Shown here in pieces: positions 1 to 52,438 of a stretch of 52,438 bases of DNA. The notes below the pieces were generated by a model. That model saw only the letters and a program-made list of their open reading frames with translations. It was not told where the DNA came from and did not search any database. The stretch is from NCBI GenBank assembly GCA_945870505.1, contig CAMBSN010000010.1, forward strand, positions 1-52,438, read 5' to 3'. The stretch's first letter is position 1, and each line of letters begins with the position of its first letter. The stretch is from Candidatus Kuenenia stuttgartensis (GTDB lineage Bacteria > Planctomycetota > Planctomycetia > Pirellulales > UBA1268). The position numbers were made by a program, and so were the translations under genes.

Positions 1-1
1 C

Positions 2-34
2 GGCGGCGGCGGCTACGGCGGCGATCGCTACTAG
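2..34 (+). CDS. C-terminal tail of a glycine-rich protein (partial)
   Basis: Only the last ten codons and a TAG stop are present; the gene begins before the window. The readable tail is GGGGYGGDRY. Gly/Tyr-rich tails of this kind end many small bacterial RRM-type RNA-binding proteins, and some single-stranded DNA-binding proteins have glycine-rich tails too, although the usual acidic SSB tip is absent here. Its place just upstream of rpsR would suit either. The strand and frame are chosen because frame 2 gives the low-complexity glycine run followed at once by a stop. Confidence 0.45.
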   Translation, partial: GGGGYGGDRY

Positions 35-90
35 TCTCTTCTGATTCTGCGGTCGACCGAAGCGTCGTCCGATGTCGTTCAAAATCGCAT

Positions 91-125
91 CGCGGGAGCC
101 GGGTGCACCCTGCCCGGCTCCCGCG
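91..125 (+). terminator. 13-bp GC-rich hairpin between the glycine-rich gene and rpsR
   Basis: Positions 91-103 and 113-125 are perfect inverted copies around a 9-nt loop. No T-tract follows, so it is not a classical intrinsic terminator. It sits 57 bp after the stop of the upstream gene and just before a TATAGT box, which fits a transcription boundary, but an RNA-processing or leader role is also possible. Confidence 0.35.
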
Positions 126-132
126 AGCGTGT

Positions 133-138
133 TATAGT
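133..138 (+). promoter_or_regulatory. Candidate -10 box (TATAGT) for rpsR
   Basis: TATAGT matches the sigma-70 -10 consensus at five of six positions and lies 65 nt upstream of the rpsR ATG, right after a strong hairpin. No convincing -35 hexamer is seen at 16-18 bp. The same TATAGT hexamer occurs just upstream of surE. Confidence 0.35.
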
Positions 139-203
139 GTCGAGCCCTCGGGTTCCCCGGGGCCACCTTCCGTTCACCCATACGATCAGGTTCGAGATAC
201 CCG

Positions 204-488
204 ATGAGTTTCGCAGGACCCCGTGCTAAGTCGGCAAAGATGGCCCGCAAGAAGGCCAAGCCCCGTCCCAAGGTCAAGCGGCGCGATCCGATCTTCATCG
301 ACGGTGCCCGGCCGCGGCCGATGTATGTGGACTACAAGGACCTCGAACTCCTCGGCAAACTCGTCAACCGGCAGGCAAAGATCCTCAGCCGGCGGAAGAG
401 TGGCTGCACTGCTGCCAGCCAGCACGCTGTGACCAGCGCTATCAAGCGGGCCCGCTTCATGGCGCTGCTGCCGTACGTCGGCGAGTAG
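204..488 (+). CDS. rpsR: 30S ribosomal protein bS18
   Basis: bS18 binds the small-subunit platform next to bS6 and contacts 16S rRNA. The 94-residue product has a basic, Lys/Arg-rich N-terminus (residues 8-28) followed by the family core: [13 protein letters not shown] near residues 42-54, an ILSRRKSG segment near 60-67 and the characteristic end [13 protein letters not shown]. The length fits the family (75-100 aa). The ATG at 204 is used; an internal ATG at 240 (MARKKAK) would give a more typical short N-terminus and cannot be excluded. The upstream protein may be the RNA- or DNA-binding partner often found near rpsR. Confidence 0.93.
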
Positions 489-536
489 TTTGCGGTTGCC
501 GATCGGTCGCTCCTCCAGCACGGCCGTGATGTCGCT

Positions 537-974
537 ATGGGATCGTTCACGACCCGCCGTCGCGTTGAGTTTCGCGATACGGATGCTGCCGGGATCGTCC
601 ATTTCTCGGCCTTCTTCTTCTGGATGGAGTCGGTGGAGCACGAACTGCTCCGCAGCGTGGGAGTGGCCGTCGTCGATCGGGGCGCGAATGACGCGGACGG
701 CGTCGTTGACGCGAGTTGGCCGCGAGTGTCGGCCTCGTGCGACTATCTCTCGGCCGTTCGCTTCGGTGACGAACTCGAGGTCAGCGTCTCGGTCGAGGCG
801 GTCGGCCGCACGAGCGTGACCTATGCCTTCGCGTTTGCTCACGACGGCCGCAGCGTTGCCCGGGGGCGGGTGGTGGCAGTTCGCTGCCTGATACGTCCCG
901 GCGCGAAGCCCGAGGCGGTTGCGATTCCCGCCGACATCGTCCGCCGCCTCGACGCGCATCGTTCCACCGGCTGA
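537..974 (+). CDS. Acyl-CoA thioesterase, 4HBT hot-dog fold (YbgC/FadM-like)
   Basis: 145 aa. The protein opens with RRRVEFRDTDAAGIVHFSAF and continues FWMESVEHELLRS, which is the YbgC/FadM signature, including the catalytic Asp of the DTDAAG motif. Family members are cytoplasmic hot-dog hydrolases that release CoA or ACP from short- to long-chain or hydroxybenzoyl thioesters; the exact substrate cannot be told from sequence. The remaining residues follow the usual beta-strand pattern up to a GRVVAVRCLI strand. It overlaps or abuts the ABC ATPase that follows and probably shares its transcript. Confidence 0.85.
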   Translation: MGSFTTRRRVEFRDTDAAGIVHFSAFFFWMESVEHELLRSVGVAVVDRGANDADGVVDASWPRVSASCDYLSAVRFGDELEVSVSVEAVGRTSVTYAFAFAHDGRSVARGRVVAVRCLIRPGAKPEAVAIPADIVRRLDAHRSTG

Positions 975-984
975 CACTCCACCC

Positions 985-1650
985 GTGCTCCACCTCGACC
1001 GCATCACGAAGGACTACCCCGGTGCGGACGGCCCGGTTCACGTGCTCGACGGGGTGACGCTCTCGCTGCCGCCGGGGGGCCGCCTGGCGATCATGGGGCC
1101 GAGCGGATCGGGCAAGAGCACGCTGCTCTCGATCGTCGGCGGGCTTGAGCCGCCAACGGAAGGCCGCGTCACCCTCGATGGCGTCGATCCCTACGCGGCC
1201 GATGCCACCGCGCTGGCGGCCTTTCGGAATCGCCGCATCGGTTTCGTCTTCCAGGATCACCACCTGCTCGACGGCTGCACGGCCCTCGATAACGTGCTCG
1301 TGCCGGCGCTGGCCAGCGGCCGCGTGCCGATCGACCTCGTAGCCCGCGGCTCGCGGCTGCTCGAGCGGGTGGGGCTCGCCGACCGCATCACCCACCTGCC
1401 GGGCGAACTCTCCGGCGGCGAGCGTCAGCGGGTTGCGGTGGCGCGGGCGCTGCTCCTCTCGCCGCGGCTCGTGCTCGCCGACGAGCCGACCGGCCAGCTC
1501 GATTCGCGGACCGCTGGCGATGTGGCGGCGCTCATGGTCGAGCTGGTGGCAGAATCGGGCAGCATGCTCGTGGTCGTCACGCACGACGACGCGATCGCCG
1601 ACCGGGTGGGCGACATCCGCCGGCTCCGCGACGGACGGTTGGAACCATGA
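985..1650 (+). CDS. ABC transporter ATP-binding protein (LolD/MacB type)
   Basis: ATPase subunit of a type VII (MacB/Lol-like) mechanotransmission ABC system. Walker A GPSGSGKST, Q-loop VFQDHHLL, signature LSGGERQRVAVARAL, Walker B LVLADEP and the H-loop VVVTHDD are all present and ordered. A GTG at 985 is chosen as start because it begins VLHLDRITKDY, the usual first strand, and follows the thioesterase stop by 10 nt; an in-frame ATG at 919 would overlap that gene by 56 nt. The stop overlaps the permease ATG (ATGA), so the two are translationally coupled. Confidence 0.92.
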   Translation: MLHLDRITKDYPGADGPVHVLDGVTLSLPPGGRLAIMGPSGSGKSTLLSIVGGLEPPTEGRVTLDGVDPYAADATALAAFRNRRIGFVFQDHHLLDGCTALDNVLVPALASGRVPIDLVARGSRLLERVGLADRITHLPGELSGGERQRVAVARALLLSPRLVLADEPTGQLDSRTAGDVAALMVELVAESGSMLVVVTHDDAIADRVGDIRRLRDGRLEP

Positions 1651-4600
1651 GCGGTCCGGTCCGGTCGCTCGCAGGCCTAGCCTACGGGCTCGCGACCCGG
1701 TGGTGGCCGCAACTCCTCGCCCTCGCAGCGGCCTGTGCGGTGGTGGCCACCACGATCGCCGGCGCGCTGGGGGTGGGCGATGTGATTCAGGCCGGCCTTC
1801 ATCGGCTCGCCGTCGGCCGGCTCGGTCGGATCGAGGCTGCTCTGCTCGGTGACGGATTCTTTCGCCGTTCGCTGGCCGATGAACTCGCCGCCGCCGGCGC
1901 TGCGGAGTTGCCGCGACTCACCTGCACGCCCGCGCTCGTGCTCTCGGTGACGCTCGCCGCCACCACGCCAGACGCGGGAACGGCGCGGGCCACGCTCCTG
2001 GCCTGCGACGATCCCGCCGGCCTCGGCTTTGAGCCACCGCCGCCACCGCTCGAGGAGGCCACGGTGCTCGTCAACCGCCGCCTCGCCTCCGCGCTTCGCG
2101 TGGTCGCTGGCGACACGGTGGTGCTGCGGCTGCCGAAGCGGTCGGCTGTGCCGGCCGACAGTCCACTTGGCCGCCGCGTGCCCGAGTCGGTTGGCCGTCG
2201 GCTGCGGGTGGCGGCCGTGGTTGCGGACGATGGGCTCGGGCGATTCTCGCTGCGGCCCGTGCAGGCGGCCGAGCCGCTGGCGGTGATGTCGCTGACCGAT
2301 GCGCAGGCGATCCTCCGCGAGGGCGACGTCGCCAATGCGGTGTTCGTGGTCGCGTCGGGAACCTCGACGGGCGATGTGGCCGCGACGATCCGCTCGCGGC
2401 TGAAGCCCCGCCTCGACGACTTCGGTGTGGTGCTCGAGCCCGTCGCCGCGGCGGTGCGGCTGTCGAGCCGACGGCTGGTGATCCCGCCGGAGATTGACCG
2501 GGCCGCCGGGAGCGTGCTCGGGCCGGCTGGCGGTCGGGCAACGCTCGCCTTCCTGGCCAACGACATCGTGCCGCTCGACCGCGACGGTGGCGGTGGAAAG
2601 GCGCGGATTCCCTACTCGACCGTGCTCGGCATCGACGCCACGACGCTGCCCGGCGGACCGCTCGTGGACGCCACCGGCACACCGTTTGACGTGCCGCTCG
2701 ACGACGAGATCATCATCGACCGCTGGATGGCGGACGATCTCGCCGCGCAGGGCCGCCCCGTCTCCCCGGGCGACCTCGTCGTGGTGACGTCGTTCATGCC
2801 GGAGACGATTCACGGGCGGGTCGAGGAACGCAACGAAAGCTTCCGCGTCGCCGGCGTCGCCGAGATGTCGGGAGCGGCCGTCGACCGCTCGCTCGTGCCT
2901 GAGGTCGAAGGGGTGACCGATGAAGACTCGATCGCCGACTGGGATCCGCCGTTTCCGTTCGATGCCGCCCGCGTGCGGACGTTGCCGCCGCACGACGAGG
3001 ATGACCGCTACTGGAAGCAGTATCGGGCCACGCCCAAGGCGTTTGTGTCGCTCGCGGCGTCGCGGCGGCTCGCCGGCAGTCGCTTCGGCACGACGACGGC
3101 CTGGCACGTCGCCGGGGATGGCGGCGTGGCCGCCGACCTCGAGTCGCGGATCGCCGCCGCCATCAATCCCGAGCGGGCTGGCATCAGGGTGGTCGCGATC
3201 CGCGCCGAAGCCGAGACGGCGGCGAAGGGATCAACGCCCTTCGGCGGCCTGTTCCTCGCGCTGTCGTCGTTCGTCGTGGTGGCAGGGCTGCTGCTCGTCT
3301 GGCTGCTCTTCGGGCTCTTGGTCGCGGCACAGTCGCGGACGCTCGGCGCCTTAGCGGCACTCGGCTTTCCGCCGCGGCGGCTGGCTGCGGTCCTGCTCCT
3401 GGTGGGAGGGGCGTCGGCCCTCGCCGGCGCCCTGGTTGGTGCGGCGCTCGGGCCGCTCTGGACGCGGCTCCTCGTGGGGTTGCTGGGCCGCGCCTGGGAT
3501 CGCGACGTGGCCGCCGGATCGGCGGCGGTTTTTGCGCCGCAGCCCGTGTCCGTCCTCGCGCCGGCGGCTGGAGCAGCCGCGACGCTGGCGCTCGCCGTCG
3601 CGGCGGTCGCAGTCGCGGCCGTGCGGGCGGGCCGCCAGCCGCCGATGGCGCTGCTCCGCGGCAGCGGGCCCGCGGCGGCGAGAAGGGGTGGCGGCCGCAC
3701 CGCGTTGCTCGTGGCCACGGTGATGCTGACGGTGGCGGTGGCCGCAGCGGCGGCGGCAGGGCGGGCATCGGCCGACGTGGCCGTGGGCCTATTCTTCGCG
3801 GCCGGCTTCGCCGCGCTTGCCGGGCTACTCGCCCTCGTTCGCATGGCGCTGTCGTCGCGCGGTCGGCGGCCCGCACGCAACCTCGTGGAGTTTGCGGCTC
3901 GCACGCTCGCCGCCCGTCCGGGGCGTGCCTTCTCGATCGCAGCGATCGTGGCCTGCGGGCAGTTTCTCGTCGTGGCGGTGTCGGCGTTTGCGGTGCGACC
4001 TCCGGCCGATCCTGCCGATCGCCGATCGCCGACGGGCGGCTGGACCACGATCGCCACCTTCGGCGAGCCGACGTCGATCGATCCCGCCGATCCGGCGACC
4101 CGCGACACGCTCGGCCTCTCGACGGAGCAGGAGCGGGCCCTCGCGGGATGTGCGATCGCCCTGTTGCGGTCCAGCGATGGGGATGACGCGAGCTGCACCA
4201 ACCTCAACGCGACCACGCGACCGACGGTCGTCGGCGTGGGGCCGGCGTTGATCGACCGCGGCGGGTTTCGGTTCGTGGCCCATGAGCCGCTCGACGCCGC
4301 GGCCGAGGGCAACCCCTGGCGGCTGATCGATCGCCTCGGTTGGGAGGGCGACACGGCCATTCCCGCGGTGCTCGATCAGGCGACGGCACAGTGGGGGCTG
4401 AAGCTCGGCGGCGTCGGCAGCCGGTTCACGCTCCCCGACGAATCGGGCGACGCAGTCGAGTTTCGCATCGTCGGCCTCCTCGAGTCCGGCATTCTCCAGG
4501 GCCGCGTGCTCGTGTCAGAGAAGGCGTTTCAACAGCTCTTTCCCTCGCGATCCGGATACGGCATGGCGCTCCTCGACTCCTCCGGGCTCGAGCCGACGCT

Positions 4601-5075
4601 GCGGGCGTTGGTGCCGGCGGCGGCGCGGGCCGCGTGGGCCGACGCCGGCACGACACTCGAGCCTGCGATCGATCGGCTCCGCGGCTTGCAGGCGGTTCAG
4701 AACACGTTCCTTGCTGGCTTTCAGGCGCTCGGCACGCTCGGACTGCTGCTTGGCACGGCGGGCGTGGCGGCGGTTCAGGTGCAGGGTGTGGTGGAGCGGA
4801 TCGGCGGCCTCGCGGTCCTGCGGGCCGTTGGCTTCACGCTTCTTCGGGTGCGATCCCTGCTGGCGCTCGAAACGCTGGTCTCGGTCGGCCTCGGGATCCT
4901 TGCAGGAACGCTGGCGGGTGGCATGGCCGTGTGGCCCGCGCTCGCCGGCGGCACGGCGCGGCTGCCGTTGGCGTGGATTGCTGCTTCCGGAGGCCTCACG
5001 CTGGCCTCGGCGATCGTGGCGGGGTGGCTAGCCTCGGCCCGGACGGCGATCCCGGAGCGTCCTCGGGGGGGCTGA
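1647..5075 (+). CDS. Very large FtsX/MacB-like ABC transporter permease
   Basis: 1142 aa. It has an N-terminal membrane segment (about 17-45), a long extracytoplasmic region (about 50-525), a block of six hydrophobic segments (about 530-790), a second extracytoplasmic region (about 800-1010) and three C-terminal membrane segments. This is the duplicated FtsX layout in which two 4-TM-like units sit in one chain, as in planctomycete and actinobacterial MacB-like permeases. Coupled by ATGA to the ATPase. Such systems extract lipids or lipoproteins or move peptides across the envelope; nothing in the sequence fixes the cargo. The neighbouring glycosyltransferase hints at envelope work. Confidence 0.85.
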   Translation: MSGPVRSLAGLAYGLATRWWPQLLALAAACAVVATTIAGALGVGDVIQAGLHRLAVGRLGRIEAALLGDGFFRRSLADELAAAGAAELPRLTCTPALVLSVTLAATTPDAGTARATLLACDDPAGLGFEPPPPPLEEATVLVNRRLASALRVVAGDTVVLRLPKRSAVPADSPLGRRVPESVGRRLRVAAVVADDGLGRFSLRPVQAAEPLAVMSLTDAQAILREGDVANAVFVVASGTSTGDVAATIRSRLKPRLDDFGVVLEPVAAAVRLSSRRLVIPPEIDRAAGSVLGPAGGRATLAFLANDIVPLDRDGGGGKARIPYSTVLGIDATTLPGGPLVDATGTPFDVPLDDEIIIDRWMADDLAAQGRPVSPGDLVVVTSFMPETIHGRVEERNESFRVAGVAEMSGAAVDRSLVPEVEGVTDEDSIADWDPPFPFDAARVRTLPPHDEDDRYWKQYRATPKAFVSLAASRRLAGSRFGTTTAWHVAGDGGVAADLESRIAAAINPERAGIRVVAIRAEAETAAKGSTPFGGLFLALSSFVVVAGLLLVWLLFGLLVAAQSRTLGALAALGFPPRRLAAVLLLVGGASALAGALVGAALGPLWTRLLVGLLGRAWDRDVAAGSAAVFAPQPVSVLAPAAGAAATLALAVAAVAVAAVRAGRQPPMALLRGSGPAAARRGGGRTALLVATVMLTVAVAAAAAAGRASADVAVGLFFAAGFAALAGLLALVRMALSSRGRRPARNLVEFAARTLAARPGRAFSIAAIVACGQFLVVAVSAFAVRPPADPADRRSPTGGWTTIATFGEPTSIDPADPATRDTLGLSTEQERALAGCAIALLRSSDGDDASCTNLNATTRPTVVGVGPALIDRGGFRFVAHEPLDAAAEGNPWRLIDRLGWEGDTAIPAVLDQATAQWGLKLGGVGSRFTLPDESGDAVEFRIVGLLESGILQGRVLVSEKAFQQLFPSRSGYGMALLDSSGLEPTLRALVPAAARAAWADAGTTLEPAIDRLRGLQAVQNTFLAGFQALGTLGLLLGTAGVAAVQVQGVVERIGGLAVLRAVGFTLLRVRSLLALETLVSVGLGILAGTLAGGMAVWPALAGGTARLPLAWIAASGGLTLASAIVAGWLASARTAIPERPRGG

Positions 5076-5138
5076 CACACGCCGCGCGGGTCGAACTGGC
5101 CTCGCCTGTTCGGACCGCCGGCGGCTACGTTTTCCGCC

Positions 5139-6179
5139 ATGCACATTGCCGTGATCCTGCCGCGGTGGGTGGGAGACGCCGTCATGGCCACCCCGCTGCT
5201 CCGCGCCCTCACATCGCACTTCGGCAGCCGCGCGCGGATCACCGGCGTGATGCGGCCCGTGGTCGCCGACACGCTCGACGGGACGGGCTGGCTCGATGGC
5301 CACGTCTTCTACGACCGCCACGGCCGCAACGCCGAGCATCACTTCGGTGCGGCGGCAAGGGCCCTCCGCCGCGACCGACCCGACATCGCGCTCGTTCTGC
5401 CCAACTCGCTCTCGTCAGCCGCCCTGGCCTTCGCGGGCAGCGCCCGTCGCCGCGTCGGGCATGCTGGGCATCGCCGCCGCTGGCTGCTCACCGACGTCGT
5501 TCGTCCGCAACGCGATGAGGCGATCGTGCCGCCCCCGGTGGCCTTCATGGAGATCGCCGAGGCGATCGGCGTGCCGCCTGGCCCGCTCGACATGGAACTC
5601 GCGGTGGAGCCCGGCATCCAGGCCCGTGGCGACGAGATTCTCGCCGGCCTGTTTCCCGGCCGCGGCGGGCCGCTCGTGGTCCTCAACGACAACAGTTCCA
5701 ACGGGACGGCCCGGACCTGGGGCATCGACAACCACGCGGCGCTCGCCCGCTGGCTCGTCGAGCGCATGCCCGACGTGCGGGTGCTTGTGCATTGCGGCCC
5801 GGCCGACCGCGAGCAGGCCCGGGCGGTCGTGGATCGCGCCGAGTGCCCGGCAGTTCGCAGTCTTGCCGATGTGATCGACCTTCCGCTTGGCCTCTCGAAG
5901 GCGGTCTACGCACGGGCCGACGCGGCCGTCACGAGCGACAGCGGCCCGCGGCATATCGCCGCCGGCTTCGGCGTGCCCACGGTGGCGCTCCTGGGGCCCA
6001 CCGATCCGCGGAGCGGCCGGTCCGATCCGGGGCGATGCGTGGAGATCCGCCGCGACCTCTCCTGCTCTCCCTGCGATCGCGGCGAGTGTCCGCTCCGCCA
6101 CCACGACTGCATGCGGCTGATCGGCGTGGAGGAGGTGGGGGCCGCGACGCTCGCCGCCCTCGGCCGCCATCATCGGTGA
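5139..6179 (+). CDS. Glycosyltransferase family 9 (LPS heptosyltransferase-like)
   Basis: 346 aa, GT-B fold. The start LPRWVGDAVMATPLLRAL is the GT9 acceptor-side signature, and the C-terminal half holds SDSGPRHIAAGFGVPTVALL followed by GPTDP, the nucleotide-sugar binding signature of WaaC/WaaF-type enzymes. These enzymes add heptose or related sugars to the lipid A inner core at the cytoplasmic face. A Cys-rich tail (CSPCDRGECPLRHHDC, near residues 312-327) is common in this family. The ATG at 5139 starts MHIAVILP directly on the first beta strand. Donor specificity is not assignable. Confidence 0.88.
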   Translation: MHIAVILPRWVGDAVMATPLLRALTSHFGSRARITGVMRPVVADTLDGTGWLDGHVFYDRHGRNAEHHFGAAARALRRDRPDIALVLPNSLSSAALAFAGSARRRVGHAGHRRRWLLTDVVRPQRDEAIVPPPVAFMEIAEAIGVPPGPLDMELAVEPGIQARGDEILAGLFPGRGGPLVVLNDNSSNGTARTWGIDNHAALARWLVERMPDVRVLVHCGPADREQARAVVDRAECPAVRSLADVIDLPLGLSKAVYARADAAVTSDSGPRHIAAGFGVPTVALLGPTDPRSGRSDPGRCVEIRRDLSCSPCDRGECPLRHHDCMRLIGVEEVGAATLAALGRHHR

Positions 6180-6225
6180 GTCGGGGTATGATTGCCTACG
6201 TTCCGAATCCGCGAGGAGTGAGACG

Positions 6226-7248
6226 ATGCTGCAGTTTCTAGGCATGCTGGCCGCGATCGGCCTGACGGCGATGTGCTGGGGCATGTATGGCCCCGTGCTC
6301 CACTTCGGCCGCGAAGACATGCACTCCCCCTTGCGGCCGTTCGTCTGCGTCGGCATTGCCTACTTTGTGATCGCCGTGCTGGTGCCGTCACTCCTGCTCC
6401 TCAAGGGCGAAAAGGGCGCGTGGACGACGAAGGGCGTGGTCTGGAGCCTGCTCGCCGGGGTGGCCGGGGCGTGCGGGGCATTGGGGGTGATCCTCGCGCT
6501 CCACTTCGGCGGTAAGCCGATCTATGTGATGCCGCTGGTGTTTGGCGGGGCACCCGTGATCAACACGCTCCTCACGGCCGCGATGAACAAGGCCTTCGAT
6601 CAGCTCAAGGCGCCGTTTCTCGCCGGGCTGTTGCTCGTGATCACCGGGGCCGTGACGGTGCTCGTGTTCAAGCCGCATTCGCCGCCGCCGGTCGCCGCTG
6701 CTGCCGCCACAGTTGGAGGAGAGATCGCCGCGCCCGCGAAGCCGGCGGTCGAGCGGAAGGCCGAGCGGCTCGTCGCCGTGCTGGCGTCGATCGCGCTGGC
6801 GATGGTCTCGTGGGGCTCGTACGGCCCGGTGCTTCACCGCGGCCAGGCTGGCATGCAGGGAAGCCGGTTGCGGCCGCTGATCTGCATTGGCGTGTCGTAC
6901 TTCCTGATCGCGGTGCTCGTGCCGTTGGCCCTGCTCGTGCCCCTCGGTGATACCGGCCAGTGGAATGCCAACGGCATCCTTTGGAGCCTCGGCGCCGGCT
7001 CGCTCGGGGCCATCGGGGCGCTCGGCACGATCCTCGCCTTCACGCTCGGCGGCAAGCCGTTCACCGTGATGCCGGTCGTCTTCGGCTGCGCGCCGGTGAT
7101 CAACACGCTCACCACGCTCGCGCTCAACGAGACGCCGCTCGACACGATCAGCCCGTTCTTTCTCGCGGGCATGCTGGTGGTGGCGGTTGGCGCCGCGACC
7201 GTGCTCGCCTTCGGCCCGCGAGGGCACGCCCCGGCCAAGCCGGCGTGA
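6226..7248 (+). CDS. EamA/DMT-like integral membrane protein with internal duplication
   Basis: 340 aa with about ten hydrophobic segments. Residues about 1-155 and about 183-335 are clear repeats of each other: both contain GPVLH, LRP, a YF.IAVLVP helix, a G-rich helix ending LGGKP or FGGKP, and a PVVFG or LVFGGAPVINTL segment. A Pro/Ala-rich cytoplasmic-looking linker joins them. The two-times-five helix layout resembles EamA/DMT transporters, but I do not recognise a substrate-specific subfamily. A TATGAT box near 6187 and a GAGGAG ribosome binding site precede the ATG. It is followed by a REP cluster and converges on queE. Confidence 0.65.
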   Translation: MLQFLGMLAAIGLTAMCWGMYGPVLHFGREDMHSPLRPFVCVGIAYFVIAVLVPSLLLLKGEKGAWTTKGVVWSLLAGVAGACGALGVILALHFGGKPIYVMPLVFGGAPVINTLLTAAMNKAFDQLKAPFLAGLLLVITGAVTVLVFKPHSPPPVAAAAATVGGEIAAPAKPAVERKAERLVAVLASIALAMVSWGSYGPVLHRGQAGMQGSRLRPLICIGVSYFLIAVLVPLALLVPLGDTGQWNANGILWSLGAGSLGAIGALGTILAFTLGGKPFTVMPVVFGCAPVINTLTTLALNETPLDTISPFFLAGMLVVAVGAATVLAFGPRGHAPAKPA

Positions 7249-7256
7249 TGCCTTAC

Positions 7257-7478
7257 CGTAGCCGCAGGTTGGCAACCTGCGGTCTGCATGGGCACAGGTT
7301 GGCAACCTGTGCTACGGGTGGCGGAACGATGCCTGAACGTAGCCGCAGGTTTTCAACCTGCGGTCTGCATGGGCACAGGTTGGCAACCTGTGCTACGGGG
7401 TGGCGGAACGATGCCTGAACGTAGCCGCAGGTTGGCAACCTGCGGTGTGAGTGGACACAGGTTGAAAACCTGTGCTAC
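7257..7478. repeat. Tandem REPIN array: three 59-60-bp units, period 81-82 bp
   Basis: Units at 7257-7316, 7338-7397 and 7420-7478. Each begins CGTAGC, holds a CGCAGGTT/AACCTGCG palindrome, a short spacer (TCTGCATGGG in units 1 and 2), a CACAGGTT/AACCTGTG palindrome, and ends GCTAC. Thus each unit is two GTAG-headed hairpins in inverted orientation, the arrangement called REPIN or BIME in other bacteria. Units are separated by a conserved GTGGCGGAACGATGCCTGAA spacer. It fills the gap between the convergent membrane protein and queE genes. Not a CRISPR: there are no unique spacers. Confidence 0.85.
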
Positions 7479-7491
7479 TGGTAGGCGCGCA

Positions 7492-8190
7492 TCACGTGCC
7501 CCGGCGGTTGCCGAACCACGTGATGTGATGCCGCGGCGCGAGCCGGAAGCCGCGCCGGTGGCACTCGCCCGCCAGCCAGGCCGTCCGCGACGCAAGTTCC
7601 TCCGGCGTCCGCGCCTGCGGCATGAAAAACACGCGGCCGCGATCGATGCCCGGCCCCAGGTCGTCGAGCCAATCGCAGGCCTCCGCAAGATCGGCGTCGG
7701 TCTCGACCACGAACTTGAACTGGTGCGGCGCCGAGGCTGCGAGCGAGCGGAGCACGTCGTCCCGCCGCCGTGCCGCGTCGTGCCGCACGGCCCAGTTGCC
7801 CGGCGTGTCGGCCGGCGGTGTCGAGGAGGCTAGCTTCGGGCTGATCGAAACCAGGTCGAAGAGCGGCCCGTCGCCGGCGGGCAACACGGTGCCCGCGGTC
7901 TCGACGGTCACATGGTGGCCGCGGCCGCGGAGCTCGCGGCAGAGATCGGCGGCCTCGGCGAGGAGCAGCGGCTCGCCGCCGGTCACCACGACATGCCGCG
8001 GGGCGAGCGCATCGACCTCCGCGAGCACCTCGGCGACGGCCATCTCGCGGCCCTCGGGCTTCCACGATGTGAAGGGCGTGTCGCACCACACGCAGCGGAG
8101 GTTACAGCCACTCGTGCGGACGAACGTGGAGGGCGTGCCGGCCAGCAGCCCTTCCCCCTGGAGCGACGCGTAGATCTCAGAGATCTTCAT
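7492..8190 (-). CDS. queE: 7-carboxy-7-deazaguanine synthase
   Basis: Radical SAM enzyme converting 6-carboxy-tetrahydropterin to 7-carboxy-7-deazaguanine in the queuosine/preQ1 pathway. 232 aa from the ATG at 8190 (MKISEIYASLQGEG, the typical QueE start with the QGEG motif). The cluster motif C29-x3-C33-x2-C36 is followed by DTP, and VVTGGEPLL is the SAM-binding GGE motif. An in-frame ATG further upstream lies inside queC and is rejected. It starts 13 nt after the queC stop, so the two form an operon. queD and folE, needed for the earlier steps, are not in this window. Confidence 0.95.
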   Translation of the reverse strand: MKISEIYASLQGEGLLAGTPSTFVRTSGCNLRCVWCDTPFTSWKPEGREMAVAEVLAEVDALAPRHVVVTGGEPLLLAEAADLCRELRGRGHHVTVETAGTVLPAGDGPLFDLVSISPKLASSTPPADTPGNWAVRHDAARRRDDVLRSLAASAPHQFKFVVETDADLAEACDWLDDLGPGIDRGRVFFMPQARTPEELASRTAWLAGECHRRGFRLAPRHHITWFGNRRGT

Positions 8191-8203
8191 CGGTCGCTCC
8201 GCG

Positions 8204-8953
8204 CTAGCGCCATCGGGCCGACTCGCTGCGCGGGTCGGCGGCGCCGGCTGCGGCGAAGCCCGCTGCGCGGATCCAGCAGGAGTCACACGTGCCGCAGGGG
8301 CGGCCGTTCGGGAGTGGGTCGTAGCAGCTCGTGGTCAGGCCGTAGTCGAGGCCGAGCGAAAGTCCGAGGCGGACGATCGCCTCCTTGGAGAGATCGACGA
8401 GCGGCGCGAGAAATTCGAGCGGCTTCCCCTCGACGCCTGCCTTCGTGGCGAGCGTCGCCATCCGCGCGAAGGCCTCGAGGTATTCCGGCCGGCAGTCGGG
8501 GTAGCCGCTGTAGTCGACGGCGTTGATGCCGAGCACGATCGCGTCGGCGCCACGGGTCTCGGCCATCGCCAGGGCGAGCGACAGGAAGACGGTGTTGCGG
8601 GCGGGCACGTAGGTGACCGGGATGCCGTGGCTGATCTCGGCGTCAGGTCGCCCGTGGGGAACGGCGATCGAGGCATCGACCAGCGCGCTGCCGCCGAAGG
8701 CCGCGAGGTCGACCTTCACCACCACGTGGTCGGCGATGCCGAGCGCCCGGGCCACGTTGCGGGCGGCGTCGAGCTCGACCCGGTGACGCTGGCCGTAGTC
8801 CACCGACAGGGCCGAGAGGCCGAGGCCGCGGGCTACCGCCCAGGCAGCCGCGGTCGCTGAGTCGAGGCCCCCCGAGAGGAGCACCACGGCCCGCCGCAGG
8901 CCGGTCCCCTGCCCTGCCGCCGCCGTCGTGGCTATCGTGTTGACATCTTTCAT
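8204..8953 (-). CDS. queC: 7-cyano-7-deazaguanine synthase
   Basis: ATP-dependent conversion of 7-carboxy-7-deazaguanine to preQ0. 249 aa. The PP-loop [15 protein letters not shown] lies near residue 25, SVDYGQRH follows, and the C-terminal zinc site CGTCDSC preceded by a further Cys ([12 protein letters not shown]) is complete. The ATG at 8953 is used because longer in-frame extensions run antisense through queF. The start is only 18 nt from that of the divergent queF, so promoter elements for each must overlap the other coding sequence. First gene of a queC-queE operon. Confidence 0.96.
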
Positions 8954-8971
8954 GGCACACTTGCGACCACT

Positions 8972-9355
8972 ATGAGCACAACCACTGCACCGTCCCGCGA
9001 CCAACTCGAGACCTTCGCCAACCAGTTTCCGGGTCGAGACTACCTGATCGAGATTATCTGTCCCGAGTTCACATCGGTCTGCCCGAAGACCGGCCAGCCG
9101 GACTTCGGCACGCTCACCTTCCGCTACGTTCCAGACAAGACCTGCGTCGAACTCAAGAGCCTGAAGTTCTACCTTCAGGCCTTCCGCAACGAGGGCATCT
9201 TTTACGAGAACGTGACCAACCGCATTCTCGATGACCTCGTGGCCGTGCTCCAGCCCCGGCGGATGACGCTCGTGGCCCACTTCACGCCGCGGGGCGGCAT
9301 CTCCTCGCGGATCGCCGTCTCGCATCCGGCGGCTGACCATCTGGCGTCGTTCTGA
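8972..9355 (+). CDS. queF: NADPH-dependent 7-cyano-7-deazaguanine reductase
   Basis: Reduces the nitrile of preQ0 to preQ1 for insertion into tRNA. 127 aa, the short single-domain (type I) form. Key residues are visible: the thioimide-forming Cys in [11 protein letters not shown] (C37) with Asp44, the ESK-like substrate segment [10 protein letters not shown], and FTPRGGIS near the end. The first about 20 residues replace the longer N-terminus of Bacillus QueF. Divergent from queC/queE, giving consecutive pathway steps 18 nt apart. No Shine-Dalgarno is seen before the ATG. Confidence 0.95.
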
Positions 9356-9388
9356 CGCGGCGCGGCGGGGGCCTGGCTCGTTTCGGGC

Positions 9389-9423
9389 GTGCCCGATTCG
9401 TCCCAGCCTGTGCCCGATTCGTC
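9389..9423. repeat. Two 14-bp direct repeats one 21-bp period apart
   Basis: GTGCCCGATTCGTC occurs at 9389-9402 and again at 9410-9423. A 21-bp period equals two helical turns, so both copies face the same side of the DNA, which is operator-like. They lie in the about 200-nt gap between queF and the PEP-CTERM gene. The rest of that gap holds a TTGACC hexamer (9477-9482) with no clear -10 box, and the AAAGGA ribosome binding site just before the ATG at 9555. Confidence 0.4.
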
Positions 9424-9554
9424 ACTTCATTGAATCCTCACAGTGCGCGGGCGGTGAGGGCGATAGAGTGCGGCGGTTGACCACGCACGGCGTGTGAGTG
9501 CACGCGGTGCATGACGATCTGATTCGCGCCCCACCCTCCTGAAAGGAACAGCTC

Positions 9555-10805
9555 ATGAACGCATCGAACTGATTCAAGTTCACGGCCGGCTTCGCCGCGC
9601 TGGCGTCGATCGCCACAGTGGTCGCCCCTGCGGCACACGCCGACCCCTTCTCCAGTGGCTCGCTCGTCGTCGAGCGGATTGGCAACGGGACGACGGCCCT
9701 CAGTTCGACCGCGACCCAGATCTCGGTGCTCGAGGTCACCACGGCAGGCAGCCTTACGCAGACGATCACGTTTCCCACCTCCGGCAGCGATCAGCAGTCG
9801 GATTCGGGCTCGGCTACGTCCAACGGCTACCTCAACACGTACGGCGGCTTCGTCTCCGTGCCGGGCTACAACGCCGCGTTGGGTACGGCGAGCGTGGCTG
9901 GCTCGAACGCCAAGGTCAACTCGCTCCTGGGGACGAGCGGCACCGTCGTGACTCGCACGCTGTTTCCCACGGGCGGGCCGAGCGGCACGCCCCCCTCGCC
10001 GTTCAGCGGCAATAACTATCGCTCGAGCATCGCCACGAGCGGCAGCACGTTCTACGCCGCCGGCACTGCGAGCGGTTCTCCAAACACCGGCGGCGTCTGG
10101 TATTTCGACGGGTCGGCGTTCACGCAGGTGAGCAGCACGGCGGCCACTGTGAGTGTGACGAACCTACGGACTGTCGAGATCTACAACAACCAGCTCTACT
10201 TCGCCAGTTCCTCCGGCACGTTCCTCGGCGTCAGTTCGCTCGGCACCGGGCTGCCGACCAGCGGACCGGCGTTGCCAACGCTCCAGATCAACGCTGGCGC
10301 CGGGGCAAGCACCTACGGCTTCGTGATGTTCTCCACCGGTTCGCAGGGCGCCGGCGTGCTCGACCTCGCCTACCTCGCCGATGATCGTACGGTGGCTGGC
10401 GGCGGCATCCAGAAGTACTCGTACAACGGCACTGCGTGGAGTAACTCGTGGTCACTTCTCGTGGGTGCCTCAGGCACGAGCACGCTGCAGTCTGGCACGG
10501 GCGTGGGCTTTGCCGGAATACGCGGCCTGGCAGGCACGTACGACTCCGTTCTCGGCGCCTCGCTCTACGCCACCACCACTGAGCCCAGCAACAATCGCCT
10601 GATCTCGATCCTCGACTCCGGCTCGACGACACCCTCGACCTACACGACGCTGCAGTCGGCTGGGACGAACTTCGTCTTCCGCGGCGTGGATCTCTCTCCT
10701 GTGGCTGTGCCCGAGCCCTCCACGTATGCCATCGCGGCTGTGGCGACTCTGGGCATGGCGAACCTGATGCGTCGCCGCCGTCGTGCCGGCGATCTCGACG
10801 GCTGA
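9555..10805 (+). CDS. PEP-CTERM sorting-domain protein with an in-frame TGA in its signal peptide
   Basis: The mature part is a Ser/Thr/Gly-rich extracellular protein of about 390 residues that ends in VPEPSTYAIAA, a hydrophobic helix and RRRRR: the complete PEP-CTERM signal for export and exosortase processing. A good ribosome binding site (AAAGGA) precedes ATG 9555, which would start a signal peptide MNASN-x-FKFTAGFAALASI ending AAHA, but codon six is TGA (9570-9572). The reading frame is otherwise open. The first start after the stop is GTG 9618, which would lose the signal peptide. A TGG-to-TGA change or a sequencing error is most likely; the gene may be a recent pseudogene. The interior matches no family I recognise. 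Confidence 0.8.
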
Positions 10806-10842
10806 CGCCGGCGGGGTTTTGCGGCTCTGTCACTCGCTCGTT

Positions 10843-10886
10843 CTCCGGGCAGGTCGTCGCCAGGCGGCCTGCCCGGAGCTTTTTTT
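10843..10886 (+). terminator. Intrinsic terminator after the PEP-CTERM gene
   Basis: An 11-bp perfect GC-rich stem (10843-10853 with 10868-10878) is followed by C and seven T residues (10880-10886). This is the clearest Rho-independent terminator in the window. It stands 38 nt past the stop codon and isolates the gene from the TIM-barrel isomerase that starts at 10982. Confidence 0.87.
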
Positions 10887-10981
10887 CGGCAGCCCTTGTT
10901 CGGCGCTATCTTTCCCGCGCGTGGCTGCACACAATCGCACTCCGCGATCGCGATCTGCCACCAGCTTGTGCAGGAATCCCC

Positions 10982-11992
10982 ATGCCGCAGCCCGCCGTGC
11001 TCCTCTCCGCCCTCGCCGACGAGGCCGCCTTCCACCTCTCGGCCGTCGAGCAGTTTTCGGCGCTCGCCGCCCTGGGCTTGGAGTACTACAGCCTGCGGAA
11101 CATCGACGTGGGTAAGGGCGTGAAGAACGTCATGAAGCTCTCGATGGCTGAGATCCAGAAGGTTCGCCATCTCGAAGACGAATACGGCCTCAACGTGGCT
11201 TCGATCGCCTCTCCCATTGGCAAGGTGAAGCTGCTCGACAAGGCCGACGGCACGAAGAACGCCTACGTGCCCTTCAAGCAGTACCTCGCCAAGGACGTGG
11301 CCAAGGCCTGCGAACTCGCCCACGCCTTCGAGACCAAGCTGATCCGCGGCTTCTCCTTCTATCCACCGAAAGACGCCAAGCCCGAGGACCACCTCGAGCA
11401 GGCGGTGGACCAGATCGGCAAGATCGCCGAGGCGTGCCACCGCTCCGACCTCACCTTCGGCCTGGAGGTGGAGGCCAACCTCGTGGGCCGCACCGGCCAG
11501 CTGCTCGCGGAGATCCACCGCCGGGTGAACCACCCTGCGCTCGTGCTCGTGTTCGACGCGGCCAACCTGATCGTGCAGGGCTTCTCGACGAACGAGGTCT
11601 GGAAGCAGTGGGAGGCGATGAAGCCGGGGCTCGGCTGGGTGCACATCAAGGATTACCGGCCGGTGAAGGCCGCCGCCCGCGGGAAGCACGTCGAGGAAGA
11701 CGCGCTGGCCCACTTCGTACCGGCCGACATCGGCGCCGGCGGCCACGAGAAGATCCTCGCCGACCTCCGCGGGATGCTGCCCACGCTCACCAAGAAGCTC
11801 TCCCGCCGCGGCATCCCCGGCGTGTTTCTCGATCTCGAGCCGCACGTTCGCGGCGGCGGCCAGTTTGGCGGCACCAGCGGCCCCGACGGCATGGGAGTCG
11901 CGGTCCGCAGCCTCTGCCGCGTGCTCGACAAGACGAAGGTGGCCTACCACCTCCGCGACTTCGACGACCTGCTGGCCGCCCGGGGCCTGTGA
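10982..11992 (+). CDS. Sugar phosphate isomerase/epimerase-like TIM-barrel protein (AP endonuclease 2 superfamily)
   Basis: 336 aa. The fold is suggested by ordered beta-strand motifs: LLSALADEAA, LGLEYYSLRNI, GLNVASIASPIG, KLIRGFSFYP, LTFGLEVEAN, LVLVFDAANLI, GWVHIKDYRP and GVFLDLEPH. The E/D/H residues in EVEAN, FDAAN, HIKD and DLEPH are in the places where this superfamily binds a divalent metal. Members isomerise or epimerise sugars and cyclitols or cleave DNA; this branch is common in planctomycetes and uncharacterised as far as I know. Flanked by a terminator upstream and followed after 151 nt by a radical SAM gene. Confidence 0.8.
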   Translation: MPQPAVLLSALADEAAFHLSAVEQFSALAALGLEYYSLRNIDVGKGVKNVMKLSMAEIQKVRHLEDEYGLNVASIASPIGKVKLLDKADGTKNAYVPFKQYLAKDVAKACELAHAFETKLIRGFSFYPPKDAKPEDHLEQAVDQIGKIAEACHRSDLTFGLEVEANLVGRTGQLLAEIHRRVNHPALVLVFDAANLIVQGFSTNEVWKQWEAMKPGLGWVHIKDYRPVKAAARGKHVEEDALAHFVPADIGAGGHEKILADLRGMLPTLTKKLSRRGIPGVFLDLEPHVRGGGQFGGTSGPDGMGVAVRSLCRVLDKTKVAYHLRDFDDLLAARGL

Positions 11993-12143
11993 CGAGAGTG
12001 GCGAGCCGAGGATCGGCGGCTGCTCGACGAGCGTTGGAGATTTCACTCGCCGGAGTGGAGAATCGTTGGTTGACGAGGAGCGAAATATCCCCGCGAGCAG
12101 ACAACTGCCGTCCTCGGCGGCAGCACCTCATGGAGCAGGCAGC

Positions 12144-13442
12144 ATGAGCGACGTCACCGAGCCCGGCAGCTACTTCGTCGCCAACTATCCGCCTTTCGCG
12201 CGGTGGACCGACGCCGCCGTGCCTGATGCACTTGCCGCCTTCGCGGCGCCGCCGACCGACGTGCCGCTCGGTCTTTACCTGCACATCCCGTTCTGCCGGA
12301 AGCGGTGCAAGTTCTGCTACTTCCGCGTCTACACCGACGTGGTTGCCAGTGACGTGGAGCGGTATTCGCTGGCGCTGGCCCGCGAAGCGGCGACTGCGGC
12401 GGCGCAGCCAGCGGTGGCGGGCCGCCCGCTCCGCTACGTCTACTTCGGCGGCGGCACGCCGTCGTTCCTGAGCGTCAAGCAACTGGAGCGGCTCGTGGCG
12501 GGGATCCACGAGAGCTTCGGCTGGGACGATGCCGAGGAGGTGACGTTCGAGTGCGAGCCGGGCACGCTCTCCGAGCCGAAGGTGAAGGCGCTTAAGGCCC
12601 TCGGGATGACGCGGATCTCGCTCGGCGTCGAAAACTTCGACGACCAGATCCTCGAGTCCAACGGCCGGGCCCATCTCTCCGCCGAGATCATGCGAGCCTG
12701 GGACTGGATCAAGGCCGCGGAGTTTCCCAGCACCAACGTTGACCTGATCGCGGGGATGGTGGGCGAGACCGACGAGTCGTGGACGGCCACGGTGGAGAAG
12801 ACGCTGGCGCTCGAGCCCGACAGCGTGACGATCTACCAGATGGAGCTCCCCTTCAACACGGTGTTTGTCAAAGACGCCAAGGGAGAGGGCCGCGACGTGC
12901 CCGTCGCCGACTGGGCCACGAAGCGCCGCTGGGTGGGCGAGGCGTTCGACCGGTTTCTCGGTCGCGGTTACGCGGTGTCGAGCGGATACACGCTGGTCCG
13001 CGATCCTGCGAGGGTCCACTTCCGCTACCGCGACATGCTCTGGGAGGGGGCCGATCTGGTGGCCCTCGGCGTGGCGAGCTTCGGCCACCTGTCGGGCGTG
13101 CACTACCAGAACGAGCCGCACTGGGATCCCTACCTCGACGCCGTTGAGGCGGGGCGACTGCCGATCCATCGCGGCCTGCGGCCGACCCGGCGGGAACTCC
13201 TGATTCGCGAACTGATCCTCGGCCTCAAGAAGGGCACCATCGACACCCGTCGGCTGGCGGCGAAGTTCGGCGTCGATCCGCTCGTCGAATGGGGGGGCGC
13301 CTGGGAGCGTCTGTCTCGCGACGGCTGGCTCGAGGCCATCGCCCCGCAGCCGGTGCTGACCCGGGCGGGCCTGTTGCGGGTCGATTCCCTACTTCCCGCG
13401 TTTTTCGAGCCGTCTGATCTGGAAAAACACGGGGCAGGATGA
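12144..13442 (+). CDS. HemN/HemW-like radical SAM protein
   Basis: 432 aa. LGLYLHIPFCRKRCKFCYF carries the HemN-type cluster motif C51-x3-C55-x2-C58-Y-F; VYFGGGTPSFL is the SAM-binding GGGTPS motif, and a HemN C-terminal-like winged region follows (RELLIRELILGLKKG to the end). HemN relatives include coproporphyrinogen dehydrogenase, the heme chaperone HemW and the class C radical SAM methyltransferases, some of which methylate menaquinone. The ATG at 12144 is chosen; a longer frame overlaps the preceding gene. The position next to a prenyl synthase and a chorismate-lyase-like gene favours a quinone- or aromatic-modifying role over heme synthesis, but this is inference. Confidence 0.85.
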   Translation: MSDVTEPGSYFVANYPPFARWTDAAVPDALAAFAAPPTDVPLGLYLHIPFCRKRCKFCYFRVYTDVVASDVERYSLALAREAATAAAQPAVAGRPLRYVYFGGGTPSFLSVKQLERLVAGIHESFGWDDAEEVTFECEPGTLSEPKVKALKALGMTRISLGVENFDDQILESNGRAHLSAEIMRAWDWIKAAEFPSTNVDLIAGMVGETDESWTATVEKTLALEPDSVTIYQMELPFNTVFVKDAKGEGRDVPVADWATKRRWVGEAFDRFLGRGYAVSSGYTLVRDPARVHFRYRDMLWEGADLVALGVASFGHLSGVHYQNEPHWDPYLDAVEAGRLPIHRGLRPTRRELLIRELILGLKKGTIDTRRLAAKFGVDPLVEWGGAWERLSRDGWLEAIAPQPVLTRAGLLRVDSLLPAFFEPSDLEKHGAG

Positions 13443-13529
13443 TTCAGCCACTCGACACCCTGGAGCGGCCCTCCTAGGCTTCTGTGAGCGGTTCACCGCT
13501 CCTTCCTGCACCCTCCTGCGAGTCCTTTC

Positions 13530-15356
13530 GTGCACCACTTGGCCGTCGATGCGAATGCCGGGGCGGCGGTGGTTTCGCCCCGGGCGGCCTCCGCCCACAT
13601 CTGCCCAGACTCGCGTCAACTTCGCGAACGGCTTCGGGCCGCCGTGGCTGAGAGCGTTGCCTCGTGGAAGGCCGAGGGGCTGCCCTCGGCCGCTCGCTCG
13701 GCCGCCGGGCTCCGCCATCAGGCCGAGCGAATCGTGCAGGGCATCGGAGCCCCGGCCGAAGTGGTCGGCTGGACGATGGTGGCGCTCGTCTCGGAATACT
13801 GGCGGGATCGGCTCGCCGCGGTGTCGTCCGGCCGCCGGCTCCTGCTGCTGCCAGACTGTCCGCTGGTGCCCGAATCGGCCGACACCGGCGTGCCCCACGT
13901 CTGCGGGCCATCGTGCGGCATCGCCACGCTCTGGGCTGCCGCTCGCGACCAGGGATGGGTCGTCGAGTCGACGTCGCAGGCGGTGTCGGCGATCGGGTCG
14001 CTGCTCACCGGGCAGTACGACGGCGTCCTCGGTGTGGCCCGGCTCTCCGATCTCGAGAAGGCGTTTGCCATGCTGCCGGCCTTCGCGCTGCCGATCGCGG
14101 CGGTGCCCTACCAGCCCGTCGCCGCACCGAGCGGCACGTGCGCCGAGGCGCTCGGCGCGGCAGCCATCGACGTTGACTGGGTGCTCGGGCTGCTGGGCAT
14201 CGCCGCCGGTGACGCGGCGCCGGCCGGCGACTACCTGCCTCTGCTCCGCGAGGCCGCGGGCCTGTTCGAGGCTGAGGCGATCCACACGCTCATGGATCAG
14301 GTGGGGATGTCGGGCATGCTCGGAGGCGCCGCCACGACGCCGGCAGACTGGTTGCCGCTCGAGGCCGCCGCCGGGATGTCGGGCGAGTTTCTTGCGCGTG
14401 GAGGCAAGTTTCTGCGGCCGTTCGTCACCCTGGCGGCGTTTGACGCCGTGACCGCCGATCTGGCCGAACGGCCGTCGGCCACGGCCGCTGGCGTCGTGCC
14501 GGATCGACGCACGCCCCGCGCGTCGGCGAAGGCGGCGGCCGTCGCCATCGAAATCTTCCACAAGTCGTCGCTCGTCCACGACGACATCGAAGACTCCGAT
14601 CAGATTCGCTACGGCCGCGCCACGCTGCATGAGGAGGTGGGCGTGCCCTCGGCGGTCAATGCCGGCGACTACCTGCTAGGTGTGGGCTATTCGATCATGG
14701 CATCGCTGCCGGGCCTCGATGCAGCCACCATTCGCGATGCGGTGGCGATCCTTGCCGACGCGCATGTCCGGCTGGCTCGCGGCCAGGGGGCGGAGCTCTG
14801 GTGGCGGGACGGTGCGGCCGCGGGAATGCCGGCTCGCCTGCTGACGCCGGACGAGGCTCTGGAGATCTACGGCCTCAAGACATCGCCTGCCTTCGAGGCA
14901 GCCGTGGCCCTCGGCGTGCGGCTCGCCGGTGCCGATCCGACGAAGGTGGCGGCGATCGGCCGCTACGCCCTGCACGTCGGCACGGGCTTTCAGGTGCTCA
15001 ACGACCTCAAGGACTGGGCGGGCGATCTGGAGAACGAGCGCCGCGCTGCCGGCGACCTGATCGGGGGCCGGCCGACGCTCTTGTGGGCGCTGGCGGTCGA
15101 GGGCCTGGAGCCGGCCGACCGTGCCGCGCTCGTCGAGGCGGCCGCCCGGGCCCGGCAGGCGGGTGATGCCGCGGCACTGGCCGAGGTCCGGCAGTTCTAC
15201 GACCGTGCCGGCGTTGCCACCAAGGCGACGCGGATTGCCGCCAAGCAGCGACTGCTCGCCGGCGAGGTTGTGGCCGCCTGCGGGATGCCACGGCTGCGCG
15301 AGGTGCTCGAGTTTCTCCTCGACCTCGCGGTGCCTGCCGGCGCGACGGGCGGATGA
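13530..15356 (+). CDS. DUF116-like domain fused to a trans-polyprenyl diphosphate synthase
   Basis: 608 aa with two parts. Residues about 30-225 resemble DUF116: a predicted helical start, LLLLPDCPL, a Cys pair in CGPSCG (C125, C129), and DGVLGVARLSDL followed by a Cys-containing segment (C204). Residues about 240-600 are an isoprenyl diphosphate synthase: GGKFLRP (291-297), first Asp-rich motif DDIED (351-355), GLKTSPAF and the second motif NDLKD (491-495), where the usual first Asp is Asn. It should condense allylic diphosphates with IPP; chain length cannot be read with confidence. The GTG start at 13530 lies 87 nt after the radical SAM gene; the stop overlaps the next ATG. Confidence 0.85.
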   Translation: MHHLAVDANAGAAVVSPRAASAHICPDSRQLRERLRAAVAESVASWKAEGLPSAARSAAGLRHQAERIVQGIGAPAEVVGWTMVALVSEYWRDRLAAVSSGRRLLLLPDCPLVPESADTGVPHVCGPSCGIATLWAAARDQGWVVESTSQAVSAIGSLLTGQYDGVLGVARLSDLEKAFAMLPAFALPIAAVPYQPVAAPSGTCAEALGAAAIDVDWVLGLLGIAAGDAAPAGDYLPLLREAAGLFEAEAIHTLMDQVGMSGMLGGAATTPADWLPLEAAAGMSGEFLARGGKFLRPFVTLAAFDAVTADLAERPSATAAGVVPDRRTPRASAKAAAVAIEIFHKSSLVHDDIEDSDQIRYGRATLHEEVGVPSAVNAGDYLLGVGYSIMASLPGLDAATIRDAVAILADAHVRLARGQGAELWWRDGAAAGMPARLLTPDEALEIYGLKTSPAFEAAVALGVRLAGADPTKVAAIGRYALHVGTGFQVLNDLKDWAGDLENERRAAGDLIGGRPTLLWALAVEGLEPADRAALVEAAARARQAGDAAALAEVRQFYDRAGVATKATRIAAKQRLLAGEVVAACGMPRLREVLEFLLDLAVPAGATGG

Positions 15357-15922
15357 TGAGCCCAGGCCGATTGCCGCCGGATGGTGCCGATGCGGTGGGC
15401 CGCGCCGAGCGCCTCGTGCAACTCTTCTGTCCGAATGTCGCGTCGTTTGGCACGATCACTCCCGCGGATGCCGACGAACTGCCGGCCGTCGATCGGAACC
15501 TGCTCGACCACCGCAGCCACATGACAGTGACGATGGAGCGGCATCATGCGTGTCGCCTCGACGTGCGGGTCGTGGCGGAACAGAACGCAGCCGAAGGCAG
15601 CGGGGCAAGGTATGCCCGCGAGATCCTGCTGGTCCGGCCCGATGGCCAGGTGGTGCAGTACGGCATCGTGCGGATCAACCTCGCCGCGGTGGATGCCGCG
15701 ACCGCGGCCGCGATTCGCAGCGCCGCTGCGCCGCTGGGGAGGATCCTGATCGAGGCCGGTTTGCTCTGCGACGTGCACCGGGTGAGCCTCCTGCGGATCG
15801 AACCCGGGCCCCATCTCGGCCGCATCGTTGCGATGCCGGGGCCGCTCAGTGGCCGCGTCGCTGAGATTCTCGTCGGTGGCCAGCCGGCGATCGAACTGCT
15901 CGAGGTTGTCGTGCCCGTGTGA
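15353..15922 (+). CDS. DUF98 / chorismate pyruvate-lyase-like protein
   Basis: 189 aa. The protein follows the DUF98 pattern: LLDHRSHMTVTMERHH, a YAREILLV strand, QYGIVRINL, PLGRILIEAGL, a CDVHRVSLLRIEPGPHLGR segment and the end PAIELLEVV. DUF98 includes the mycobacterial chorismate lyase that makes 4-hydroxybenzoate and pyruvate; it is related in fold to UbiC. Its ATG overlaps the prenyl synthase stop (ATGA), so the prenyl donor and the aromatic acceptor enzymes may be made together. No UbiA-type prenyltransferase is in the window. MM at the start leaves the exact start ambiguous by one codon. Confidence 0.78.
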   Translation: MMSPGRLPPDGADAVGRAERLVQLFCPNVASFGTITPADADELPAVDRNLLDHRSHMTVTMERHHACRLDVRVVAEQNAAEGSGARYAREILLVRPDGQVVQYGIVRINLAAVDAATAAAIRSAAAPLGRILIEAGLLCDVHRVSLLRIEPGPHLGRIVAMPGPLSGRVAEILVGGQPAIELLEVVVPV

Positions 15923-16320
15923 TCCTGCGGAGGCACGGCGGGATCGGATTCTTGGGAGCGTTGTGTGGCTTCACGCAAAACCCTTGTGCGCAAGGCGTTT
16001 GCGTCAACTGGGTCGATATTGACTCGCTGCGGAAGCGACCTGTAGAGTTGGGTTGTCTGGCAAGGATGGCTGGCACGGAGGCAGGATGAGGAAAGGAGTT
16101 CTCCTTCCCCTTCTTCCCCCGCCTGTCAGGAGTCCTTTCAGGCTCTGGTTCGAAACACTCGTCGGCGTCGAAATCACGGAGTGCGACGTTGGCGACGGTT
16201 CCGTTGAACTGGTTGAGTGTTCTTGGCAAGGAGGCCTAGGCGTTCGGGGCTGAGTCGCCGGTGAGGAGGCCCCGGGCACCGTTTTTACTAGCTGCACCAC
16301 GGCTAGGGAGAGGGTGGTAC
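15923..16320 (+). other. 398-nt intergenic region with a long probable leader for the next regulator
   Basis: No coding pattern was found on either strand. A TTGACT/TAGAGT promoter lies at 16019-16048, leaving about 265 nt of untranslated leader before the ATG at 16321. The leader has a pyrimidine-rich stretch (about 16097-16130) and a short AAGGAG/CTCCTT hairpin near 16093-16107. An AGGGAGAGGG ribosome binding site precedes the ATG. No known riboswitch is recognised. Confidence 0.45.
16019..16048 (+). promoter_or_regulatory. Sigma-70-like promoter, TTGACT-18-TAGAGT
   Basis: TTGACT (16019-16024) and TAGAGT (16043-16048) are separated by 18 bp. Each hexamer differs from consensus at one or two positions. 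It would drive the HTH-receiver gene at 16321. Confidence 0.45.
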
Positions 16321-16914
16321 ATGCAAAAGACCGTTTATACGACTGGCGAAGCCGCCAAAATTTGTAAGGTAAGCCAGCAGACGATCATTCGCTGCTTCGA
16401 TTCGGGGCAGTTGAAGGGGTTCCGCGTGCCGGGCAGCCGGTTTCGCAGGATTCCGCGGGATCAGCTGTTCCTGTTCATGAGGGACAACGGCATCCCGACC
16501 GACGCCCTCGAGAGCGGGCGTCGGAAAATCCTCGTCGTTGACGACGACCAGGATCTCGTCGAGCTGATCACCGACGTGCTCGAGCGGGACGGCCGCTTCG
16601 AGACGCGGAGCGTGAACAACGGTTTTGATGCCGGCATGATGGTCAAGGACTACCGTCCCGACCTGATCGTGCTCGACGTGATGCTGCCCGACATCAACGG
16701 CAAGGAAGTTTGCCAGCGTGTCCGCAGCGACTCCACCATGGACGAGGTGCGGATTATCTGCATCTCGGGCATGTGCGAGCCGGACAAGATTGAGGACCTC
16801 AAGGCCTCGGGCGCCAACGAGTTCCTCCAGAAGCCGTTCGAGGCCGAGATGCTGGTGGACCGAATCTGTGGCCTGCTCGACATCGAGTCGGGTGTGGCTG
16901 GTTCGGGCTCCTGA
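16321..16914 (+). CDS. Response regulator with N-terminal excisionase-type HTH and C-terminal receiver
   Basis: 197 aa. Residues 5-60 form a MerR/excisionase-like DNA-binding domain (YTTGEAAKICKVSQQTIIR, FRVPGSRFRRIP). Residues about 69-190 form a receiver with acidic pocket VVDDDQD, phospho-acceptor Asp119 in IVLDVMLPDINGKE, a CISG switch Ser and Lys in FLQKPF. The order DNA-binding then receiver is the reverse of OmpR or NarL types. The ATG at 16321 follows a good Shine-Dalgarno; an upstream in-frame ATG (16261) has no support. The soluble histidine kinase downstream is its likely partner, and shc-hpnH follow. Confidence 0.9.
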   Translation: MQKTVYTTGEAAKICKVSQQTIIRCFDSGQLKGFRVPGSRFRRIPRDQLFLFMRDNGIPTDALESGRRKILVVDDDQDLVELITDVLERDGRFETRSVNNGFDAGMMVKDYRPDLIVLDVMLPDINGKEVCQRVRSDSTMDEVRIICISGMCEPDKIEDLKASGANEFLQKPFEAEMLVDRICGLLDIESGVAGSGS

Positions 16915-16941
16915 TCAGCGGGTTTTCTACGGTTTTTGCCG

Positions 16942-16975
16942 GGCCGCCCGCGTCTCCTTTGGGGCGCGGGCGGCC
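16942..16975 (+). terminator. 11-bp GC hairpin between the regulator and kinase genes
   Basis: 16942-16952 and 16965-16975 are perfect inverted copies with a 12-nt loop. No T-tract follows, so it may reduce read-through or stabilise the upstream message rather than end transcription completely. Confidence 0.35.
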
Positions 16976-16999
16976 TCGAGCATTGGTGGAGGCGCGATC

Positions 17000-17725
17000 A
17001 TGGATGGTTCACGGCCTGGCGATTCCGGGTTTGATGCGGCGGTGTTCGAGGCCCGTCTCGAAGCTGTGCGATCCTTTGCCTACGGTGCCGGCCACGAGAT
17101 CAATAACCCGCTGGCCAACATCGCGGCTCGGGCTCAGGCGTTGCTCGTCGATGAGCGGGATCCCGAGCGGCGGCGGAAACTGGCCACCATCGTCGATCAG
17201 GCGTTTCGGGCGCGGGACATGATCGGCGGGTTGATGGTGTACGCGCGGCCGCCGCGGCCAATCCCGGCCGACGTTGACGTCCACGGTGTGCTGCGGCCGG
17301 TGGTGGAGGCGGCGCGGCCCGCCGCGGAGGCAAAGCGGGTGCGGCTCGACTACAGTCCGCCCCCTCTTGCCGTGACGGTGCGGGTGGATGCGGCCCAGGT
17401 GGCGGAGGCCGTGCGGGCCGTCGTTGCCAACGCGGTCGAGGCTGCCAACGAGGGGGGGCGGGTCGTGATCGAAGCTGCGTCCGTCGCCGATGGCTGCCGT
17501 GTAACCGTGGCCGACGACGGTCCGGGTATGGACGGCGATGCGGCTCGCCGGGCGTTCGATCCCTTTTACTGTGGACGCGATGCGGGGCGCGGCATCGGGC
17601 TCGGCCTGCCGAAGGCGTTGCGGTTGATCGAATCAAATGGCGGTGGCCTGGTCGTCGAGTCGCGGCCTGGCGAGGGCACTCGTGTCGTGGTGAATCTACC
17701 GATGGTCGTCCAGGGGCCGGCGTAA
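17000..17725 (+). CDS. Soluble sensor histidine kinase
   Basis: 241 aa, no membrane segment. The H-box GHEINNPLANIAARAQ is near residues 33-48, followed by the N-box (VVANAVEAANEGG), the G1 box VADDGPGMDG, the F-box FDPFYCGRD and the G2 box GIGLGLPKAL. This is a complete HisKA/HATPase core lacking any sensor domain, so input must come from the short N-terminus or a partner protein. The ATG at 17000 is preceded by GGTGGAGG; a longer frame starting inside the preceding gene is rejected. Probably pairs with the HTH-receiver protein 85 nt upstream. Confidence 0.9.
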   Translation: MDGSRPGDSGFDAAVFEARLEAVRSFAYGAGHEINNPLANIAARAQALLVDERDPERRRKLATIVDQAFRARDMIGGLMVYARPPRPIPADVDVHGVLRPVVEAARPAAEAKRVRLDYSPPPLAVTVRVDAAQVAEAVRAVVANAVEAANEGGRVVIEAASVADGCRVTVADDGPGMDGDAARRAFDPFYCGRDAGRGIGLGLPKALRLIESNGGGLVVESRPGEGTRVVVNLPMVVQGPA

Positions 17726-17736
17726 GGCCAGGCCCC

Positions 17737-17760
17737 CGGAAAAGTCACCCCAGTTTTCCG
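17737..17760 (+). terminator. Weak CGGAAAA/TTTTCCG hairpin after the histidine kinase gene
   Basis: A 7-bp stem (17737-17743 with 17754-17760) lies 11 nt past the stop. The T residues are inside the stem and none follow, so termination strength is doubtful. Confidence 0.25.
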
Positions 17761-17830
17761 AGAGTGTTGCCCGTCCGGCTCAGTCTCTGCGGTTGCCGCT
17801 GGATCGCCTGGCCTCGCTGTCTGTCCGCAC

Positions 17831-17860
17831 TTGTCGCGACGGCTCGAGGTTCTCTATTCT
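17831..17860 (+). promoter_or_regulatory. Candidate promoter for shc-hpnH, TTGTCG-18-TATTCT
   Basis: TTGTCG (17831-17836) and TATTCT (17855-17860) are 18 bp apart and 64 nt upstream of the chosen shc start. It is the only paired hexamer set noticed in the kinase-shc gap. Confidence 0.4.
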
Positions 17861-17923
17861 CCGGCGAGATTTCCGGTTTCGCGGCGACGGATCGCCCGCA
17901 CGGCACGCAACAGGGATGGACGC

Positions 17924-19993
17924 ATGACTTTCATCGGACCCGTCGCCGAGAGCCTGCCTTCATGTTCGGGTGAGTCGGAGCCGGTAACGGTCGCCGTCGC
18001 ATCTCCACGTGGGCCTGCCTCGCAGCGGATGCCGCGTCGCCAGGCCGCCCGGGGCACTGCCGATGACGCCGCCGAGGTGGAGGCGGTCACCCGCACGACC
18101 CGTTGGCTGCTGAATCGCCAGTCGGCGGACGGCCACTGGCGGGCGCCGTTGGAGGGCGACACGATCCTCGAGAGCGAGTACCTGCTCCTGCTGGCCTGGG
18201 CGGGCCGACTCACCGACCCAAGGGTCCGGGGCGCCGCCGATCGGATCCTTGCCCAGCAGCAGCCGGGCGGGGGCTGGGCGATCTATCCCGGTGGGCCGGT
18301 CGACATCAGTGCCAGTGTGAAGGCCTATTTCGCGCTCAAGCTCGTGGGCCATGCGGCGGACGAACCGTCGCTCGTGCGGGCCCGGCGGGCGATCGCCGAG
18401 TCAGGCGGCCCATGGGCAGTGAACAGCTTCACGCGGTTCTACCTCGCGCTGCTCGGGCAGATGCCCTACTCCGCCTGCCCGGCCGTTCCGCCGGAGGCCG
18501 TTCTGCTGCCGGGCTGGTTCCCGGTGAACCTTTCGCGCGTGTCGGCCTGGTCGCGGACGATGATCGTGCCGCTGTCGCTGATGTGGGCCTTCAAGCCGAT
18601 TCGCCACGTGCTCGCCGGCCGTGGCATCGCCGAACTCTTTGGCGACCGGGACCGCCGCGGACCGCCCCCGCCCGCTGACACGAGTTCATGGGCCTGCTTC
18701 TTTCGCGGCATCGACCGTGCGATGAAGGCCTGCGAGGCGATGGGGCTGACGCCCCTGCGGCCGCGGGCGATTCAGGCCTGCCGCCGCTGGATGCTTGACC
18801 GGTTCGACGGCAGCGACGGACTCGGCGCGATCTTTCCACCGATGGTGTGGAGCATCATCGCCCTGAAATCGATGGGCTGCCACGACGACGATCCGGAGGT
18901 TGCCGAGGCCTGGAGCCGGCTCGACGGCCTCGTCGAGCGGGAGCCCGATGGCACCACGCGGCTGGAGCCCTGCCGCTCTCCTGTGTGGGACACCGCCATC
19001 ACCACGATCGCTGTGGTCGAGTCGGCTGCGAGTCACGGCGACGGCCATGCAGCGCGGGCAGCGGCCGACCGCGCCGTTGACTGGCTGCTGGCCAACGAGA
19101 TCCGTTTCGCCGGCGACTGGGCCGACCGGGTTGCCGCAGAGCCGGCGGGGTGGTGCTTCGAATATGCCAATCGGTTCTATCCCGACGTGGACGACACCGC
19201 GATGGTGGTGATCGCTCTGGCGACCTGGCGATCAGCGGCTGCGACGTCGGCTCGTCGCGAGGCCGTCGATGCCGCGATCGGCCGTGCGGCCCAGTGGCTG
19301 GCGGCCATGCAGAACGCCGACGGCGGCTGGGGCGCCTTCGACCGCGACAACAACAGCGAGTTCCTCTGCAAGGTGCCGTTCGCGGACCACAACGCGATGA
19401 TCGACCCGAGTTCGCCCGATCTCGCGGGGCGGGTGCTGGAGGCGTTTGGCAAGATCGGCCTGCGGCCCGGCCATCCGGCGGTCGATCGCGGGCTGGCCTA
19501 CGTTCGCCAATCGCAGGAAGCCGACGGCGGCTGGTATGGCCGCTGGGGCGTGAACTACGTCTACGGCACCTGGCAGGTGCTCGAAGGCCTGCGGGCGATC
19601 GGGATTCCGCTCGACGACCCGGCGGTGCTCCGCGGGGTCGCCTGGCTCGAGACTCACCAGCAGGCCGATGGTGGCTGGGGCGAGACGGCCGAAAGTTACG
19701 CCGATCGAGGCCTCGCCGGCACGGGAGTGCCCACACCGTCGCAGACGGCGTGGGCTGTGGCTGGCCTCATCGCCGCCGGCCGGGGCGAGTCGGTGGCCGT
19801 TCGCCGCGGAGTCGACTGGCTCATCGCCCGCCAGGAGGCGGACGGCAGCTGGGAGCAGCGGGAGTTCACCGGCACGGGCTTCCCGAAGGTCTTCTACCTG
19901 AAGTACCACTGGTATCCGATCTACTTTCCGCTGATCGCACTCTCCCGGGCGCACCGGGCGGCGGCGGCGTCCCGACGGGAGATGGTGGCATGA
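17924..19993 (+). CDS. shc: Squalene-hopene cyclase
   Basis: Cyclises squalene to hopene/hopanol as a monotopic membrane enzyme. 689 aa from ATG 17924 ([11 protein letters not shown]), preceded by AGGGATGG. The acid catalyst motif DVDDTA is at about 421-426 and QW repeats recur along the chain ([58 protein letters not shown]). FDRDNNSEF and the C-terminal [18 protein letters not shown] are typical of SHC. The N-terminal 45 residues are low-complexity. The stop overlaps the hpnH ATG (ATGA), so cyclisation and side-chain extension enzymes are coupled. Confidence 0.96.
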
Positions 19994-21102
19994 GTGTTCC
20001 CGTCGGCCAGATGATGGCGGTCCTGCGGCATGTGGCCGTCCAGCGACTCCGCGGCAACGACCGCTATCCGCTCGTGCTCATGCTCGAGCCGCTCTTTCGC
20101 TGCAACCTCGCCTGCGGCGGCTGTGGCAAGATCCAGCACCCCACCGAGGTGCTGCGGTCGCACCTCACGCCCGAGCAGTGCTTCGCGGCGGTCGACGAGT
20201 GCGGCGCGCCGATGGTCTCGATCCCAGGCGGCGAGCCTCTGCTCCATCCGCAGATCGTCGAGATCGTCGAGGGGATCGTGGCCCGGCGGCGGTATCTCTA
20301 CCTCTGCACCAACGCGATCAAGCTCGAGGAGATGCTGCCGCTGTTCCGGCCGTCGCCTTACTTGGCCTTCTCGGTGCATCTCGACGGCCCCCGCGAGGAG
20401 CACGACCACGCCGTCTGCCGTGAGGGCGTGTACGACATGGCGGTGTCGGCGATCCGCGCGGCCCGCAGGGCCGGGTTTCGCGTAACCACCAACTCCACGC
20501 TGTTCACCGACGCCGATCCCGTCCGCTACCGCAGCTTCTTCGACGAGGTCATGGGCCTCGGCGTGGAAGGAATGATGATCTCGCCGGGCTACTCCTATTC
20601 GAAGGCGCCCGACCAGGATCACTTCCTCTCGCGGCGGCGGAGCCAGTCGCTCTTTCAGCGGATCCTCGACGCTGCCCCCGCCCGCTGGAAGTTCAACCAG
20701 TCACCTGTGTTCCTGGAGTTCCTCAAGGGCGACTGGGACCTCGAGTGCCGCCCCTGGGGCACACCCACCTACAACCTCTTCGGCTGGCAGCGGCCCTGCT
20801 ACCTGCTCGACGAAGGCCATGCGAAGACCTTCCGCGAACTGATGGAAGAGACCGACTGGGACGGCTACGGTCGGGCCAGCGGCAACCCGAAGTGTGGCGA
20901 CTGCATGGTGCACTGCGGCTATGAGCCCGCCGCCGTGGAGGCCACCTTCGGGTCGCTCGGCGGCCTGCTCGCCACGGCCCGGCTGATGTTTCTTGGTTCG
21001 CCACGCCGCAGCCGGGACGAACCGGCACCGCCCCCCTCCCCCGCCCTGCACCTCCAGCCCAATGGCCTGCCGGCGTTGCCGGTCATCGACCGCGTGGCCT
21101 GA
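19990..21102 (+). CDS. hpnH: Adenosyl-hopene transferase (radical SAM)
   Basis: Joins the 5'-deoxyadenosyl group to hopene, the first step to bacteriohopanepolyols. 370 aa. The cluster motif C38-x3-C42-x2-C45 lies in [15 protein letters not shown], a hallmark of Hpn[12 protein letters not shown] is the SAM motif, and [14 protein letters not shown] and [13 protein letters not shown] are conserved family stretches. The C-terminal Cys group ([12 protein letters not shown]) is also typical. The start overlaps the shc stop. The last about 40 residues are Pro/Arg-rich. Followed by a REP cluster and the convergent ROK kinase gene. Confidence 0.96.
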
Positions 21103-21112
21103 CGCAGGCTTT

Positions 21113-21362
21113 CGTAGCACAGGTTCCCACGTAGCACAGGTTTTCAACCTGTGTGTCTTCCCAGTTCGCACTGGGCTCGGGGCTACCCATGCCCGTCGCC
21201 GGACGCTCGCTGCGGCCCTCCGGGCCTGCGCTCGCTCGATGCTGACTTCGCTCCGCCATCCATGGCTGCGCTCGTCAGCAACGCCGGCTCCCGGGCACGG
21301 GCAGCCCCTCGCTGCCTCCCGTAGCACAGGTTTTCTCGTAGCACAGGTTTTCAACCTGTGTG
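21113..21362. repeat. REP cluster with composite structured core (copy 1)
   Basis: Left flank 21113-21155 and right flank 21320-21362 are 43-bp direct repeats, each made of a half REP (GTAGCACAGGTT) followed by a full GTAGCACAGGTT/AACCTGTG palindrome. The core 21156-21319 is about 75-80 percent similar by eye to 31088-31250 (inverted) and 39313-39472. It contains an imperfect hairpin whose outer arms are GCTGAC (21241-21246) and GTCAGC (21274-21279). Fills the convergent gap between hpnH and the ROK kinase gene; nothing else is seen there. Confidence 0.8.
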
Positions 21363-21401
21363 CCTGTCACCGCCTCGCACGGCTCGAGCGCGGTGGGTTG
21401 C

Positions 21402-22427
21402 TCAAAGGCCGCGTTCGCGCACCATCCGGGCGGCGTCGAGGGCGGCGCCTCTCGCCCCCGCCGAATCGCCGGTGGGCATCACGTGGATCGGCAGGCTCGC
21501 CTGCTCCTCCCGCTGCGACGGCATGCCCGCGCGGATCTCGTCGAGAAACCAGCGGCGAAACTCGTCGGATGTCTCCACGGCACCGCCACCGACGATCAAC
21601 GCGTCGGGATCGAACACGTTCACCATCTCGTCGAAGAACAGGCCGAGGGCATGGGCCTGCACGCGGAAGATGTCGCGGCACATCGTGTCGCCCCGCTCCG
21701 CCAGGCCGCGGACCTTCTTCGCCGCATCGCCGATCTCGTCGGCCGCGAGGGGATGCCCGGGGTTCCGGGCCAGGAAGTGTGGCAGCAGCGTGCGGCGGAT
21801 CGCCGTCAGCGAGCAGAGCGACTCGAGATCGCCGGTGCGTCCGCAGTTGCAGGCCGGCACGGCACCCTCCATCCCGGGCACCGATTCGTGGGGGATCAGC
21901 ACGTGGCCGAGTTCGCCGCCGAAGCCGTTGCGGCCGGTGACCACGCGGCCGCCGACGATCACGCCGCCGCCCAGGCCTGTGCCGATGATCGCCGACACGC
22001 TCGTGGCCGTGTTGTCGGACCCGAAGATCGACACGTGGCCCCAGAGGGCCGCGGCATTGCCATCGTTGAGGTAGGTCACCGGCAGGCCGAGCCGCGACTC
22101 CAGGCCGGCCCGCATGTCGTAGCCGGCCCACGCCGGGTGGACGAAGTTCGTCGAGCCCTTCTTGCTGAGCACCCCCGACCCGCTCGCCGGGCCGGGCGTG
22201 TCGAGCCCGACGGCCACGAGTTTCGCCCGGTCAACGCCCGCCTTGCCGCACGCCATCTCGAGGCCGTCGGCGATCTGCCCGAGACACACCGCGGGGCCCT
22301 CGACGCTCCGGGCCGGATGCTCACACAGCCCGTCGATGAGGAATTCGCCCCGTTCGTCGAGAAACGTGTAGTTGATGGCGGTGCCGCCGAGGTCTACGCC
22401 GGCGACCACCTTCTCTGCGGGTGACAT
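21402..22427 (-). CDS. ROK family sugar kinase (glucokinase-like)
   Basis: 341 aa. GVDLGGT near residue 10 is the ATP phosphate-binding loop; LNDGNAAALWG carries the sugar-binding Asn/Asp, GTGLGGGVIV and GFGGELGH follow, and CNCGRTGDLES is the structural zinc motif of ROK kinases. The family phosphorylates glucose, fructose, N-acetylhexosamines or acts as repressor; no N-terminal HTH is present, so this is an enzyme. Monocistronic by spacing (51 nt after the sufE stop region on the same strand). Converges on hpnH across a REP cluster. Confidence 0.9.
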   Translation of the reverse strand: MSPAEKVVAGVDLGGTAINYTFLDERGEFLIDGLCEHPARSVEGPAVCLGQIADGLEMACGKAGVDRAKLVAVGLDTPGPASGSGVLSKKGSTNFVHPAWAGYDMRAGLESRLGLPVTYLNDGNAAALWGHVSIFGSDNTATSVSAIIGTGLGGGVIVGGRVVTGRNGFGGELGHVLIPHESVPGMEGAVPACNCGRTGDLESLCSLTAIRRTLLPHFLARNPGHPLAADEIGDAAKKVRGLAERGDTMCRDIFRVQAHALGLFFDEMVNVFDPDALIVGGGAVETSDEFRRWFLDEIRAGMPSQREEQASLPIHVMPTGDSAGARGAALDAARMVRERGL

Positions 22428-22478
22428 AACTCGGTCCTTTCTGGGGTGGTCTGGTCGTTGGGAGTGGGAGGGGGCGTC

Positions 22479-22913
22479 TCAGCCCGCGGCGTGCTCTGCG
22501 AAGCCCCGCTTCACGCGGGCGACGATCGCCCTCAGGCCGCGGGTGCGGAGGATGCCGAGCACGTCGGCAAGCCCCATGCGATCGAGAATGTCGTCGGAAA
22601 TCGTGGCGACATCGGCCACTGGCCGGCCGTTGATCGCCTCGGCGAGGATGGCCACGAAGCCCTTCACGGTCGGCGCCTCGGGGGCCACCTCGGCGACGAG
22701 TTGGGCGGAGCCACCGGCCGACTCCGTCCAGAGAAACACGGACGTCTGGCACTCGTGCACGCGGCGATCTTCGACCGCCTTCCGCGCCGCGTACTCCGCC
22801 GAGAGCGCCGGCAGCCCGTGGGCGAAATCGACGAGGAGTTCGAGCTTCTCGCGCGCGTCAAGGTCAGCGAACTCGCCGACCAGTTCATCGAGGCGTTCTC
22901 GTACGCTCGCCAT
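22479..22913 (-). CDS. sufE: SufE family Fe-S cluster assembly protein
   Basis: SufE accepts sulfane sulfur from the cysteine desulfurase SufS and passes it to the Suf scaffold. 144 aa from ATG 22913. The acceptor Cys lies in RVHECQTSVFLW, the family hallmark; the N-terminal ERLDELVGEFADLDAREKLELL region and GFVAILAEAINGRP match as well. It starts 2 nt after the rhodanese stop, so the two sulfur-transfer proteins are surely co-transcribed. sufS and sufBCD are not in the window. Nearby Fe-S enzymes IspH, HpnH and QueE are possible clients. Confidence 0.92.
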   Translation of the reverse strand: MASVRERLDELVGEFADLDAREKLELLVDFAHGLPALSAEYAARKAVEDRRVHECQTSVFLWTESAGGSAQLVAEVAPEAPTVKGFVAILAEAINGRPVADVATISDDILDRMGLADVLGILRTRGLRAIVARVKRGFAEHAAG

Positions 22914-22915
22914 GG

Positions 22916-23812
22916 TCAGGCGTGCATCGCCGGCGTTGACGTCACGGCCACGGCACCGCCCGGCTCCGCGCCCTTGGCGATCGGCACGCGGACGGCGTTG
23001 CCCCACTCGAGCCACGAGCCGTCATAGTTTTTCACGTTACCGAACCCGAGTAGGTAGGTGAGCACGAACCACGTCAGGCTCGACCGCTCGCCGATCCGGC
23101 AGTAGGCGATCGTCGGGGACCGCCGCTTCATCTTGAGCTCCTTAATGTAGAGCTTTTCGAGATCCTTGGCCGACTTGAACGTGCCGTCGTCGTTGCAGTT
23201 CATCGGCCAGGGAACGTTTTGAGCGCCGGGGATGTGCCCGCCACGGATGGCGCCCTCATTGGGGTAGTCGGGCATGTGCATCCGCTCGCCGCGGTATTCC
23301 TCCGGGCTGCGGACGTCGAGCAACTGCTTGCCGGCCTTCGCGTGCCTGAGCACCTCGTCACGGAGGGCCCGGATCGATCCGTCCTGCTCCTGCGCGGTGT
23401 AGTGGGCCTGCGGAGACGAGACCCGCTCGTTCGACCAGGCCCGGCCGTCCAGTTCCCACCGCTTCCGGCCGCCGTCCATGACCCGGCAGTCCTTGTGACC
23501 GTAGAGCTTGAAGACCCAGAAGGCGTAGCAAGCCCACCAGTTGTTCTTGTCGCCGTAGAAAACCACGGTCGTGTCGTTGGAGATGCCCCGCTCGGCGCAG
23601 AGCTTCTCAAACGCGGCCCGGTCGATGTAGTCGCGGACGATGGGACACTGCAGGTCGACCGCCCAGTCGATCTCGACGGCGCCGGGGATGTGACCCTGCG
23701 TGTAGAGCGCCCGGTCTTCGTCCGATTCGACGATCCGCACCTGCGGGTCGGAGAGATGCTCGGCCACCCACTCGGTTGAGACGAGCACTTCGGGATGGAT
23801 GTAGTCGGGCAT
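22916..23812 (-). CDS. Thiosulfate sulfurtransferase, tandem rhodanese
   Basis: 298 aa with two rhodanese domains (about 8-130 and 150-285). The C-terminal active loop is YCRIGERSS with the catalytic Cys, the form found in actinobacterial CysA-type sulfurtransferases. The N-terminal domain has FYGDKNNWW, with no Cys, so it is non-catalytic. The GHIPGA motif occurs in both domains. ATG 23812 has GAGGAG upstream; a longer frame is rejected. Probably feeds sulfane sulfur to SufE, encoded 2 nt downstream; that link is inference from the operon. Divergent from ettA, with a 170-nt spacer holding TAGGAT (23922-23927) as possible ettA -10. Confidence 0.92.
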
Positions 23813-23982
23813 GGGCGACTCCTCGTCGGCGGTCTGAAATTGGCGATGCGAAGACCTCGATTCATCGTAGACCATGCCCCCCGGGCCAGCAACGGCCCCT
23901 CATGCCGCGCCCGGGTTTTGCTAGGATCGTGACGCGGCAGTTTTCCCGTCCCATTCCCCTTTGTGCGAGCACCGTTCATCCG

Positions 23983-25656
<1,674 letters not shown>

Positions 25657-25683
25657 TTCGTGCAGGCGACATCCTGCCGACCA

Positions 25684-25752
25684 CGTAGCACAGGTTGTCA
25701 ACCTGTGTGAGTCCGCGTCGCGGCTCTCGTAGCACAGGTTTTCAACCTGTGG
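25684..25752. repeat. REP cluster, two palindromes
   Basis: Two direct copies of CGTAGCACAGGTT-NN-AACCTGTG (25684-25709 and 25728-25752). They lie in the convergent gap between ettA and the GH25 gene, without the 160-bp core. The remaining about 95 nt to the GH25 stop show nothing else. Confidence 0.8.
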
Positions 25753-25848
25753 CTGATGAACGCCGCGAGGGGATCCCGGCCTGGTGCACCACTGGGCATC
25801 GGCTCCCCCCACGCCTCACGGCGTTGGGCTTCTGCGATGCCTTGCGGC

Positions 25849-26562
25849 TCAGGCGAGCCGCTGGGCGTCGAGCGAGCCGCGGTCGCCGCGCCAGGCGTCG
25901 CGGTCCACGTTGCCCCGCACGCCGGGCACCGATCCCTTCGACGTGTATTGCCAGAACGACCACCGCTCCCACGCCTTCGGCACGTACTTCGCCGGTTCGT
26001 CCACATAGGCCGCTAGCCAGAGCGGACAGTCGAGCGCGCCGCCGTCGCCCGCTTCGTCGCGCCAGAAGTAGAGGCCCGTGTAGATGATCGGCGGCGCCCC
26101 CATCCGCTCGCGGAGCCGCGCCACGAACGACTCCGTCCAGGCTCGGACCTCAGGCGGCTTCAGGCCGTCGTCCTTTTCCAGATCGAGCACGATCGGCAGG
26201 TCGCCCGACACCGGCCGCACCGTGTCAAAGACGAAGTCGGCCTGGCCAGCGGCGGAGCTTCCGGGTCGACCGAAGTGGTAGGCCCCGCGGATCAGCCCCG
26301 CCGCGGCGATCGCCGGCCAGTTGGCGGCAAACTTCGCATCGACGTGCGCCAGGCCCTCGGTCGCCTTGCAGAAGCAGAACTCGATTCCCGCCTCCGCGAC
26401 CTTCACAAAATCGACATCCCGCTGCCAGCGGGAGACGTCGATGCCCTGGATCGGGAACGTGCCGCCCCGGGCCGACGTCTCGTCTGCCACCGCGAGGCGC
26501 GTCACCGAGGCGAGACCCGACGCGAGCAGCGTCCGCCGCGACAATGCTATCGGGGTCTTCAC
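25849..26562 (-). CDS. GH25 family lysozyme (exported)
   Basis: 237 aa. The N-terminus LSRRTLLASGLASV with a following Ala-rich stretch is a twin-arginine-like signal peptide. Mature residues start GIDVSRWQ with the GH25 catalytic Asp, then FCFCKATEG, GAYHFGRP, and the DxE pair in IVLDLEKDD, all in the order expected for Chalaropsis-type muramidases, which cleave the MurNAc-GlcNAc bond. The end WSFWQYTSKGSVPGV is also typical. It probably remodels or degrades peptidoglycan in the periplasm. Six nt separate it from the ispH stop, so it may be co-transcribed downstream of ispH. Confidence 0.92.
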   Translation of the reverse strand: MKTPIALSRRTLLASGLASVTRLAVADETSARGGTFPIQGIDVSRWQRDVDFVKVAEAGIEFCFCKATEGLAHVDAKFAANWPAIAAAGLIRGAYHFGRPGSSAAGQADFVFDTVRPVSGDLPIVLDLEKDDGLKPPEVRAWTESFVARLRERMGAPPIIYTGLYFWRDEAGDGGALDCPLWLAAYVDEPAKYVPKAWERWSFWQYTSKGSVPGVRGNVDRDAWRGDRGSLDAQRLA

Positions 26563-26568
26563 GCCGGT

Positions 26569-27522
26569 TTACGCCATCGGCAGCCGGGCTGCCGATGCGG
26601 CTGCCCGTAGTTCCTTCGGGAGCGGGAAGTAGACGTCTTCCTCGCGGATCGACCGCTCCTCAACTTCGGCGCCGAAGCGGTCCCGCAGCCACGTCAGGCA
26701 GTCCTGCACGACGGCCTCGGGAGCGCTCGCGCCGGCCGTGATCACCACCGTCTCCTCGCCGTGGAACCACGTAGGGTCGATTTCTCCGGCGCCGTCGATG
26801 AGTTGGGCAGGGATGCCGCGCTCGCGGGCCAGTTCGGCGAGCCGCTGGCTGTTGGAGCTGTTTTGGCTGCCAAGCACGATCACGAGGTCGGCATCCTCCG
26901 AGAGCAGGCGGACGGCCTCCTGGCGATTCTGCGTCGCGTAGCAGATGTCATCCTTTGGCGGCCCGACGATCTGCGGAAACCGCTCTCTCAGCCGGGAGAT
27001 GATTCGCGAGGCGTCGTCCACCGAGAGCGTGGTCTGTGTGAGATAGGCCAGCTTGTCGTCCGTGCCAAACGGCAGCGCGTCGACGTCCTCCGGCGACTCC
27101 ACCAGCGTGAACGCCGCCGGCGCCTGGCCGATCGTGCCGATCACCTCGTCGTGCCCCTCGTGGCCGATGAGCACGATCCGGTAACCCTGCGAGGCGTACT
27201 TGATTGCCTCGAGGTGCACCTTGGTGACGAGCGGGCAGGTCGCGTCGATCGCCCGCAGGCGCCGCTCGGCCGCCACCCGCCGGATCTCCGGCGCTACTCC
27301 GTGGGCTGAGAACAGCAGGACTGCGCCCTCCGGCGCTTCTTCCACGGAGTCGACGAACACCACGCCCTGGCGGATGAAGCGGTCGACTACGTGCCTGTTG
27401 TGGACGATCTCGTGAAACACGTAGATCGGCGTGCCGTGGAGGCGGATCGCCGTCTCCAGCGTCTCGATGGCCATGTTGACGCCGGCACAGAAGCCGCGGG
27501 GACTGGCGAGGAGGATTTTCAT
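26569..27522 (-). CDS. ispH: 4-hydroxy-3-methylbut-2-enyl diphosphate reductase
   Basis: Last step of the MEP pathway, giving IPP and DMAPP with a 4Fe-4S centre. 317 aa from ATG 27522 (MKILLASPRGFCAGV). The three cluster Cys are in GFCAGV (C12), DATCPLVTKVH and DDICYATQNRQ; HEIVHN and the SQNSSNSQRL diphosphate-binding segment are present. A longer in-frame start (27693) would run into the divergent hpnC region and is rejected. It is divergent from hpnCDE, so isoprenoid supply and squalene synthesis share a 152-nt control region. Confidence 0.96.
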   Translation of the reverse strand: MKILLASPRGFCAGVNMAIETLETAIRLHGTPIYVFHEIVHNRHVVDRFIRQGVVFVDSVEEAPEGAVLLFSAHGVAPEIRRVAAERRLRAIDATCPLVTKVHLEAIKYASQGYRIVLIGHEGHDEVIGTIGQAPAAFTLVESPEDVDALPFGTDDKLAYLTQTTLSVDDASRIISRLRERFPQIVGPPKDDICYATQNRQEAVRLLSEDADLVIVLGSQNSSNSQRLAELARERGIPAQLIDGAGEIDPTWFHGEETVVITAGASAPEAVVQDCLTWLRDRFGAEVEERSIREEDVYFPLPKELRAAASAARLPMA

Positions 27523-27674
27523 CGGGCGTTCCAGCTCGGGGCGGCAGCAGGCGGGAGGCAACCGCCATCGGGTACAACGGTTGGGACCGCCGAAGCATCC
27601 TAGTGGAGGCGGCGAAACGCGGCCAGACAGTCCGGTCGCCGGGGCTCCCCGCCGCGGCGTGAGGGAGCAGGTGC

Positions 27675-28640
27675 ATGCAGGTTGGGACACCACACACGGC
27701 GCCGTTGCCGCGGCGCGGCCAGGCGGCCGCTCGCGACGGCGTGGCGTGGCGGCTGGCCGATCTGCCGGCGGGCGACGACCTCGCCGCTGCCGAGGCCTTC
27801 TGTCGGGCCGTCGCCCAACGCCACTACGAAAACTTCACCGTCGCAACCCGCCTCGTGCCGGCGCAGCTCCGCCAGCACCTCGCCAACGTCTACGCCTTCG
27901 CCCGCTGGGCCGACGACCTCGGCGACGAATCGGCGTCTCCGACGGAGGCCACTGTCGCGCTCGCGGCATGGCGCGAGGAACTCGACGCCTGCTTCGCCGG
28001 CCGGCCGCGGCACCCGGTGTTTCTCGCGCTCGCCGACACGATCCGCCGCACCGGCCTCGACCGCGCGCCCTTCGCCGACCTAATCGCCGCGTTCGAGCAG
28101 GACCAGCGACAGACGCGGTATGCGACCCGCGACGACCTCGTCGCCTACTGCCGCCACTCGGCCGATCCTGTCGGCCGGATCGTGCTGGCGCTGGAGGGCT
28201 GTCGCGACCTGCAGTTGGTGGCGATGTCCGACTCGATCTGCACCGGGCTGCAGCTCGTCAACTTCTGGCAGGACGTTCGTCGCGACCGGCTCGCCGGCCG
28301 CGTCTATCTTCCGCTCGACGACATGACGCGGCACGGCGTCGATGAGGCAATGCTCGATGCGCCGTCGGCATCCCCTGCCCTGCGGCGGCTCCTGGCCGTC
28401 GAGGTGGAGTGGGCCCGCCGCTGCTTCGCCGCGGGGGCGCCGCTCGCCGATGCCGCCCCCGCCGTGCTCCGGCCCGCGATCGAGATGTTCATCGGTGGCG
28501 GGCGGGCTGTTGCCGACGCCATCGAGCAAGCGGGTTTCGACACGCTCTCCCGGCGGCCGACGGTGGGCCGCTGGGCGAAGATGCGGCTTGCGGCCCGCGC
28601 CTGGTGGCGATCTTGCGTGGCCGGCGGGGGCCGCGCATGA
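27675..28640 (+). CDS. hpnC: Squalene synthase HpnC (hydroxysqualene-forming branch)
   Basis: 321 aa, trans-isoprenyl diphosphate synthase fold. First Asp-rich motif FARWADDLGDE near 75-85 and second NFWQDVRRD near 196-204. With HpnD and HpnE it makes squalene from farnesyl diphosphate via presqualene diphosphate and hydroxysqualene; HpnC performs the conversion to hydroxysqualene in characterised systems. ATG 27675 follows GAGGGAG. The first 30 residues are a low-complexity extension. The stop overlaps the hpnD start (ATGA). Confidence 0.94.
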   Translation: MQVGTPHTAPLPRRGQAAARDGVAWRLADLPAGDDLAAAEAFCRAVAQRHYENFTVATRLVPAQLRQHLANVYAFARWADDLGDESASPTEATVALAAWREELDACFAGRPRHPVFLALADTIRRTGLDRAPFADLIAAFEQDQRQTRYATRDDLVAYCRHSADPVGRIVLALEGCRDLQLVAMSDSICTGLQLVNFWQDVRRDRLAGRVYLPLDDMTRHGVDEAMLDAPSASPALRRLLAVEVEWARRCFAAGAPLADAAPAVLRPAIEMFIGGGRAVADAIEQAGFDTLSRRPTVGRWAKMRLAARAWWRSCVAGGGRA

Positions 28641-29500
28641 CCACGCTGGCGGCCGATCATGCGGCGTGCGCGGCGATCCTGAGGCGATCGGGCTCGAGCT
28701 TCGCCATGCCGATCGCACTACTGCCGGAGGCGAAACGCCGCGGCACGACCGCGCTCTACGCCTTTTGCCGGGTGGCCGACGACATCGTGGACGACGCCGC
28801 CGACCGCGAAGCCGCCGCCGCGGGGTTGGCTGCCTTTTCCACCTCCACCGACGCCGCGCTCTCGGGCCTCCCGGTCGATGATCCCGTGCTCCGCGCCGTC
28901 ACCGACACGGTCCGCCGCTACGCGGTGCCCGAGCAGTACCTACGGGACATCCTCGCGGGCGTGCGGATGGACCTCCACCACAGTCGTTATGAGACCCCCG
29001 CCGAACTCGAGCTCTACTGCAGCCGCGTGGCAAGCGCCGTAGGCATCGCCGCCATCCACGTCTGGGGATTCACCGACCCCAGCGCGATCGGCCTCGCGCA
29101 CGACTGTGGCGTTGCCTTTCAGCTGACCAACATCCTCCGCGACATTCCTGAGGATCTCGGCCGCGGCCGGGTGTACCTGCCGGAAGAGGATTTCCTGGCA
29201 TGCGGCTGCACAGTGAACGACCTCCTGGCGGGTCGGATCGGCCCGGCCTTCGCCCGGCTTGCCACGCTGGAGATCCAGCGGGCGGCGGAGAGGTTTCGAC
29301 GGGCGGCGGCGCTCGACGGCATGCTCTCCACCGACGGCCGGGGCGTGTTTCGCGCGATGTTCGGCGTCTATCGGACGCTGCTCCGGGCGGTGGGCCGCCA
29401 GGGAGTTGGCATCTTCACGGCGAAGGTGCGGGCTTCCAAGCCGCGGCTCATGGCGGCGGCGCTGGCCACGCTCGCCTGCGGGACGAAGGTGTGGCGATGA
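28637..29500 (+). CDS. hpnD: Presqualene diphosphate synthase HpnD
   Basis: 287 aa. The first Asp-rich motif YAFCRVADDIVDD lies near 41-53 and the second, NILRDIPED with GRGRVYLP, near 165-185. In characterised systems HpnD condenses two farnesyl diphosphates to presqualene diphosphate. Start and stop both overlap the neighbouring genes by ATGA (hpnC at 28637-28640; hpnE at 29497-29500), so hpnCDE is a tightly coupled operon. HpnC and HpnD are told apart here by gene order and by the family motifs around the Asp pairs. Confidence 0.94.
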   Translation: MTTLAADHAACAAILRRSGSSFAMPIALLPEAKRRGTTALYAFCRVADDIVDDAADREAAAAGLAAFSTSTDAALSGLPVDDPVLRAVTDTVRRYAVPEQYLRDILAGVRMDLHHSRYETPAELELYCSRVASAVGIAAIHVWGFTDPSAIGLAHDCGVAFQLTNILRDIPEDLGRGRVYLPEEDFLACGCTVNDLLAGRIGPAFARLATLEIQRAAERFRRAAALDGMLSTDGRGVFRAMFGVYRTLLRAVGRQGVGIFTAKVRASKPRLMAAALATLACGTKVWR

Positions 29501-30894
29501 GCGGCAGTCCCCAGATTGAGCCACCGCACGTGATCGTCGTTGGCGGCGGGCTCGCCGGTCTCGCGGCGGCGGCGGCGCTCGCCGAAAGCCGCTGTCGCGT
29601 GACGCTACTCGAAGCGCGGCGGCGGTGTGGCGGCCGCGCGGCGTCGTATGAGGACCCGGTGGGCGGCGGGCTCGTCGATGCTTGCCAGCACGTGGCCATG
29701 GGCTGCTGCACCAACTTCCTCGACCTCTGCCGCCGGGCCGGCCTCGACGATGCCCTCCGCCGCGACCGGACGCTCTGGTTCATCGGTCCCGACGGTGACC
29801 GGAGCCGCTGCACGCCGTCGCGGGTTTTACCGGCGCCGCTCCACCTCGCTCCCCTGCTCCTCGGCATGCGGCATTTCTCGGTCGGCGAGAAGCTCGCCCT
29901 CGGCCGGGGCATGCTGCGGCTGGCCCGGCATCAGTCCGCCGGAGGGGCCGATACGGCGACGGCGCTTGAGTGGCTGCGATCGATCGGCCAGCCCGAGCGG
30001 GTGATCCGCCTCTTCTGGCAGCCGGTGATCGAAAGCGCGCTCGGCGAATCGATCGACCTCGTGGGCATCACGGCCGCTCGCAAGGTGGCGGTCGATGGCT
30101 TCCTCGCGCACCGCGACGCGGCCGACCTGATCGTGCCGACCGAGCCGCTGGGCCGGCTCTTCGGCGATCGGCTCATCCGCTGGCTGGAGGGGGCGGGCGT
30201 CGTCGTCGAACGCGGGATGACGGTCACGGAGATCGAGCGAGCCACCGATGGACGGGTTGCCGCCGTCCGCTGTGGAACGGAGTCGATCGCCGGCGACGCC
30301 GTCGTGCTCGCGGTGCCGTGGAGGGCCGCGGGCCGGCTGGTGCCCGATGTCGTGCCGGACGTGGCCGAGCAGCTGGCGGGATCGCCGATTACGGCCGTGC
30401 ATCTCTGGTTCGATCGCGATGTGATCGACGTTCCCCACGCCGTGCTCGTGGGCCGCGTGTCGCAGTGGGTGTTTCGCGGCGAGCCCGGGTCCACCACGCC
30501 CGGCCACTGCCAGGTGGTGATCAGCGCGTCCCGCGGGCTGATGCAGGGCGACCGGCAGAAGCTCGTGGACCAGGTGGTCGCGGAACTGCGGGAGGTGTTT
30601 CCAGCCGCCCGCGACGCCGAACTCCGGGACGCGAAGGTCGTGACGGATCCCACGGCGGTGCTCTCGGTGCGGCCCGGCGTCGATGCCCAGCGGCCTGCCG
30701 CCACCACTCGCGTGCCCAATCTCTTTCTCGCGGGCGATTGGACGGCCACGGGCTGGCCTTCGACGATGGAGGGAGCGATCCGCAGCGGCCGCATCGCCGC
30801 GGCGGCCGCCGGCGGGTATCTCGGGACCGCCGTGGCGGCCGTCGTGCCTGAGCTCCCGAAAAACCCGCTCGTGCGGCTGATCACAGCGGGCTGA
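29497..30894 (+). CDS. hpnE: Hydroxysqualene dehydroxylase HpnE
   Basis: 465 aa FAD-dependent amine-oxidase-like protein. The N-terminal dinucleotide motif VVGGGLAGLAAAAAL starts near residue 14, followed by LEARRRCGGRA, and the C-terminal FAD motif LFLAGDWTATGWPSTMEGA lies near 405-425. HpnE reduces hydroxysqualene to squalene. It has the last place in the hpnCDE operon, overlapping hpnD. The gene end runs into a large REP cluster and converges on the probable hpnG. Confidence 0.94.
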   Translation: MSGSPQIEPPHVIVVGGGLAGLAAAAALAESRCRVTLLEARRRCGGRAASYEDPVGGGLVDACQHVAMGCCTNFLDLCRRAGLDDALRRDRTLWFIGPDGDRSRCTPSRVLPAPLHLAPLLLGMRHFSVGEKLALGRGMLRLARHQSAGGADTATALEWLRSIGQPERVIRLFWQPVIESALGESIDLVGITAARKVAVDGFLAHRDAADLIVPTEPLGRLFGDRLIRWLEGAGVVVERGMTVTEIERATDGRVAAVRCGTESIAGDAVVLAVPWRAAGRLVPDVVPDVAEQLAGSPITAVHLWFDRDVIDVPHAVLVGRVSQWVFRGEPGSTTPGHCQVVISASRGLMQGDRQKLVDQVVAELREVFPAARDAELRDAKVVTDPTAVLSVRPGVDAQRPAATTRVPNLFLAGDWTATGWPSTMEGAIRSGRIAAAAAGGYLGTAVAAVVPELPKNPLVRLITAG

Positions 30895-30930
30895 TGCTGG
30901 TTGATACGGTTCGCACGTATGCGAGTCGAG

Positions 30931-31364
30931 CAACACAGGTTGCCAACCTGTGCCGGATGTGCCGCAGGTTGAAAACCTGCGCTACGAATCGAGTCTGTAG
31001 CGTAGGTTTTTAACCTGCGTTGCTCCATGACACAGGTTGAAAACCTGTGCTACGAGAGGCACACACAGGTTGAAAACCTGTGCTACGAGAGGCAGCGAGG
31101 GGCTGCCCGTGCCCGGGAGCCGGCGTTGCTTTCTCCGCAAAGCCAGGATGGCAAAGCGGAGAAAGCATCGAGCGAGCGGAGGGCAGGATGCCCGTAGTGA
31201 GCGTCCGGCGACGGGCATGGGTAGCTCCGAGCCTCATGCGAACCGGGAAGACACACAGGTTGGAAACCTGTGCTACGAGAGGCACACACAGGTTGAAAAC
31301 CTGTGCTACGAGAGACCGTGAGCTGGCGCGGGATCCTGGTGCAGGTTGACAACCTGCACCTACG
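30931..31364. repeat. Largest REP cluster: eight palindromes plus structured core (copy 2, inverted)
   Basis: Palindromes of the CAGGTT-NNN-AACCTG type centre near 30943, 30972, 31014, 31043, 31074, 31265, 31297 and 31350; most end GCTACG, so they point to the minus strand. The core 31088-31250 is the inverted homologue of 21156-21319. Its hairpin is perfect: 31128-31138 with 31156-31166 (11 bp), an AAA/AAA internal loop, then GCCA/TGGC. The region fills the 465-nt convergent gap after hpnE. The final palindrome overlaps the last codons of the gene at 31360: that gene's TAG stop is the TAG of the REP GTAG. Confidence 0.82.
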
Positions 31365-32136
31365 TGGGGAGCTTCGAGCCAGGCCAGACGCGGATCGCCT
31401 CCACGACCGCATCGGCGAGTGTGCGGGAGTCGATGACCGACCGCTCCCAGAGTCGCCAGAGATCGACGGCGGCGGCCGGCCGCCGGCCGACCGCACCGAC
31501 CACGGCACCGAGACGACGCAGGGACGACTGCGGTGCCGATAACGTCGCCACCTCGCCCGGCAGCGTCTCGTGGGCGTTGTCGGAGATCACGCGGACCGCC
31601 GCGCAGGGCAGGCCGGCCGCGGCCGCCACCTCGGCGACCGCGAAGGTCTCCATGTCAACGAGCTGGCTGCCAGTTCGCGCCGCGAGGCTCTGCTTCATCT
31701 CGACGGTGGCGGCCACGGCATCCACCGTCACGATCGTCAGCGGCTCGGAACGCGGACGCGGCGGTGCCGCGAGCGTGATCCGCCGGGCCGCGTGGTCCAT
31801 CACAGCAACCTCCGGACGCACGGCGCTGCCCCGCCGCAGGTCGGGATCAAGGCCGCCAGCGAAGCCGGCCGAGACAATCAGCCTCGGATGGTGGCCATCG
31901 ATCAGCTGGCGGACCGCCGTGGCGGCCGCGATGCGGCCCACGCCGGAGATGCACCAGGCGATCCGCCTACCGACGGCAACGCCGGTTGAAAATGCGAACT
32001 GGGCTCCCTGCACTTCGCGACGATCCTCGATCAGTCGCTCGAAGGCATCGGCCTCCACGGACAGGGCGAAGACGATGCCAACGTCGACGGCGGACGACGG
32101 CAGGCGAGCAGTGTCACTGACGGCGGGAGGAGGCAT
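31360..32136 (-). CDS. hpnG: Nucleosidase/phosphorylase family protein, probable hopanoid HpnG
   Basis: 258 aa, PNP/MTAN fold. FALSVEADAFERLI opens the fold after a 16-residue extension; SAGFAGGLDPDLRRG and LVDMETFAVAEVA are the nucleoside-binding motifs, and RVISDNAHE ends the active-site region. The GGLDP-type loop recalls HpnG, which strips adenine from adenosylhopane to give ribosylhopane. MTA/SAH or futalosine nucleosidase are alternatives. The hopanoid genes on the facing strand favour HpnG. ATG 32136 follows GGAGGAGG. It starts 22 nt after the Cys-rich gene, so it is probably in the porin operon. Confidence 0.65.
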   Translation of the reverse strand: MPPPAVSDTARLPSSAVDVGIVFALSVEADAFERLIEDRREVQGAQFAFSTGVAVGRRIAWCISGVGRIAAATAVRQLIDGHHPRLIVSAGFAGGLDPDLRRGSAVRPEVAVMDHAARRITLAAPPRPRSEPLTIVTVDAVAATVEMKQSLAARTGSQLVDMETFAVAEVAAAAGLPCAAVRVISDNAHETLPGEVATLSAPQSSLRRLGAVVGAVGRRPAAAVDLWRLWERSVIDSRTLADAVVEAIRVWPGSKLPT

Positions 32137-32158
32137 GGCGACGGAGTCCTCGCCCCGC

Positions 32159-32605
32159 TCACCACCACGAGGCGCAGCGATGCAGGAAGGCGACCGGGTT
32201 CCACCAGCATAACCGTGATTCGTCGTGGCCGGCGGCACAGTCGCAGGGCTCGACGGGCACCATCTTCACCTCGTACTTCGGCACCCGCTCGACCTTCTCT
32301 GGGCCGTCAACCTTGTAGACCTTCTTCTTGACGATCACGTCGCCGCACGGTGGATGGCAGCGGCACTCGGGTGGCGGCGTGTGCCACGGGTCGCGACCAC
32401 GGACGCAGGTGTATTCGCACTTCATCGAGTAGACGGGCTTTAACGACTTCTTCTCGTCCCAGGTGCCACTGCAGGCCGGGATGCACTCCCGGCAGCCGCC
32501 GGTGCATCCCGTGCAGCCGGCGCGGGCGCGGCTCGTCGCCACGGCCGCCCCGGCGAGCGTGGCGAGCAGGGCGATGGCACGTATGTGGTTCGTGGTGCGT
32601 CGCAT
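32159..32605 (-). CDS. Small Cys-rich secreted protein, unknown function
   Basis: 148 aa. A signal peptide (MRRTTNHIRAIALLATLAG to about residue 30, ending ARA) precedes a mature domain of about 118 residues with 14 Cys, many in CxxC-like spacing: GCTGCTGGCRECIPAC, MKCEYTC, PECRCHPPC, EPCDC. The middle has a Lys/Val-rich segment (VIVKKKVYKV ... VPKYEVKMVPVEP). The pattern suggests disulfide bonding or metal binding outside the cytoplasm; I know no characterised homologue. Gaps of 25 nt from the porin and 22 nt to hpnG place it in one operon. Confidence 0.75.
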   Translation of the reverse strand: MRRTTNHIRAIALLATLAGAAVATSRARAGCTGCTGGCRECIPACSGTWDEKKSLKPVYSMKCEYTCVRGRDPWHTPPPECRCHPPCGDVIVKKKVYKVDGPEKVERVPKYEVKMVPVEPCDCAAGHDESRLCWWNPVAFLHRCASWW

Positions 32606-32630
32606 GAGAACGTCTCCGTGCGGCCGAGGG

Positions 32631-34526
32631 TCAGAAGTCGAACGCGAGCCGGGTGCCGAAGCCGTGGATGCAGCCGCTGCCGTCGTAGCTGGGTCCCGGA
32701 ACAATGCTCCCATCTTTTTGCTTCTTGAACGGCGTGCTCGAGAAGTCGCGATAGGTGAAGTCGTAGTTGAAGTAGACGCGGGCGTTGGGGTTGAGCAGCC
32801 AGTTGAGGCCGAGCGTGCAGCCGTTGAGCACGCCACCGTTCACCTCGCCGTCGCTCAGGCAGAGGTAGTTGTAGCGCACGCCCAGCTGCCAGGCACCTTC
32901 GCTCACGCTCAGCCTCCGCCCCGAGCCCCCGCCGCGAACGGCGTAGAAGTTGTTGTGCGGAACAGGGCGGTCGAAGCGGTATTCGATCTTTGAGTAGGTG
33001 CGGCTTTCGCCGGTGAGGAAATAGAGCACTTCCGCATAGCCGCTCTGAAAGTAGACCGTGCCCACCTTGGTGCCCGGGGCAGGCTGGTAGCCGTTGGTCA
33101 CCAGCGGGCCGGCGCTGGTGGTGCTGGCGTTGTAGAGCCAGGAGCCGAAGTACTCCGATTGGAACGACCACGGCCCGTTGTTGCCGACGAACTCCAGCCC
33201 GATCATGTTCTGCCACGAGCCCTGGAGCAGGCCGGAGTCGGCGTAGATCGAGTTGAGCGGGCCGGGCGGGCCGTTACGAATCGAGCCGCGGCTCCGGAAC
33301 CGCACCGCGTTGATCGGGTCGCCGGTGGGCAGGCCCGTTTCGTTGTCGAACGACGTGTACTGCCGCCGCGGCTCCATCGTCCGGCCGGAGATGGCGAGGT
33401 GGAGCAGTTTGCGGCCTTCGTCCTCGAACACCGGAAGAATAATCAGCCGGCCGACCGTCATGCTGCCACCGCTGGAGTTGTTAAAGCCGAACGGATTGGT
33501 GGCGTTCTTGAACTCGCCGACCTGCCAGGCGACGTCACCCTCCTCGTTGCTGTTGAGGATCTGAATGCCGGGTAGAAAGCCGTTATTGAAGGGCCCCTCG
33601 AAGGCGTCTTGGCTGAACGACCGCTCCATGAAGTTGAGCCAGCGGCTGCTCGTGAGATGCTCGTAGCCGAAGGGGTCTTTTTGGTTGCCGACGCGGACCG
33701 TGCCCAGGATGGGGATCTCCCGGAGCTGAAGCCAGAGGTCGGTGACGGCGGTCAGCGGGCCGGCGTCACGTTCCGTGGGGTAGGTCTCGTTGTTGACATT
33801 GATCTGATTGACGAAGTCGTATTCCGCCGCCCAGTCGTAGAACTCGTACATCCGCCCCTCCATGCGGAACCGGGCACGGCGGAGGGCGACGGTGTCGGCG
33901 AGTGTCGGATCGAGGCCACCCTGGTTCGGCGCCTGATTGCCGGGGCCGGGCCCGGCCGTGAAGGCGACGGCATCGACCTGCGTGCGACCGCCGATCTTGA
34001 TTCTGAAGTCCTTCTGCTTCGACTCGGCGTGATAGCCCGCCGCCCACTTCGAACTGAGATTTGTATCGCTGCCGATCTCGTACGGTTCCGGCGGCTTCTT
34101 CTCGTCCGTGTTGGCGTCCTTGTCCGTCTTCGAATCCTTCTTGTCAGCTTCCTTGTCGGGGTTCGTAGCCTCGGCACCTGTGGCAGCCTTCGCGGACGGA
34201 GCGGGCAGCGGTTCGGCCGCCTTCTGAGTTTCGAGTTCCTGGATCCGCTGCTCGAGCGCCGTCATCCGTTGGCGGTCCGCCTCGACGGCTTCGGAGACCT
34301 CGGCGAGCGAGCCAAAGTCTGCTGCCACGCTTGGAATCGCGAGCGGAGCCGCATCGCTCGTGTCGGCCACGACGAAGATCGCATCCGCGGCCCAGCCCAG
34401 GGCCGGCGTCGCGACAAACGTGATCGCGGTCAGCAGAATCGTGAGTCGGAAGTGGCGGAAAACACCCACGAGTCTGTCTGCCGTGCCCAGATTGCCGGAT
34501 CGCAGGGTCCGTTCATCTTCATGCAA
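32631..34526 (-). CDS. Outer-membrane porin, phosphate-selective O/P type, with coiled-coil stalk
   Basis: 631 aa. After an export signal (LTILLTAITFVATPALGWA) comes a short heptad coiled coil (about 80-100, TALEQRIQELETQ), an acidic/Lys-rich linker (about 115-150) and a beta-barrel region from about 170 to the C-terminal Phe (RLAFDF, a typical barrel end). FRIKIGGRTQVDA, FEGRMYEFYDWAAEYDF-like strands and YAEVLYFLTGESR fit the Porin_O_P family. The coiled coil may trimerise or bind the cell wall, inferred from other stalked porins. The frame opens with TTG 34526 after GAGGGTGG; GTG 34469 (19 codons later) would give a more usual signal peptide. Confidence 0.85.
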   Translation of the reverse strand: MHEDERTLRSGNLGTADRLVGVFRHFRLTILLTAITFVATPALGWAADAIFVVADTSDAAPLAIPSVAADFGSLAEVSEAVEADRQRMTALEQRIQELETQKAAEPLPAPSAKAATGAEATNPDKEADKKDSKTDKDANTDEKKPPEPYEIGSDTNLSSKWAAGYHAESKQKDFRIKIGGRTQVDAVAFTAGPGPGNQAPNQGGLDPTLADTVALRRARFRMEGRMYEFYDWAAEYDFVNQINVNNETYPTERDAGPLTAVTDLWLQLREIPILGTVRVGNQKDPFGYEHLTSSRWLNFMERSFSQDAFEGPFNNGFLPGIQILNSNEEGDVAWQVGEFKNATNPFGFNNSSGGSMTVGRLIILPVFEDEGRKLLHLAISGRTMEPRRQYTSFDNETGLPTGDPINAVRFRSRGSIRNGPPGPLNSIYADSGLLQGSWQNMIGLEFVGNNGPWSFQSEYFGSWLYNASTTSAGPLVTNGYQPAPGTKVGTVYFQSGYAEVLYFLTGESRTYSKIEYRFDRPVPHNNFYAVRGGGSGRRLSVSEGAWQLGVRYNYLCLSDGEVNGGVLNGCTLGLNWLLNPNARVYFNYDFTYRDFSSTPFKKQKDGSIVPGPSYDGSGCIHGFGTRLAFDF

Positions 34527-34590
34527 TCGCTACCACCCTCTTTATCGGCAAGGTCCATGGACCTCGTGAGTGTGGCGGTTCTGCAAGCCG

Positions 34591-36069
34591 TCAGCGGGCG
34601 GCAGGCTGGGCTGTTTGGCTGGCCAGGGCAGGCCGCTCGCTGTGGAGGGAACGCAGCACGGACGGAGAGGCGGCGGGAAACCGCACCGTGACCGTGGTTC
34701 CCTCGCCGACCCTGCTGGCGATCCCGATCGTGCCCCCGCACGAGTCCGCGATCGATCGGCAGATCGAGAGCCCCAGGCCCCCGCTCCTGATTCCCGAACC
34801 GTGAGTCCGCGCCGGGTCGGCCTTGAAGAATCGATCAAAGACGTGTTCGAGATCGCGGGGAGCGATCCCCATGCCGGTATCCGCCACCTCAAGGGTCACC
34901 GTCTCACCAGCGGCGACGGTCCGCACCTCGACGGCACCACCCGAGGGCGTGAAGCGGATGGCGTTGTCGAGCAGGTTGCTCAGCAGGCGACGCAGATCGA
35001 CGGGGTTTGCGAGTGTCTCGGCGGGCTGATCGGCAGAGATGGTGAGCGTGATCCCCCGCTCCTCGGCAACCCCAGAGAACATCGCCACCGCCTGTCGGGC
35101 AACCAGCGTGAGATCGATGCCCAGGTGATCGCGTGGCTCCGCGGGATTTCCCGACTCCGCCAGCAGGAGCATGTCGTTGGCAACCTTCGAGAGGTGTCGC
35201 GCTGCGTCGAGCATGTCGGAGAGCGTTTCCTGCTGGTCGAGTGGCAGGTCGTCGCGGGCCAGCGCCACCTCCATCGAACTCTGCAGGGCGGCGAGGGGGC
35301 CGCGAAGCTCGTGCGCCGCGTCGGCGACGAACTGCTCCTGCTTGTCGACGTGCTGAGCCACCGAGTCGAGCAGGCCGTTGATGGTGCGGGCGAGCAGGTC
35401 GAGTTCGTCGCTTGTGCCGCGGACCGGCAGGCGATCGCCCAGGCGGCTTGGGCTGAGCCGCTCGGCGGTACGGAGCATCGCTCCCATCGGTTGTGTGGCC
35501 CGGCCGGCGAGCCAGTAGGCGGCGAACGGGGTGATCAGCGTAAGCCCGAGGCCCATCCCCGTCAGCAGGCGAATCAGGCCGGCGAGACTGTCATCGAGCC
35601 CCGTCGTGTAGGTGCCCACCCGCACGAGATACGACGGTCCGGAGTCACGATCAATGCGATTGCGGACGTAGCGGTAGTGGCCAACCTGGCGGACCACCTC
35701 CACCTGTTCGACGTCCTTGGGAGGGTAGTTCACGACATCCGCGGGGCAGTGGTCGCTCTTCCAAACAGTCGCCCCGTCGGGGGTGAGGAGATGGAGAAAC
35801 CAGCCCCGTTCCTCGTGGCTGGCGGCTTTGCGGCGGAGTTCCGCCACGAGCGGTGCCGCATCTCCGCTGAGTTCCTGCACGGCCAGAGCGATCTCGCGAG
35901 AGGCGGCACGGAGTTCCGCATCGCAGTCGGCGTAGAGTGCCGAGCGGGCGGAGAACCGCACGATGAGCAGCGTGGCCGTCGTGAGCAGGATCACGACGGC
36001 CGTATTCCAGAGCGTCAGCCTGGTGCGGAGCGACGTGGCGCGAATCCACTCAATCAGTGGCGAGTGCAT
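34591..36069 (-). CDS. Membrane sensor histidine kinase (OmpR-partner type)
   Basis: 492 aa. Membrane segment 1 at about 18-39, a periplasmic sensor of about 120 residues, membrane segment 2 at about 165-187, HAMP (about 190-240), HisKA with AAHELRGPLAALQ, and HATPase_c with N-box LLSNLLDNAIRF, VADTGMGI and GGLGLSICRSIA. It overlaps the response regulator by 20 nt (36050-36069). The sensed signal is unknown. The porin follows 64 nt downstream, which suggests that porin expression is a target, by analogy with other porin-linked two-component systems. Confidence 0.93.
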   Translation of the reverse strand: MHSPLIEWIRATSLRTRLTLWNTAVVILLTTATLLIVRFSARSALYADCDAELRAASREIALAVQELSGDAAPLVAELRRKAASHEERGWFLHLLTPDGATVWKSDHCPADVVNYPPKDVEQVEVVRQVGHYRYVRNRIDRDSGPSYLVRVGTYTTGLDDSLAGLIRLLTGMGLGLTLITPFAAYWLAGRATQPMGAMLRTAERLSPSRLGDRLPVRGTSDELDLLARTINGLLDSVAQHVDKQEQFVADAAHELRGPLAALQSSMEVALARDDLPLDQQETLSDMLDAARHLSKVANDMLLLAESGNPAEPRDHLGIDLTLVARQAVAMFSGVAEERGITLTISADQPAETLANPVDLRRLLSNLLDNAIRFTPSGGAVEVRTVAAGETVTLEVADTGMGIAPRDLEHVFDRFFKADPARTHGSGIRSGGLGLSICRSIADSCGGTIGIASRVGEGTTVTVRFPAASPSVLRSLHSERPALASQTAQPAAR

Positions 36070-36718
36070 AGCCGCGGCCCCGGATCGTTTGGATCATCGA
36101 TGCGTCGCGGTCCTTGTCGATCTTGCCGCGGAGCCGGTTGATGTGGACCTCGATCACGTTGGTGGGGCCGTCCCAGTCGAAGCCCCAGACGTGCTCGCAG
36201 AGCATCTTGCGGGTCACAACCTGTCCTTGGAACCGCATCAGCAGCTCCAAAATGTTGAACTCCGTGGGTGTGAGATCGACGGGCCTGTCATCGAGAGTTG
36301 CCCGACGGTTGGCGAGGCTCAGGTGGAGACTTCCGGCGGCGAGCGTCATGGCCGGCTTGTCTCCGGCCCGGCGGTGCACGGCCTCGATCCGCGCCAGCAA
36401 CTCGTCCATCGCGAACGGCTTGACGAGATAGTCGTCGGCGCCCGCCTCGAAGGCCTGCAGTTTCTCGCCGACGAGGCCTCGCGCCGTGAGCACGATCACG
36501 GGGGTGCGGACCCCGCCAGCCCGCGCCGCCTTGAGCACCGAGAGGCCGTCTTCCCCCGGCAGCATGAGGTCGAGGATCACCACGTCGCTGGCGATCAACG
36601 CCTCCTTGCCTGCCACGGAGCCGTCCGGAAACCACCGGCACTCATGGCCGGCGGCTGAGACCGCCGCGCTGACCGCCTTGGCGATGATCGGATCGTCCTC
36701 GACGATGGCAACTTGCAT
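36050..36718 (-). CDS. OmpR/PhoB-type response regulator
   Basis: 222 aa. The receiver has the acidic pair VEDDP, phospho-acceptor Asp50 in VVILDLMLPGEDG, VLTARG and Lys in YLVKPF. The C-terminal winged helix reads LTPTEFNILELLMRF, MLCEHVWGFDWDG, VIEVHINRLRGKID and ends IRGRGYALATD. GGAGGAG lies just before ATG 36718. It stands upstream of, and overlaps, its kinase. On the upstream side an 81-nt gap separates it from guaA; a TATCCT-like box is visible there on the minus strand. Confidence 0.94.
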   Translation of the reverse strand: MQVAIVEDDPIIAKAVSAAVSAAGHECRWFPDGSVAGKEALIASDVVILDLMLPGEDGLSVLKAARAGGVRTPVIVLTARGLVGEKLQAFEAGADDYLVKPFAMDELLARIEAVHRRAGDKPAMTLAAGSLHLSLANRRATLDDRPVDLTPTEFNILELLMRFQGQVVTRKMLCEHVWGFDWDGPTNVIEVHINRLRGKIDKDRDASMIQTIRGRGYALATD

Positions 36719-36799
36719 CCGGCTCCTCCACAGAAGGGCGATCTGCCGCCCTCACCTCCTGGAAGTTTCTTAGGATACCGTCTGCCCGGCGTCCGGGCG

Positions 36800-38391
36800 C
36801 TATTCCCACTCGATCGTGGCGGGTGGCTTCGAGGAAATGTCGTACACCACGCGGTTCACCCCCCGGACCTCATTGATCACGCGGGTGGAGATCCGGGCGA
36901 GCAGGTCGTAGGGGAGATGGCTCCAGTCGGCCGTCATGAAGTCCTCCGTTTCGACCGCGCGGACGGCGAGGGTGTCTTCATAGGTGCGGGCGTCGCCCAT
37001 GACGCCGACGCTCTGCACGGGCAGGAGCACGGCAAAGGCCTGTGACACCTTCCGCATCAACCCGGCGCGGTCGAGTTCCTCCAGCACGATGGCGTCGGCG
37101 TCGCGGAGCGTGTCGAGCCGGGGTTTCGTGACCTCGCCGAGGCAGCGGACGGCGAGGCCGGGGGCTGCAACTCGGCCTGCCAGACGATCCGCTCCGGCAG
37201 GCCGAGTTGCAGCCCGAGGTGTCGCACCTCGTCCTTGAACAGATCGCGAAGCGGCTCGAAGAGTTCGAACTGCAGGTCGTCGGGCAGGCCGCCGACGTTG
37301 TGGTGGAGTTTGATGGTGGCGGCGGGGCCGTCGGCCGCCGCGCCGCTCTCGATCACGTCGGGGTAGAGCGTGCCCTGGGCCAGGAACCGGGCGTCTTTCA
37401 CCTTGGCCGCCTCCGCCGCGAAGCAATCGACGAACGCCTTGCCGATCCGCCGCCGCTTCTCCTGCGGATCGGTGACGCCCGCAAGCACGCCCAGAAACAG
37501 TTCCTCGGCCGCCACGACGTGGAGGTCGGTCTTGAAGTGCCTGGTGAACTCGTCGATCACCGTCGCGGCTTCGCCTTTCCGCAGCAGGCCGTTGTCAACG
37601 AGGATGCAGGAGAGCTGGTCGCCGATCGCTCGGCTGAGCAGGGCAGCCACGACCGCCGAGTCAACGCCTCCCGACAGCCCGCAGATCACGCGGTCGCCAC
37701 CGACGCGGCGGCGGACATCGGCGATCATCGACTCCGCGAAGTCGTCGAGCCGCCAGGTGCCGTGGCAGCCGCAGGCCTTGCTGAGGAAGTTGGCCAGGAT
37801 CGTGCCGCCCGCCGGCGTGTGGGTCACCTCGGGATGGAACTGCAGCCCGAAGACGGGGAGCGACTTGTGGCGGACGGCGGCGAACGGGCAGGTGGCCGTG
37901 CGGGCCAGTGGCACGAACTCCGCCGCGATGCCGTCGACCTGATCGCCGTGGCTCATCCAGACCTCGGTCCGCCCTGGCACGCCCGCGAACAGCGAGTCGG
38001 CCTCCACGACTTCGCACTCCGACCGCCCATATTCGCGGGCCGCTGCCCGGCCGACGCGGCCGCCGAGTGCGTCGCAGGCGAGCTGCATGCCGTAGCAGAT
38101 GCCGAGCACCGGGATGCCGAGGCGGAAGATCGCGGGATCGCACCGCGGCGCGCCTTCGTCGTACACGCTCGCCGGGCCGCCGGAGAGGATGATGCCCCGT
38201 GGGGCCAACTCGCGGATCCGCGCCGCGGTGATGTCGTGGCGGACGATCTCGCAGTAGACGTGCTGCTCGCGGACGCGGCGGGCGATCAGCTGGGCGTATT
38301 GCGAGCCGAAGTCGAGCACGAGCACACGCTCGGCCTGCTGGCCGGTGGCGGGCTGCTCGGGGCGTGCGGGAGGGGACGCGGTGGGTGTCAT
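36800..38391 (-). pseudogene. guaA: GMP synthase (glutamine-hydrolysing), frameshifted by a fold-back insertion
   Basis: GuaA converts XMP to GMP. The class I amidotransferase part is intact ([15 protein letters not shown] with catalytic Cys; [10 protein letters not shown]), as are the ATP pyrophosphatase loop ([16 protein letters not shown]) and, in another frame, the C-terminal dimerisation domain to [15 protein letters not shown]. Between them the conserved segment after LGLPERIVW, normally RHPFPGPG, is missing. In its place is a 20-bp inverted copy (37162-37181) of sequence lying 14 nt upstream (37196-37215), with a net loss of 1 nt. Translation from ATG 38391 would end early at 37057. 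The repaired length would be about 530 aa, the family size. Being normally essential, this suggests an assembly or read artefact, a second gene copy elsewhere, or true gene loss. Confidence 0.88.
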
Positions 38392-38499
38392 GGCGGGAAG
38401 GGGCTGGAAAAACCGCCGAGTATAGGGCGGCTGCCCCTCCGCCGCGATGCACGGTCGCCGGGCCCGGCCGCGGCGTGTTTGGGGCACCGTGGACCCTGC

Positions 38500-38505
38500 T
38501 ATAGT
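38500..38505 (+). promoter_or_regulatory. TATAGT box 7 nt before the surE start (possible leaderless mRNA)
   Basis: TATAGT (38500-38505) is followed by seven bases and ATG 38513. With normal -10 spacing, transcription would begin at or next to the A of the ATG, giving a leaderless transcript. No Shine-Dalgarno is present and there is no strong -35. Confidence 0.35.
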
Positions 38506-38512
38506 GCCGCCC

Positions 38513-39274
38513 ATGCACATCCTGCTGACCAACGACGACGGCATCTTCGCGCCCGGCATCGCGGCCATGGAACGCGGTCTTCGCGGCATAGGTGAGGTGA
38601 GCGTGGTAGCGCCCTCGACCGAGCAGAGCGGCGTGGGCCACGCCATCACGTTCCTCACGCCGCTGACGGCCAAGGAAGTGTTTGACGGAGACCGCCGCCG
38701 CGGCTGGGCCGTCGACGGCAGCCCGGCGGATGCCGTCAAGCTCGGGATCTCCGAGTTCTGTCCTCGCCGCCCCGACCTCGTCGTCAGTGGAATCAACAGC
38801 GGCCTCAATGCCGGCATCAACGTGCTCTATTCGGGCACCGTCGCCGCGGCGATCGAGGGGGCGTTCTTTGGGATCACGAGCATTGCCGTCTCGCTCGAAT
38901 GGGACGACCACGCCAATTTCGCCCGGGCCGCGGAGATCGCGGTTGACGTCATTCGCGGTCTGCTCGACCGACGGCCTCCGGCCGGAAGCCTGTTCAACAT
39001 CAACATCCCCACGCGGGCGCTCGCCGGCGTACCGGAGTTGCGGGTGGTGCCGATGAGCATCGCCCGCTACGGCGAGGCCTTCGAGCGACGAGTCGATCCC
39101 CGGGGCCGGGCCTACTACTGGGCCACGAACGAGCCCCCGCCGCCGCCGTCGCCCCGAGAATCAGACGTGACGGCGCTCGCCGCGGGGAAGGTGACGCTTA
39201 CGCCACTCGACTACGATCTCACCCACCGCGGCGGACTCGACGAACTCGCGGCGGGCCCGTGGCCGATCAGCTGA
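38513..39274 (+). CDS. surE: 5'/3'-nucleotidase SurE
   Basis: Divalent-metal nucleoside monophosphate phosphatase with exopolyphosphatase activity, active in stationary phase. 253 aa. [16 protein letters not shown] gives the metal-binding DD pair at residues 8-9; [16 protein letters not shown], the Ser39-equivalent region and [10 protein letters not shown] with the conserved Asn follow, then [14 protein letters not shown] 38513 starts directly on the first strand. Divergent from guaA (a purine-nucleotide gene), so a shared nucleotide theme is possible. Followed by a REP cluster. Confidence 0.95.
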
Positions 39275-39287
39275 TCTCGCCGGCCCT

Positions 39288-39498
39288 CGTAGCACAGGTT
39301 TTCAACCTGTGTCTTGCCATCGCGGCTGCTCGGGGCTACCCGTGCCCGTCGCCGGACGCTCGCTGCGCCCTTCCTGGGCTTCGCTCGCTCGATGCCGACT
39401 TCGCTCCGCCATCCATGGCTGCGCTTGTCAGCAACGCCGGCTCCAGGGCAAAGGCAACCCCTCGCTGCCTCTCGTAGCACAGGTTGTCAACCTGTGTG
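39288..39498. repeat. REP pair flanking structured core (copy 3)
   Basis: Full palindromes at 39288-39312 and 39473-39498 in direct orientation enclose a core (39313-39472) homologous to 21156-21319. The hairpin arms are GCCGAC (39394-39399) and GTCAGC (39427-39432): one pair is a C-A mismatch read on plus but a G-T wobble read on minus. It is in the convergent gap between surE and the Ser/Thr kinase gene. Confidence 0.8.
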
Positions 39499-39517
39499 CC
39501 TTGAAGGACTGCCCGGT

Positions 39518-39612
39518 AAAACGGTGACAGCCACCTTTTGTCTGGAGACCCCGGCCTTTGGCCGGGGCCGTGTCGCCTGTGGCGACCGGCAAAAGGTGGC
39601 TGTCACCGTTTT
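39518..39612. repeat. Long palindrome able to form a three-way junction
   Basis: Outer arms 39518-39540 and 39590-39612 are perfect 23-bp inverted copies (AAAACGGTGACAGCCACC...). The 49-nt middle holds an 8-bp hairpin CCCCGGCC/GGCCGGGG (39549-39556 with 39560-39567, loop TTT) and a second hairpin (39568-39577 with 39581-39589, GTCGCC/GGCGAC plus CCG/CGG). The A-tract before and T-tract after the outer stem would suit a bidirectional terminator for surE and the facing kinase gene. It is unrelated in sequence to the GTAG repeats and occurs once here. Confidence 0.8.
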
Positions 39613-39631
39613 CCCTCGCGAGGTTCAGGTG

Positions 39632-41074
39632 CTACCCGTAGTACTTGAGCGCGACAGCCACCGCGAGGCCGATCGCCAGGAGCACCCCAATCGCGACGGC
39701 GATCCAGGCGCCGAGCGGCAGGCCGGCGATGTCGCGGCGCGGCCGCCTCGGCTTCGTGGGGCTACTCGCGGCGGCCGGCGACGCAGTGTCGATCCGTACG
39801 GGCGGGATTTCGGCCGCGGGGCGCGGCAGCGGTTGCGTGCGCGTGATGCTCGACGGTGAAGGCGTGCGTGCGAGGCTGCCGGAGCCGCCGGGCGACGGCG
39901 GAGCGGCCGCAGGGAAGATGCCGCTCGAGCCGCTGCCCGGGCCGCTTCGCCCAACGATACCACTGCCCGAGTCGTGGCCGACGACCGCGCGGCGGGGCAG
40001 CGGCCGTCGCGGCGTGTCCGAGCGGGCCGCCGGCGTGGCCGGCATCGCCGAGCCGAGCCAGGCGCCGAGCGCGTCGGCCACCTCCTGCGCCGACTGGGGC
40101 CTTCCATCGGGGTGCTTCTGGAGCATCCGGAAGTAGAGGTCAGCAATCGCAATCGGCACGTCGGGCCGCTGCTCAATGAGGTTGGGCGGCGGCTTGGTGA
40201 GATGGGCCTGAAGTCGCTCCGCGAGCTTGCCGGTGGCGAACGGCGGCCTGCCGACAAGTAGGTAGTAGAGCGTGCACCCGAGCGAATAGATGTCGCTGCA
40301 GCGATCGGCCTTGTGGCTGTCGGTCGCCTGTTCGGGGGCGAGATAGTCGACCGTGCCGAGCACCTTCTCGTCGTGCTCGCGAGTCAGCGACCCGTCCTCG
40401 TCGCCACCCGCGAGGGCGAGCCCGAGGTCGAGAACCTTCACGGTGCCCCGGTGGTCGAGCATCAGGTTCGCCGGCTTGACGTCGCGGTGGATCAAGCCCT
40501 CCTCGTGGGCATGCTGGAGGCCAAGGGCCGCCTGGCGGATGTATTCGGCCGCCTCGCGGACCGGCAGCGGACCGTCTCGCTTCACCTTCGCATGGAGATC
40601 GATGCCGTCGATGTACTCCATGGCGATGAAGTGGATCGAACCGGCCGTGTCGAGGTCGAACGTGCGAACGATGTTGGGATGATTGAGGCGGGCCGACTGC
40701 CGGGCCTCCCGCTCGAAGCGGGCGAGATACGAGGTCTGATCGACCCGCTTGACCGGTAGCACCTTGACCGCGGCCTTGCTCTTGAGGGTGGCGTGCTCGG
40801 CGAGGTAGACGCTGCTCATGCCCCCCGCGCCGAGCAGCTTCAGGAGCCGGTACTTGCCGAGTGCGAACCCCTTGTAGCGGCCCTTCAGCAGCTGCTCGAT
40901 CTGCCACCGGGTCAGGAGCCCTGAGTCGGTGAGGGCCTGGAGCATGGGCTCCGGCGGCAGGCCGGCGTGGGCGATCCAGGGCTCGACGGCGGCCGTGAGC
41001 CGGGCATCCTCCACGAGGCCGCTGCGGCGGACAACCTGCAGGAACTCATCGACGGACTGGACCGGCGCGGACAT
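39632..41074 (-). CDS. Membrane-anchored Hanks-type Ser/Thr protein kinase
   Basis: 480 aa from ATG 41074; GTG 41086 four codons upstream is an alternative. Residues 1-70 are a helical N-terminal region (DEFLQVVRRSGLV, LLKGRYKGF) typical of planctomycete kinases. The kinase domain (about 75-340) has the Gly loop LGAGGMSSVYLAEH, VKVLP Lys, LIHRDVKPANLML catalytic loop, LDLGLA instead of DFG, and GTVDYLAPEQ. A Pro/Ser-rich linker (about 345-440) leads to one C-terminal membrane helix (GAWIAVAIGVLLAIGLAVAV) with four residues after it, so no extracellular sensor domain exists. Substrate unknown. Confidence 0.93.
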   Translation of the reverse strand: MSAPVQSVDEFLQVVRRSGLVEDARLTAAVEPWIAHAGLPPEPMLQALTDSGLLTRWQIEQLLKGRYKGFALGKYRLLKLLGAGGMSSVYLAEHATLKSKAAVKVLPVKRVDQTSYLARFEREARQSARLNHPNIVRTFDLDTAGSIHFIAMEYIDGIDLHAKVKRDGPLPVREAAEYIRQAALGLQHAHEEGLIHRDVKPANLMLDHRGTVKVLDLGLALAGGDEDGSLTREHDEKVLGTVDYLAPEQATDSHKADRCSDIYSLGCTLYYLLVGRPPFATGKLAERLQAHLTKPPPNLIEQRPDVPIAIADLYFRMLQKHPDGRPQSAQEVADALGAWLGSAMPATPAARSDTPRRPLPRRAVVGHDSGSGIVGRSGPGSGSSGIFPAAAPPSPGGSGSLARTPSPSSITRTQPLPRPAAEIPPVRIDTASPAAASSPTKPRRPRRDIAGLPLGAWIAVAIGVLLAIGLAVAVALKYYG

Positions 41075-41155
41075 CGGCGGCGACACTCGGGAGTGACCGT
41101 GAGCGGGGGCCGCGACCGCGCGGCCCTGTTTCTTCCCCGAATCCTACTCCAAATC

Positions 41156-41392
41156 GTGACCTGGGTGCTCTATTCTCGACGCGGCTGCCACCTCTGCGAG
41201 GCAGCGGAGGACATCGTCGTCGCCCATCGGTCCGACGTGGTCGTGATCGACGTCGATCGCGACGCTCAGGCGCGGGCGCGATTCGATCTCCGTGTGCCCG
41301 TGCTCGAGATCGACGGTGCGGTGGCGGTCGAGGGCCGGTTCGACGAGGCCACCATCGCCCGCCTCGCTGCGGGCCAGGGATCAGACGCCTAG
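41156..41392 (+). CDS. Small glutaredoxin-like protein
   Basis: 78 aa from GTG 41156. VLYSRRGCHLCEAAEDIV carries a CxxC redox pair (C11, C14) after the first strand, and RVPVLEIDGAVAVEG has the cis-Pro strand of thioredoxin folds, as in the DUF836/glutaredoxin-like family. It is probably a small cytoplasmic thiol oxidoreductase. The start codon is uncertain, with GTG 41165 also possible; a longer frame antisense to the kinase is rejected. It overlaps the convergent HAD gene by 12 nt, one of only two convergent pairs here lacking REP repeats. Confidence 0.8.
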   Translation: MTWVLYSRRGCHLCEAAEDIVVAHRSDVVVIDVDRDAQARARFDLRVPVLEIDGAVAVEGRFDEATIARLAAGQGSDA

Positions 41393-42001
41393 TCGCAGGC
41401 CGCGGCGGGCGAGTTGGTCGGCGAGTTGGTGTGCCGAGACGAAGAGCTCCGCGTCCCAGCCGACGGTGCGGGCCGTGTCGATGTGCGGCGCGAGGTCGTC
41501 GCAGAAGAAGATCCGCTCCGGCGGCACGCCCGCCCGGGCGGTCGCCACGTCGTAGATCGCCCGTTCAGGCTTCGCGGAGTGCTCCTCGTGACTGAGCACG
41601 ATCTCGCGAAACCCACCCGGCAGGATCGCGTAGCCGCCGGAGATGAGGAACTTCCAGTGGGGGTCGCAGGTGTTGGAGAGGATGCCCATCGGCACTCCCG
41701 CCCGGCGGCAGCCCGCGATGATCGGCAGCATCGCCGTGTTGAGTCGAAACATGTCGCTGGCCGCCCGGGCCAGCGCGGCGGGATCGGGCTGCGTGCCGGT
41801 GCGGCGGGAGAATTCGGCGTGGAACTCGGGCCAGTCGATGTCGCCGCGTTCGATCGCCTTTTGCAGCCCCCCTTCCATGACCACGTCGTGAACCGTCGCC
41901 GCATCGGTGCCGCTGACCGCGGCCATCGACGCAAACGACCGGTCGCGGTCGAAGAAGAAGACGACGTTACCAAGGTCGAGGTAGATGAAGGCGGGGGGCA
42001 T
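41381..42001 (-). CDS. HAD superfamily hydrolase (YihX-like phosphatase)
   Basis: 206 aa from ATG 42001. Motif I is [12 protein letters not shown], motif [10 protein letters not shown], motif III a Lys in [11 protein letters not shown], and motif [16 protein letters not shown]. The DxGN form of motif I matches the YihX/alpha-glucose-1-phosphatase subgroup. The cap is a small helical insertion (about 15-95). Substrate not assignable. A longer in-frame start lies within the ilvD leader and is rejected. Convergent overlap with the glutaredoxin-like gene; divergent from ilvD. Confidence 0.88.
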
Positions 42002-42153
42002 CGGTGCGTCCGGGACGACAGGCGGGGCGGCCGAAGGCGCGCTGGCGGCTTTCAAACCGCTGCGCAGCATACTATCCTGCCCCGCTCCGTCACTGGTCGC
42101 GGCTGTCGCGGCAGCGCCGGCGGGGCCGGCACCACCGTCAGGAACCCTCGATC

Positions 42154-43833
42154 ATGTCCGTGCTCAATCGCACCAGTTCCAGGATCACGCAGCCACGCTC
42201 GCAGGGGGCATCGCAGGCGATGCTGCTGGGCACCGGGCTCCAGCCCGCCGACCTCGACAAGGCGCAGGTCGGCATCGCGAGCATGTGGTACGAGGGCAAC
42301 ACCTGCAACATGCATCTCGACCGTCTCGCGGCCAAGGTCCGCGAGGGCGTCTTGGCTGCCGGCATGGTCGGCATGCGGTTCAATACCATCGGCGTCAGCG
42401 ACGGCATCTCGATGGGCACCGACGGGATGAGCTTCTCGCTGCCGTCCCGCGACATCATCGCCGACTCGATCGAGACGGTGATGCAGGCGCAGTGGTACGA
42501 CGGCCTCGTGGCCATCCCCGGCTGCGATAAGAACATGCCCGGCTGCCTGATCGCGATGGGCCGTCTCAATCGTCCGGCGCTGATGGTCTACGGCGGTACG
42601 ATCAAGCCGGGTCACCTCGCCGACGGCACGGTGCTCGACATTGTCTCGGCGTTTCAGTGCTACGGCGAATACGTCGCGGGCCGGATCGACGACACGCGGC
42701 GGGGCGACATCGTCCGCCACTCCTGCCCCGGAGCAGGAGCCTGCGGCGGGATGTACACGGCCAACACCATGGCGACGGCGATCGAGGCCTTGGGCATGTC
42801 GCTGCCCGACAGCGCCTCGATCCCGGCCGAGCATCCGGGCAAGGCCGAGGAATGCCTGCGGGCCGGTGCGGCGATTCGCCACCTGCTCGAACTCGATCTC
42901 AAGCCCCGCGACATCATGACCCGCCGCGCCTTCGAGAACGCGATCGTCACGGTGATGGCGCTGGGCGGTTCGACCAACGCGGTTCTCCACCTGATCGCGA
43001 TGGCCCGCGCCGTCGATGTCGATCTCGGGCCGGCCGACTTCCAGAAGGTTGCCCGCCGCATTCCCTACCTCGCGGACCTCAAGCCGAGCGGGAAGTTCGT
43101 GCAGGAAGACCTGCACTCGATCGGCGGCACCAGCGGCCTGATGAAATACCTGCTCGACAAGGGACTGATGGACGGTGACTGCATGACCGTCACCGGCAAG
43201 ACGCTCGCCGAAAACCTCGCCACGAGCAAGGGCCTCGCCGCTGGCCAGAAAATCATCCGGCCCGTCGAAGAACCACTGAAGAAGACCGGGCACATCACGA
43301 TCCTTCACGGCAACCTCGCCCCCGATTCGGCCGTCGCAAAGATCACCGGCAAGGAGGGCTCGCGGTTTCGCGGCCCGGCCCGCGTGTTTGACAGCGAGGA
43401 GGCGATGCTGGCGGCGCTTGAGCAGGGCGTCATCAAGCGGGGTGATGTGGTGATCATCCGCTACGAGGGCCCGAAGGGTGGCCCCGGGATGCCCGAAATG
43501 CTCACGCCCACCTCGGCACTCGTGGGAGCCGGCCTCGGCAACGACGTGGCCCTGATCACCGACGGCCGCTTCTCGGGCGGTTCGCACGGCTTCATCGTGG
43601 GGCACGTGGTGCCGGAGGCTCAGGATGGCGGTCCGCTCGCCCTGGTGAAGGACGGCGACGTGGTGGTGATCGACGCCGACACCGCCGCGATCGATGCGGA
43701 GGTTTCGGACGAAGAGTTCGCCCGTCGCAAGGCGGAGTGGAAGGCGCCGCCGCTCAAGGCTACCCGCGGGATCCTCGCGAAGTACATCCGCTGCGTGGCC
43801 CCGGCCTCGAGGGGATGCGTGACCGACGAGTGA
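42154..43833 (+). CDS. ilvD: Dihydroxy-acid dehydratase
   Basis: Third step of valine, leucine and isoleucine synthesis; an Fe-S dehydratase. 559 aa. [24 protein letters not shown] and [17 protein letters not shown] contain the three cluster Cys; [14 protein letters not shown] and the C-terminal [15 protein letters not shown] are family signatures. ATG 42154 begins [13 protein letters not shown]; extensions upstream are rejected. A TATCCT-like box lies near 42070. Followed by a REP cluster. Confidence 0.96.
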
Positions 43834-43847
43834 CCGGCTCGCGAACG

Positions 43848-43999
43848 TCGTAGCCGCAGGTTGGCAACCTGCGGTGAGGCACAGGTTGACAACCTGTGCT
43901 ACTGGGAGCAGGAAACGTAGAGCAGGTTGGTAACCTGCGGTGCGGCCACAGGTTGGAAACCTGTGCTACGTGAGGCACAGGTTGACAACCTGTGCTACG
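43848..43999. repeat. REP cluster: two REPIN units plus one single palindrome
   Basis: Units 43848-43903 and 43916-43970 each start GTAG and end GCTAC with two palindromes inside, like those at 7257-7478; a further CACAGGTT/AACCTGTG palindrome ends at 43999. A half-repeat remnant (CCTGCGCTACG) continues to about 44014. The cluster fills the convergent gap between ilvD and the proline-rich protein gene. Confidence 0.82.
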
Positions 44000-44024
44000 G
44001 GGGCCTGCGCTACGGGAACCGCTC

Positions 44025-44987
44025 CTACCGGATCGGCAGCGTCTCGATTGGCACCGGCGGACCCGGGGCGATCTGTGCGCCCGGCGGGAGTTGCTCGGGA
44101 GGAATCGGGGCTCCGTAGACGGGGCCCTGCGGGACGGGCGGTGCCGCCGGTGGAAGGCCCGGCTGTGGCACTGCGACGCCGCTTGCATCGGGCGGCTGGT
44201 AGTAGGGTTCGGCCTGTTGCTGCGGCGGTACGCCCAGTTTGGCCAGCACCAGCGCAAGCATCTTTTGCTCGAGCTTGGGGTCGCGGCCGAGCGGGATCCA
44301 GCCGAGGTTGGGTGTGGGGCTCGCGACCGGCCGCGGTTGATCGCCCACCTGCTGCCCGAGCGTGGGCAGCGGGGTGCCGTAGCGGTAGAGCGAGTCGTCG
44401 TTGCGGAAGGAGGCACCACCGGTGGTCGCCCGCATCGGCCGTGGCAGGTATTCGAGTTCCTTGTTGACCACGACCTCGACCCGCCAGCCGGCGGAGTCGG
44501 GAGTGAGCCGCATGGTCGCGATCCGGCGGATCGACTGCAGCGTGGCCTCCCACCGCTCGTCCCAGCCCACCGAATCGCCCCGCCACGGCTCGAGGACGGT
44601 CGCGCCGGTTTGGGGGAAGGTGTCGATGCGGCCCTCGGTCGGCACGCCATTGGCAAACACCACCCGTTGCTCCGAGTGCACCTTGAAGAAGTCGTCGGTC
44701 ACGTCCACGAGCTTCGTCCACACGAGTTCAGCGTCGAGCGGCGGGATGACGACCGCGTTGCGGGGCGTCGGAGGCGGTCCGGGCATCACCGGCCCGCCGG
44801 GGCCGATCACCGCGCCCTCGGGCAGCAGTGCGAATGGATTCGGCTGGACAGCGTTCGACTGGGGGCCGATTGGCGCCGGCAAGATCATCGGCGTCGCCTG
44901 CGGCGGAGGCAACTGCTCCTGCGCGGCGGCCCACGACCCCGCCGACAGGGTTGCGACCAGCATCACGATAGCGAACGGGCGACGCAT
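44025..44987 (-). CDS. Secreted proline-rich protein, planctomycete type, unknown function
   Basis: 320 aa from ATG 44987. A signal peptide (MRRPFAIVMLVATLSAG ... WAAAQ) is followed by a Pro-rich stretch (about 24-75), a folded domain (about 80-190) with DDFFKVHSEQRV, EGRIDTFPQTGATVLEPW and TLQSIRRIATMRL, and a second Pro/Gln-rich tail. EGRIDTFP and the LQSIRR motif recur, to my recollection, in many unannotated planctomycete envelope proteins, but no function is known to me. The 13-codon-longer frame (45026) would precede the signal peptide and is less likely. Divergent from katG. Confidence 0.75.
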   Translation of the reverse strand: MRRPFAIVMLVATLSAGSWAAAQEQLPPPQATPMILPAPIGPQSNAVQPNPFALLPEGAVIGPGGPVMPGPPPTPRNAVVIPPLDAELVWTKLVDVTDDFFKVHSEQRVVFANGVPTEGRIDTFPQTGATVLEPWRGDSVGWDERWEATLQSIRRIATMRLTPDSAGWRVEVVVNKELEYLPRPMRATTGGASFRNDDSLYRYGTPLPTLGQQVGDQPRPVASPTPNLGWIPLGRDPKLEQKMLALVLAKLGVPPQQQAEPYYQPPDASGVAVPQPGLPPAAPPVPQGPVYGAPIPPEQLPPGAQIAPGPPVPIETLPIR

Positions 44988-45141
44988 CCGGGATTCCCGC
45001 AGGAGCCGCGGATCGTCCCGGAACATCGGCGATCGCTCAAGGGCAGTTCAGGCCCGGGAAACAGTGCGATTTCGCCGTAGACACCAACTGATCGCAGCGA
45101 ATGTCCCGCAGGCGAGGACTGTCGGGCCCGCACTGCCGTAG

Positions 45142-47550
<2,409 letters not shown>

Positions 47551-47561
47551 GGGGCTTCGCG

Positions 47562-50500
47562 TCATCGTACCCACAGTAGCGGCTGCGTGATCGGCACGTT
47601 GCGGCGGACCTCGGGATCGGTCGAGTCGGCAGGGAGCCGCTTCCAGAGATCGAGGTAGGCGGGCTCATGGAGGGCGAGCCCCGCGAAGAGCAGGTGCGGC
47701 TGCCGCACGGGCCACCCTTCCCAGTGCTCGACGTCGGGCGGCTTCGGCCACGTCTTCTTGTCGGCCAGATACGGATGCAGCCAGGCCACCGCGGTGCGCA
47801 TCCCGCGGCCGTCGGGCAGCGCGAAAGTCCAGAGGTCATCGCCCCCGGCGGAGAGGATCTGGCAGAGCGTTGCCATCTGATCGAGCTGGAAGATCGAGTA
47901 TCCGTAGGGCTTCGTTCGCGACAGTTCCGCCGGGAATGAGCCGTCGGCTGCCATCTGGTGCGGCACGAAGACCCCCATGAACTGCCGGCGGCACTCGGCG
48001 AGGAGCGACTCGTCGCCGGTGAGGTCGGCGAAGGCAGCCAGCTGCACGAAGTAGGCAACGGCGTGGTTGTTCTTCGCCTCCCCTTCCTTGCGGCCATTTT
48101 CGCTCGTGGTCATCCAGGTGCTGAGGTCGGCGAACCACCGCTTCACGCCGGTCACTGTCGCCTCCGGCAGGGCGCGTTCCCGCGCGAGCACTTTCACGGC
48201 CCGCGCGACCTCGGCGAGGTGCAGCCCGTCGATGATGCCTGCCGGGCGGCCCGCCGACACGCCGGGCACGGCCTGGGCGTGGTCGAGATTCGGGTTCATG
48301 CGTGTGGTCGGATCGAGGAAGAACACCCGCAAGAGTTCGTCGGCCTTCGCGGCGTAGCGGGCGTCGCCGGTCACGAGTTGGGCAGCGGCGAGAGCCGCGA
48401 CCCGGTCGCGGAGAGCGTTCACCGCCTGACGATGGGCGAAAAAGTTGTCGGGGTTGGATTCCCCGTCGCGGCGGACGTACGGGAGGCCGTCTGCCTTCGT
48501 CGGATCCGGCCACCAGTAGTCGCCGTTGGAGTAGAAGTCGTTCGGAGAGCCCTCGGCGTGCGGGGCGCGCTGGGACGTGATCGTGAGCGGCGGCAATGCC
48601 AGGGCGGCGTCGGCCGCCTTGAGGATCCGCTCGCGGTCGAAACCGGCCACATCGATGGCGTCCGTCGCCGGCGGCTGGGAATAGCCAACCGGAGACGCCT
48701 GGGTCGCGGTCGTCGCGGCCTTCGCCGCCGGATCAGCGTCGAGCGTCACGAAAGCCGAGCGCAGCCCCGGCGATGTGACCGCGGCCACCGCCTTGCGGCC
48801 CGTGAATCTGACGCGGATGCGGGCCCGCCCGTTGGCCAGCTGCACCACGCGCGATCCTTCGGGTGTGCCGAGGTTGTCGATGAGCGTGCCCTCACCGGCG
48901 AGGTCGAATCGCACCACGTTGGCCGCGTCAACGCACGGGAGTCCGTCCTTGTCGAAGGCGCGGGTCTCGATCCAGGCTTCGGCACCGTCTCGCGACACCT
49001 CGACGAGTGTGAGCTTGGCGGCCTTCCCCCACTTCGCCGTGTGGTAGTCGAAGGCGATTTCGTCGGTGAGTTGTTCGCCCGCCGCCGCGCGGGCCACCGC
49101 GCGGACGACATGTCGGCCCGCGGCAAGCGGCACGTGCCACTGCAGGCCCGCGGCGGGATAGGTCGCGACGTCGCGGCTCTTCGTGCCAGCAGACGTGCCA
49201 TTGACGAAGAGTTCCACCTGCGGGCAGTTGGAGTAGACCCGGATCTCCTTCGCTTCGCCCGGCTCTCCCCAGCGGTCGTGCCAGCCGTGGCCGAGGAGGT
49301 GCACCATCGGCTTCTCCGCCCAGTAGCTCTGGAAGACGTAGTAGCTCTCCTTCGGCGTGCCGTCGCGGGTGACCACACCCTTCTGGTTCACACGCGGCAC
49401 CGGGTTTTCCGGCCGCAGTGGTGTGGAAAAGTCCTTGAAGATCCAGGCGGCGGCACCGGTGAGGTTCGGCATCTGCTCCTGTTCGTGCAGGTGCCAATCG
49501 AAGAGGTTCACCATGTAGCTCTCCGACCAGTCGCCGTCCTTCGACATCCGCACCTTGCCGCCCGACGCCTTGTAGGCCTTGCCCACCTCGGCGGTCCCCT
49601 GCCCTTCCGCGACCTTCTCCAGCATCTGCTCCGGATTCTCGGCGAACCGGCCGGCGTGGCTGTCGCCTCCCCATTCGGCGTGAAAGAAGTGCGGCACGTC
49701 GGCGATTGCCTTCTCCGTGGCCCCGCGATACTCGCGGTAGCGGCCCGAATACCAGCCCGCCCAGATGCTCGGTGAGTAGACGTCGACCACGTCTTTGCAG
49801 AAGTCACAGCGGCGGATCGAAGTCTTTCGCGATGGGTCGAGCTCGTGGGCGAGGCCGTTGAGCTCGGCCATGAAGGAACGAATCGCCTCCTTGTCAAACG
49901 CGGGAAAGTCGCCCGGCCAGTCGTTCTCGTTGCCAAGGCCCCAGAGGATCACGGCCGGGTGGTTCCTGTGCTGGTCGATCAGCGCCCGGAGCATGTCGCG
50001 GCACTGCTCGCGGTAGCGTTCGCCACCCAGCCCACCGCGGCACCAGGGGATTTCCTCCCACACGAGCAGGCCCAGCTCGTCGCAGAGGTCGAGGACGAGC
50101 GGCGCCTGCTGGTAGTGGCCGAGGCGGACGAAGTTGGCCCCCATCTCCTTGATCTGGGTCATCGTGCGGCGGATCACGTCGTCGGGCACGGCCGCCGCCA
50201 CGCCGGCATGGTCTTCGTGGTAATGGGTGCCCCGCAGGAGCAGCCGCTCGCCATTGAGCTTGAAGGGGCCGTGCGGCACCCACTCCACGCTCCGGAGGCC
50301 AAACCGCTCGGCGACGCGGTGCTCGCCGCCGGGCGAGGCGAGCGTCACGGAGCACGAATACAGCCGGGGCGCGGCCGGCGACCAGGTGGCCGGCGCGGGA
50401 ATCGTGAACGAGTCGAGATCCTTCTCGCCCTCCCACGGAGCAGCCTTCAGTTCACGGTGGTGGACCACCGCGCCGGCTGGATCGCGGATCTCGATCGCGA

Positions 50501-51203
50501 GCGTCACCTCATCGGTGAGCCGCTCGGGGTTGTGGAGCCGCCCGCGGATCGTGACGCTCCCCTTCCCGTCAGCGAGCACCGGGAGCACGTGAACCTGCTC
50601 GAGCGACACGGCCGGCACGTGCACGAGGTGGAGGTGCCGGTAGAGGCCGCCGTAGCGGTTGAAGTCGCTGAGATCGGACGGGATCGATTCCGCATCCCGC
50701 GAGTTGTCGCAGCGGATCGCCAGCGGGACCTTCCCCTGGCACGACTCGTCGGCCAGCGCGCCGGCGGCGGCGTCGGTGATGTCGAGCGTCCACTCGTCGT
50801 AGCCACCGAGGTGGCTGCCGACCTCGGCGAGATTCACGAACACGCTCGTCGCCTGGCCAGCGCCGTCGAAGTGGAGGAGCGTACGGCCGCGCGGGAAGGG
50901 GTTCTTCGACTCCAGCCGCGCGCGATACCAGCCGTGCCCCTGGTAATACCGCTCGTCGGGATCGACGGCGTCGCGGGCGTTGAAGCAGTGGGGTAGTGAG
51001 ACCTTCGTCCAGGCGACGTTGTCGCTCGCCTTCTCGCCTCGCCAGACTTCCCAGACGCTGCCGAGCGTACCGCGGTAGTGCTCCCAGCCATCGGTCAGCC
51101 GTTGTCCCTGCTCGGCGGCCGGGGCAGGCTGCTGCAGGATCGGCCACGCGGTCGCGAGCACCAGCGCCAGCAGCCATCCGCCGCGGCGATCGATCGAGGC
51201 CAT
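47562..51203 (-). CDS. Exported fusion: GH2 beta-glycosidase plus alginate-lyase-like domain
   Basis: 1213 aa. Signal peptide about 1-30. GH2 jelly-roll (about 36-215), Ig-like domain (about 216-315) and TIM barrel (about 316-600) with acid/base Glu near 425 in WGLGNENDW and a likely nucleophile Glu near 508 in FFHAEWGGDS. Two further beta domains (about 640-845), including EIRVYSNCPQVELFVNGT, resemble GH2 C-terminal domains. From about 850 to the end is an alginate_lyase (PL5-like) alpha-barrel: YSNGDYWWPDP, TRMNPNLDHAQAV, AKNNHAVAYFVQ, KPYGYSIFQLDQ. The combination suggests coordinated cleavage of a uronic-acid-containing, probably algal, polysaccharide. The end domain is a paralogue of the next gene. 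Confidence 0.88.
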   Translation of the reverse strand: MASIDRRGGWLLALVLATAWPILQQPAPAAEQGQRLTDGWEHYRGTLGSVWEVWRGEKASDNVAWTKVSLPHCFNARDAVDPDERYYQGHGWYRARLESKNPFPRGRTLLHFDGAGQATSVFVNLAEVGSHLGGYDEWTLDITDAAAGALADESCQGKVPLAIRCDNSRDAESIPSDLSDFNRYGGLYRHLHLVHVPAVSLEQVHVLPVLADGKGSVTIRGRLHNPERLTDEVTLAIEIRDPAGAVVHHRELKAAPWEGEKDLDSFTIPAPATWSPAAPRLYSCSVTLASPGGEHRVAERFGLRSVEWVPHGPFKLNGERLLLRGTHYHEDHAGVAAAVPDDVIRRTMTQIKEMGANFVRLGHYQQAPLVLDLCDELGLLVWEEIPWCRGGLGGERYREQCRDMLRALIDQHRNHPAVILWGLGNENDWPGDFPAFDKEAIRSFMAELNGLAHELDPSRKTSIRRCDFCKDVVDVYSPSIWAGWYSGRYREYRGATEKAIADVPHFFHAEWGGDSHAGRFAENPEQMLEKVAEGQGTAEVGKAYKASGGKVRMSKDGDWSESYMVNLFDWHLHEQEQMPNLTGAAAWIFKDFSTPLRPENPVPRVNQKGVVTRDGTPKESYYVFQSYWAEKPMVHLLGHGWHDRWGEPGEAKEIRVYSNCPQVELFVNGTSAGTKSRDVATYPAAGLQWHVPLAAGRHVVRAVARAAAGEQLTDEIAFDYHTAKWGKAAKLTLVEVSRDGAEAWIETRAFDKDGLPCVDAANVVRFDLAGEGTLIDNLGTPEGSRVVQLANGRARIRVRFTGRKAVAAVTSPGLRSAFVTLDADPAAKAATTATQASPVGYSQPPATDAIDVAGFDRERILKAADAALALPPLTITSQRAPHAEGSPNDFYSNGDYWWPDPTKADGLPYVRRDGESNPDNFFAHRQAVNALRDRVAALAAAQLVTGDARYAAKADELLRVFFLDPTTRMNPNLDHAQAVPGVSAGRPAGIIDGLHLAEVARAVKVLARERALPEATVTGVKRWFADLSTWMTTSENGRKEGEAKNNHAVAYFVQLAAFADLTGDESLLAECRRQFMGVFVPHQMAADGSFPAELSRTKPYGYSIFQLDQMATLCQILSAGGDDLWTFALPDGRGMRTAVAWLHPYLADKKTWPKPPDVEHWEGWPVRQPHLLFAGLALHEPAYLDLWKRLPADSTDPEVRRNVPITQPLLWVR

Positions 51204-51247
51204 GCTTCAGTCTCTCCTGTTCATGCGTGTCACGGTGTGTCAGGCGG

Positions 51248-52438
51248 TCATTCGTCTACGAACGTCAGTCGGATTCGGCCGTCCCCGGCGCCCGTCAAAC
51301 CCTTCACGAGCGCCGCGTACGACGGATCGCGATAGACGATCCCGGCTCGCCAGAGGATCGTGGCGAAATCGGCCTGCTCCATCCGGCGGATCTGCTCGTG
51401 CGGCCAGCGGTGCGGCGCCGCAACGTAGGGCACGAGAAAGTCGATGGCTCGGCGGATCGATCGGCCGTCGCGGGTCTCATAACGCCAGAGGTCGATGCCC
51501 ACGTGTTCCGCGAGCGTGGCGAGGTGGCACAGCGCCTGGAGATTGAAGGCGGAATAGCCGAGCGATCTCGTTCGCACCAGTTCGTGCGGCTGGCTCCCGT
51601 CGGGCTCGATCTGCACGGCGATCCGCCGCGGGCCGGCATCCTCGAGCACGCCAACCGCGAGATCGCGGCGGCCGGTCACCAGGGCCAACTGCACGACCTG
51701 CGTGTCGAAGAAGGTGCCGTGGTTGTTGTCGGCGGCCCGCTCGCGGCGGCCGGGCTCGCTCCCCAGGAGCCAGTCGAGGTAGTCGCCGGCCCAGGCGGCG
51801 ATGGCCTCGTGGTCGGCGGCCGACAGCACGTCCGCATCGTCGATCAGCGTGACGGCGTCGATCGCTTCCACCAGATCGCGGCCCTCGATGATGCCGGTGC
51901 CACGGCCATCGTTGGTGCCGCGGATGGCCTGGGCGAAGCGGAGGTGGGGATTCATCCGCGTCGCCTCGTCGATGAACCACGTGCGGGCGAACGCGGCGGC
52001 GTGCTCGGCATACCGCTTCTGGCCGGTGAACCGCCAGGCGAGGCCGAGTGTCTCCATGGCCGAACCCAGCAGGCCTACCCGGCCGCGGTCGGTGAACTGC
52101 TGGTCGTCCGATTCCGGATTTCGCCGGCCATCGCGGCGGATGTAGGGCAGCCCGTCCGCAGCGGAGTGATCGGGCCAGTAGTAGGGCGCGAGGCTTGCAT
52201 AATCGTGCGGGTCGCCGCTCGGTGCCGGTAACCGCTTGGCGGTCACGGTCGGCGGCGGCACGTCGAGCAGAGCGTCGGCCTCGTTGATCAGCGTGTCGAC
52301 GGCGTTGCGAATCTCAGCATCGCCCGCGGCGAGCCTCCGCTGCGCCTCGGCGAGCGAACCGGGTCGGGCGGCGTGATACACCCGCGCGGCGGGCTCGTCT
52401 GCCGCCGCCACGAGCGAGCCGAGGGACGCAACGAGAAC
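51248..52438 (-). CDS. Alginate-lyase-like (PL5-type) protein, N-terminus outside the window
   Basis: The frame stays open to the window edge, where it reads VLVASLGSLVAAADE: the end of a signal peptide whose start is beyond 52438. About 396 codons are visible. Motifs are YYWPDHSAADGLPYIRRDG, TRMNPHLRFAQAIRG, ADNNHGTFFDTQ (Asn-His of the NNH catalytic motif) and SLGYSAFNLQAL. These match, in the same order, the C-terminal part of the neighbouring GH2 fusion, 44 nt away on the same strand. Likely a secreted polyuronate lyase in a polysaccharide utilisation operon. Confidence 0.85.
   Translation of the reverse strand, partial: VLVASLGSLVAAADEPAARVYHAARPGSLAEAQRRLAAGDAEIRNAVDTLINEADALLDVPPPTVTAKRLPAPSGDPHDYASLAPYYWPDHSAADGLPYIRRDGRRNPESDDQQFTDRGRVGLLGSAMETLGLAWRFTGQKRYAEHAAAFARTWFIDEATRMNPHLRFAQAIRGTNDGRGTGIIEGRDLVEAIDAVTLIDDADVLSAADHEAIAAWAGDYLDWLLGSEPGRRERAADNNHGTFFDTQVVQLALVTGRRDLAVGVLEDAGPRRIAVQIEPDGSQPHELVRTRSLGYSAFNLQALCHLATLAEHVGIDLWRYETRDGRSIRRAIDFLVPYVAAPHRWPHEQIRRMEQADFATILWRAGIVYRDPSYAALVKGLTGAGDGRIRLTFVDE

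What the first reader, a model, noticed from the sequence alone, without database searches (positions are those of the whole stretch)
21113..39498. Three copies of a roughly 160-bp core bounded by REPs, with stem-preserving replacement of a hairpin
Cores 21156-21319, 31088-31250 (inverted) and 39313-39472 are homologous. At one fixed 39-bp site (21241-21279; 31128-31166; 39394-39432) the arms are GCTGAC/GTCAGC in copy 1, GCTTTCTCCGC/GCGGAGAAAGC in copy 2 and GCCGAC/GTCAGC in copy 3. Both arms changed together, keeping or lengthening the pairing, at constant total length. A second small hairpin nearby shows the same behaviour: read on the minus strand, copy 1 has GGCCC-GGA-GGGCC and copy 2 GGGCA-GGA-TGCCC, with the loop kept. 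Such covariation points to a selected RNA or single-stranded DNA structure, perhaps a mobile non-coding element or an undescribed ncRNA.
Basis: seen in the sequence. Interest (0 to 1): 0.8.

Follow-up and report, generated by a model that had tools for sequence, protein, structure and literature searches.

The report
Planctomycete intergenic palindrome with exchangeable hairpins
The three sequences are copies of a 138-letter non-coding DNA element that is scattered between the genes of this planctomycete genome in more than a hundred copies, keeps one branched fold even where its letters differ, and seems to swap whole hairpins between copies.

Summary
The element is 138 bp (21175-21312, 31095-31232, 39328-39465); the GTAG-type REPs around it are separate. 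This genome holds at least 142 full-length copies. Of 60 genomes searched, 34 of 37 in its family have it, 0 of 23 outside. The copies share a three-way junction: outer stem plus two hairpins. On 125 copies 96.8% of pair cells are standard pairs and 29 of 48 pairs change on both sides; in a home-made tree-based null all significant column pairs (3 of 3; 5 of 5 with more copies) are pairs of the structure. One strand folds better (minus for copies 1 and 3). Copies lie between genes, often convergent ones.

At some orthologous positions in relatives the outer stem stays nearly identical while hairpin 3 is replaced, both arms together (3 of 10 pairs with concordant outer stems). Among 142 own copies hairpin-3 distance is unrelated to outer-stem distance. 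So part of the "stem-preserving replacement" is probably exchange of ready-made hairpins between copies (inferred); selection on the fold is still needed to explain the many paired stems.

Best reading: a mobile, non-autonomous ERIC/MITE-like element, not found in Rfam or in my paper searches. Mobilising enzyme and transcription are unknown.

The parts
21175..21312 (-). Copy 1 of the element (strand given = strand S, which folds better)
   Evidence: Covariance-model hit 146.4 bits; fold z -8.14
31095..31232 (+). Copy 2 of the element (strand S)
   Evidence: 142 bits; fold z -8.54
39328..39465 (-). Copy 3 of the element (strand S), partly decayed outer stem on plus
   Evidence: 135 bits; fold z -4.92 on S, -0.67 on plus
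21241..21279 (-). Hairpin 3 of copy 1, type GCTGAC/GTCAGC
31128..31166 (+). Hairpin 3 of copy 2, type GCTTTCTCCGC/GCGGAGAAAGC
   Evidence: type seen in 9 of 142 own copies
39394..39432 (-). Hairpin 3 of copy 3, GCCGAC/GTCAGC (one G.T pair on S)
21214..21226 (-). Hairpin 2 of copy 1 (GGCCC-GGA-GGGCC on minus)
31181..31193 (+). Hairpin 2 of copy 2 (GGGCA-GGA-TGCCC on plus)
39367..39379 (-). Hairpin 2 of copy 3 (GCCC/GGGC arms, one mismatch)
21131..21153 (+). GTAG REP beside copy 1
   Evidence: exact pattern match
21338..21360 (+). GTAG REP beside copy 1
   Evidence: exact pattern match
31031..31086 (-). Two GTAG REPs (31031-31053, 31064-31086) beside copy 2
   Evidence: exact pattern matches
31254..31309 (-). 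Two GTAG REPs (31254-31276, 31287-31309) beside copy 2
   Evidence: exact pattern matches
39289..39311 (+). GTAG REP beside copy 3
   Evidence: exact pattern match
39474..39496 (+). GTAG REP beside copy 3
   Evidence: exact pattern match

Best explanation
A non-autonomous, mobile, non-coding palindromic intergenic element of one planctomycete family, of the ERIC/MITE kind. On one strand (S) it folds into an outer stem closed by its own inverted ends, carrying two hairpins. Shown: the fold is conserved with changes on both sides of pairs; copies are dispersed between genes, mainly downstream of them; orthologous sites with and without it exist; hairpin 3 can differ as a whole where the outer stem is conserved. 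Inferred: the fold is kept because an unknown mobilising enzyme or a transcript-level process acts on the folded single strand (DNA or RNA not decided); hairpins are exchanged between dispersed copies by short-tract gene conversion or strand annealing, which keeps both arms matched; REPs of the RAYT (HUH transposase) kind lie beside the core in a fixed orientation because the combination was copied together or because the core flank is a preferred target.
For: 142 full-length own copies; 34 of 37 family genomes, 0 of 23 others. 96.8% of 5985 cells paired, 333 two-sided cells against 75.1 +/- 6.3 shuffled; significant column pairs 3 of 3 and 5 of 5 in the structure. S folds better in 140 of 142 copies; G.U on S 210 against 54 cells. 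1 of 125 copies overlaps a predicted gene; 61 convergent, 4 divergent, against 4 and 18 of 51 other gaps. Sites without it in relatives. Hairpin 3 replaced with outer stem kept in 3 of 10 pairs; identical hairpin-3 modules elsewhere in the own genome for L168/L050, L217/L062 and L244/L268; hairpin-3 against left-outer-stem distance r -0.08, outer-stem halves r 0.44.
Against: No transposase tied to the core, no target-site duplication, no movement observed, no transcription data. For L215/L269, the cleanest swap, no identical donor hairpin was found among own copies (best 0.98 and 0.88). Tree-null test on the first 42 own copies: 0 significant. Mutation-bias control of the G.U asymmetry was mixed. 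Orthologous loci were mostly fetched because they hold a core, so presence and similarity are biased upward.
Confidence: 0.6

Rival explanations
1. A cis-acting RNA element selected at each locus: transcribed as the 3' end of the upstream mRNA (strand S), it stabilises the end or limits read-through between convergent genes.
For: 61 of 125 own copies lie between convergent genes. In tandem gaps S is sense in 66 of 105 copies pooled, p 0.011. In 7 concordant orthologous pairs the core differs at 25 of about 966 positions while flanks average 90.5% identity.
Against: Own copies alone 35:25, p 0.25. Relatives lack the element at many orthologous gaps: no hit in 6 of 11 for copy 3 and 9 of 11 for copy 1, one of the latter with a half element seen by eye. 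Copy 3 and its G005 ortholog are 88% identical, no more than their flanks. Convergent excess is also seen for pneumococcal repeats and IS elements and was read there as tolerance of parasites (PMC3049150, passages).
Confidence: 0.2
2. Covariation without selection on the fold: palindrome arms are copied onto each other by template switching in replication, so both arms change together by mutation alone.
For: 77 of the inferred two-sided changes on single branches go directly from one Watson-Crick pair to another; the element is a strong palindrome.
Against: Template switching should treat both strands alike, but wobbles favour S (114 against 31 inferred events), S folds better in 140 of 142 copies and internal loops on S are conserved GA/GA and GAA/GCA types. 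The wobble argument is weakened by the mixed control.
Confidence: 0.1
3. A family of trans-acting ncRNA genes.
For: Strong fold on one strand.
Against: More than a hundred divergent copies per genome, no common promoter region seen outside the core (column information near zero in relatives), no Rfam match. Not tested by expression data.
Confidence: 0.05
4. The hairpin swaps are assembly chimeras: the genomes are drafts, the named ones metagenome-assembled, and the element is a repeat.
For: Named relatives are MAGs; the own genome is a 180-contig draft.
Against: Conserved stretches at the hairpin borders are short compared with usual assembly words (recalled). The same hairpin types recur in several genomes, and hairpin 3 is unlinked from the outer stem across 142 copies.
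Confidence: 0.05

Closest known systems
ERIC / IRU / RU-1 (127-bp enterobacterial intergenic repeat)
   Same: Size, intergenic place, outer stem formed by the two ends, high copy number, no identified transposase (PMC2229807 passages; PMC2267715 passages).
   Different: ERIC is described as one long stem-loop with TSD; here a three-way junction, no TSD seen, and hairpins that vary as wholes. No sequence relation was tested beyond Rfam.
BOX / RUP / SPRITE of pneumococcus
   Same: Small structured repeats enriched between convergent genes; BOX is modular (PMC3049150 passages).
   Different: BOX varies by number of boxB modules; here one fixed site carries alternative hairpins.
GTAG-tagged REPs and RAYTs
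   Same: The bounding REPs are of this kind (GTAG plus palindrome); alternative complementary stem residues, G.T pairs and convergent location are described for REPs, also in Planctomycetes (PMC3733652 passages). A Y1 transposase gene is present.
   Different: The core itself has no GTAG foot and is 138 bp, not 20-40 bp.
Gene-conversion model for REP sequences (Higgins 1988)
   Same: Exchange between dispersed palindromes was proposed.
   Different: Only the title was seen, in a reference list. Here single hairpins within an element appear to be exchanged at orthologous loci.

Membership tests
MITE (non-autonomous TIR element) | Short, no coding capacity, terminal inverted repeats | tested here: met
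   138 bp; ends GCTCGGGGCTGCCC / GGGCAGCCCCTCGC pair
MITE (non-autonomous TIR element) | Target-site duplication | tested here: not met
   No consistent duplication in 42 own and 85 other copies; exact insertion ends may lie outside the core
MITE (non-autonomous TIR element) | A transposase whose TIRs match | not tested
   No systematic search of genes between core-like ends was made
MITE (non-autonomous TIR element) | Presence/absence at orthologous sites | tested here: met
ERIC/IRU | Sequence homology to the ERIC family | not tested
   No direct comparison with an ERIC sequence was made
GTAG REP (bounding units) | GTAG next to a 20-40 bp imperfect palindrome in many copies | tested here: met
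   340 exact copies, reversed control 0
GTAG REP (bounding units) | A RAYT flanked by the same REP | tested here: not met
   The one clear Y1 gene (L046, 70.5 bits against cut-off 80 in NCBIfam) has no such REP within its 3345-bp locus; the genome is 87% complete
Rfam family | Match at gathering score | tested here: not met
   0 matches in the window; in 6 loci the best permissive hit has E 1.2

The most novel reading that the evidence does not exclude
Hairpin 3 is an exchangeable cassette: a process acting on folded single strands (replication-fork annealing or an HUH-type enzyme) replaces whole hairpins among more than a hundred dispersed copies, so that a bacterial non-coding element diversifies at one fixed site while its fold is kept, separately from movement of the whole element.
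Probability: 0.25. Interest if true: 0.75.

Novelty: new variant of a known kind. Interest (0 to 1): 0.55.

Why it matters
It adds a high-copy structured element, with a covariance model, to a phylum where such elements are little described. It also suggests that covariation in repeat families can come from exchange of ready-made hairpins as well as from stepwise compensation. Orthologous copies make the two sources separable, which bears on every covariation test done on repeats.

Tried and rejected
Rfam at gathering threshold on the window and at a permissive one on 6 loci: nothing of note. Target-site duplications: none consistent. Tree-null covariation test on the first 42 own copies: 0 significant pairs, with 4 of the top 10 pairs in the structure; later sets gave more. 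Unpaired columns as mutation-bias control for the G.U asymmetry: mixed (G to A faster than C to T, which would favour the observed asymmetry; A to G faster than T to C, which would oppose it), so the asymmetry is support, not proof. Integron attC site: considered from memory only, not tested. Paper searches; one search gave mostly unrelated papers. In the held open-access library the only relevant planctomycete paper was PMC3733652 (passages read), on REPs.

Rows dropped: 5 of 130 collected copies with large insertions or truncation before the family alignment; 7 of 142 own copies of 150 bp or more before the 135-row and 218-row alignments. Copies without a gene on both sides: 4 own and 9 others, 17 own. 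Orthologous pairs in reverse orientation were not compared by module. Shuffle z-scores used 48 of 142 copies. Four low-ranking places were not fetched. Gene calls come from a home-made codon-usage caller.
Full report
What is there. The three hairpin sites are exactly as described. A search of the window's own genome (3.35 Mb, 180 contigs, 87% complete) with copy 1 gave many dispersed copies. 42 copies were aligned first. A covariance model from 125 copies then gave 150 matches, the number of candidates the tool scored, so the true number may be higher. Fetched and deduplicated, these give 142 full-length copies and 17 partial hits. In the window only the three known copies score above 23 bits.

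Limits of the element. In relatives the listed matches to copy 1 mostly cover only query positions about 60-200, without the REPs; exceptions are mainly in G005 and G015. Column information drops sharply at both ends in other genomes. The element is therefore 138 bp and closes on itself. The REPs are a separate family: 340 exact copies, reversed control 0. In this genome REPs within 80 bp of a core lie in one orientation: 124 flanks direct (72 right, 52 left) against 3 inverted. Further short modules occur on the left (like CTGATACGGGTCACACTTGATC, 20 of 142 own copies within 6 mismatches, some with REPs as well) and on the right (like GTGTGATTCCGGAAAGGGGAGCAG, 18 of 142).

Spread. Of 60 genomes searched 34 have it: all 22 of the genus (own included), 12 of 15 others of the family, 0 of 23 of other families of the order (only 13 candidates per genome were scored). 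With the covariance model (150 candidates per genome): 148 matches in G015, 97 in G012, 65 in G018, 51 in G028, 31 in G017; 0 in G022, G023, G034 of the family and 0 in G037, G041, G052 outside it. Contig lengths suggest G015 = REEB432, G005 = ZE-3NOV15-plancto6 and G017 = AH-03may19-215, metagenome-assembled Planctomycetota.

Structure. RNAalifold gives the same three-way junction for the family and for own copies. On alignment A1 96.8% of 5985 cells pair, 29 of 48 pairs change on both sides, and 333 cells change on both sides against 75.1 +/- 6.3 in shuffles and at most 77 in slid versions. The structure was derived from these sequences, which favours it. A home-made test in the manner of R-scape (APC-corrected G; substitutions placed anew along a FastTree tree) gave 0 significant pairs for the first 42 own copies, 3 for 125 rows and 5 for 218 rows; 3 of 3 and 5 of 5 lie in the structure. 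In the 135-row own alignment 9 of the top 10 pairs lie in it.

Strand. Strand S (minus for copies 1 and 3, plus for copy 2) folds better in 140 of 142 copies; all 48 copies tested have z below -2. The window copies have z -8.1, -8.5 and -4.9 on S. Wobble pairs sit on S: 210 against 54 cells, 114 against 31 inferred events. Internal loops on S are largely GA/GA and GAA/GCA, and the hairpin-2 loop is GGA. DNA parameters also favour S, with z -5.5, -6.0 and only -1.2 for copy 3. Whether RNA or single-stranded DNA matters is not decided, and the mutation-bias control was mixed.

Location. With the home-made gene caller 1 of 125 own copies with genes on both sides overlaps a gene by more than 30 bp; 61 lie in convergent, 60 in tandem and 4 in divergent gaps, against 4 convergent and 18 divergent of 51 other gaps of 50 bp or more in the same loci. 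In other genomes 29 of 79 are convergent against 8 of 134 background gaps. In tandem gaps S is sense in 35 of 60 own copies (p 0.25) and 31 of 45 others (p 0.016).

Gain and loss. In the gap of copy 1, 2 of 11 relatives have a model hit (G021, at a contig end and inverted; G018) and 9 have none, of which G002 shows a half element by eye; in G016 and G012 the flanking genes are about 10 bp apart. In the gap of copy 3, 5 of 11 relatives have a hit: G005 (REP-REP-core-REP), G015 (two cores of another type), G010 (a core without these REPs), and G004 and G012 at contig ends; 6 have none. At L187, REEB432 lacks as one block the left module, core, REP and right module. Which state is ancestral was not reconstructed.

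Hairpin exchange. 29 core pairs at orthologous positions in the same orientation (24 own copies) were compared by module. In 10 the outer stem agrees (left at least 93%, right at least 87%); in 3 of these hairpin 3 is below 80%: L168/L050, L215/L269, L217/L062. In L168/L050 hairpin 2 differs too (75%). In L215/L269 outer stem and hairpin 2 are 97-100% identical while both arms of hairpin 3 differ and most of the loop is kept. L244/L268 is similar but falls just under the cut. L203 has 26 more bases than its counterpart in L060, in the loop of hairpin 3, with the rest 98.5% identical. An identical hairpin-3 module exists elsewhere in the own genome for L050's, L217's and L268's hairpin; for L215/L269 the best are 0.98 and 0.88. 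Among the 142 own copies hairpin-3 distance does not follow the outer stem (left r -0.08, right r 0.07, the latter reached by 66 of 500 permutations), follows hairpin 2 weakly (r 0.11), while the outer-stem halves follow each other (r 0.44). A simple measure finds 41 distinct outer stems of hairpin 3; 74.6% of copies have a stem of 6 or more pairs, against 45% when the arms come from different copies. I read this as exchange between dispersed copies; no donor event was observed, and repeated insertion of different copies at one site can explain the other, discordant pairs.

Selection or not. Exchange moves matched arms together and so inflates covariation counts. The many different paired stems must still have arisen under a demand for pairing, and strand preference and conserved internal loops do not follow from exchange. 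In 7 concordant pairs the core differs at 25 of about 966 positions while flanks average 90.5% identity, but these pairs were picked for agreement and most loci were fetched because they hold a core. Copy 3 and its G005 ortholog are 88% identical, with flanks of 92 and 84%.

Place among known things. Size, fold, location and dispersal are those of ERIC/IRU, BOX/RUP and other small bacterial palindromic repeats (PMC2229807, PMC3049150, PMC2267715; passages). The REPs fit the GTAG class known from Planctomycetes (PMC3733652, passages); E. coli TnpA-REP cuts single-stranded REP DNA at CT sites (PMC8266576, passages). No description of this element was found in the searches named under Tried and rejected.

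Noticed in passing
39518-39612: Long inverted repeat AAAACGGTGACAGCCACCTTTTG ... CAAAAGGTGGCTGTCACCGTTTT next to copy 3; by eye it resembles the inverted repeats that flank the Y1 transposase gene in L046 (AAAAAGGTGCCAGCCACC...), i.e. a likely TIR repeat of a RAYT-like gene.
   Followed up: partly
L046:1180-1878 (minus): 232-aa Y1 transposase, REP-associated type (Pfam 42.7 bits over cut-off 23; NCBIfam REP_Tyr_transpos 70.5 bits, under cut-off 80), flanked by inverted repeats and not by the REP of this genome.
   Followed up: partly
7293-7478, 25685-25751, 43880-43998: Clusters of two or three GTAG REPs in the same orientation without a core.
   Followed up: no
L068, L072, L146 and other loci of REEB432 and relatives: Another short palindrome, GGAAGCCCAATCGCGTAAGCGATGGGGGC, lies next to many cores in relatives, in the place that REPs take in this genome.
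   Followed up: no
L141, about 2300-2560: In G018 the core lies between longer inverted repeats (TGATACGGGTTACACTTGACCCTCGCGC ... GCGCGAGGATCAAGTGGGCGCCGTATGAC), perhaps the ends of a larger mobile unit.
   Followed up: partly
own genome, 7 places of 163-166 bp, e.g. G000:C29:31509-31672: Cores that are 25-28 bp longer; in L203 this is a nested palindrome (CCGATCCGCCGCAGGCGGATTGG) in the loop of hairpin 3, also seen in ZE-3NOV15 and REEB432 copies.
   Followed up: partly
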